DNA of 32,987 nucleotides from an uncultured Lachnoclostridium sp. (GTDB taxonomy: Bacteria > Bacillota > Clostridia > Lachnospirales > Lachnospiraceae): NCBI GenBank assembly GCA_947565985.1, contig CANOID010000019.1, forward strand, positions 1-32,987, read 5' to 3'. This document shows, piece by piece, positions 1 to 32,987 of this stretch. Positions within the stretch are counted from its first letter, which is position 1, and each line of letters opens with the position of its first letter. The notes under the pieces are model-generated. The model was not told the origin of the DNA. It ran no database searches and saw nothing but the letters and a program-made list of their open reading frames with translations. A program made the position numbers and the translations under genes.

Positions 1-39
1 GCTACCCCAAAGAACACTCAGGGATAACAAATACATACG

Positions 40-87
40 TTCTGGACAGAGTTCTTATTTTTCGCAAGTGGAGAACTCTGTCCAGAA
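40..87. repeat. 16-bp perfect inverted repeat next to the origin
   Basis: The left arm TTCTGGACAGAGTTCT (40-55) and right arm AGAACTCTGTCCAGAA (72-87) are exact reverse complements around a 16-nt spacer. No T-tract follows on either strand, so it does not look like an intrinsic terminator. It could be an initiator-binding site, a single-strand origin hairpin or a recombination/resolution site. The sequence alone does not decide. Confidence 0.8.
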
Positions 88-142
88 ACACCCAAGACCC
101 AAGAATCCTCGGGATAGTTTATAAAACCATTAAAACCTATAG

Positions 143-181
143 TTATCCACATTATCCACATTATCCACATAGTTATCCACA
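143..181 (+). repeat. Four DnaA boxes (TTATCCACA x4)
   Basis: The 9-mer TTATCCACA, the consensus DnaA box of Bacillus and E. coli, occurs at 143-151, 152-160, 161-169 and 173-181. All four are on the + strand. The first three abut with no spacer and the fourth follows after 3 nt. Such a run is very unlikely by chance. It implies that host DnaA binds here cooperatively, most likely to open the AT-rich DNA immediately downstream. Confidence 0.85.
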
Positions 182-322
182 ATTTTTAGTAGCCATAGTA
201 TAAAAAATATTATATTTAGTTTATTGATATATATGTGTCTGTATGAGTATCAGCAGGAGTATCAGTGTTTGGTGGCAGTGTCAATCAGTGTCAATATTTA
301 TCCAAAAGGGGGAAAGAGCAAA

Positions 323-1036
323 GTGCGTAAGTATGAGATTACAGGTAATTTAAAGGCGGTAAAGGTAGAAGGCAGAGAGATAGTGCTGCACAGGATTATA
401 GCAGCGACAGATTTTGGAACTGTTAGAGCTGGTGAGCTTGGAGGATGGATTGAAAAAGAGAGTAATCTGTCACATAGTGGCGATGCATGGATAAAAGGTG
501 ACGCAATAGTATGTGACGATGCCAGAGTATATGGAAATGCACAGATTTGTAGTGATGCAGTGGTTTGCTGCAAGGCGGTAGTATGTGGCAATACAATAGT
601 TAGTATTCACGCTGAAATATCTGGCAATGCAGAAATTAAAGGATATGCATCAGTCGGTGGCGATGCACAGGTTTATGGCAATGCCATAGTTGGTGATAAA
701 GCATGGATTTACGATAGTGCGGTAATTGGTGACGATGCTAAGGTCGGTGGCAATGCAGTGGTATGTGGCAATGCAGAAGTTTTTAGAAATGCAGACATTG
801 TAGAGAAACACCATGTACTGGTTATTGGTGCAACTGGCAGCAGGAATGATTTTACAACATTCTATCGTGGTATGGGTAAACAGATTATGGTTAAGTGTGG
901 ATGTTTTAATGGAATACTTGAAGAATTTCTTGACAAAGTAAAAGAAACCCATGGTAACAACCATCATGCAGAGGTCTACAGAGCAGCAGCCGAAGTCGCA
1001 AAGGCACAGATTGGGTTTAATGATACCAGCAAATAG
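323..1036 (+). CDS. Hexapeptide-repeat (left-handed beta-helix) phage protein
   Basis: I place the start at the GTG at 323, nine bases after an AGGGGGA ribosome site; the open frame extends further upstream without a better start. The product is 237 aa. After an N-terminal head ('RKYEITG', then 'LHRIIA' and 'GELGGWIEKE'), roughly residues 45-170 are imperfect hexapeptide repeats of the G-[ND]-A-x-[VI]-x type ('GDAWIKGDA', 'YGNAQI', 'GGNAVVCGNA'), which fold as a left-handed parallel beta-helix. A conserved C-terminal block ('MVKCGCFNGILEEFLDKVKET') follows. Proteins with this head, helix and tail are common accessory genes of Firmicutes phages. They lack recognisable acyltransferase residues and their role is unknown. 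It is the first gene after the origin. Confidence 0.75.
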   Translation: MRKYEITGNLKAVKVEGREIVLHRIIAATDFGTVRAGELGGWIEKESNLSHSGDAWIKGDAIVCDDARVYGNAQICSDAVVCCKAVVCGNTIVSIHAEISGNAEIKGYASVGGDAQVYGNAIVGDKAWIYDSAVIGDDAKVGGNAVVCGNAEVFRNADIVEKHHVLVIGATGSRNDFTTFYRGMGKQIMVKCGCFNGILEEFLDKVKETHGNNHHAEVYRAAAEVAKAQIGFNDTSK

Positions 1037-1213
1037 CATAACCTTTGCTGTTGTCAAAGGCAGCAGGGGTATTAGACATGGTTTGTGTGCGTACCATGTC
1101 ATGTCACAATTGTAAAATGCCAATTTCTTATAGCTCCTTTTTATTATATATAAACGCACACGTTCCCTCTGGTGGTTATTCTGCCAGAGGGATAAACGAA
1201 AGGAAAATATGAC

Positions 1214-1471
1214 ATGAAAATATTTTTTATAATCATCATTGTGATATATGTTGTTCTCTTCTACGTCAGTAAATGCTTGGAAGTTGAACAGTTAAAAAAA
1301 GAAAATCAGACTTTACAGGCTATATCAGAATCAAAACTACACAAAAATATTCCTAAAAATACAATAGATGCAGTCAAATATGCCATGAAACACGCACATC
1401 CAGATAATGGGGGAAGTGCAGAAGATTTTATGAGGTTTAAACGATGCTATGAGGAATTAACAAAAAAATGA
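1214..1471 (+). CDS. Membrane-anchored mini J-domain-like protein
   Basis: The 85-aa product begins with one very hydrophobic segment (residues 3-19, 'IFFIIIIVIYVVLFYV'), likely a membrane anchor or uncleaved signal. A short charged linker comes next. The C-terminal part (about 48-83) resembles helices II-III of a DnaJ J-domain, including the diagnostic HPD tripeptide in 'AHPDNGGSAEDFMRFKRCYEEL'. HPD stimulates the ATPase of DnaK-type Hsp70s, so the protein may recruit host DnaK to the membrane. The zinc-finger and substrate-binding domains of full DnaJ are absent. The ribosome site is AAAGGA upstream of the ATG. A non-coding leader of about 175 nt with two hairpins (1075-1100, 1165-1191) precedes it. 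The J-like fold is a good match; its phage role is unknown. Confidence 0.65.
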   Translation: MKIFFIIIIVIYVVLFYVSKCLEVEQLKKENQTLQAISESKLHKNIPKNTIDAVKYAMKHAHPDNGGSAEDFMRFKRCYEELTKK

Positions 1472-1487
1472 GAGGAGATTAACAAGC

Positions 1488-2009
1488 ATGACAGGAGAAA
1501 CAAACATACAGGAAAAGGAAATAGAAGCTATAAGCGTGACACTTGACGAGATAGAGGACGCTATTCGAGGTCTTAATGCTATGAGAGACACTTTTATGCA
1601 ATTAAGTAAAAATGAAGGCTTCATGAGCATGGTATCAAACGATGTGGAAAATGCAATAAAAGTAGCTAATGCTATGGATGAAGATTTAGCTACAGCAATA
1701 AAATCCATGAAATTTTTACATGGAGCTATGAAAGTTAATGGACTGACAGAAATGTCTGGGATACAGGACACAAATTTAGGTATGGACAGAAATAAAAATA
1801 CACCTTTAACTGCCGATGAGCTACGAAAGATGGATGGTAAACCAGTATGGTGTGTTGGGTATGGAATTAGTCTATGGTTCATTGTTGTAGTTTCTGATGA
1901 GGAAGAGGAAGATGGAACAATTCCATTCTGGGTAAATGAACCAGTTGGCGAAGAATGGGATTATATAGATTATGGCAAGGAATGGTTAGCTTATAGGCAA
2001 GAAATCTAA
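1488..2009 (+). CDS. Hypothetical phage protein with 'LTADELRKMDGKPVW' domain
   Basis: The 173-aa product has two parts. Residues 1-100 are predicted helical, rich in Glu/Met/Asn and probably a coiled coil. Residues about 104-173 carry the block 'PLTADELRKMDGKPVWCV' ending in 'DYGKEWLAYRQ'. I recognise this block as a small domain found, often alone, in many Firmicutes and Clostridia phage early regions; its function is unknown. The N-terminal helical region looks like a fusion or extension. The ribosome site GAGAGGAG lies eight or nine bases before the ATG. It is the second of a run of small co-directional accessory genes and probably shares their transcript. Confidence 0.6.
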   Translation: MTGETNIQEKEIEAISVTLDEIEDAIRGLNAMRDTFMQLSKNEGFMSMVSNDVENAIKVANAMDEDLATAIKSMKFLHGAMKVNGLTEMSGIQDTNLGMDRNKNTPLTADELRKMDGKPVWCVGYGISLWFIVVVSDEEEEDGTIPFWVNEPVGEEWDYIDYGKEWLAYRQEI

Positions 2010-2040
2010 TAATTAATTTTAAGATAGAGAGGAGAAAATT

Positions 2041-2859
2041 GTGAATTTAACAAGTTTTGTAGCAAGACAACCAAACGGTTTATTATGCCGTTTTTCAACG
2101 GTAGTTGGCACTATAACACATCATAACATGACAGATAAAGAATATATAGAGATGTGTGCAGAAAAGGCAAGGGAAGACGCAGAAAGCACTTTGAAAAATT
2201 TTATAAAGCCGTTTGACGAGGTTAAGGAACGTTTTGTTGGTGGTCTTATGACACAGGAGGAATTTAATAAATTGCTTCTGGAAATGGGTGATGAAAGTGT
2301 TAGAGAACAGAATTGTACAGAAAATAAATTCTGCGATGGATGTAGGTATTATCAGGATAAAAATAATACATACATTTGTACAAATGAACAGTCAAAACTA
2401 TTCAATAAAAATCCAGCACCATTTCAGACGTGCAGATATTTTTCAGAAGACAAAAAATATGAAGAGCTTAGACAATACCGCTCAATTGGCACGGTCGAGG
2501 AAGTATATCAAATAAAAAGAGATTTGGACACGCAAATTAAACATTCCGACAAAATAGCGGAGGTACTAAAATCTACTCAAAATATTCTTTCTAAAAGAGA
2601 AGTTTTGTTAAAGGAATATTCTGCAATTGGCACAATTCATGAATGCCAAGAAGCTGCAGAAATGCGAAAAGTAAAGAAACCTGAAAGAAAAATACAAGAC
2701 ATTGATTTAAAAATCGGCAACGTCACTTTTAAGGCAGGAACAACAACTTACTGGTGTTCTACTTGCAAAAAACCAATAACAGGTTCGGATAGCTATTGTA
2801 GATGGTGCGGACAGGCTATTTCATGGCAAGATGATAAAAGAGAATATTACGGAGACTAA
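2041..2859 (+). CDS. Hypothetical multi-zinc phage early protein
   Basis: Translation probably starts at the GTG at 2041, preceded by GAGAGGAG at eight bases. The 272-aa product is modular. Residues 1-75 hold the 'FVARQPNGLLCRFSTVV...HNMTDKEYIEMC' block that recurs in Lachnospiraceae and Clostridium phages. Residues about 92-134 are a Cys-rich segment (CxxCRYY, then C, then CRYF). Residues 140-215 are helical and contain two copies of a 'Y(R/S)(S/A)IGT(V/I)xE' motif (near 153 and 199). The C-terminus has a zinc ribbon (CSTC...CRWCG, about 240-258). The repeats and ribbons suggest a nucleic-acid or protein-binding adaptor, but no function is known to me. Confidence 0.6.
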   Translation: MNLTSFVARQPNGLLCRFSTVVGTITHHNMTDKEYIEMCAEKAREDAESTLKNFIKPFDEVKERFVGGLMTQEEFNKLLLEMGDESVREQNCTENKFCDGCRYYQDKNNTYICTNEQSKLFNKNPAPFQTCRYFSEDKKYEELRQYRSIGTVEEVYQIKRDLDTQIKHSDKIAEVLKSTQNILSKREVLLKEYSAIGTIHECQEAAEMRKVKKPERKIQDIDLKIGNVTFKAGTTTYWCSTCKKPITGSDSYCRWCGQAISWQDDKREYYGD

Positions 2860-2861
2860 AA

Positions 2862-3110
2862 ATGAGACCATTACATGATTTATATAGTGCATCCTATAGT
2901 TTTGAATATCTTATCCAAGTAAACGTAGACAGGCTAAAAAAGCATAGAAAAGAAATTAATGCTGAAAAGGATGTTACTAAAATCAAAGACATTCTAAAGA
3001 CGCTTGATGGTTTAGAAAATAATGTAGCCAGATATAAAGAATGGGCTAAACAAGAGGTAGAAGCATTAGAGGAAACATACGGCAGATGCCTTGAGGGCTT
3101 CAAAGGATAA
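2862..3110 (+). CDS. Small helical hypothetical protein
   Basis: The 82-aa product starts two bases after the preceding stop and has GGAG ten bases upstream, so it is translationally linked to its neighbour. It is charged and almost entirely alpha-helical, with heptad-like spacing ('LKKHRKEINAEKDVTKIKDILKTLDGLENNV'), suggesting a coiled coil or helical hairpin. No motif identifies it. It belongs to the early accessory cluster. Confidence 0.5.
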   Translation: MRPLHDLYSASYSFEYLIQVNVDRLKKHRKEINAEKDVTKIKDILKTLDGLENNVARYKEWAKQEVEALEETYGRCLEGFKG

Positions 3111-3186
3111 AAAGCGGTCAGCAAATAATATTAAATAGAACTGGTGTTCGTATAACAAAAATGGAATAACTACAGGAGTAAGCAAA

Positions 3187-3480
3187 GTGAGAAAAAAAGG
3201 GAAGCCAGTAATAGAGTGTAATAAATGCAGAAGAATATTATCTGCAAAACCAAAATGGAAAAAATCAGGGGATATTGAATATTACTATCTTGAGTGTGTA
3301 CATTGTAAAGCTATTTATGTCATATCAGCAACAGATACAGCTCTAAGACAAAGCATAAAGCATTTTAAAGAAATGAATATAAGCACAGAAAAGGAATCGC
3401 AAGAAGCAAAGGAACTGCTTAAAGCAAATATAGAACGCAGCAGGGAAATAAAAGAACAATATCCCTTAAAGTCAAATTGA
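3187..3480 (+). CDS. Zinc-ribbon hypothetical protein
   Basis: The GTG at 3187 follows ACAGGAGT. The 97-aa basic product has a classic two-knuckle zinc ribbon, CNKC (residues 9-12) and CVHC (about 38-41), joined by beta-rich residues, then a charged helical C-terminus. Short proteins like this ('pviCdkCg..l') are frequent in phage early regions and may bind nucleic acid or a protein partner. The function is unknown. The 76-nt gap upstream contains GAACTGGTGTTC (3138-3149), which I examined and rejected as a LexA box. Confidence 0.55.
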   Translation: MRKKGKPVIECNKCRRILSAKPKWKKSGDIEYYYLECVHCKAIYVISATDTALRQSIKHFKEMNISTEKESQEAKELLKANIERSREIKEQYPLKSN

Positions 3481-3495
3481 TAGAAAGGAACTTCG

Positions 3496-3969
3496 ATGAA
3501 ATATAGAGGTTTAAGTTTAAACAAAGAAAAGCAAGCGTATGAGTGGGTGTATGGTATGCCATCATATGGCTTTGAAACAGAAAAAATTACAGAGATAGGG
3601 ACACCAGATGGGAGTTTTTATGATATTCTGCCTACTTCACTTGGAGAAGAAACAAACTATAAGGACAAATATAAAAAACAAATATATACAGGTGATATAG
3701 TAACCTTAAAAGTTGGGAACGAAACAAGAGAATTTGTAGTTAGTCGTAAAACAATAGATAGAGAATATAATACGCTTCTAGGCTTTGATGGTGATACAGT
3801 AAAAGTAAGACTATCAGGTGTAATTGTATTTTGCTATACTGCACCAGATGGGTCTAAGTATGACCTTTTACCATGCGTATCTTTGGATGGCAGGGATGAT
3901 ACTTATTTTATGGAAATTATAGACACAGTATCAGAAAGGGCGATACGTGAAAGTGAAGGCGAGAGCTAA
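3496..3969 (+). CDS. YopX-family protein
   Basis: This 157-aa protein starts 'MKYRGLSLN...EWVYG', has the core 'DKYKKQIYTGDIVTLKV' (the family's 'DKNGKEIYEGDIV' signature, near residues 56-72), and ends in a beta-rich domain. YopX was named from Bacillus phage SPbeta and is widespread in Firmicutes phages. It forms oligomers, and its biological role is not established. A ribosome site (AAAGGA) precedes the ATG. Its last 23 bases overlap the next gene, which is also partly YopX-like. Confidence 0.8.
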   Translation: MKYRGLSLNKEKQAYEWVYGMPSYGFETEKITEIGTPDGSFYDILPTSLGEETNYKDKYKKQIYTGDIVTLKVGNETREFVVSRKTIDREYNTLLGFDGDTVKVRLSGVIVFCYTAPDGSKYDLLPCVSLDGRDDTYFMEIIDTVSERAIRESEGES

Positions 3970-4546
3970 AACTGCTAATATGCCATATTCTATATGGGTA
4001 CAGGGAGAGTATATAACAGAACCACCAATAAGACCAACAGATGATTTAAAACGTCCTATAGGGCATTATATAGATACAGGCGGTTATTTAGGTGCAAATG
4101 TCTATGCAATAGACGTAGAAACGCTCTGTGAGTATATAGGAATATCTGACCATGATAAATGTATGGTATGTAAAAATGATATCCTACTTTGCGAGATGAA
4201 TCAAAAAATAAGCTATTTTATCATACAGGATAAAGAAATAATTGACATAATAAGCGATGAAATATTAGAGCTTGAAAAGCTGTCTACATTAGATGTAAAA
4301 GTAATTGGAAATACAATAGATTTTCCAGACTTTGAACAAGGGGTAAGATATTTTGTTGATGCAAAAAGAAAAATACCATATCTGCCTACATTAGATGTTT
4401 TAGAAACACCATATCCGTACTTTAAACTTACTTGTTCTAAATGTGGACGTGCCTTCCTTAGTTGTAAATATATGGCACGACATAAAAAATGCGGTGGATA
4501 TCTGGCAATGGATTTTGCAACAAGGGTACATAAAAAATGGGAATAA
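3947..4546 (+). CDS. Divergent YopX-like protein with zinc-finger tail
   Basis: The start is the GTG at 3947 (AAAGGG six bases upstream) or the next GTG at 3953, both inside the end of the preceding yopX-like gene, giving up to 199 aa. The middle resembles the second half of YopX: 'MVCKNDILLCEMN' stands where 'IYEGDIV' is usual, and 'DVKVIGNTIDFPDF' matches the family's 'VIGNIYDNPEL' end. The last 40 residues form a C2HC-type finger (CSKCGRAFLSCKYMARHKKCGG). It is probably a diverged duplicate that gained or kept a zinc module. It is the last gene before the regulatory gap. Confidence 0.55.
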   Translation: MKVKARAKTANMPYSIWVQGEYITEPPIRPTDDLKRPIGHYIDTGGYLGANVYAIDVETLCEYIGISDHDKCMVCKNDILLCEMNQKISYFIIQDKEIIDIISDEILELEKLSTLDVKVIGNTIDFPDFEQGVRYFVDAKRKIPYLPTLDVLETPYPYFKLTCSKCGRAFLSCKYMARHKKCGGYLAMDFATRVHKKWE

Positions 4547-4549
4547 AAA

Positions 4550-4588
4550 GAACATATGTTTACAAACAGGGGATACAAACATATGTTC
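4550..4588. promoter_or_regulatory. Two LexA (SOS) box matches overlapping a promoter
   Basis: GAACATATGTTT (4550-4561) and its inverse AAACATATGTTC (4577-4588) each fit the Firmicutes SOS-box core GAAC-RNRY-GTTY. Between and within them lies a sigma-A-like promoter: -35 TTTACA (4559-4564), a 17-nt spacer and -10 TATGTT (4582-4587). Each hexamer falls inside one LexA half-site, so LexA bound here would block RNA polymerase. Transcription would start near 4594 and run into the rep operon at 4841. There is no T-tract, so the 12-bp inverted repeat is not a terminator. Confidence 0.6.
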
Positions 4589-4666
4589 ACTACCACTTCA
4601 CAGTGATGAATTTTATTAATTGAAATTATACTACAAATATGCTTTGAAGTCAATAAAAAGCCAGAA

Positions 4667-4701
4667 AAAACGTGCTTAAAGGCTTAAAAATGGCACGTTT
4701 T
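4667..4701 (+). other. Hairpin in the rep leader
   Basis: AAAACGTGC (4667-4675) and GCACGTTTT (4693-4701) form a 9-bp perfect stem with a 17-nt loop containing the doublet CTTAAAGGCTTAA. It lies in the roughly 250-nt untranslated leader between the LexA-boxed promoter and rep. It could be a Rep operator, an attenuator or part of a rolling-circle double-strand origin, which usually sits near its rep gene. I cannot choose among these. Confidence 0.45.
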
Positions 4702-4840
4702 GGAACTTGTATAGGGTATTAACATCTAAGGCATTGCATACAATATGAGCTGATATAGATATATTATCAACGCTTGTCATTACATAAGTATATATTAAAT
4801 TGATACACTTTTGTGCAGTGGTATTATAAGGAGAATAAGA

Positions 4841-5782
4841 ATGGCAGGTGTAAAGAAAAGTTTTGTACGAGAAAAAAAGATATATTGTGGCAAAGAATAC
4901 TTAGAAATTGATGTAGTTCATGTAACTAATACACCAGAAGCAGGAAAAGTTAAAAAAGAAACAAGTAGTCCTAAACAAAAAAATCTAAATGATAAGAGAA
5001 GCAAGAGACGGTTTGTACAGATAGCCAATACTAATTTTGGTTCAGAGGATTTACATATATCAGCAACATACAACGACAAATATCTTCCTGTCAACTTAAA
5101 AGAAGCAGAAAAGAATATACATAATTTTTTAGACAGAGTAAAAAGGAAAATGAAGAAAGAGACAGGAAAAGACCTAAAATATATGATTGTTACAGAATAT
5201 ACCCCAGAAGTAGAAAATAAAGATTATCAACAGATGGTCTTAGATGGAATGGAAGATAAGAGCAATAAGGCAGTAAGAATACATCATCACATTATAATAA
5301 ATGGCGGCTTGAATCGTGATGATTTGGAACTTCTGTGGAGCAGGACACGTATTAACTGGAAAAAGGCTAAAGACCCAGATTACAGAAAGGGTATAGACTA
5401 TTTAGGTTTCGTAAACTGTGACAGATTACAGCCTAACGAGAATGGCATAGAAGGGTTAGTAAATTACATAAATAAGCGTAAAAAGGGTTGTAAGAAGTGG
5501 AGTACCTCTATGAATCTGGAAAAACCAAAGGTAAAGAAAAACGATAGCAAATACAGTTATAAAAAGATATGTATGTTAGCAAAGACACCAGAGGATAAAG
5601 AGTATTGGAGAAAAATGTATAAAGGTTATGAACCTACAAAGATAGACTTCCAGTACAACGACTATACGGGATGGAATGTGTATTTGAAAATGCGGAAAGT
5701 GAGAGAAAAATATGAGAAACAACAAATTTGTGACCGATTCGGACACAAAACTCAAGCAGCAGTATCAAAACAAACAGAATAA
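4841..5782 (+). CDS. rep: HUH-endonuclease replication protein (G2P/ORF2-type Rep)
   Basis: The ATG at 4841 is set by AAGGAG at seven bases upstream, giving 313 aa; the frame opens earlier but without a ribosome site. Three rolling-circle Rep motifs appear in order. Motif 1 is 'FGSEDLHISATYND' (about 67-80). Motif 2 is the metal-binding His-hydrophobic-His in 'VRIHHHIIINGG' (about 141-152). Motif 3 carries the likely nicking tyrosine in 'GLVNYINKR' (about 203-211). Such Reps nick one strand at the origin and stay covalently linked to the 5' end to prime rolling-circle or conjugative-type replication. It heads the operon running through parA/parB, behind the SOS-type promoter. The last 71 bases overlap the resolvase gene and contain a parS-like palindrome. 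Confidence 0.75.
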   Translation: MAGVKKSFVREKKIYCGKEYLEIDVVHVTNTPEAGKVKKETSSPKQKNLNDKRSKRRFVQIANTNFGSEDLHISATYNDKYLPVNLKEAEKNIHNFLDRVKRKMKKETGKDLKYMIVTEYTPEVENKDYQQMVLDGMEDKSNKAVRIHHHIIINGGLNRDDLELLWSRTRINWKKAKDPDYRKGIDYLGFVNCDRLQPNENGIEGLVNYINKRKKGCKKWSTSMNLEKPKVKKNDSKYSYKKICMLAKTPEDKEYWRKMYKGYEPTKIDFQYNDYTGWNVYLKMRKVREKYEKQQICDRFGHKTQAAVSKQTE

Positions 5783-6356
5783 TGCGAGGGGGCAACATTT
5801 TGAAAGAGAGATTCTAGCAGGATGCAGAATGTATAGAGAGCTAGGAATAGCAGTCATAGATAAAACACCTGAACCGTTTAAAGTATCAAAAAAGAACAAA
5901 GATGGAGTTTTTATAGGACGCTTTAGTACACCAGCACAACCAGACTTTCAGGGAACACTAAGAAATGGACGCTCGATAGTGTTTGAGGCTAAAAGCACAG
6001 GAAAAGACAGAATGACAAGAAATGTACTTACAGCTACACAGATGGAATTATTAGAAATACATAGCCAATTAGGGGCGGTGTGTGGTGTATGTGCAAACAT
6101 TCAGAATGATTTTTTCTTTATACCTTGGAGCATATGGAAAGATATGAAATATATATATGGTAGACAGTACGTACAGCCAGAAGATGTAAAAGAATACAAA
6201 ATAAGGTTTGATGGTGCAGTACATTTCCTAGATAAGATGCTTTCTGTTGAAGCTAAAGAACTAAAAAGAATGGGCATGGGAGAAATCTCTAATTCTTTAA
6301 AGGATAGGTCATATTTAAAGAAAAGTATTTTTGAATTGAAAGATGGGTGTTTATGA
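5712..6356 (+). CDS. recU: RecU-like Holliday-junction resolvase
   Basis: The 214-aa product begins inside rep (71-nt overlap); the ATG at 5712 lies downstream of a purine-rich stretch. It shows the PD-(D/E)xK nuclease core of RecU: a start helix 'NARGQHFEREI', the acidic residue in 'AQPDFQGTL' (about 76-84) and 'SIVFEAKST' (about 90-98, E-x-K). The rest is the RecU-like beta-sheet ('MTRNVL', 'FFFIPWSIW'). Family members resolve Holliday junctions in recombination and replication and are often phage-encoded. The first 12 residues lie on the parS-like site at 5729-5747 ('VTDSDT'). A later start would remove this part without harming the fold, so the start is moderately certain. Confidence 0.7.
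   Translation: MRNNKFVTDSDTKLKQQYQNKQNNARGQHFEREILAGCRMYRELGIAVIDKTPEPFKVSKKNKDGVFIGRFSTPAQPDFQGTLRNGRSIVFEAKSTGKDRMTRNVLTATQMELLEIHSQLGAVCGVCANIQNDFFFIPWSIWKDMKYIYGRQYVQPEDVKEYKIRFDGAVHFLDKMLSVEAKELKRMGMGEISNSLKDRSYLKKSIFELKDGCL
5729..5747. repeat. parS-like palindrome, copy 1 (in the rep/recU overlap)
   Basis: TGTGACCGA-T-TCGGACACA is a 9-1-9 inverted repeat with one mismatch; flanking TT/AA extend the symmetry. It lies where rep and the resolvase gene overlap, so the same bases serve two reading frames as well as the palindrome. Confidence 0.7.
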
Positions 6357-6637
6357 ATGTAGATGGATTATCAGGAACAGGAATACCATATTTAAACATG
6401 ATAAAAAAAGCACTACCAAAGGAAGAACCAAAGAAAAAGAAATTTAAAAATTGTAGGCTGACAGATATTGACCCAAAAACTAAAAAGCCACGTCTCAAAA
6501 AAGGTGTAAGCATGGATAGAGCGATTGAAGTCCTGTATATGTTTGAAAATACAGGTGTGTTGCCTAATCAAATTGAAGATATGAAGCAAACCATAGAAAA
6601 TCAAAGGCATCGTATTTTAAAACTAGAAGATTGGTAG
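6353..6637 (+). CDS. Small basic hypothetical protein
   Basis: The ATG at 6353 overlaps the resolvase stop as ATGA, which indicates translational coupling; a GTG at 6347 is possible but less likely. The 94-aa product has a Lys-rich stretch ('KEEPKKKKFKN'), then 'DPKTKKPRLKKGVSMDRAIEVLYMFENTGVLPNQIEDMKQTIENQRHRILKLE' with a C-terminal helix. I do not recognise a named family. Similar short basic proteins sit between recombination and methylase genes in Clostridia phages. Confidence 0.5.
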   Translation: MNVDGLSGTGIPYLNMIKKALPKEEPKKKKFKNCRLTDIDPKTKKPRLKKGVSMDRAIEVLYMFENTGVLPNQIEDMKQTIENQRHRILKLEDW

Positions 6638-6652
6638 AAAGAGGTGACAGCA

Positions 6653-7921
6653 TTGCAGGAATTGACACTAGGAAGCTTATTTGATGGTATTGGTGGATTC
6701 TGTTATGCAGCTCAACTTACAGGTCGTATAAAGCCTGTATGGGCTGCTGAAATAGAACAAAATTGTATAAATATCACAAGATACCATTTTCCAGAAGTAA
6801 TGCACGTTGGAAGTGTCACAGAGTTAAAAGGGGATGAAATACAGCCTGTAGACATAATTACTTTTGGAAGTCCATGTCAAGATTTAAGTGTTGCAGGAAA
6901 GAGAAAAGGGTTAAAAGGCAGCAGGTCAGGATTATTTACGGAGGCTATAAGAATTATTGATGAAATGAGGTTATCAACAAATGGAAAATACCCAACGTTT
7001 ATTATATGGGAAAACGTTCCCGGTGCTTTTTCATCACGAGGTAAACAAGATTTTAAAGCCGTGCTTGAAAAAATCACAAAAACCCATATTCCAATGCCTA
7101 CAAGTGGTAGATGGGCAAGTGCAGGAATGGTACGAGGGGCGGCAGTTGACACAGCTTGGCGAGTGCTTGACGCTCAATTTTGGGGAGTTCCCCAACGTAG
7201 AAAAAGAATCTACCTTGTCGGAGATTTTAGAGGACAACGTGCCGGAGAAATACTCTTTAAGTCCGAAAGCGTGCTTAGGCATTCTGAAAAGAGCACAGAG
7301 CAGAAACAAGAAATTGCCAGACAACTTGCGGATAGCGTTGGAACAGAAAATACAAGAAAAGCATATGGAATAAACGCAAAAGCTATCATCATAGACGAAG
7401 AACGTACAGGCACACTATCTACAAATTGCGGAAGTTCAGCAAGCAGGAACATTGTAGCGATAGAAAAGAAAAATGTCATACCATTGCGTGATGAAGTGAC
7501 ACGAAATAAAAATAATCATGGACTAGGGGTTGGAAAAATATCAGACCCATGCCCAACACTTACAGCAACAGATATACATAAAGTGTTCTACGAAGCGTAT
7601 CAGCATAGCGGATATAGAAAAAGTGATACAAGCGGAACAATTACAACAGTACAAAATGATTCAGTGAGAGGTAATACGCCTTTAATAGTGCAGACTGATA
7701 GAAAGACATTTGAATTAAATCAACATGGTGGATATAAAGAATCAGGAATGAATGGCACTCTAAGGGCATCAGGCGGAGATTATGGCGGTGGTTCAGAAAC
7801 AATCATAACAGAAAAATATAACGTAATAGATGTTCTAAAAAAAGGTAACAACAAAGGTAACATACATTATACGTCGTTTAACACCTATCGAATGCGAACG
7901 ATTACAAGGTTATCCAGATAA
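6653..7921 (+). CDS. DNA cytosine-C5 methyltransferase, frameshifted (catalytic part)
   Basis: The best start is TTG 6653, five bases after AAGAGGTGA; GTG 6644 lies within that site. The frame shows C5-methylase motifs in order: I 'LFDGIGGF' (SAM binding), IV 'GSPCQDLS' with the nucleophile cysteine, VI 'WENVPGAF' and VIII 'QRRKRIYLVG'. A long target-recognition stretch with repeated 'HGGYKESG' / 'HSGYRKSD' elements follows. It then runs off into unrelated residues from about 7844 and stops at 7921. Motifs IX and X are encoded one frame over, down to 8114. Removing one A from the A7 run at 7837-7843 restores a 486-aa methylase. As read, the enzyme lacks the SAM-closing C-terminus and is probably inactive, unless the run is a sequence error or a phase-variable tract. 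Confidence 0.8.
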   Translation: MQELTLGSLFDGIGGFCYAAQLTGRIKPVWAAEIEQNCINITRYHFPEVMHVGSVTELKGDEIQPVDIITFGSPCQDLSVAGKRKGLKGSRSGLFTEAIRIIDEMRLSTNGKYPTFIIWENVPGAFSSRGKQDFKAVLEKITKTHIPMPTSGRWASAGMVRGAAVDTAWRVLDAQFWGVPQRRKRIYLVGDFRGQRAGEILFKSESVLRHSEKSTEQKQEIARQLADSVGTENTRKAYGINAKAIIIDEERTGTLSTNCGSSASRNIVAIEKKNVIPLRDEVTRNKNNHGLGVGKISDPCPTLTATDIHKVFYEAYQHSGYRKSDTSGTITTVQNDSVRGNTPLIVQTDRKTFELNQHGGYKESGMNGTLRASGGDYGGGSETIITEKYNVIDVLKKGNNKGNIHYTSFNTYRMRTITRLSR

Positions 7922-8114
7922 CTGGACTAAGTATGGTGCAGATAGTAAATGTATAAGCGATTCAGCACGTTATAGAGCAATAGGCAATAGTATATGTATC
8001 TACTGTGCAAAAAGAGTATATGAGGGTATTTTAGACGTATTAGAAAGGGAAGATTATGGCAAAGAAGAAAAGAAAAACAGTACCATACAGGCAGCAGTCA
8101 GAGATAACCTATAA
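7839..8114 (+). pseudogene. Detached C-terminus of the cytosine methyltransferase
   Basis: In the +1 frame relative to the methylase, this stretch is open from just after a TAA at 7836-7838 to TAA 8112-8114. It encodes motif IX 'RRLTPIECERLQGYPDNW' and motif X 'RYRAIGNSI', the expected end of a C5-methylase. It has no start or ribosome site of its own. It overlaps the following gene by 59 nt. It belongs with the frame ending at 7921. Confidence 0.75.
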
Positions 8115-8361
8115 TAAGTACAAGCCAAACAGGAAAGCAAGGCGAGCAGGAATTAAGCCAGAGAAGCCACCAGAAGAAAAGAAAGAGAAAAAAACGATAT
8201 CAAAATTGACAATATTAAGTGAAAGTGTTTGTAGGGCAAGAAAACTAACAAAAAAGATTACACCTTTAGGGATGACTTACAAAGAGTACATAGAGTTTTT
8301 AAAGGAAAGACAACAAGAGCTTAGGAAAAATGCTCACTGGCAATGCAGTGTAAAAAAATAA
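8056..8361 (+). CDS. Small Lys/Arg-rich hypothetical protein
   Basis: The ATG at 8056 has AAAGGGA eight bases upstream and lies within the methylase C-terminal frame. The 101-aa product is extremely basic: 'MAKKKRKTVPYRQQ', 'KPNRKARRAG', then 'KPPEEKKEKK'. A short helical C-terminus ('MTYKEYIEFLKERQQELRKNAHWQC') follows. It is probably a nucleic-acid-binding or disordered adaptor. No family is recognised. Confidence 0.5.
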   Translation: MAKKKRKTVPYRQQSEITYNKYKPNRKARRAGIKPEKPPEEKKEKKTISKLTILSESVCRARKLTKKITPLGMTYKEYIEFLKERQQELRKNAHWQCSVKK

Positions 8362-8385
8362 AAATTTAAACAGGGGGAAAAAACA

Positions 8386-9141
8386 ATGAAAACTATTGCG
8401 ATTATTAACATGAAAGGCGGATGTGCCAAAACTACTACAACTATAAACATGGGGTACATATTAGCCAAGGACTACGACAAGAGGGTATTACTTATTGATA
8501 ACGATAAACAGGGCAATCTTTCCAAGACTTGTGGTGTATGGAGCTATGACAAGCCAAGTCTTGCGGATGTGATGACTGGGGAAGAAAAGATAAGTGATAT
8601 AATGCAAAAAGCCAGTATAATGCCTAACATTGAAGTTATTCCTGCAAATATGCACTTACTTACAGCGAACCTTGCAGTGATAAAGGATGATGAAAAAGAA
8701 CAGGCAACAATTATTTCTAAGGAATTAGAAAAAGTAAAAGAAAGGTTTGATTATTGTATTATTGACTGTCCGCCTGATATTAATATATCTGTTATAAATG
8801 CTCTTGTGGCATCAGATGAAGTCATTATACCAGTTAAAATTGATGGTTATGCCTTTGAGGGTATGGACGAGCTAGAGGAACAAATAAATAATGCAAAGGT
8901 ATTAAATCCGAAGTTAAAGCTTAGAGGTTGTCTTGTAACTATGTACTATAATCGTGATGTATGTATGCAAGGCAAGACATGGCTACAAAATCAGCATTAC
9001 CCAATATTTAAAACACATATCAGACGTACAGAAAAAGCAGATGAAGCAACCTTTACCAATGAAAGCCTTATTGAATACTCTCCACGTTCTGGTGCAGCCA
9101 AAGATTACAAAGCGTTTGTACAAGAATATTTAGAAAAATAA
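8386..9141 (+). CDS. parA: ParA-type partition ATPase
   Basis: The 251-aa product is a complete ParA/Soj-like deviant-Walker ATPase without an N-terminal HTH. Walker A' is 'KGGCAKTT' (residues 10-17) with the signature lysine, the A' strand is 'LLIDNDKQGN' (35-44) and Walker B is 'DYCIIDCPP' (122-130). Such proteins form ATP-dependent dimers on DNA and move ParB-bound replicons. An AGGGGGA ribosome site precedes the ATG. It is followed by the intergenic parS-like palindrome (9145-9163), a small gene and parB: a parABS locus with its centromere between the two genes. In a phage genome this indicates low-copy extrachromosomal maintenance or a repurposed segregation or regulatory role. Confidence 0.92.
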   Translation: MKTIAIINMKGGCAKTTTTINMGYILAKDYDKRVLLIDNDKQGNLSKTCGVWSYDKPSLADVMTGEEKISDIMQKASIMPNIEVIPANMHLLTANLAVIKDDEKEQATIISKELEKVKERFDYCIIDCPPDINISVINALVASDEVIIPVKIDGYAFEGMDELEEQINNAKVLNPKLKLRGCLVTMYYNRDVCMQGKTWLQNQHYPIFKTHIRRTEKADEATFTNESLIEYSPRSGAAKDYKAFVQEYLEK

Positions 9142-9144
9142 AAA

Positions 9145-9163
9145 TGTGTCCGAATCGGGCACA
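9145..9163. repeat. parS-like palindrome, copy 2 (intergenic, after parA)
   Basis: TGTGTCCGA-A-TCGGGCACA begins three bases after the parA stop codon and is the only copy outside coding sequence. Its place between parA and parB is the classic position of a partition centromere, and is the main reason for reading the whole family as ParB sites. Confidence 0.75.
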
Positions 9164-9165
9164 AA

Positions 9166-9204
9166 ATGAAATATAGGGGTAAAGAAAATAAATGGGTAAA
9201 ATAA
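9166..9204 (+). pseudogene. Remnant of a YopX-like N-terminus
   Basis: Three bases after the parS-like palindrome, an ATG opens a 12-codon frame reading MKYRGKENKWVK and then stop. This is the typical N-terminus of YopX proteins (compare 'MKYRGLSLN...' at 3496). The rest of the gene is gone, and its tail overlaps the start of the next gene. It probably marks a deletion or recombination scar, though so short a match could be chance. Confidence 0.4.
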
Positions 9205-9479
9205 AACGTGAATTAGAATATCAAGACCTTAAAAATAAGCTCTCTGAAATAGGTTTTGAATACAACAAAGATGCAAAAGGAAAAAAAGGGTATATAAAAT
9301 GTTTTCATGATGACATTTATTATTTTTGGGTTACAGTTAGTTTCGATGATAAAAAATTGTATTTATACAAAGAGTATGATGTTGGTGGCTGCTTGTGTGA
9401 CATAAGCTACGATATTCCACAAAAGGTACTAAATCATTGTGATGCTTTCATTGATTGGTTAGACCAAATGGTAGGTTGA
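9192..9479 (+). CDS. Small hypothetical protein between parA and parB
   Basis: The 95-aa product has an ATG preceded by AGGGGT, at a long spacing of about 11 bases. It appears to be a mixed alpha/beta fold: an N-terminal helix ('LEYQDLKNKLSEIGFEY'), beta strands ('DIYYFWVTVSFDDKKLYLYKEYDV'), two cysteines in 'GGCLCDI' and a C-terminal helix ending 'WLDQMV'. I do not recognise it. Its position inside the par locus may reflect insertion rather than a partition role. Confidence 0.5.
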   Translation: MGKIKRELEYQDLKNKLSEIGFEYNKDAKGKKGYIKCFHDDIYYFWVTVSFDDKKLYLYKEYDVGGCLCDISYDIPQKVLNHCDAFIDWLDQMVG

Positions 9480-9504
9480 AAAATAAAACAGAGGTGATTT
9501 AATA

Positions 9505-10914
9505 TTGGCAGAAAAGAAGAAAAAATTTGACATAACTAGCCTTTTGAATGTAAAATCAAAGGAGATATTACAGCCGGATGAGATAATAGAGAATGACAAT
9601 AGTTTTGATGTAGTCATGATTGATATTTATGATTTAATACCAGATAAAGATAACTTCTATTCCACAGAAAATATTGACGAACTGGCAGCGGCTATTGAAC
9701 TATCTGGCTGCATTGAACAAAATCTGGTTGTAAAACCAGAAACACATGGAAAGTATGAAGTAATAGCTGGACATCGTAGAAGATTAGCAGCCTTAAAATT
9801 AGTGAAAGATGGCAAGGAAGAGTACAGAAAAGTGCCATGTCGTATCAAGAAAGAATCAGACGAAATAAAAGACCGTTTAAGTCTTATTCTTACTAATGCA
9901 ACAGCAAGGCAGCTTACAGATTGGGAGAGGATAAAGCAGGCTGAAGAACTAAAAGAAATATTGATAGAATATAAAAAAGCACTACAAACAGAGAATAAGG
10001 ATAAACCAAAAAAAGAACAGGAGAGAATCGGACGCATTCGTGAAATCGTGGCGGATATGCTTAATACATCCACTACCCAGATAGGACGTATGGAAGCAAT
10101 TAGTAATAATCTGTCACAGGATTTTAAGGACGAACTAGAAAAGGGCAGCATTAATATTTCAACTGCACATGAACTTAGTAGGCTTGATGAAGATGGACAG
10201 AAAAAAGCTTATGAGCAGTACGAAGAAAAGGGCGAGCTGCATATAAAAGATGTAAAGCCAGAAGAAAAGAAAGAACTTACAAATGAACAGGCAGAAAAAG
10301 TACAGGAAGCAATAAAAGACGCTATAAAAGGCGAAGTAAATAGAGAAATATTCAAGGCAAAAGGTAATGTGGCAGCAGTTGAAAAGATACTAAGAAAATA
10401 TTTTAGCAATTCTTTTCAAGGAAAAAAATTTGATGGTGGTAGATATATATATCGTTTTCAAGCAGATGGCATTACTATTATTGATACTGCTAAATGGGGG
10501 AATTTCTTAGTTAAATATTCAGACCTTGCACAAATCATAGTATTAATGATTGCAAATAATCAACTGTTATATGATAATAATGTCATAGAAGAAACTAAAG
10601 AAAAGAAAACAGATATATCTATTGATGAACCACAGATAGCAAGATTTAAAACTAAAGAAAAGGAGAACACATCTTTATCAGATGAACCAAAAGCAGATGA
10701 TTATTCAGATAATATACCTGAACCACTAGAAAAAGGTTTAGACTTTACGACGTGGATAAAAGAAAAGTACAAAAAAGGACAATACACTATGGTACAAAAT
10801 GAGATAAGGGCAGTTGTAGCATTACAACCGGAAATAGAAAGTGCAATAGCAAATGCTCTTTCTGTATGGATTATGTGCAAAACAGAAGAGTATAAAAGGT
10901 ATTTAGAAAGTTAA
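9505..10914 (+). CDS. parB: ParB-type partition / DNA-binding protein
   Basis: Translation starts at the TTG at 9505 behind GAGGTG. The 469-aa product has the ParB/Spo0J N-terminal nucleotide-binding domain ('IDIYDLIPDKDNFYS', 'LAAAIELSGCIEQNLVVKP', then box II 'AGHRRRLAAL' near residues 88-97, where GERRxR is usual). It then has 'NATARQLTDWERI' and a central HTH region (about 175-225, 'STTQIGRMEAI', 'INISTAHELSRL'). A long charged linker and a distinct C-terminal domain (about 400-469, 'DFTTWIKEKYKKGQYTMVQNEI') follow. ParB proteins bind parS, use CTP to clamp and spread, and engage ParA. It is longer than Spo0J (about 280 aa) but typical of phage/ICE ParB relatives. The five palindromes in this window are its likely targets. 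Confidence 0.88.
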   Translation: MAEKKKKFDITSLLNVKSKEILQPDEIIENDNSFDVVMIDIYDLIPDKDNFYSTENIDELAAAIELSGCIEQNLVVKPETHGKYEVIAGHRRRLAALKLVKDGKEEYRKVPCRIKKESDEIKDRLSLILTNATARQLTDWERIKQAEELKEILIEYKKALQTENKDKPKKEQERIGRIREIVADMLNTSTTQIGRMEAISNNLSQDFKDELEKGSINISTAHELSRLDEDGQKKAYEQYEEKGELHIKDVKPEEKKELTNEQAEKVQEAIKDAIKGEVNREIFKAKGNVAAVEKILRKYFSNSFQGKKFDGGRYIYRFQADGITIIDTAKWGNFLVKYSDLAQIIVLMIANNQLLYDNNVIEETKEKKTDISIDEPQIARFKTKEKENTSLSDEPKADDYSDNIPEPLEKGLDFTTWIKEKYKKGQYTMVQNEIRAVVALQPEIESAIANALSVWIMCKTEEYKRYLES

Positions 10915-10943
10915 AAAATAGAATAGTTGGAGGATGGCATACC

Positions 10944-11423
10944 ATGACAAATTCAGAAGTAGAAGCAATTTTGAGATTTTATAAATGGATTGACCTAGAT
11001 ATTAAAATAGCGAATGAATGGTTAAAGCAATACGAAGCTGGATATAATCCTTTAGGTGCTGTCCTTTATGATGGTATGCCACATGGAAAAAAGCTAGGTA
11101 ATAGTACAGCCGTACTTGCTATGAAACTTGCAGAAGCAGATACGAAAGAAAACATAGAAATCCTAGAAAAACGCATTAAACAACTAAAAAATTTAAGAAC
11201 ACAGATTTTTAAAGAAATTTCCTCGCTTATAATGCCATATAAAGTAATTATATATAATCTATACCTTAGAGGACAAAAATGGGATTATGTGGCAAAAATG
11301 ATAGGCTACAGTGTGCGTCAGGCTAAAAATATAAGGTGCAAAGCCTTAAATATTCTAGGTGAAAAGCTAGAAAATAATCAAAATATAGCACAGAGTGATA
11401 TCATAAAAGAAATTTTTAAATAA
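10944..11423 (+). CDS. ArpU/RinA-like late transcription activator
   Basis: The 159-aa product has GGAGG at ten bases before its ATG. The N-terminal half is helical ('EAILRFYKWIDLDIKIANEWLKQYE', then 'TKENIEILEKRIKQLKNLRTQIFKEISSL'). The C-terminal part ('KVIIYNLYLRGQKWDYVAKMIGYSVRQAKNIRCKALNILGEKL', about 97-140) is a sigma-70-region-4-like HTH. This matches the ArpU/RinA class of phage late activators, which end the early operon and switch on packaging and structural genes. Nine bases after its stop begins the first of two TTGCCC-repeat promoters, the likely target. A sigma-like DNA-binding role is established for the class; the specific target is my inference. Confidence 0.75.
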   Translation: MTNSEVEAILRFYKWIDLDIKIANEWLKQYEAGYNPLGAVLYDGMPHGKKLGNSTAVLAMKLAEADTKENIEILEKRIKQLKNLRTQIFKEISSLIMPYKVIIYNLYLRGQKWDYVAKMIGYSVRQAKNIRCKALNILGEKLENNQNIAQSDIIKEIFK

Positions 11424-11431
11424 GTTAAAGA

Positions 11432-11464
11432 TTGCCCACCATTGCCCGTTTTTTGTAGTATAAT
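11432..11464 (+). promoter_or_regulatory. Late promoter 1 (TTGCCC direct repeat + TATAAT)
   Basis: A perfect -10 TATAAT (11459-11464) lacks a -35 at the usual spacing. Instead ATTGCCC occurs twice in a 10-bp phase (TTGCCC at 11432-11437 and 11442-11447), with 11 nt to the -10. The whole block recurs at 15167-15199 with the same spacing. Helically phased repeats replacing the -35 point to an activator-dependent promoter, most simply driven by the ArpU-like protein encoded just upstream. Confidence 0.7.
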
Positions 11465-11491
11465 ACTAATAGGCAAAATACATATATAAGA

Positions 11492-11532
11492 CGGCAGCAG
11501 AATGTTAATAACAGTTCTGCTGCCGCTTTTTG
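11492..11532 (+). terminator. Intrinsic terminator directly after late promoter 1
   Basis: CGGCAGCAGAA (11492-11502) pairs perfectly with TTCTGCTGCCG (11515-11525) around a 12-nt loop and is followed by CTTTTTG. It is a strong 11-bp G+C-rich stem. It starts about 20 nt after the expected transcription start of late promoter 1, so most transcripts would stop after 60-70 nt unless read-through is enabled. Confidence 0.8.
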
Positions 11533-11638
11533 TATATTTTTACATTTTGTACATTTTTTAAAAATCCTAAAATATATAATAGTTCTAAAGCCATTTATGA
11601 CAGTAAAGCAGAGAAACAAACAAAAAGGGGGTGATATC

Positions 11639-12415
11639 ATGCCGCGAAAAAAAGACGAAAAAAGGGAAAAAGCAAAGCAGATTTTTTTAGATTCTAATGG
11701 AATAGCAAAGAATGTTGAAATAGCAAAAATACTTAACGTAGAATCAGCGAAAATATCAAAGTGGAAATACATGGATAAGTGGCAAGAAGCACTGGAAAAT
11801 AAGCCAAAAAAGAGGGGTGCACCTAAAGGCAATAAAAACGCAAGGGGACATGGAGCACCGAAAAGGAATAGAAATGCACAAACACATGGAGCATATTCCA
11901 CAGTATATTTTGATGAATTAACAGACACCGAGAAAGAGCTTATAGAATCAATTACACTTAATACGACTACAAATATGCAGCGAGAGTTACAGACCCTTGT
12001 GGCAAAAGAGTATGATTTAAAAAAGAAAATCAAAGCCCTTGACAATAGTAGTACAGGTGAATTATTTATTGACCGTGTAGTTGAAATGCGTACACCTAAA
12101 AAGGCTGATGACAATGACCCATATGGTGAGTATACAGGCAAAGCTACAAATAGACAACCATTAAACATAGCTATGGAAACCACTGTCAGGTCGTCAGCAT
12201 TTGAACGACAGATGAGATTAGAAACAGAACTAAATAAAGTACGAGGACGCATAATAAAACTAATTGATTCTATCAAATCTTATGAGTTAGAACAGAGAAG
12301 AATAGCACTGGAAGAGAAGCGTTATGAGCTGATGAAGCAAAAGGCAAGCGGTGTATACGAGGTAGACCCTGATACAGGGCAGATAGATGACACATTTAAA
12401 GACCCTGATATATAG
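11639..12415 (+). CDS. XtmA/PBSX-type terminase small subunit-like protein
   Basis: The ATG at 11639 is fixed by AAAGGGGGTGA; the frame opens 42 nt earlier without a ribosome site. The 258-aa product has an N-terminal HTH ('EKAKQIFLDSNGIAKNVEIAKILNVESAKISKWKYMDKW', about 8-48) like PBSX-type small terminase subunits. It then has the tell-tale duplicated 'RGAPKGNKNARGHGAPKRNRNAQTHG' linker, followed by a long helical region. Small subunits choose and bind packaging DNA. It is odd that a second small-subunit-like gene of the lambda Nu1 type follows after the cos candidate, directly before TerL. Either both take part, or this one binds cos or has another role. Confidence 0.65.
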   Translation: MPRKKDEKREKAKQIFLDSNGIAKNVEIAKILNVESAKISKWKYMDKWQEALENKPKKRGAPKGNKNARGHGAPKRNRNAQTHGAYSTVYFDELTDTEKELIESITLNTTTNMQRELQTLVAKEYDLKKKIKALDNSSTGELFIDRVVEMRTPKKADDNDPYGEYTGKATNRQPLNIAMETTVRSSAFERQMRLETELNKVRGRIIKLIDSIKSYELEQRRIALEEKRYELMKQKASGVYEVDPDTGQIDDTFKDPDI

Positions 12416-12582
12416 ATTAGCTATGAGAAATACTGGTGAAATTTTGGGAAATACGAAGCGTCAAAAGGTACTGTGAGCCGCTTTTACGGCCCGGGCGGCC
12501 CGTGACCCCAAAACTCGTCTAGCCGTCAGGGGAAAACCACACTTCCAAAATACCAGAAAATTTTTTAAGGGGGGTAGTATTT
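12416..12582. other. GC-rich cos-site candidate
   Basis: This 167-nt non-coding stretch contains a block (12472-12532) with about two-thirds G+C by my count, in an otherwise strongly AT-rich genome, including CGGCCCGGGCGGCCCG. Imperfect inverted repeats flank it: CTGGT...TTTTGGGAA (12433-12450) and TTCCAAAATACCAG (12543-12556). It lies immediately upstream of the Nu1-like and GpA-type terminase genes, as lambda cos precedes nu1 and A. I infer a cohesive-end cutting and binding site. A structured RNA is the main alternative. Confidence 0.5.
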
Positions 12583-13080
12583 TTGAAACTTTATGATAAA
12601 AATGTGATTGCAAAATTTCTTGATATGACCCCTAAAAATGTTGAGAGGTTGACGGACAAAGGGATTCTTAAAACTGTAGGCGAAACAAAATTGTATTCGC
12701 TTGTACAAGCAAGTAATGAGTATATAAGATATTTAAGGGAACGCAATCATGAAACAGGAGAAGCAGCAGACTTAAACGAAGAAAGGGCAAAGCTTACAAA
12801 GGCAAAACGTATTAATGAAGAACTTGACCTAGCTGTGAAGCGTGGGGAACTACATAGAACAGAAGATATAAAAAAAGTAATGTCTTCCATCTTGATAAAT
12901 TTTAAGAGCCGTTTAAGTGCAATTCCAGCAGAGGAAGCAGACAAGTTAGCAACAATGACAGATAAAGCAAAGATTTTTTTATACCTTAATGCCAAAATAA
13001 AAGAAGCCCTATTGGAGCTATCAGATTTTGAAGAAATGTTTAAGGAAGAAATAAAAGAAGATGAAGAAAGCAACGATTAA
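12583..13080 (+). CDS. terS: Nu1-like terminase small subunit
   Basis: The TTG at 12583 follows AAGGGGGGT at the right spacing, and no better start exists. The 165-aa product matches the plan of lambda gpNu1. An N-terminal winged HTH comes first ('VIAKFLDMTPKNVERLTDKGILKTVGETKLYSLVQASNEYIRYL', about 8-52). A helical linker ('DLNEERAKLTKAKRINEELDLAVKRGELHRTEDI', about 66-100) and a C-terminal TerL-contact region follow. gpNu1 binds cosB and recruits gpA. It sits right after the GC-rich cos candidate and overlaps terL by 20 nt, exactly the lambda order. Confidence 0.72.
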   Translation: MKLYDKNVIAKFLDMTPKNVERLTDKGILKTVGETKLYSLVQASNEYIRYLRERNHETGEAADLNEERAKLTKAKRINEELDLAVKRGELHRTEDIKKVMSSILINFKSRLSAIPAEEADKLATMTDKAKIFLYLNAKIKEALLELSDFEEMFKEEIKEDEESND

Positions 13081-14917
13081 TCTTTTAAAAGAAATATTTA
13101 AAGTATTAGAGCCACCACCAGACCTTACACTATCACAATGGGCTGATAAATACCGTCGTCTTTCTTCTGAATCAGGTAGCAAAGGCGGACGTTGGAACAC
13201 AGATAAAGCACCATGGCAGCGTGAAATAATGGACGCAATAACTGATATATCCATTGAAAAAGTTGTAGTCATGTCTGCTGCCCAGATGGGCAAAACAGAC
13301 GCATTTCTATTAAACACTATGGGATATTATATGCACTATGACCCATGCACAATACTATGTATGCAGCCAACTCTAAGCCTTGCAGAAACATTAAGCAAAG
13401 ACAGGTTAATGCCAATGGTAAGGGACACACCAGCATTAAAAGATAAAATCAACGACAAAAGCAGGACAAGTGGAAACACAATTTTTAAAAAGTCATTTCC
13501 CGGTGGACGTATTACAATGACGGGAGCAAATTCACCAACAGAACTTAGAAGTCGTCCGATACGTGTACTTTTGGCTGATGAGATAGATGCATATCCAGCA
13601 ACAGCAGGAACAGAGGGCGACCCTTTGGTTTTAGCTGGCAAACGTCTAACTACATACTGGAATAGAAAAGAAGTAGACACAAGCACACCAACAATAAAAG
13701 GTGTAAGCCGTATAGAGATAGAATATAACAACTCAACAATGGAAGAATGGAATGTTCCATGTCCAAGCTGTGGACAGTTTCAACCGTTAGAATGGCAAAA
13801 TGTTATCTATGATGTAGATGATGATAAGGAAATACAAAATATTAATTATGTATGTGCTAAATGTGGTAGTATACATTCAGAAATAGAATGGAAAGACCAT
13901 TTTCACAAAGGAAAATACATACCAAAATATCCAAGAAGAAAAATAAGAGGTTTTCATTTCAATTCTTTAGCATCTACATTCTTTGGATGGGAGAAAATAA
14001 TAAAAGGCTATATAGAAGCGGATGAGGAAAGAGAAAAAGGTAACACTGAACTAATGAAGTCGTGGTATAACACGGAACTAGGATTACCTTGGGAAGCAAA
14101 TGGAGAAGCGGCAGACAAAGACAAATTATTTGCTCGCCGTGAAAAATATCACTGTGAAGTTCCAGATGAAGTAATAGTTATTACTGCTGGTGTTGATACA
14201 CAAGATGATAGGTTTGAGGTTGAAGTTGTAGGTTGGGGCGTTGAATATGAATCCTATGGCATTTATTATAAAAGGATTTATGGCGACTTAAAACAGACAG
14301 AAGTGTGGAAACGTCTGGATAAATTTTTATCACAAAGGTTCGAAAAGGCGGATGGTACAAAATTACGTATAATTTGTACCTGTATTGATTCTGGAGGGCA
14401 CTTTGCAAATAAAGTATATAAATTCTGTAAAGCGAGGACAGCAAGAGGTGTATATGCGGTTAGAGGTGGTAACGAAGGTACAGCAAGACCATATGTACCA
14501 AAACCAACAAAAAATAACAGAGAGCAGACATATTTATTTACTTTGGGTGTGGATGTTGGAAAAGCTTTGTTATTACAAAGATTACTAATAGAAGAAGAAG
14601 GAGCAGGTTATTGTCATTTCCCAAAAGATGAAGATAACTATATAAGGGGATATGACAAGGACTACTTTAAAGGACTAACATCTGAAAGGCAGGTACTAAA
14701 ATATAACAAAAAAACTGGTAAACCATATTTTGTATGGGAACTTAACGGAGAAACAAAAAGAAATGAACCATTAGACTGCAGAAATTATGCACAGGCAGCT
14801 ATGGAAATAACAAGCTTACCTCTTAAAAAACCGCCAAAGGAAGAAGAAACACAAACACAAGTAATTCCTAGAAAGAGTAAAAAACGCAGAAGAAATAGAA
14901 GTGAGGGGATTTTATAA
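13061..14917 (+). CDS. terL: Terminase large subunit, lambda GpA family
   Basis: The 618-aa product is full length for the GpA family. The packaging ATPase has a Walker A-like 'SAAQMGKT' (72-79) and Walker B 'VLLADEID' (169-176). A zinc-finger pair typical of Firmicutes GpA homologues is at CPSC (234-237) and CAKC (265-268). The C-terminal nuclease starts with the metal-binding aspartate in 'AGVDTQDDRFEVEVVGWG' (about 376-393). The protein cuts concatemers at cos and pumps DNA into the prohead. It starts within the Nu1-like gene (AGGAAG site upstream), which is good evidence that they are co-translated partners. The C-terminus ends in a basic tail ('PRKSKKRRRNR'). Confidence 0.93.
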   Translation: MKKATINLLKEIFKVLEPPPDLTLSQWADKYRRLSSESGSKGGRWNTDKAPWQREIMDAITDISIEKVVVMSAAQMGKTDAFLLNTMGYYMHYDPCTILCMQPTLSLAETLSKDRLMPMVRDTPALKDKINDKSRTSGNTIFKKSFPGGRITMTGANSPTELRSRPIRVLLADEIDAYPATAGTEGDPLVLAGKRLTTYWNRKEVDTSTPTIKGVSRIEIEYNNSTMEEWNVPCPSCGQFQPLEWQNVIYDVDDDKEIQNINYVCAKCGSIHSEIEWKDHFHKGKYIPKYPRRKIRGFHFNSLASTFFGWEKIIKGYIEADEEREKGNTELMKSWYNTELGLPWEANGEAADKDKLFARREKYHCEVPDEVIVITAGVDTQDDRFEVEVVGWGVEYESYGIYYKRIYGDLKQTEVWKRLDKFLSQRFEKADGTKLRIICTCIDSGGHFANKVYKFCKARTARGVYAVRGGNEGTARPYVPKPTKNNREQTYLFTLGVDVGKALLLQRLLIEEEGAGYCHFPKDEDNYIRGYDKDYFKGLTSERQVLKYNKKTGKPYFVWELNGETKRNEPLDCRNYAQAAMEITSLPLKKPPKEEETQTQVIPRKSKKRRRNRSEGIL

Positions 14918-15153
14918 TGGCAGCAATAACATTAGAAACAGCTAAAAGACACTTAGATATATGGCTTGAAGCAGAGGAACGAGTTGCAATTAATCAATCG
15001 TATACTATTCTTGACAAGACATTTACAAGGGCAAATTTAGGTGAAATACGAAGACAGATAGAATATTGGGAAAACAAAGTACAGGAATTGCAAAATATAG
15101 CAAAAAGAAAAGGCAGGAATAGGATTTACCGCATTGTGCCAAGAGATTTATAA
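14917..15153 (+). CDS. gpW-position head-tail joining protein (DUF6148-like)
   Basis: The ATG shares one base with the terL stop (TAATG), preceded by GAGGGG. The 78-aa product reads 'MAAITLETAKRHLDIWLEAEERVA...YTILDKTFTRANLGEIRRQIEYWENKVQEL...RIYRIVPRDL', which I recognise as the DUF6148-type small protein. It occupies the slot of lambda gpW between the terminase and the portal. gpW plugs the filled head and builds the tail connector; a corresponding role here is inferred from position and size. Confidence 0.7.
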   Translation: MAAITLETAKRHLDIWLEAEERVAINQSYTILDKTFTRANLGEIRRQIEYWENKVQELQNIAKRKGRNRIYRIVPRDL

Positions 15154-15166
15154 AATTTTTAAAAGA

Positions 15167-15199
15167 TTGCCCACCATTGCCCGTTTTTTATGCTATAAT
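15167..15199 (+). promoter_or_regulatory. Late promoter 2 (TTGCCC direct repeat + TATAAT)
   Basis: TTGCCC at 15167-15172 and 15177-15182, then an 11-nt gap to TATAAT (15194-15199), here as an extended TGCTATAAT. The block from AAAGATTGCCC to the T-run is nearly identical to that at 11427-11454. It stands in the gap before the portal gene and would add a second input of late transcription for the head and tail genes. Confidence 0.7.
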
Positions 15200-15216
15200 A
15201 TTAACATCGAAATACG

Positions 15217-15253
15217 CGCCAAGGAAATTAGTAAATTTCTATGGTGTTTTTTT
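15217..15253 (+). terminator. Intrinsic terminator directly after late promoter 2
   Basis: CGCCAAGGAAATT (15217-15229) pairs with AATTTCTATGGTG (15234-15246), 12 pairs with one mismatch and a 4-nt loop, followed by seven Ts (15247-15253). It starts about 10 nt after the expected start site of late promoter 2 and ends 31 nt before the portal start, repeating the promoter-terminator layout at 11432-11532. Confidence 0.75.
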
Positions 15254-15284
15254 ATGCAATAAATTCTGAAAAGGGGGTTGAGGT

Positions 15285-16889
15285 TTGAATTTTATAGACA
15301 AGGTAGTAAGGGCAGTTTCACCACAAAAAGCACTAAAAAGAGAAGTAGCAAAGAAACAACTTGACATAATAAATAGTGGTTATGGCAACTATGGCGCAAA
15401 TTCAATTAAAAAACATACTATCGGTTGGACGTATGGTGGAGGAAGTCATAGAGAAGATGTAGAAGACAATATAAGCCCTTTGCGTCAACGGTCAAGGGAT
15501 TTATATTATGGCGGTTCAGACATTGCCACAGCGGCAATAAAACGACTTAGAACGAATACCATAGGTACAGGACTACATTTAAAAAGCACAATCAATGAAG
15601 AACTTCTTAATATGACACCAGAAGTTGCAAGAAAACTAGAAGAAACCATAGAAAGAGAATTTGCCCACTGGGCTAATTCTACAAACTGTGACCTAGAACG
15701 TATAGACAACTTCTATCAGTTACAACAGCTTGCTTTAATTAATGCCTTGCTTAGTGGTGATGCATTTGCACTAATGAAAACGACTAAACGAACAGGCAGT
15801 ATATATGATTTAAGGATAGAACTTATCGAAGCTGATAGGATAAGCACGCCAGACAATAAAACAATAGACCCTTTATTTTGTGAAGGAGTAGAAAAAAATA
15901 AAATTGGTGAAGTTGTGGCATATTATATTTCAAAATTTCATCCCCTTTCATCTGCTGATAGAAACCCTAGAGAATGGATTAGGGTAGAAGCATATGGCAA
16001 AAAGACAGGTAGAAGAAATATATTACATATTATGAACAGGGAACGCATCGGGCAAGTACGAGGTGTTCCTTTTATTTCTCCTGTCATAGAAACAATAAAG
16101 CAGTTAGGGCAATACACAGATGCAGAGGTTACAGCAGCAGTTGTAGCCAGTCTTATGACTGTATTTATTGAAAAAGAAAGTGCAAGTGATGAGCCAGCTT
16201 TTGGCGAAGTTATACCAGAAGAAATGCAAATTGATGCAGAGGATGAGAACAGTATAGAACTTGCACCAGCGGCAGTTGTTGAGTTAGGCGAAGGAGAAAA
16301 GGCAAATATACCAGCTCCCGGCAGACCAAACGCAAATTTTGAACCATTCGCAATAGCGATTATAAAACAAATGGGTGCAGCGTTAGAGATTCCTTATGAA
16401 ATCCTTATTATGGCATTTACTAACAATTATTCAGCATCAAGAGCAGCCATCCTTGAGTTTTTTAAAGTAATAAAGATGTATAGAGAATGGTTTATATCAG
16501 ATTTTTGTCAACCAATTTATGAAGAGTGGTTATGTGAAGCAGTAGCCAAGGGCAGGATAAATGCCCCCGGTTTTTTTAATGACCCAATTATTAAAGATGC
16601 ATATTGTTGTACTGAATGGAATGGACCAAGTAGTGGACAACTAGACCCTGTAAAAGAGGTACAGGCAGCAGAATTAAGGGTACAAGGTGGTTACTCTACA
16701 AGAGAAAAAGAAGCAACAGAGCTTACAGGCACAGACTTTTATAAAAATGTGAAACAGCGAAAAAGAGAAGAAGAACTGTTAAAGGAGGTTGTAGGCAATG
16801 CAAAAAAAGAATTTGATACCAGAGATAAGGAATCAGACACCAATAGAAAGTCTAACGAACAAGACGAGGAAGAAGAAACCAAAGAATAA
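15285..16889 (+). CDS. Portal protein, lambda gpB family
   Basis: Translation starts at TTG 15285 behind GGGGGTTGAGG. The 534-aa product fits the lambda-family portal: 'AAIKRLRTNTIGTGLHLKS' (about 85-105), 'NLERIDNFYQLQQLALINALLSGDAFAL'-like central region, 'RERIGQVRGVPFISPVIETIKQLGQYTDAEVTAAVVASL' (about 250-290, very characteristic) and 'YSASRAAILEFFK'. Twelve copies form the DNA entry ring of the capsid, docking terminase and later the tail connector. The last 92 bases overlap the protease gene, whose own ribosome site (GGAGG) lies within portal, as commonly seen for lambda B and C. Confidence 0.88.
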   Translation: MNFIDKVVRAVSPQKALKREVAKKQLDIINSGYGNYGANSIKKHTIGWTYGGGSHREDVEDNISPLRQRSRDLYYGGSDIATAAIKRLRTNTIGTGLHLKSTINEELLNMTPEVARKLEETIEREFAHWANSTNCDLERIDNFYQLQQLALINALLSGDAFALMKTTKRTGSIYDLRIELIEADRISTPDNKTIDPLFCEGVEKNKIGEVVAYYISKFHPLSSADRNPREWIRVEAYGKKTGRRNILHIMNRERIGQVRGVPFISPVIETIKQLGQYTDAEVTAAVVASLMTVFIEKESASDEPAFGEVIPEEMQIDAEDENSIELAPAAVVELGEGEKANIPAPGRPNANFEPFAIAIIKQMGAALEIPYEILIMAFTNNYSASRAAILEFFKVIKMYREWFISDFCQPIYEEWLCEAVAKGRINAPGFFNDPIIKDAYCCTEWNGPSSGQLDPVKEVQAAELRVQGGYSTREKEATELTGTDFYKNVKQRKREEELLKEVVGNAKKEFDTRDKESDTNRKSNEQDEEEETKE

Positions 16890-18027
16890 AAAAGAAATAG
16901 ACAAGTTCTGGAATTTTACACCTAATGAAGATAATAACACAGCAGAACTCTTACTATATGGACAAATTTCAGACTATTCATGGTGTGGGGATGATATAAC
17001 CCCAAAAGTGTTTAATGATGAATTAAAGTCTATGGGTGCAGTTGATGAGATAACTGTACGCATTAATTCAGGTGGTGGCGATATATTTGCAGCAATGGCG
17101 ATTTATACAAGACTAAAGGACCATGCGGCAAATGTAGCTGTAAAAATAGATGGCTGGTGTGCTAGTGCTGCTACCATTATAGCAATGGCAGGAGATTCAA
17201 TTGAAATACCAACGGGCGGCACATTTATGATACATGACCCAGCAGCAGGAATGCTAGGCTATTATACAGCAGATGAGCTTAAAAAAGTCGCTGGTGAACT
17301 AGAAACAATCAAGCAATCTATAGTTAATTGCTATATGACAGTGACAGATAAGTCAGAGGAAGAAATAAAAAGTCTTATGTCAGTTGAAACATATTTCACT
17401 GGCGAAGAAGCTGTAAACGCTGGTTTTTGTACTGGGTTAATGTTTACAGATGTTGAAACACAGGTTGAAAACGCAGAAAGGATTATTGTAAATTCTGTGC
17501 CAATTAATTTGAGTGCGTTTAATACGATACCAAAAGGGCTACTAGGCTGTACAGATAATCATATTACAACTGGTTCAGATAATAAAGACAATAATATAAA
17601 AGATGATGAGGAGGAAACTATATTGATATTAGATGAATTTAAAGCTAAATATCCTGACATTGCTAACGCTTATAAGAATGAAGTTATAGTAAAGGCGACC
17701 GAGGGAGAAATAAAAGAAGCAGACCACACAGCAGCAGTAGACGCAGAGAGAGCAAGAATAAAGGCGATTGATGAAATTACTTTACTGGGATTTGAAGATT
17801 TGGCAGATAAGGCAAAATATGAGACTCCTATAAGTGCCGAAGCGTTTGCAATACAAATGGTTGCAGCACAAAAAAAGGTAGGAAAAGATTTTTTAAATAA
17901 TCGTGAAGATGATGTAAAGACTTCTGGTGTTAATGATGTAACACCTATATCAAATAAAGGCGGTGCAGGAGATGATGATGACCCATTCGGGGATATTATT
18001 GACAAGATGTACCCAGATGTTAAATAA
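16798..18027 (+). CDS. ClpP-like prohead protease with C-terminal scaffold domain
   Basis: The ATG at 16798 has GGAGGTTG nine bases upstream, so the 92-nt overlap with portal is real. The 409-aa product combines two parts. Residues about 45-235 are a ClpP/S14-type serine protease: 'INSGGGDIFAAMAIY', nucleophile Ser123 in 'GWCASAATIIAMAG' and His146 in 'FMIHDPAAG'. A linker and a charged helical region (about 276-409) make up the rest. This is the layout of lambda gpC, whose C-terminal third is also made separately as scaffold Nu3. A strong internal ribosome site and in-frame TTG at 17623 support the same trick here. It matures the prohead and may cleave scaffold or portal. Confidence 0.85.
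   Translation: MQKKNLIPEIRNQTPIESLTNKTRKKKPKNKKEIDKFWNFTPNEDNNTAELLLYGQISDYSWCGDDITPKVFNDELKSMGAVDEITVRINSGGGDIFAAMAIYTRLKDHAANVAVKIDGWCASAATIIAMAGDSIEIPTGGTFMIHDPAAGMLGYYTADELKKVAGELETIKQSIVNCYMTVTDKSEEEIKSLMSVETYFTGEEAVNAGFCTGLMFTDVETQVENAERIIVNSVPINLSAFNTIPKGLLGCTDNHITTGSDNKDNNIKDDEEETILILDEFKAKYPDIANAYKNEVIVKATEGEIKEADHTAAVDAERARIKAIDEITLLGFEDLADKAKYETPISAEAFAIQMVAAQKKVGKDFLNNREDDVKTSGVNDVTPISNKGGAGDDDDPFGDIIDKMYPDVK
17623..18027 (+). CDS. Nested scaffolding protein (Nu3-like), internal in-frame start
   Basis: Inside the protease gene a near-perfect GAGGAGGA (17608-17615) stands eight bases before an in-frame TTG (17623). It would yield a 134-aa protein identical to the protease C-terminus: 'ILDEFKAKYPDIANAYKNEV', an Ala/Glu-rich helical segment ('DHTAAVDAERARIKAIDEI') and an acidic end ('GGAGDDDDPFGDIIDKMYPD'). 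Helical, charged and capsid-adjacent fits an assembly scaffold. In lambda, Nu3 is made in exactly this way within gene C. The site itself is seen directly; its use is inferred. Confidence 0.65.
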   Translation: MILDEFKAKYPDIANAYKNEVIVKATEGEIKEADHTAAVDAERARIKAIDEITLLGFEDLADKAKYETPISAEAFAIQMVAAQKKVGKDFLNNREDDVKTSGVNDVTPISNKGGAGDDDDPFGDIIDKMYPDVK

Positions 18028-18041
18028 GGGGGATTATAGAT

Positions 18042-18425
18042 ATGGCAGCAGGAAAAGAATTATTAGGAGTATATACCCCGAAAATGGTACACGCTGGTGA
18101 CTATCCAGTTGTGACCGAATCGGGCACAGTTTCAAATGATGGTGATATTTTGGAGCTTATGCCTGTTGTGCTTAATGAAGATGGCAAAATAGCAGCAGTT
18201 ACGGCTGATACTATAGAAAATGTATATGGTCTTTCGGCACAACCAGCAAATGCAGGAGAAGAAATTGTAATTTATCTTACTGGTAAGTTTTTTGCTAATG
18301 CACTTTCGTTGCCAGAAGGTATAACAGCAAAAGACCTTAAAACACCACTTAGAAAACGCAATATTTTCTTAGTTAATATAGATGAAAGCGAAACCACGAA
18401 TACTGTAGTTTCAGATAAAGAATAA
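18042..18425 (+). CDS. Head decoration protein (lambda gpD-like)
   Basis: The 127-aa product lies between protease/scaffold and major capsid, as in lambda. It reads 'LLGVYTPKMVHAGDYPVVTESGTVSNDGDILELMPVV...AVTADTIENVYGLSAQPANAGEEIVIYLTGKFFANALSL', the usual HDPD-family beta-rich pattern. Such trimers stud the expanded capsid and stabilise it against DNA pressure. AAGGGGGAT precedes the ATG. The parS-like palindrome copy 3 lies in codons 24-29. Confidence 0.85.
   Translation: MAAGKELLGVYTPKMVHAGDYPVVTESGTVSNDGDILELMPVVLNEDGKIAAVTADTIENVYGLSAQPANAGEEIVIYLTGKFFANALSLPEGITAKDLKTPLRKRNIFLVNIDESETTNTVVSDKE
18110..18128. repeat. parS-like palindrome, copy 3 (in the decoration-protein gene)
   Basis: TGTGACCGA-A-TCGGGCACA lies in the N-terminal part of the head decoration gene and encodes V-T-E-S-G-T there. 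Two symmetric positions are mismatched. TCG is an uncommon serine codon in this genome, so conservation of the DNA, not just the peptide, is indicated. Confidence 0.7.
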
Positions 18426-18444
18426 AGAAAGGAAGATAAAAGAT

Positions 18445-19500
18445 ATGCCAATAAGTATTTATGACCCAAGGACTATGGGGAAATTAGTAGAACGTATGCC
18501 AAAAGTGCATACTTTTATTAAAGATACATTTTTTCGCAATGTGGAAACATTTGATACAGCAAAAATAGATGTTGACTTTAAAAAAGGAAATAGACAGCTT
18601 GCACCATTCGTACATAAAAAAAACGGTGGTGTAACGATAGAAAACGAAGGTTTTCAGACTAATACATACGAACCGCCACTTATCGCACCAAATACGATTA
18701 CAACAATTGACGATATTTTGAAGCGTACACCGGGAGAAAGTTTATACAATGGAAAAAGCCCTAATCAAAGAGCAGTAGAAAAAATGCAGCGTGATTTTAG
18801 TAAACTGGACCAGATGACTACACGCCGAGAGGAATGGATGTGTTGCATGGCTCTGTTTACAGGTAAAATACCGATTTTGGACAGCGAGGGGAAAGCGATA
18901 CAAGAAATTATTGATTTTCAGTTTACAAACAAAGTAACACTGAAAGACGCTGAAAAGTGGAATAAGACAACAGGCGGTAAGTTAGAGCAGTTGGAAGCAT
19001 GGCGAGATAAGGTACAGGAAAACGGGTTTGTGAATTGTGATATATGCCTTATGGGGCAGGATGCTTTAAACGCATTTCTGAAAGATGATGAAGTAAAAGA
19101 AATGCTTGACAACCGCAGATATGACCTTGCAGTAATTAAGCCGAGGGAACTCCCGAACGGTGCTACATATGTAGGAACGATTCACAGCTTAGGCATGGAT
19201 ATTTACAAGTACAAGGAAATGTACTTGGATAACTGGACGAACAGGGCGAAACCAGAAAACAAGTATTTGTTGCCGTCAAATGTTGTTGCATTGTTGGCAA
19301 CGGAGGCTGAATATTCCATGTATTATGGTGCGGTTGCTATTGCGGATGAAACCGGAAAAACAATTAGCGTTGTAGAGGGTGTACGAGTACCAGAACAGTG
19401 GGTAAAAAGAACCCCAGCAAGACGTTTCTTACAATTGTCTTCTGCTCCTCTTCCTGTACCACATGAGGTTGATTCATGGTTTGTCGCCACTGTATGTTGA
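18445..19500 (+). CDS. Major capsid protein (lambda gpE family)
   Basis: The 351-aa product is the size of lambda gpE (341 aa) and carries its patterns: 'YDPRTMGKLVERMPKVHTFIKDTFF', 'DVDFKKGNRQLAPFVHKKNGG', 'YEPPLIAPNTITTIDDILKRTPGES', 'RREEWMCCMALFTGKI' and 'YYGAVAIADETGKTISVVEGVRVPEQWVKRTPARRFLQLSSAPLPVPHEVDSW'. It builds the HK97-fold shell. GAAAGGAAG precedes the ATG. From about 18,800 on, codon use shifts (more AAC, AAG, GCG, CCG, ACG and ATT rather than ATA) compared with neighbours, suggesting allele exchange by recombination or selection for high expression. Confidence 0.9.
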   Translation: MPISIYDPRTMGKLVERMPKVHTFIKDTFFRNVETFDTAKIDVDFKKGNRQLAPFVHKKNGGVTIENEGFQTNTYEPPLIAPNTITTIDDILKRTPGESLYNGKSPNQRAVEKMQRDFSKLDQMTTRREEWMCCMALFTGKIPILDSEGKAIQEIIDFQFTNKVTLKDAEKWNKTTGGKLEQLEAWRDKVQENGFVNCDICLMGQDALNAFLKDDEVKEMLDNRRYDLAVIKPRELPNGATYVGTIHSLGMDIYKYKEMYLDNWTNRAKPENKYLLPSNVVALLATEAEYSMYYGAVAIADETGKTISVVEGVRVPEQWVKRTPARRFLQLSSAPLPVPHEVDSWFVATVC

Positions 19501-19509
19501 GGTGACAGC

Positions 19510-19851
19510 ATGAAAAACTTTAAAGAAATGCTTGATGAGGATTTAGAACGTACATTTTACAACTTAGAAGAATTTGCACAGCTAAAAAGAATACAGTGTG
19601 ATGGCTTTGACAAAAAGATACCTGTAATATTTGACAATTCAGAGAGTGAAAGCAGAAAACAACTTGCGTCTGGTGATAATGCAAGAGGTATTTATAAACG
19701 TGATGTTGTTATTCGTGTTATGCTATCTGATTTAGGCAAAGCTCCGGAATATGGTATGAGATTTTGGATTGATGACCGCCTTTTTACAGTAAAAAATGTG
19801 TTTAACCAATATAATGAACTAATTATAGGTTTAGAGGGGTATGACGAGTGA
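19510..19851 (+). CDS. Head-tail connector (lambda FII-like)
   Basis: The 113-aa product follows the capsid gene after 9 nt, with GAGGTGA before the ATG. It reads 'FKEMLDEDLERTFYNLEEFAQLKRI...IPVIFDNSESESR' and ends 'YGMRFWIDDRLFTVKNVFNQYNELIIGLEGYDE'. The beta-barrel-like end and its position resemble the FII/Phage_attach group that closes the head and docks the tail. The assignment rests on position and loose pattern. Confidence 0.6.
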   Translation: MKNFKEMLDEDLERTFYNLEEFAQLKRIQCDGFDKKIPVIFDNSESESRKQLASGDNARGIYKRDVVIRVMLSDLGKAPEYGMRFWIDDRLFTVKNVFNQYNELIIGLEGYDE

Positions 19852-20414
19852 TAGAAGTATCAGAACAGACTATAAATAGAATGAATACTTTACTTGCTGG
19901 TATACAGAATGCTGATAAAAAGGTGCTTAAACCTGCAATGGCAAGAGCACTGATTTCAGGAAAAACAGAAGCAAAAAGACAAGCCACACAAGTTTATCAC
20001 GTCAAAGCAGGAGATTTTAAACAAAATTCCTATATAAAATACAACGGCATAAAACATCATGGTGATGGTGAAATGATAGGGGAAATTTCCTTTGCAGGAA
20101 ATCCCATACCATTAATCAAATATAAAGTAAGCCCAACAGTTCCAACTAGTGAAGCAATTCCAGCGGCAGCAGCACTTAAATCAAATGCACCTATCCCATT
20201 TGATAAGGGAGATGATGTTCATGTTTTACAAATGAAGACTGGACACATAGGAATGTTTAAAGGCAAAGATGGCAAACTTAAAGAACTTTATGGACCATCA
20301 CCGCCAAGAATGATTGAAAACGAGCAAGTAATGTCAAAAATAGAAAAAAAGGTAGACGAGGTTCTTAATAAGAGAATAGAACACGAAATAGAAAGATTGT
20401 TAAGTAAGTATTGA
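19848..20414 (+). CDS. Minor tail protein Z / gp10-like
   Basis: The GTG at 19848 overlaps the previous stop by four bases (GTGA). The 188-aa product begins with a helix ('INRMNTLLAGIQNADKKVLKPAMARALISGKTEAKRQATQVYHV') and continues with 'IPLIKYKVSP' and 'KGDDVHVLQMKTGHIGMFKG...YGPSPPRMI', like lambda gpZ-type minor tail proteins of Firmicutes prophages. Family members act at the head-proximal end of the tail in joining. The C-terminus is a charged helix. Confidence 0.65.
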   Translation: MIEVSEQTINRMNTLLAGIQNADKKVLKPAMARALISGKTEAKRQATQVYHVKAGDFKQNSYIKYNGIKHHGDGEMIGEISFAGNPIPLIKYKVSPTVPTSEAIPAAAALKSNAPIPFDKGDDVHVLQMKTGHIGMFKGKDGKLKELYGPSPPRMIENEQVMSKIEKKVDEVLNKRIEHEIERLLSKY

Positions 20415-20424
20415 GGTTAATAAA

Positions 20425-20895
20425 ATGACACCATTAGAATTATTAGAAGCATTAAAAGCGTATTGTGAGAACATAACCAAAAATATGCGTTGTTTTTCAG
20501 CAGTGCCAAAGAATGGAATACAAGCAGCCAAAAGATGTCCTGCTGTATTCATTGGTAATTTGCCTGACAAAACATCGAAACAAAAAGCAGTACCCTATAT
20601 ACTGTTGCAACTATTAACAGGAAAAGACGATGATGATGAAAGTGTATGTTATGTAAGAATTATTTGTGTAACTTATTCCGAGGATAAACAAGACAACTAT
20701 ATACAGTGTCTTAATCTTATAACACAGATTAAAACTAAATTGCTTGAAGATGTTGTAATAGATGAGCATTTTTCCTGTCAAAAACCAGTTGAATTTATTA
20801 CCTATGAAGATTTAGAAATATATCAAATAGGGGAGATAATGACTACATGGGAAATGCAAAAAGTTGAAAGAAATGTAAGACAATATTTATTATGA
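20425..20895 (+). CDS. Tail terminator/completion-like protein
   Basis: The 156-aa product sits between the Z-like gene and the sheath module, where a tail terminator (lambda gpU / Mu gp37-type position) is expected. It has an alpha/beta pattern: an N-terminal helix ('TPLELLEALKAYCENI'), strands 'VPYILLQLLTGKDD', 'SVCYVRIICVTYSED', a helix 'IQCLNLITQIKTKLLEDV' and strands 'QIGEIMTTWEMQKVERN'. 'GEIMTTWEMQ' is frequent in this class. The ribosome site is GAGG before the ATG. The call is made mainly from position and pattern. Confidence 0.55.
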   Translation: MTPLELLEALKAYCENITKNMRCFSAVPKNGIQAAKRCPAVFIGNLPDKTSKQKAVPYILLQLLTGKDDDDESVCYVRIICVTYSEDKQDNYIQCLNLITQIKTKLLEDVVIDEHFSCQKPVEFITYEDLEIYQIGEIMTTWEMQKVERNVRQYLL

Positions 20896-20906
20896 GAGGA
20901 AAGTAT

Positions 20907-21293
20907 ATGACAGAAAAGAAAGAAACAGATATTAAGTCTGCTGTACAAACCAATATGACAGCAGAAAATGTTAAAAATGTACAGGCAGAAATAGATACGT
21001 CTAAAACAGAAAAGGTACAGGAAAAGGCAAATACAGATGTTACAGACGAAGCATATATCTACATAGGACCAACTAACCGTACAGGATTAATTCAAAATAC
21101 AATTATTAAAGGCACAAGAAAAAATGTGGAAGAATATTTAAAAGAAGCAATAGACGAAATTCCACAGATAAAAATGCTTATTGTGCCTGTAGAAAAACTT
21201 GCACATAGCAGGGAAAAGATGAAGCAGGAAGGAACATTGTTAAATAAATATTATAATGATGTGTTAAGCCTGTCAATGAAAATAAAAAAGTAA
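20907..21293 (+). CDS. Small phage protein preceding the tail sheath
   Basis: I choose the ATG at 20907, seven bases after AGAGGAAAG; an ATG at 20892 overlaps the previous stop but has no ribosome site. The 128-aa product has a disordered, Thr/Lys/Glu-rich N-terminus (about 1-45). A compact domain follows: 'YIYIGPTNRTGLIQNTIIKGTRKNVEEYLKEAIDEIPQIKMLIVPVEKLA'. It then ends in a helix. Short proteins with 'YIGPT...G(L/I)' are usual just upstream of contractile sheath genes in Firmicutes phages. The function is unknown, possibly in tail-head joining. Confidence 0.6.
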   Translation: MTEKKETDIKSAVQTNMTAENVKNVQAEIDTSKTEKVQEKANTDVTDEAYIYIGPTNRTGLIQNTIIKGTRKNVEEYLKEAIDEIPQIKMLIVPVEKLAHSREKMKQEGTLLNKYYNDVLSLSMKIKK

Positions 21294-21307
21294 AGAAGGG
21301 ATAGGAA

Positions 21308-22777
21308 ATGGCTTATTTTCATGGAGTAAAAGTTGACAAAATTGGTACAAGCATTTCAACGCCTGTGACTGCTGATAGCTGCATTCATCTTATTGTGGGA
21401 ACTGCTCCAGCACATATGGTAAATGGCAAAGTCAACGAGCCTGTGTATGTATCTTCATATGCGGAAGCTGTAGAAGCTATGGGATATAGTGACGACTGGC
21501 AAAAGTATGATATTTGCGAAGAAATTTATACAAGTTTTATGCTGTATCAGAATGGACCAATTATAATGATAAATGTATTAGACCCTAAGAAACATCTGGC
21601 AGGAGAAACAGAACCAGAAGACATAAAGCTATATGATGGTGTGTTAGATTTACCATTAGAAGCACTGGCAGATAAAGTCATAGTTAAAGGGTATAACGAA
21701 GAAAATGTCCTTACAGATGAATACATAAGGGGAGTTGACTACGAATTATTTTATACAGATGGTGTGCTACGACTTGAACGTATTGAGGGCGGTGCAATTA
21801 CATCAAATACTGCTACACTTAATATTAAGTACAATGCAGTTGACCCATCAAAAGTAACTAAAAAAGATATTATCGGTGGATATGACATTAACACTAAAAA
21901 ATCAAGCGGTTTTGAACTGGTTGACTTTATTTTTCCTAAATTTAGTGTAGTACCCACTATTTTTCTTGCACCTAACTTTTCACACGACAGTGAGGTTGCG
22001 GCAATCATGGCAGCAAAAGCCGAAAGTATCAATGGACTTTTTAAAGGAAAAGCAATAATTGATATTGATACAAATGAAGCCACAACATATACAGAAGCAG
22101 TTGAGTGGAAAAAGAAAAATAATATTGTGCAACCATCAGAACTTTTAGTGTGGCCCATGTTAAAATTAGGTGATAGGGTATTTCATTATTCTACACAATT
22201 AGCTGGACTTATGGCAAAAACAGACGCAAGCGAAGATTTGGGTGGTGGCACACCTTGTGAATCAGCAAGTAATAAAACATTACAGATTGATGGCATGGTA
22301 TTAGAAGATGGAACAGAAGTGCTTCTTGACCTTACAAAAGCTAATTATCTTAATTCACAGGGAATTATTACAGGACTAAATTTTATCGGCGGTTTTGTAT
22401 CATGGGGCAACAGAGCAGCGTGTTATCCATCTAATACAGATGTTACAGATTATTTTTATAACGTAAGTCGTATGTTCCAATGGGTAGGAAATTCAATAAT
22501 TCTTTCAGTATGGAGCAAAGTAGACAGGAATTTAAGACCAAGATTAATTGAATCTATCACAGAAAGTCTTAATATATGGCTTAATGGACTTACATCAGAA
22601 GAAAGAATACTAGGCGGCAGAATTGAGTTTTTAGAAGACGAAAATCCAGTAACAGATTTAATGGCTGGAATTGCAAATTTCCACGTTTTTCTTACTCCGT
22701 GTAGTCCAGCCGAAGAACTTCATTTTGCCTTAGAATATGATATCAGTTATCTTAGTACATTATTTGCGGCAGCATAG
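21308..22777 (+). CDS. Contractile tail sheath protein
   Basis: The 489-aa product has the P2 FI/Mu-type sheath plan: N-terminal 'FHGVKVDKIGTSISTPVTADSCIHLIVGTAP', a domain boundary near 'LAPNFSHDSEVAAIMAAKAESINGLFKGKAIIDID', a typical core 'INGLNFIGGFVSWGNRAACYPSN'-like segment and the C-terminal 'WLNGLTSEERILGGRIEFLEDENPVTDLMAGIANFHVFLTPCSPAEELHFALEYD'. Its presence shows a contractile (myovirus) tail even though the head genes are lambda-like. The ribosome site is GAAGGGATAGG. It pairs with the tube gene next door. Confidence 0.92.
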   Translation: MAYFHGVKVDKIGTSISTPVTADSCIHLIVGTAPAHMVNGKVNEPVYVSSYAEAVEAMGYSDDWQKYDICEEIYTSFMLYQNGPIIMINVLDPKKHLAGETEPEDIKLYDGVLDLPLEALADKVIVKGYNEENVLTDEYIRGVDYELFYTDGVLRLERIEGGAITSNTATLNIKYNAVDPSKVTKKDIIGGYDINTKKSSGFELVDFIFPKFSVVPTIFLAPNFSHDSEVAAIMAAKAESINGLFKGKAIIDIDTNEATTYTEAVEWKKKNNIVQPSELLVWPMLKLGDRVFHYSTQLAGLMAKTDASEDLGGGTPCESASNKTLQIDGMVLEDGTEVLLDLTKANYLNSQGIITGLNFIGGFVSWGNRAACYPSNTDVTDYFYNVSRMFQWVGNSIILSVWSKVDRNLRPRLIESITESLNIWLNGLTSEERILGGRIEFLEDENPVTDLMAGIANFHVFLTPCSPAEELHFALEYDISYLSTLFAAA

Positions 22778-22790
22778 GGGGTGAAAAAAG

Positions 22791-23315
22791 ATGCCAAAAG
22801 TTGACGAGACAATGATAGGATTTGCTGTGTATGAGGATAGCAGAGAATATCTTGGAATATCAGAAGTTACAATGCCAGAAATTTCGAATATTGTAGAAGA
22901 AATACAAGGAGCTGGGATTAATGGGAAATATGAATCACCTATACTTGGGCAAATTGAGCCAATGTCAATTACGTTTAACTTCCGAACAGTAACAAGAAAT
23001 GCAATTAAACTCCTTGAACCACGAAGACATGAACTTGATTTAAGGGCAGCACAGCAAAATCAAGACCCTACAAAGGGCATAGTAGGAGTAACAAGAGTAA
23101 AGCATATTTTAACTGTTGTTCCTAAAAAGTTTAATTTAGGAAAATTAGCAACAGCAAGTGCAGCGGATGTAAGCGGTGAATATTCAGTGGTATATTATAA
23201 ATGCTACATAAACGATAATAAGATGATAGAAATAGACCCATTAAATTATATTTATTATATAAACGGACAAGACAATAGGTGGGCAGAAATTAAACAGGCA
23301 CTTGGAAAGAATTGA
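22791..23315 (+). CDS. Major tail tube protein (P2 FII-like)
   Basis: The 174-aa product follows the sheath after 13 nt (GGGGGTGAAAAAAG before the ATG). It reads 'DETMIGFAVYEDSREYLGISEVTMPEISNIVEEIQGAGINGKYESPILGQIEPMSITFNFRTVT', closely matching P2-type FII tube proteins of about 170 aa. Hexamers stack to form the inner tube through which DNA passes. A weak hairpin with seven Ts (23317-23340) follows. Confidence 0.9.
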   Translation: MPKVDETMIGFAVYEDSREYLGISEVTMPEISNIVEEIQGAGINGKYESPILGQIEPMSITFNFRTVTRNAIKLLEPRRHELDLRAAQQNQDPTKGIVGVTRVKHILTVVPKKFNLGKLATASAADVSGEYSVVYYKCYINDNKMIEIDPLNYIYYINGQDNRWAEIKQALGKN

Positions 23316-23316
23316 T

Positions 23317-23340
23317 AAGCACGCAAAGTCGTGTTTTTTT
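23317..23340 (+). terminator. Weak terminator-like hairpin after the tube gene
   Basis: AAGCACG (23317-23323) pairs with CGTGTTT (23330-23336) around CAAAGT, and seven Ts run from 23334 to 23340. The stem is short and includes a G-T pair, so termination would be partial. It may lower expression of chaperone and tape measure relative to the abundant sheath and tube. Confidence 0.5.
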
Positions 23341-23364
23341 ATTGCGTAATTTTGGAGGTAAATC

Positions 23365-23757
23365 ATGGAAGATATAAAAAGAGAAGCAGTTGAAAGTAAA
23401 AACAAAAATGAATTAGCAGTTGTGTCCGAATCGGACACAAAAATACCAGAGGGTGCATATGTACTTAAATTGGCTAAACCTTATACATATGAAGATAAAA
23501 CCTACAATGAATTTGTATTTGATTTCGAAAGCTTAACAGGTATAGATATGATAGACATTGAAACTGAAATGGCAGCAATGGGTGAATTTGCCATATCACC
23601 AGAAATTTCACTATCATTTTTATCTAGGATGGCAGCAAAGGCAGCAAAAGTAGACAGTGACGCAATATTACACCTTCCATTCCGTGAATTTGGAAAGGTG
23701 AAAAATAGAACACAGAATTTTTTACTAGATACGGGTTTCACAGAGAAAGTCCTATAA
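23365..23757 (+). CDS. Tail assembly chaperone, short form (P2 gpE-like)
   Basis: The 130-aa product has GGAGGT before its ATG. After an N-terminal 30-residue segment carrying the parS-like site, it reads 'YVLKLAKPYTYEDKTYNEFVFDFESLTGIDMIDIETEMAAM...LSFLSRMAAKAAKVDSDAILHLPFREFGKVKNRTQNFLL', matching the TAC_7/P2 gpE class. Such chaperones coat the tape measure during tail assembly. Seven codons before that last Leu-rich end comes the T TTT TTA slippery site that gives the long form (to 23897). Confidence 0.82.
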   Translation: MEDIKREAVESKNKNELAVVSESDTKIPEGAYVLKLAKPYTYEDKTYNEFVFDFESLTGIDMIDIETEMAAMGEFAISPEISLSFLSRMAAKAAKVDSDAILHLPFREFGKVKNRTQNFLLDTGFTEKVL

Positions 23758-23897
23758 AATGGTTTAAAAGAAACAGTATGATACTTTCAAAGGAAATTAA
23801 CAAAGACATGGATTTCTGGCTAAGGCAAACAATAATCCAATTTAACTCGTGGATTAAAGACTATAATCTTTTGTTAGAAGAAAAGAAGAAGCAATAA
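23365..23897 (+). CDS. Tail assembly chaperone, -1 frameshift long form (E+E'-like)
   Basis: At 23718-23724 the codons AAT TTT TTA present T TTT TTA, a canonical -1 slippery heptamer in the right frame. After a -1 slip the frame is open from 23724 to TAA 23895-23897. It adds 57 residues beginning 'TRYGFHRESPIKWFKRN' and continuing 'DMDFWLRQTIIQFNSWIKDYN', giving 177 aa in total. The extension has no start or ribosome site of its own. Programmed -1 shifts at this locus are conserved in tailed phages (lambda G/GT, P2 E/E'). The long form links chaperone to tape measure. Confidence 0.78.
23421..23439. repeat. parS-like palindrome, copy 4 (in the tail chaperone gene)
   Basis: TGTGTCCGA-A-TCGGACACA is the only perfectly symmetric copy (9-bp arms, one central base; TT/AA flanks extend it to 10). 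It encodes V-S-E-S-D-T near the N-terminus of the tail assembly chaperone, in a segment before the conserved domain. Confidence 0.75.
23718..23724 (+). promoter_or_regulatory. -1 ribosomal frameshift slippery site
   Basis: T TTT TTA is read as XXXYYYZ with zero-frame codons TTT TTA. It is the same heptamer class used by well-studied -1 frameshift signals. A stop in the zero frame (23755-23757) follows 33 nt later, while the -1 frame continues for 57 codons. Confidence 0.75.
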
Positions 23898-23928
23898 GCA
23901 CTTGTATAGAAAACAGGTGCTTATTTTA
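23893..23928 (+). terminator. Terminator-like hairpin before the tape-measure gene
   Basis: AATAAGCACTTGT (23893-23905) pairs along 13 positions (one G-T) with ACAGGTGCTTATT (23913-23925) around a 7-nt loop, then TTTA. It overlaps the stop codon of the frameshift product. It could attenuate transcription into the tape measure gene, or block translational read-in. Confidence 0.55.
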
Positions 23929-23949
23929 TGTCTGGAAATGAGGTGAGCA

Positions 23950-26900
23950 ATGGCAGGAACTAAAAAGTTTGAGTTGCTTTTCAAACTGACTGCACAGCTT
24001 GGTCCTAATTTTTCAAAATCGTTTAAAAATGCTTCACAAGCTACGAAAGCTCTACAAGGCAATTTAAGAAGTGCAGACCAGAAACTAAAAAATGTATCAG
24101 CATATCAAAAACAGCAAACAGCAATAGATAATAGTAAAAATAAGCTGGTAAAGCTTGGAGAAGAACACTCAAAAATTGCACAAAAGATACAGACACACCA
24201 ACAAAATGCAGAAACGCTTCGCTCAAAGATTAGGGAAACTGGGGATGCAACTGGACAATTAACGGCACAGCTTATGCAGGAAGAAAACGAAATAAGCAGA
24301 AATACCGAAAGATTGCGTGCGAATGAAGCTCAAACACAAAGCACTATAACTAGTATAGAAAGAGGCGGACAAGCACTAGAAGAACTAGGAACTAGGTTGC
24401 GTGAAGCTGGTATTAATACTGATAATCTAGGACGAGATACAGACAGATTAAGGCAGCAGTATGAAAGGCTACAACAGGCACAAGCAAGAGTAAATGCCAT
24501 AAACAGTAAACAAGCAAAAAATAATGCAGCTATATCACAGTCAAAAAAACGACTTGTAGCATTAACTGGAACTGTTACAGCGGTTGGTGCGGCTATTTAT
24601 AATGGTCCTGTAAAAAAGGCAGCAGACTTTCAAGAGCAAATGTCTACAGTATCAGCAATATCTGGGGCATCGGGTAGCAATTTACAAAAGCTTTCTGAAA
24701 AAGCTAAACAAATGGGTGCTACAACAAAGTTTACAGCTAAAGAAGCTGGGGAAGCTATGGAATACATGGCTATGGCTGGTTGGAAAACAAAAGATATGTT
24801 AGGTGGTATTGAAGGTGTAATGAACCTTGCGGCGGCTTCTGGAGAAGAACTTGGAACAGTTTCCGATATTGTAACAGATGCAATGACAGCGTTTGGAATG
24901 GCAGCAGACAAGACTACAAATGGTGTATCAAATGCCACACATTTTGCAAACATACTGGCACAAGCGTCTTCAAATGCCAATACAAATGTCGGTATGATGG
25001 GTGAAACATTCAAGTATGTTGCACCTGTTGCAGGTTCACTGGGTTACAGTTTGGAAGATACAGCCACTATGATAGGCATTATGGCTAACAGCGGTATTAA
25101 AGCTTCCAATGCTGGAACTGCGTTGCGTTCTATCATGACAAGGCTTTCTACAGATGCAGGAGCAAGTAGTAAATCTTTAGGTGCTTTAGGAATACTGACA
25201 AAAAAGCTAGGAGTACAATTTTATGACAGTAAAGGAAAAACACGTGAGCTTGCAAAAGTTATAGGTGAAACCAGAAAAGCATGGAAAGGACTAACACAGG
25301 AAGAACAAAATAATTACGCTAAAAAAATTGCAGGACAATCTGGCATATCAGGCTTTCTTTCATTAATGAACGCTGGACAAAAAGATTTTAATAAGTTGAC
25401 AAAATCCATTAAATGGGCTGATGATGTTGATGGTGAAGGTACTGGTGCAGCTAAAAAAATGTCAGACACAAAACTAAATAACTTCAACGGACAAATAACG
25501 TTGATGAAATCCGCATGGGATGCGTTACAAGTAGAGTTAGGCGAAATGCTTTTGCCAACTCTTACAAAAGTTGTTAAAGGCATAACTAACGTTACCAATG
25601 CTGTCACAAATTTTGTTACCAAAAATCCTGAAACAGTAAAAACTATTGTAAAAATAGCAGCAGGGCTTGTGGGTCTTAAAGCAGGAAGTCTTGTTGCTAA
25701 AATAGGTTTTTTACAAATATCAAATGGCATTTTAGGAATCAAGAAAGCGTTTGCCATTATAAGCGGTATTGGTCTTGGAGGTTACTTAGAAAATGCCAGC
25801 AGAGGAACGCATATGTTAGCTAGTGCGTTTCAAAAATTAAGAAGCGGTGGCAGTGGCATTATATCATATTTCAAAAATATAGGCAGTGCTGCAAAAGGTG
25901 TAGGAAGTGCCGCAAAGAGCATTATGTTGTCTTTTGGAAACGTCCTAAAAAATACCACAATATTTACAAAAGTAAGCGGCTTTTTTGGTGGCATAGCTGG
26001 TAGGATGAAAGGCAAGTTAGTAACAGCAGGTTCGCAAATAGTTACGTTTATGCTAAAACCCTTTTCAAAAATGGGTACAAAGCTTGGTGGAATACTTTCA
26101 GGTTTATCGCAAATTATAATAAATTCTCCTTTAGGAACTGTTGGCAGTCTTATAGGAAAAGGATTTAGTAGGATAACGGCATTTATAGCACCAGTTGGAA
26201 ATGCAATAAAAACAATGCTAGGACCATTAGGCAAGCTTGCGACAAGTGTATTTGGACCACTGGGTGGTATAGTAGGTAAAGTTCTTCCAATTGTTGGTGT
26301 AATAACAACAATAATTACAGTTATACAGTTAGTAAAAGACCATCTTGACGATATACGACAATTTATAGGAAAAACTTTTGGAAGTGAAGCTCTTACTATA
26401 TTTGATAAGATAACAAGCGTTATTGCAAACGTAGGAAATACAATTAAAAATGTATTTTCTGATGGCAATATAGGAGCAGCAAGAAACAAAATACAGGAAA
26501 TTTTCGGTGACAAAGGTGTAAAAACATTTGATACATTAGTAAAAGTATTTGAAACAGTTAAAAATGCCGTGTCGGATGTTATACAGTTTGTTGTGCAAAA
26601 TGTTGTTCCAGTAGCAAAACAGGTTTTACAAGTATTAACAACAAGCATTATACCAAGTATTATAAGTTTCATGCAGGCAGCAGCACCTATCATAAAAGAC
26701 ATAATAATGCAAGTTGTTAATTTTATAGGAGCAACAATCCCATTAATAGCACCTGTTATAGCTGATATTATGCCAGTAGTAAGTGAAATAATAAGTTTTC
26801 TGCAAACAAATGTTCTTCCAGTCATTGAAACAATATTTAATTTTATTACAAGCACTGCACTTCCTCTGATTTTGATAGCTATACAGGGTATTTTGCCTGT

Positions 26901-27636
26901 AGTACAAGAGGTTTTACCATCTGTACTTGCTGTATTCCAAAGCGTATTTAAAACTATAGGTGGAGTAATATCAGGCTTTAGTACAGCACTATCTGGAATA
27001 ATACAATTTATAACTGGTGTATTTACTGGAAATTGGCGTTCTGCATGGGAAGGTGTAAAGTCTATTTTCAGTGGTATATGGAATAGTCTAAAATCTATAG
27101 CAACAGGTGTGATAAATGGAATATCTTCAGCAGTAAGCGGTGTAGTAAATGGTATAAAAAAAGTAAAAGAAACTGCAGGTGGCATCGGAAAGAAAGTTGC
27201 TAAGACACTACATATACCGGGATTTGCCAGTGGTACTAAAAGAACACCAAATACATTTATTGCTGGTGAAGATGGTCCAGAGTTAATTACAAATGCCCCT
27301 AACATGACAGTGTATACAGCAGCACAAACAAAACGCATTATGTCTATGGCAGCACAAAGAGGACAAATGTTTGACGCTGTAGCACAAGTACATAAAAAAG
27401 AACCTGACACAGCAAATAATGTAAATATTTCAGCAGGTGGTTTAGGTTCAAGTACACAGACAATTACAATCAATGTAACAAACAGCCCTGTTATAAATGT
27501 AAGAAGTGGGGCTGTAGATGGAATCAAAGAACAGTTACAAAAGTATGACAGTGAATTGTTAGAAAAGATACGTGAAACTGTAGCATCTGTTTTAAGGGAA
27601 GAAGAAGACCGAAGGGAGAGAGTTGCTTATGTTTAA
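23950..27636 (+). CDS. Tail tape measure protein
   Basis: The 1228-aa product is the longest in the window (ATG after GAGGTGAGCA). Residues about 30-200 are coiled coil. Residues about 223-470 are the TP901-type tape-measure core ('ADFQEQMSTVSAISGASGSNLQKLSEKAKQMGATTKFTAKEAGEAMEYMAMAGWK', 'GIMANSGIKASNAGTALRSIMTRLS'). Residues 550-1050 are long hydrophobic, Ile/Val/Gly-rich helices that may cross the host membrane during ejection. The conserved C-terminal motif is 'GFASGTKRTPNTFIAGEDGPEL' (from about 1091). The protein sets tail length; at about 0.15 nm per residue the tail would be near 180 nm, an estimate only. It ends within the start region of the X-like gene. Confidence 0.93.
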   Translation: MAGTKKFELLFKLTAQLGPNFSKSFKNASQATKALQGNLRSADQKLKNVSAYQKQQTAIDNSKNKLVKLGEEHSKIAQKIQTHQQNAETLRSKIRETGDATGQLTAQLMQEENEISRNTERLRANEAQTQSTITSIERGGQALEELGTRLREAGINTDNLGRDTDRLRQQYERLQQAQARVNAINSKQAKNNAAISQSKKRLVALTGTVTAVGAAIYNGPVKKAADFQEQMSTVSAISGASGSNLQKLSEKAKQMGATTKFTAKEAGEAMEYMAMAGWKTKDMLGGIEGVMNLAAASGEELGTVSDIVTDAMTAFGMAADKTTNGVSNATHFANILAQASSNANTNVGMMGETFKYVAPVAGSLGYSLEDTATMIGIMANSGIKASNAGTALRSIMTRLSTDAGASSKSLGALGILTKKLGVQFYDSKGKTRELAKVIGETRKAWKGLTQEEQNNYAKKIAGQSGISGFLSLMNAGQKDFNKLTKSIKWADDVDGEGTGAAKKMSDTKLNNFNGQITLMKSAWDALQVELGEMLLPTLTKVVKGITNVTNAVTNFVTKNPETVKTIVKIAAGLVGLKAGSLVAKIGFLQISNGILGIKKAFAIISGIGLGGYLENASRGTHMLASAFQKLRSGGSGIISYFKNIGSAAKGVGSAAKSIMLSFGNVLKNTTIFTKVSGFFGGIAGRMKGKLVTAGSQIVTFMLKPFSKMGTKLGGILSGLSQIIINSPLGTVGSLIGKGFSRITAFIAPVGNAIKTMLGPLGKLATSVFGPLGGIVGKVLPIVGVITTIITVIQLVKDHLDDIRQFIGKTFGSEALTIFDKITSVIANVGNTIKNVFSDGNIGAARNKIQEIFGDKGVKTFDTLVKVFETVKNAVSDVIQFVVQNVVPVAKQVLQVLTTSIIPSIISFMQAAAPIIKDIIMQVVNFIGATIPLIAPVIADIMPVVSEIISFLQTNVLPVIETIFNFITSTALPLILIAIQGILPVVQEVLPSVLAVFQSVFKTIGGVISGFSTALSGIIQFITGVFTGNWRSAWEGVKSIFSGIWNSLKSIATGVINGISSAVSGVVNGIKKVKETAGGIGKKVAKTLHIPGFASGTKRTPNTFIAGEDGPELITNAPNMTVYTAAQTKRIMSMAAQRGQMFDAVAQVHKKEPDTANNVNISAGGLGSSTQTITINVTNSPVINVRSGAVDGIKEQLQKYDSELLEKIRETVASVLREEEDRRERVAYV

Positions 27637-27850
27637 TACCTATACAACTATATCTGGTGATACATGGGATATCATAGCATACAAAGTATATGATGATGAA
27701 ATGTATATGGATGTTTTAATCAAGGCAAATTTAGAATACAAAGACATTTATATATTTCCAGCAGGAGTAACTCTTGTTATACCAGAAATTGACCTTGAGG
27801 TTTCAGATACACTTCCACCGTGGAAACAAGGAGTAATAGCAGATGAGTGA
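27629..27850 (+). CDS. Tail protein X (LysM-like)
   Basis: The ATG at 27629 lies eight bases inside the end of the tape-measure gene, behind AGGGAGAG. The 73-aa product 'YTTISGDTWDIIAYKVYDDEMYMDVLIKANLEYKDIYIFPAGVTLVIPEI' is a P2 gpX-like protein with a LysM-type fold ('GDTWDIIAYKVY'). It may bind peptidoglycan or form the baseplate hub collar. It overlaps gene D by eight bases. Confidence 0.85.
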   Translation: MFNTYTTISGDTWDIIAYKVYDDEMYMDVLIKANLEYKDIYIFPAGVTLVIPEIDLEVSDTLPPWKQGVIADE

Positions 27851-28907
27851 TAAAACACTAGCAAGACGCACAGCAGTAAAATTATATTTTAAAGGTTCAG
27901 ATATATCAAAAAATCTTGCAAAATATCTGCTATCCTTGTCATTTACTGATAAAGAAGAAGATGAAACAGACGAAATTAGCATATCACTTGATGATAGAGA
28001 TGGCAAATGGATTAAAGATTGGTTAAATACACAAAAAGGTAAGGCAAAAGAAAAAAGAGCATTTAAAGGTACAGAAATTCATGCTCAAGTTATTCAAAAA
28101 AATCTATATTCTGATGGAAAAGACAAAGTGCTTGACTGTGGTGTTTTTGAAATAGACAGCGTTGACTATTCAGGACCACCACAGAAATTAACAATCAAAG
28201 CAACATCAATATCATATAAATCAAAGCTAAGACAGACAAAGCATAATAAAACATGGGAAAATACTACGTTAAAAAACATAGCAAAAAAGATATCAAAAAA
28301 TAGTAATCTGAAACTTATGTATCTATCTAGTTCTAATCCTACATATAAACGTAGGGAGCAAAGAGATATGACAGATATAGCATTTTTGAAGCGTCTTTGT
28401 AAGCGTGCAGGGATAAGCCTTAAAGTCACATCAAAGACTATAGTATTATTTGATGCAGCGGACTTCGAGAAGAAAAAGGAAGTTAAAAAGATAAAAGCTG
28501 GAAAAGGAAATATAATTAACTATAGTTTTTCAACGAAAACCGCAGATACAGCTTATTCATCATGCCATGTAGTTTATACAGACCCATATACAAAAAAGAA
28601 GATAGAAGCAACATATAAACCAGCAAATGCAAATTCTGACGGACAAACTTTAGAAATAAAGCAAAAAGTGACAAGTGTTGCAGAAGCAAAAGAACTGGCA
28701 AGAAAATCTTTAAGGGCAAGAAATAAAAAAGAAACAACAGCAGAATTTACACTAGTTGGTGATGTGGACTATGTAGCAGGAATAACAGTAAGAGTTTATG
28801 GTTTTGGTGAATTTAATGGAAAATATATAGTAGAACAGGCAACTCATAATATTACTGGGGGCTACAAAGTTCAGATAAAATTGCGTAGCTGTCTGGAGGG
28901 GTATTGA
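27843..28907 (+). CDS. Baseplate hub protein, P2 gpD-like
   Basis: The 354-aa product begins 'ARRTAVKLYFKGSDISKNLAKYLLSLSFTDKEEDETDEISISLDDRDGKWIKDW', has a middle 'FEIDSVDYSGPPQKLTIKATSI' and 'RREQRDMTDIAFLKRLCKRAGISLKVTSKTIVLFDAADFEKK', and ends 'ITVRVYGFGEFNGKYIVEQATHNITGGYKVQIKLRSCLEGY'. This is the phage late-control/GpD (gp27-like) hub family. It forms the ring at the tube tip that holds the spike. Overlaps of a few bases at both ends show tight coupling. Confidence 0.87.
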   Translation: MSDKTLARRTAVKLYFKGSDISKNLAKYLLSLSFTDKEEDETDEISISLDDRDGKWIKDWLNTQKGKAKEKRAFKGTEIHAQVIQKNLYSDGKDKVLDCGVFEIDSVDYSGPPQKLTIKATSISYKSKLRQTKHNKTWENTTLKNIAKKISKNSNLKLMYLSSSNPTYKRREQRDMTDIAFLKRLCKRAGISLKVTSKTIVLFDAADFEKKKEVKKIKAGKGNIINYSFSTKTADTAYSSCHVVYTDPYTKKKIEATYKPANANSDGQTLEIKQKVTSVAEAKELARKSLRARNKKETTAEFTLVGDVDYVAGITVRVYGFGEFNGKYIVEQATHNITGGYKVQIKLRSCLEGY

Positions 28908-29311
28908 TGATACGTAAATATGATGACAATGACATAAGAGAACTTTATGACATGGTACGTATTGGTATAGTAAGCAGTGTCAACGAAGAAAAAATGACAG
29001 CAAGAGTTAAAATAGAAGAACAAAACATCGTAACTGGGGATTTAAAAATAGTGCAAAATACACCTTTCGTTATTATGGAATGGAAAGACGGGTCAAAATG
29101 GAACTATGAAGCTGACTATGCACAACATAATAGAAATTTAGGCATAGGTGATAGATACAAAGAAGAATACCCAGACATCTTGCATACATGGAAAGATACA
29201 TCTGATAGGGTTCTAAAGATATATCCGTGGATGCCATATATTGGACAGTGGGTATTATGTCTTTTTAAACCGAATGGTGAAGGTGATGGTTTTATTATAG
29301 GGGGTATCTAA
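28907..29311 (+). CDS. Baseplate spike protein V (gpV-like)
   Basis: I choose the ATG at 28907, one base overlapping the previous TGA and behind GGAGGGG; a TTG just before is possible. The 134-aa product has 'VRIGIVSSVNEEKMTARVKIEEQN', an OB-fold start typical of P2 gpV/gp5-type spikes, and ends 'PWMPYIGQWVLCLFKPNGEGDGFIIGGI'. It lacks an obvious long C-terminal beta-helix, so the actual needle tip may be short or supplied by another protein. Confidence 0.75.
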   Translation: MIRKYDDNDIRELYDMVRIGIVSSVNEEKMTARVKIEEQNIVTGDLKIVQNTPFVIMEWKDGSKWNYEADYAQHNRNLGIGDRYKEEYPDILHTWKDTSDRVLKIYPWMPYIGQWVLCLFKPNGEGDGFIIGGI

Positions 29312-29814
29312 TGGAAAAGAAAATAATAGCTAAACCATTACAAAGTCAAAAAAAGACAATAACTAGCTCACTACATAATATACATGATGTAGAAAAAAAG
29401 AAAACAAAAAAGAAAGCTGGAAAAATTGGAACACTTGGAGATATTGTGTTTACGGTATCATCTAAAACAATACGTACATTTGATGGACTAAAAATCGAAA
29501 GTAAGACAGAATACGCAAAGCATACAAGGCATAATAAAAAACCTTTATTAGAATTTCAATACAACGATACTGACACAGCAAGTTTTACTATGTATTTATC
29601 TGTATTGCTAGGTGTGAATCCTAGAAAAATGCAGAAAAAAATAGACAAATATCGTAAAGAGGGAAAACTACTTACTCTTATTATTGGTGGTAAACGGTAT
29701 GGTAAAAAATGGGTAATAACAGACCATTCAAAGGAATATGAAAAAATTGATAATAAAGGTAATTTATGGATAGCAAAAAGCAGTGTTTCTTTACAGGAAT
29801 ATCCAGAAAGATAG
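29311..29814 (+). CDS. Tail protein U (P2 gpU-like)
   Basis: The ATG overlaps the stop of the V-like gene (TAATG). The 167-aa product has a basic N-terminal extension (about 1-40, 'KPLQSQKK', 'KKKTKKKAGK'). A gpU-like domain follows: 'GTLGDIVFTVSSKTIRTFDGLKIESKTEYAKHTRH', 'LEFQYNDTDTASFTMYLSVLLGVNPRKMQKKIDKYRKEGKLLTLIIGGKRYGKKWVITDHSKEYEKIDNKGNL'. In P2, gpU joins the tube tip to the tape measure. Here it lies after V rather than after T, a module order different from P2. Confidence 0.7.
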   Translation: MEKKIIAKPLQSQKKTITSSLHNIHDVEKKKTKKKAGKIGTLGDIVFTVSSKTIRTFDGLKIESKTEYAKHTRHNKKPLLEFQYNDTDTASFTMYLSVLLGVNPRKMQKKIDKYRKEGKLLTLIIGGKRYGKKWVITDHSKEYEKIDNKGNLWIAKSSVSLQEYPER

Positions 29815-29820
29815 GACTAT

Positions 29821-30162
29821 ATGGCGTACATGGTAGACACAACAAAAGAAAGTGAAATAAATATTGCTCCAACAACAGTATACGAAGAAGTTATACAAAA
29901 CCTTTATTTTTTGTATTCGTCAGTAGAATATGATATTCCACTTGACAGAGAATTAGGGTTAAGTGGAACATATATAGATAGAATGATTGAAACGGCAGAG
30001 GCATTAGTCGTGGCTGATATTTATGACAAAACAGAAGAATATGAGCCAAGGGCAGAAATTGTAAATATTAGTTTTGAAGCTGATTATCAAATGGGTGTCT
30101 TAAAGCCTATAGTGGAGGTGGAAATAAAAGATGAATACGACAATGAAGAAGATACCAGATAA
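29821..30162 (+). CDS. Baseplate wedge protein W (gp25-like)
   Basis: The 113-aa product has 'EVIQNLYFLYSSVEYDIPLDRELGLSGTYIDRMIETAEALVVADIYDKTEEYEPRAEIVNISFE', matching the gpW/gp25 family with its invariant 'EPR' before a beta strand. It nucleates the sheath and forms the wedge core with J. ATG 29821 or ATG 29830 may be used. The last 32 bases overlap gene J. Confidence 0.85.
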   Translation: MAYMVDTTKESEINIAPTTVYEEVIQNLYFLYSSVEYDIPLDRELGLSGTYIDRMIETAEALVVADIYDKTEEYEPRAEIVNISFEADYQMGVLKPIVEVEIKDEYDNEEDTR

Positions 30163-31273
30163 TTTGCCGGAAGTTGAGTTTGTAGACACAAACACAGAAA
30201 CACTTGTAAGTGAACTTATAGCTGGTTACGAACAAACTACAAACAGAACGCTTTATCCTGCCGACCCTGTTAGGGCATTTATATTATGGTTAGCAGATGT
30301 GATTATACAGGAAAGAATATTAATCAATGAATCAGCAAAACAAAATTTGCCAAGATATGCAGAGGGCAAGAACTTAGATTCTTTGAGTGAAATATTCCAC
30401 AACACACCAAGGCTACAACCTGCAGCAGCAAAAACAACATTAAGATTTTATCTTACAAAGACACTGGATGATGATTTTATAATAACAGATACAATGGAAA
30501 CAACTGTTGACAGTGAAATAAATTTTGAAACAACAGAGTATATAATTTTTAAAGCTGGTACAGATTATGCTGACGCTAAAGCAGTATGTACAACAGTCGG
30601 GGAAATTGGCAATGGGTTTATGCCCGGGCAAATTAATAAGCTAGTATCAGATGAATTTTTATATTTTAAAAAAGTGGAAAATATCACAGAAACAGCAGGA
30701 GGCAGTGAAGAAGAACAAGACACAGCATATTATAATCGCATGAGAGAAAGCGAAGAAAGTTATACAACAGCAGGACCATCAGGAAGTTATATATACCATG
30801 CAAAAAGTGTTTCTTCACAAATTAGTGATGTATCAACGGATAGTCCAGAACCGGGAATAGCAGAAATAAGAATCATGTTACATGATGGGCAGTTGCCTGA
30901 TAAAGAATTACTGGACAAGGTAGAAAATTATCTAAGTGCAGATGATATAAGACCAATGACCGATAAGGTGATAGTTGCAGCACCCAATACAATAGAATTT
31001 GATATAAATATAAAATATTTTATTTCAAGAGAAAAAGAATCAAGCACTAATGACATTAAGCGAGCAGTATCATTGGCAGTAGAAAATTATATATCGTGGC
31101 AGACATCGAAAATGGGACGAGATATTAATCCGTCCTATTTTAATGCTCTGCTTATGGAATCTGGTATAAAAAGGGTTGAAATAACCGCACCTATATTTAC
31201 ACAGATACCAAAAGGGAGTGTGGCAGTAATAAGAGAAGAAAGTGTAACTTTCGGAGGTACAGAAGATGAATAA
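30131..31273 (+). CDS. Baseplate wedge protein J (gpJ/gp6-like)
   Basis: The ATG at 30131 lies behind GGAGGTGG in the end of the W-like gene. The 380-aa product has 'LYPADPVRAFILWLADVIIQERILINESAKQNLPRYAEGKNLDSLSEIFHNTPRLQPAAAKTTLRFYLTKTL', then 'GEIGNGFMPGQINKLV', 'GGSEEEQDTAYYNRMRESEESYTTAGPSGSYIYHAKSVS' and 'RDINPSYFNALLMESGIKRVEITAP', all hallmarks of Baseplate_J. It forms the wedge ring of the contractile baseplate with W and I. Confidence 0.92.
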   Translation: MNTTMKKIPDNLPEVEFVDTNTETLVSELIAGYEQTTNRTLYPADPVRAFILWLADVIIQERILINESAKQNLPRYAEGKNLDSLSEIFHNTPRLQPAAAKTTLRFYLTKTLDDDFIITDTMETTVDSEINFETTEYIIFKAGTDYADAKAVCTTVGEIGNGFMPGQINKLVSDEFLYFKKVENITETAGGSEEEQDTAYYNRMRESEESYTTAGPSGSYIYHAKSVSSQISDVSTDSPEPGIAEIRIMLHDGQLPDKELLDKVENYLSADDIRPMTDKVIVAAPNTIEFDINIKYFISREKESSTNDIKRAVSLAVENYISWQTSKMGRDINPSYFNALLMESGIKRVEITAPIFTQIPKGSVAVIREESVTFGGTEDE

Positions 31274-32093
31274 AATAAAAGACGCTGACTTTATGGCGAA
31301 GTTTCCACCAGTATTAAAAAAAGATAAATCAATGGCTGCTTTGGGGCGGATTATAGCAAATGAATTACACATCACAGCAAATGAAATAAAGAAAAATATT
31401 ATATATCCAAATATAGATGAATTATCTGAAAAGTGGCTTGACATACTCGCCTATGACCTTCACGTTGATTGGTATGACTATGACTATCCAGTGGAAACGA
31501 AGCGAGCAATCATTAAAGACAGCGTAAAAATACATCAAAAACTAGGCACAAAATATGCAGTTGAAACGGCATTGCGAAATGTCTATAAAGATGCAACGGT
31601 GTCTGAATGGTTTGAGTATGATGGAAAACCTTATTATTTTAAGATAAATATAGATACTAGCGGAAGTAGTCTACAGGAGAACGACTATTTTGATATATTG
31701 CGAAAAGTTCAGTTTTACAAAAATCTCCGTTCACATTGCGATGGTATACATATAAACCTAAATATCAACAGTGCTATTATAAATATTGCTGCTAAAACTG
31801 GTGTAGGCATGATACTAAAAGTCAAGCCAAAAACACAGGATAAGATAGAAGTCAAACAAAAAGTAGATATTATAGCATTGGGAACTGTTGGTGAAACACT
31901 TAAAGTAAAACCACTACTGGCAAAACAAATGCAAGTACAGGCAAAACAAAAAGTTGCAGCAGGAATATTATCAGGTAATGTTATTAAAATTAGGGCGAAA
32001 ATACCAGAAAAGCTAATGGTTAAGGCAACAATAAAAAACAGCAGTATGTCAAAAATTGGCAACAATCTGTTAGTGAAAGGGGATGTAAGGTAA
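31266..32093 (+). CDS. Tail protein I with repetitive C-terminal extension
   Basis: The 275-aa product starts 8 bases inside J (GGAGGT upstream). Residues 1-165 match P2 gpI ('LSEKWLDILAYDLHVDWYDYDYPVETKRAIIKDSVKIHQKLGTKYAVETALRNVYKDATVSEWFEYDGKPYYFKINID', then 'NLRSHCDGI'). Residues about 168-275 are not in P2 gpI. They form about four imperfect repeats of 25-30 residues around 'G..LKVKP.....VKQKV' ('MILKVKPKTQDKIEVKQKV', 'TLKVKPLLAKQMQVQAKQKV', 'VIKIRAKIPEKLMVKATI', 'NLLVKG'), probably beta-structured. Protein I connects the wedge to the tail fibres, so the extension may be a fibre docking platform. Confidence 0.85.
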   Translation: MNKIKDADFMAKFPPVLKKDKSMAALGRIIANELHITANEIKKNIIYPNIDELSEKWLDILAYDLHVDWYDYDYPVETKRAIIKDSVKIHQKLGTKYAVETALRNVYKDATVSEWFEYDGKPYYFKINIDTSGSSLQENDYFDILRKVQFYKNLRSHCDGIHINLNINSAIINIAAKTGVGMILKVKPKTQDKIEVKQKVDIIALGTVGETLKVKPLLAKQMQVQAKQKVAAGILSGNVIKIRAKIPEKLMVKATIKNSSMSKIGNNLLVKGDVR

Positions 32094-32094
32094 T

Positions 32095-32742
32095 ATGGCA
32101 GATACACAGTATTTTACAATTGTGACCGATTCGGGCACAAAAGAAATGCTTAAGGCAGTCAACGAAGAAAGAAAAGTCACTCTTATTCATTTTGCGGTAG
32201 GGGATGGCGGTGGTAATTACTATGAGCCAGAAACCACAATGACAGAGCTAAAAAACGAGGTTTGGCGTGGAAACATTGGTTCTTGTAAAATTAATGAAGA
32301 ATCCGAAAATATATTAATCATAGAAGCCGTTATACCTGCTGATGAGGGTGGTTTTACAATCCGTGAAATGGCAGTTTTTGATGATAACAACACAATGATT
32401 GCCATATGTAATACACCTGATACAGCAAAAGTACGTGTAACAGATGGTGTAGTACAACAATTGCATTTGCAGATGGAAATTTTGTTAAATAATAAAAATT
32501 CTGTACAATTACTAGTTGACCCAAACATCGTAACGGCAACAAAAAAAGATATACAAGCTCTGCAATTACAAATAGATGGTATGGCAAAAATCGTATCTAT
32601 AATTGCTAAATATTCATATGATGAAGATGATAAACGTATAACAAACCTATTGCCATTTGACTATAACAACGGAACACTCTCTGTTCCTGATGGCATGGGA
32701 CATTTCGATGGCAACAAACTAGTGCTTACAGACCTAGCCTAA
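32095..32742 (+). CDS. Tail fibre / collar protein, N-terminal-domain type
   Basis: The ATG at 32095 follows gene I at once. The 215-aa product has 'YFTIVTDSGTKEMLKAVNEERKVTLIHFAVGDGGGNYYEPETTMTELKNEVWRGNI' and 'AVIPADEGGFTIREMAVFDDNNTMIAICNTPDTAKVRVTDGVVQQLHLQMEI', a clear DUF3751-type tail-collar fibre N-terminal domain, which attaches to the baseplate. It ends after a short coiled coil and a 'LLPFDYNNGTLSVPDGMGHFDGNKLVLTDLA' tail. It therefore lacks the long shaft and receptor tip expected of a full fibre, which must be supplied by later genes. It carries parS-like copy 5. Confidence 0.82.
   Translation: MADTQYFTIVTDSGTKEMLKAVNEERKVTLIHFAVGDGGGNYYEPETTMTELKNEVWRGNIGSCKINEESENILIIEAVIPADEGGFTIREMAVFDDNNTMIAICNTPDTAKVRVTDGVVQQLHLQMEILLNNKNSVQLLVDPNIVTATKKDIQALQLQIDGMAKIVSIIAKYSYDEDDKRITNLLPFDYNNGTLSVPDGMGHFDGNKLVLTDLA
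32121..32139. repeat. parS-like palindrome, copy 5 (in the tail-fibre gene)
   Basis: TGTGACCGA-T-TCGGGCACA lies close to the 5' end of the tail-fibre gene, encoding V-T-D-S-G-T, where relatives usually read 'LTDAG'. It is the right-most of five copies, about 26 kb from the first. Confidence 0.7.
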
Positions 32743-32764
32743 AATAAATAAATGGAGGTAAAAC

Positions 32765-32987
32765 ATGGACACAATTACACATATTGAGACAGGCGGTGTA
32801 TCAAGAGCTATTGAAGATACCGCCGCAAGACAAGCAATCGGCATCCCCACAGAACCTCAAACCCTAGTCGCAGGACAATCCACAGTTACATTCACCCTAG
32901 ACAACCTTAAAGAAAACAGCGGTATAAGGGTCGAAGTAGCAGACATTTCCACACTGTCACACAGGGGAATAGTGATTGAGGGAAACA
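32765..32987 (+). CDS. Unknown protein following the tail fibre, cut by the window end
   Basis: TGGAGGT precedes the ATG at 32765, and the frame is open to the last base (74 codons seen). It reads 'MDTITHIETGGVSRAIEDTAARQAIG', then 'PQTLVAGQSTVTFTLDNLKENSGIRVEVAD...HRGIVIEGN'. The 'ETGGVSRAIEDTAARQAI' start is common in small tail-fibre-associated proteins of gut Firmicutes phages. The rest looks like an all-beta domain. Codon choice is richer in C (ACC, GCC, CTA, ATC) than in nearby genes. Partial on the right; function unknown. Confidence 0.6.
   Translation, partial: MDTITHIETGGVSRAIEDTAARQAIGIPTEPQTLVAGQSTVTFTLDNLKENSGIRVEVADISTLSHRGIVIEGN

Follow-up and report, generated by a model that had tools for sequence, protein, structure and literature searches.

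A dispersed palindrome as the probable parS of a phage-encoded ParB family

Introduction

ParABS systems of the Spo0J/ParB and Noc kinds combine a ParA ATPase, a ParB protein with a ParB_N domain and a helix-turn-helix, and a palindrome adjoining parAB. Phage N15, a linear plasmid prophage, carries inverted repeats that are dispersed in its genome. The N15 Sop system is described as having four inverted repeats, IR1-4, which the authors joined to make an array (PMC7205306). KorB of plasmid RK2 is described as a sliding clamp that silences at a distance, with OB sites upstream of promoters and acting with KorA (PMC11790492). In the cluster A actinobacteriophages, parABS is reported to replace the integration cassette, RedRock parAB being expressed lysogenically and RedRock parS-L and parS-R each consisting of eight copies of an 8-bp direct repeat (PMC7157519).

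Here we analyse a phage-derived stretch of 32,987 nucleotides (the window) from an uncultured Lachnoclostridium sp. Its ParA ATPase, its ParB with ParB_N and helix-turn-helix, and its palindrome adjoining parAB resemble those of ParABS systems, whereas the site is unlike the Spo0J parS and related multi-site phages spread their sites into structural genes. As in N15, several separate palindromes are present in a temperate phage genome, but their sequence differs, sites lie within late structural genes, and many of the phages considered encode integrases. KorB offers a parallel in being a ParB-family clamp at separate short sites, and KorB structures are among the structural matches; in contrast, many of the sites described here lie within genes, and the system has a dedicated ParA of its own. 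The RedRock-type system is likewise phage-borne and found in temperate phages, but it is expressed lysogenically, replaces the integrase and uses a direct-repeat parS, whereas the parAB described here has the lytic direction, often accompanies an integrase, and is associated with palindromes. Our literature search found no printed description of this probable parS sequence or ParB family.

Results

The window is one entire contig (C19) of a host assembly of 2,764,615 bases in 185 contigs, estimated to be 87% complete. It contains five exact copies of the palindrome TGTGNCCGANTCGGNCACA, at the positions given in the original prediction:

5729..5747, no strand: parS-like palindrome TGTGACCGATTCGGACACA, where the rep 3′ end and recU 5′ end overlap
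9145..9163, no strand: parS-like palindrome TGTGTCCGAATCGGGCACA, the junction site, 3 nt past the parA stop (9141)
18110..18128, no strand: parS-like palindrome TGTGACCGAATCGGGCACA, 68 nt into the head-decoration gene
23421..23439, no strand: parS-like palindrome TGTGTCCGAATCGGACACA, 56 nt into the tail assembly chaperone gene
32121..32139, no strand: parS-like palindrome TGTGACCGATTCGGGCACA, 26 nt into the tail collar fibre gene

No further match was found in the window when up to 3 mismatches were allowed, and the earlier statement that the window holds no other relatives is true to that depth. The expectation from the shuffled window is 0.01 copies, none of 100 shuffles had five, and an unguided repeat search ranked the five copies as the top direct-repeat family of the window; these results, together with the shuffle controls at ParB loci described below, led us to reject chance or low complexity. 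A host-genome motif was also rejected, because the host assembly outside the window has just two matches, both with 3 mismatches (three for a backward control pattern), and the similar density in host DNA that had been named as a refuting outcome was not seen. On its contig C33 the host has an exact Spo0J-type parS, TGTTTCACGTGAAACA, and an ORF of the ParB family lies about 1 kb away. The phage site differs from it in sequence, as had been noted, and falls outside the chromosomal Spo0J/ParB type.

The genes that carry or flank the sites are as follows:

4811..5782, + strand: replication initiation protein gene (rep; phrog_3584, 8e-73), whose 3′ end carries the 5729 site
5712..6356, + strand: recU-like Holliday junction resolvase gene (Pfam RecU, 2e-14; phrog_843), whose 5′ end carries the 5729 site
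8386..9141, + strand: parA, Walker-type partition ATPase, 251 aa (Pfam AAA_31, 7e-49; phrog_164 ParA-like, 1e-58)
9192..9479, + strand: ORF95, between the junction site and parB
9505..10914, + strand: parB, 469 aa, ParB_N plus helix-turn-helix (Pfam ParB_N, 6e-8; phrog_4715, 3e-79)
10944..11423, + strand: ORF159, putative transcriptional regulator directly past parB (phrog_36, 5e-19)
18042..18425, + strand: head decoration gene with a site inside (phrog_49, 1e-12)
23365..23757, + strand: tail assembly chaperone gene with a site inside (phrog_3140, 2e-34)
32095..32742, + strand: tail collar fibre gene with a site inside (Pfam Phage_tail_fib, 3e-46)

The predicted placement of one copy 3 nt after parA and of the other four inside the rep/recU, decoration, chaperone and fibre genes was confirmed, and a site 17 nt into recU, exact or with 1 mismatch, also occurs in loci L008, L009, L214, L217, and L220. 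The AAA_31 and phrog_164 matches identify a ParA-type Walker ATPase. ParB_N and the helix-turn-helix are supported by Pfam, by a profile of the ParB family that matched Noc chains at 1.5e-16 and also Spo0J/ParB, and by Foldseek, which returned Noc, ParB, and KorB (8qa9/8qa8) with low TM-scores (TMq 0.14-0.23) from a modest structure model (mean pLDDT 70.6, pTM 0.43). Distant ParB matches were detected in just 7 and 6 records of the phage and plasmid collections, respectively. A check for a parA promoter found promoter-like sites no more frequent than in shuffles. ORF95 was rejected as a general binder of the palindrome because no homologue was found outside the window among 212 loci.

To follow the site through the ParB family, we used 80 viral loci, the best 80 of 186 relatives, picked by ParB alone and blind to the motif, and took the closest match to the palindrome in the interval -700..+300 relative to the ParB match. 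In 71 of these 80 loci the palindrome, with at most 3 of its 16 defined bases changed, lay around the start of parB, and the same threshold was reached by 5 of 1600 shuffled segments. Mismatches numbered 0, 1, 2, and 3 in 14, 33, 14, and 10 loci, and 4-7 in the other 9; when distinct segments alone are counted, 65 of 74 have at most 3. The position is also constrained, 52 of the 71 junction sites beginning 30-66 nt ahead of the ParB match. Divergent sites include symmetric variants in which both half-sites are altered together (TGTGTCCAACTTGGACACA, TGTGTTCAATTTGAACACA, and CTTGACCGATTCGGACAAG). Nine of 41 ParB-selected whole records lack a core site (at most 1 mismatch), and eight of the nine have a symmetric or near-symmetric variant. 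The ninth, G021 (L248), shows no clear junction site. Alanine in AAEL-type helix-turn-helix motifs occurs at some loci with CCAA or TCAA half-sites and, among the loci listed, apparently at none with CCGA half-sites only; we set aside covariation between helix-turn-helix and half-site because the pattern follows ancestry.

The predicted co-occurrence of motif and ParB in related phages, seen in the ParB-selected loci, was borne out in a second set, selected by capsid (best 80 of 506 relatives), of which 33 of 80 were searched as whole records: 18 with ParB, 14 without, and G040, in which a distant ParB domain is accompanied by a single site with 1 mismatch. Site counts per record are complete, and site positions are those among the matches listed. 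Core sites were present in 17 of the 18 records with this ParB (50 sites) and in 0 of 6 that have the region upstream of terL but lack parAB, a comparison from which shared descent is not removed because the six are mostly more distant relatives; the backward control pattern had no match in these records. When fragments are counted, sites occur in 2 of the 14 records without ParB (one in G064 and four in G076); the parAB region is absent from the G076 record because its contig starts at the decoration gene. Short capsid-selected contigs, such as L014, L290, and L292-L295, all of them fragments, likewise have sites without ParB, and 7 of 24 motif-selected records show no ParB_N domain. In G042 (L329), homologues of rep, recU, and ORF159 are found in order, with no parA or parB match and no site in 41.8 kb. 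The palindrome is thus linked to parAB and appears to be co-inherited with ParB. Among the matches listed, the titles of contigs with both a site and this ParB name Lachnospiraceae, Clostridiaceae, Oscillospiraceae, Selenomonadaceae, and other Clostridia-type bacteria. Sites also occur in contigs of a laboratory isolate, Petralouisia muris NM01_1-7b.

The sites within genes appear to be conserved as DNA. The four coding copies in the window share one frame, and all read V-T/S-D/E-S-D/G-T. Across 40 window ORFs, TCG makes up 4.6% of Ser codons, in agreement with the earlier remark on its rarity, and ACC 6.8% of Thr codons; given the peptide, the codons used at each coding site have a joint probability of 3.6e-5 to 6.7e-5. 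Codon sets for the decoration and chaperone genes were assembled blind to the motif, excluding sequences below 45% identity, identical sequences, those under 70% of the window gene length, and late-starting matches. The commonest-codon frequency was 0.79-1.0 at the site columns against a mean of 0.70 elsewhere in the decoration gene (15 sequences), and 1.0 against 0.77 in the chaperone gene (7 sequences). Neither recU, whose alignment is gapped at the site, nor the fibre gene, sampled by the window copy alone, gave a codon result. In another lineage a copy lies inside the tail-sheath gene, where the same bases encode a different peptide in 14 sequences; this test is not blind because the sequences were picked for carrying the site. 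Other copies are non-coding or are read in other frames (CPNRTQ, CDRFGH, and CPNWSH). Peptide constraint alone was rejected on the codon probabilities and the motif-blind codon conservation, with the non-blind sheath test in addition. The claimed dispersal inside structural genes extends from the window to its relatives, and the genes that contain the sites differ by lineage, decoration and chaperone in some and sheath in others.

Dispersal is not general in ParB-encoding records: among the 41 ParB-selected whole records, 10 have one site only and 22 have at least two. Neighbouring sites in the multi-site phages are mostly 3-9 kb apart, with gaps up to 13 kb, and would place most of the genome within a few kilobases of a putative loading site. 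Sites within a phage can share a flavour: all 7 in G032 are TGTCCGAWTCGGACA, and the 3 exact sites of G083 are TGCCCGAWTCGGGCA. Minimum-gap probabilities are suggestive of even spacing, in genomes that were chosen for having several sites and are in part of shared descent: G032 0.007, G088 0.008, G084 0.010, G079 0.02, G006 0.049, G089 0.056 (six sites; 0.025 with a seventh), G002 0.057, the window 0.069, G001 0.18, and G069 0.20.

An integrase is encoded in 27 of the 41 ParB-encoding records, and 14 show no integrase of the tyrosine or large serine type. Two prophages are chromosomal (G089:C3 and G088:C15), and integrated prophages have six or seven spread sites. The serine integrase is on the strand opposite parB in 20 of 20 records, and parAB is within a lytic-direction operon. 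No integrase was evident among the ORFs scanned in the window, whose contig is incomplete, and DnaA-box-like repeats are present at window positions 141-182. The family as a whole does not show the lack of integration that characterizes plasmid prophages of the N15, P1, and RedRock type.

Discussion

On sequence evidence, the adjacent ParB very probably has the palindrome as its cognate parS. The parS reading of the original prediction is well supported by the junction sites in 71 of 80 loci, by the symmetric changes, and by absence of the site from parAB-lacking relatives. What can be read from the sequences comprises the sites, their apparent link with the ParB family, their conservation at the DNA level, the structural genes that differ by lineage, and the lytic direction of parAB. 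The likely overall interpretation is a ParABS system with dispersed ParB loading sites that would segregate or position free phage DNA. ParB dimers would recognize the palindrome through the helix-turn-helix domain, load there as a CTP-dependent clamp and then spread, and DNA coated with ParB in this way would be moved or positioned on the nucleoid by ParA. The purpose would be to segregate or position phage DNA outside the chromosome, whether excised or newly infecting and replicating, rather than permanent plasmid-prophage upkeep; it presupposes a postulated free-DNA stage, since a prophage within the chromosome has no need of a partition system.

Ordinary plasmid-prophage partition, in which the lysogen keeps the phage as a plasmid with the sites as its centromere, as in N15, P1, and RedRock, is rather unlikely. 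The presence of ParABS with a replication initiator, the DnaA-box-like repeats, the 14 integrase-lacking records, and the window without an evident integrase fit such a lifestyle. The integrases in 27 of 41 records, the two chromosomal prophages, and the lytic direction of parAB, set against the lysogenic RedRock parAB (PMC7157519), mean that plasmid-prophage maintenance cannot be assumed as the function, and the comparison with N15 made originally holds only in part. It is less probable still that the sites are KorB-like ParB loading sites mainly for transcription control, with clamps sliding from late-gene sites over late promoters to delay, insulate, or help transcription. The title of a 2008 work by Ravin reportedly states that the N15 sop system facilitates late gene expression, which counts toward this explanation, as do the three window sites in late structural genes, the putative regulator directly past parB, two near-identical promoter-like elements (11432 and 15167) between the junction and decoration sites, and the silencing at a distance described for KorB (PMC11790492). 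However, the coding sites lie within genes, not at recognized promoters, their positions vary by lineage, and ParA is retained beside ParB.

It seems very improbable that another phage DNA-binding protein uses the palindrome as its operator, in the manner of stoperator-like immunity sites or as a target of ORF159, with the ParB association due to linkage only. Mycobacteriophage L5 has dispersed repressor sites, and ORF159 adjoins parB, but G042 keeps an ORF159 homologue beside rep and recU with no parAB seen and no site, which weakens ORF159 as the binder, while L297 and L303 encode ParB and have sites with no ORF159 match (tblastn, 1e-3), and the junction site stays with parB across divergent phages. 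Hardly credible is a functionless by-product of a conserved VTDSDT-like peptide or of a spreading small sequence module; the shared frame of the four coding window copies speaks for it, and against it stand the improbable codon use, the copies that are non-coding or in other frames, and the sheath copies that keep the bases in a different peptide.

Returning to a ParABS system acting on free phage DNA, a more specific form of this interpretation, possible but short of probable, is that integrating temperate phages of Bacillota use it in the lytic phase and tile their genomes with ParB loading sites, partly written into structural-gene codons. Once the phage had excised or infected a cell, ParB clamps would cover its replicating genome over the full length, and this coat may spread out or compact the phage DNA or set the timing of its expression, with no lysogenic plasmid upkeep.

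The analysis defines a probable parS sequence and a ParB family, and ParB/parS pairs of this kind might serve as DNA labels. It raises the question of why integrating phages keep a lytic-direction partition system with putative centromeres in genes for capsid and tail. Were ParB tiling to operate during the lytic cycle, this would be a segregation system working while phage is produced.

The palindrome and its gene neighborhood

The five palindromes noted at 5729, 9145, 18110, 23421 and 32121 were all found to be exact to TGTGNCCGANTCGGNCACA, and the original observation that the window holds no other copy was also borne out, with zero extra matches at up to three mismatches and 0.01 matches expected by chance (shuffling) versus five observed. 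The family ranked first in an unguided repeat search of the window. Nor is the motif present at similar density in host DNA: outside the window, which makes up one complete contig of the host assembly, all matches in that assembly carry three mismatches. The window phage genes scanned are all on the plus strand.

Order of genes and sites in the window
+, rep (phrog_3584), then recU (site 5729 in their overlap)
+, DNA methyltransferase, then ORF101
+, parA (phrog_164), followed by site 9145
9192-9479, +, ORF95, inserted between the parS-like site and parB
9505-10914, +, parB (phrog_4715)
+, ORF159 (phrog_36, transcription regulator)
+, terminase, portal, protease, decoration, major head protein and tail genes

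The window ParB contains a Pfam ParB_N domain, and the profile of its family matches Noc, Spo0J and ParB chains. A structure predicted for it averages pLDDT 70.6, with block means of 75-97 across residues 41-250, and has Noc, ParB, Spo0J and KorB as best fold matches, with E from 2.5e-8 and low TM-scores. ORF95 has no homologs outside the window among 212 loci and no family matches. Two near-identical promoter-like elements (TTGCCC-N4-TTGCCC, then TATAAT) at 11432-11464 and 15167-15199 precede the terminase and portal genes and are possibly late promoters for an ORF159-type regulator; resembling elements occur in loci L220, L035 and L371, and in none of eleven other loci tried. Near the left contig end, at 141-182, three direct copies of TTATCCACA, a DnaA-box-like sequence, are followed shortly by a fourth, a possible replication origin.

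Co-occurrence of the palindrome with ParB

Viral loci were selected blind to the motif with ParB as the sole query (best 80 of 186), using a 31-sequence alignment (A1) that itself contains ParBs originally found near the motif, and the best palindrome match from -700 to +300 of each ParB match was scored. Mismatches numbered zero, one, two and three in 14, 33, 14 and 10 loci, and four to seven in the remaining 9; among shuffled segments, 5 of 1600 had three or fewer. Counting only distinct segments of the selected loci, 65 of 74 had three or fewer. The site lies 30-66 nt before the start of the ParB match in 52 of the 71 loci with at most three mismatches, and in some loci the ParB reading frame starts at the site itself. 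Several of the weaker matches share this layout and are still perfectly palindromic, both halves being altered, such as TGTGTTCAATTTGAACACA. Other 1-kb stretches of the same 80 loci had three or fewer mismatches in 37 of 1324 cases, which we read as dispersed copies. The core TGNCCGANTCGGNCA at one mismatch or fewer, hereafter the core site, is present in 32 of 41 ParB-selected whole records, at least twice in 22 of those.

A further set was selected with the major capsid protein (alignment A2; best 80 of 506 relatives), 33 of the 80 loci being traced to whole records. Core sites were detected in 17 of 18 records encoding the ParB family (50 sites in total) and in 2 of 14 in which no ParB of the family was found (one in G064, four in G076), and a backward control pattern matched nowhere in these records. 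In eight of the 14, including G064 and G076, the stretch upstream of terL is absent or too short for parAB to be seen; the six that cover this region (G041-G046) have no sites. By Fisher test, uncorrected for relatedness, 17/18 versus 0/6 gives 5e-5 and 17/18 versus 2/14 gives 5e-6. G042, which retains homologs of rep, recU and ORF159 in order, has no parA or parB match and no site, and is close to the equivalent of a natural parAB deletion. G040 encodes a distant ParB domain and has one 1-mismatch site. Among motif-selected records of at least 20 kb, 17 of 24 encode the ParB family; the other seven (G066, G067, G068, G073, G076, G077 and G078; viral) show no ParB_N domain and may be fragmentary or may rely on a ParB encoded by a different element. 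G066 has two sites 49 bases apart. On these sequence comparisons, we consider with high confidence that the palindrome is the parS of the adjacent ParB family.

Constraint on sites within genes

Given the encoded peptides, the codon strings at the four coding window sites have probabilities of 3.6e-5 to 6.7e-5. In motif-blind alignments, commonest-codon frequency at the site was 0.79-1.0 versus a mean of 0.70 in other conserved columns for the decoration gene (15 sequences), and 1.0 versus 0.77 for the chaperone gene (7 sequences). A different lineage, without a match at either position, carries TGTGTCCGAATTGGTCACA inside its tail-sheath gene; at the equivalent position the sheath gene of the window carries none. 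In 14 sheath genes chosen for carrying TGTGTCCGAATTGGTCACA, and so not blind (one with an additional mismatch), four degenerate site codons are fixed, among 14 fixed in 125 amino-acid-invariant columns. Sites thus appear to have been separately recruited into different structural genes.

Integration and the role of the system

A tyrosine integrase or large serine recombinase is encoded in 27 of 41 ParB+ records (G036, whose frame is short and lies at the end of its record, is included), and the large serine recombinase is opposite in strand to parB in all 20 records having one. Two such phages are integrated.

Prophage in G089:C3 (231.7-kb contig)
9903-9912 and 60218-60227, shared CCGACCGGGA, the point where the prophage interrupts an ABC-transporter ATPase gene
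-, serine integrase and HTH repressor
+, parAB, before terL
18051, 25032, 34268, 39563, 43393 and 56739, sites
60177, 1-mismatch site (locus L369, 177-195), 22 bases from the right prophage junction

The similar G088:C15 prophage has six sites, a serine integrase and an HTH repressor; it is flanked by two ABC-ATPase ORFs, one of them short, and adjoins ribosomal protein L1, L11 and nusG genes. Both prophages have a 1-mismatch site near one end (60177 and, in G088:C15, 18751). Thus parAB sits in the lytic-direction operon of integrating phages. In cluster A phages, by contrast, parABS is described in PMC7157519 as lysogenically expressed and replacing the integrase. Coexistence of parABS and integrase is not new as such, since some cluster A phages have both modules according to a review (PMC11652158).

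The purpose of the system is less certain than the identity of its parS. The main rivals are control of late genes through the sites and plasmid-prophage upkeep; the reading we favor is that ParB bound at the sites would segregate or position free phage DNA. Our literature search, which included the site letters, the peptide, phage parS and dispersed parS and had most subscription papers outside its scope, returned no account of the system, a weak ground for novelty; a ParB-CTPase survey treats phage ParB-like folds in general (PMC12704722).

Phages with several sites have them spread out: gaps between sites are 3.4, 9.0, 5.3 and 8.7 kb in the window and 9.2, 8.0, 5.3, 9.1 and 5.9 kb in G088, with gaps of 11-13 kb also seen (G006, G089) and clustered copies in some loci (three in about 115 bp in L057; two 36 bp apart in L033). 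Minimum-gap statistics are no more than suggestive of even spacing. According to PMC7022226, ParB on chromosomes forms peaks around parS that span 16 and up to 50 kb; given such widths, sites 3-9 kb apart could allow ParB to cover the whole phage genome.
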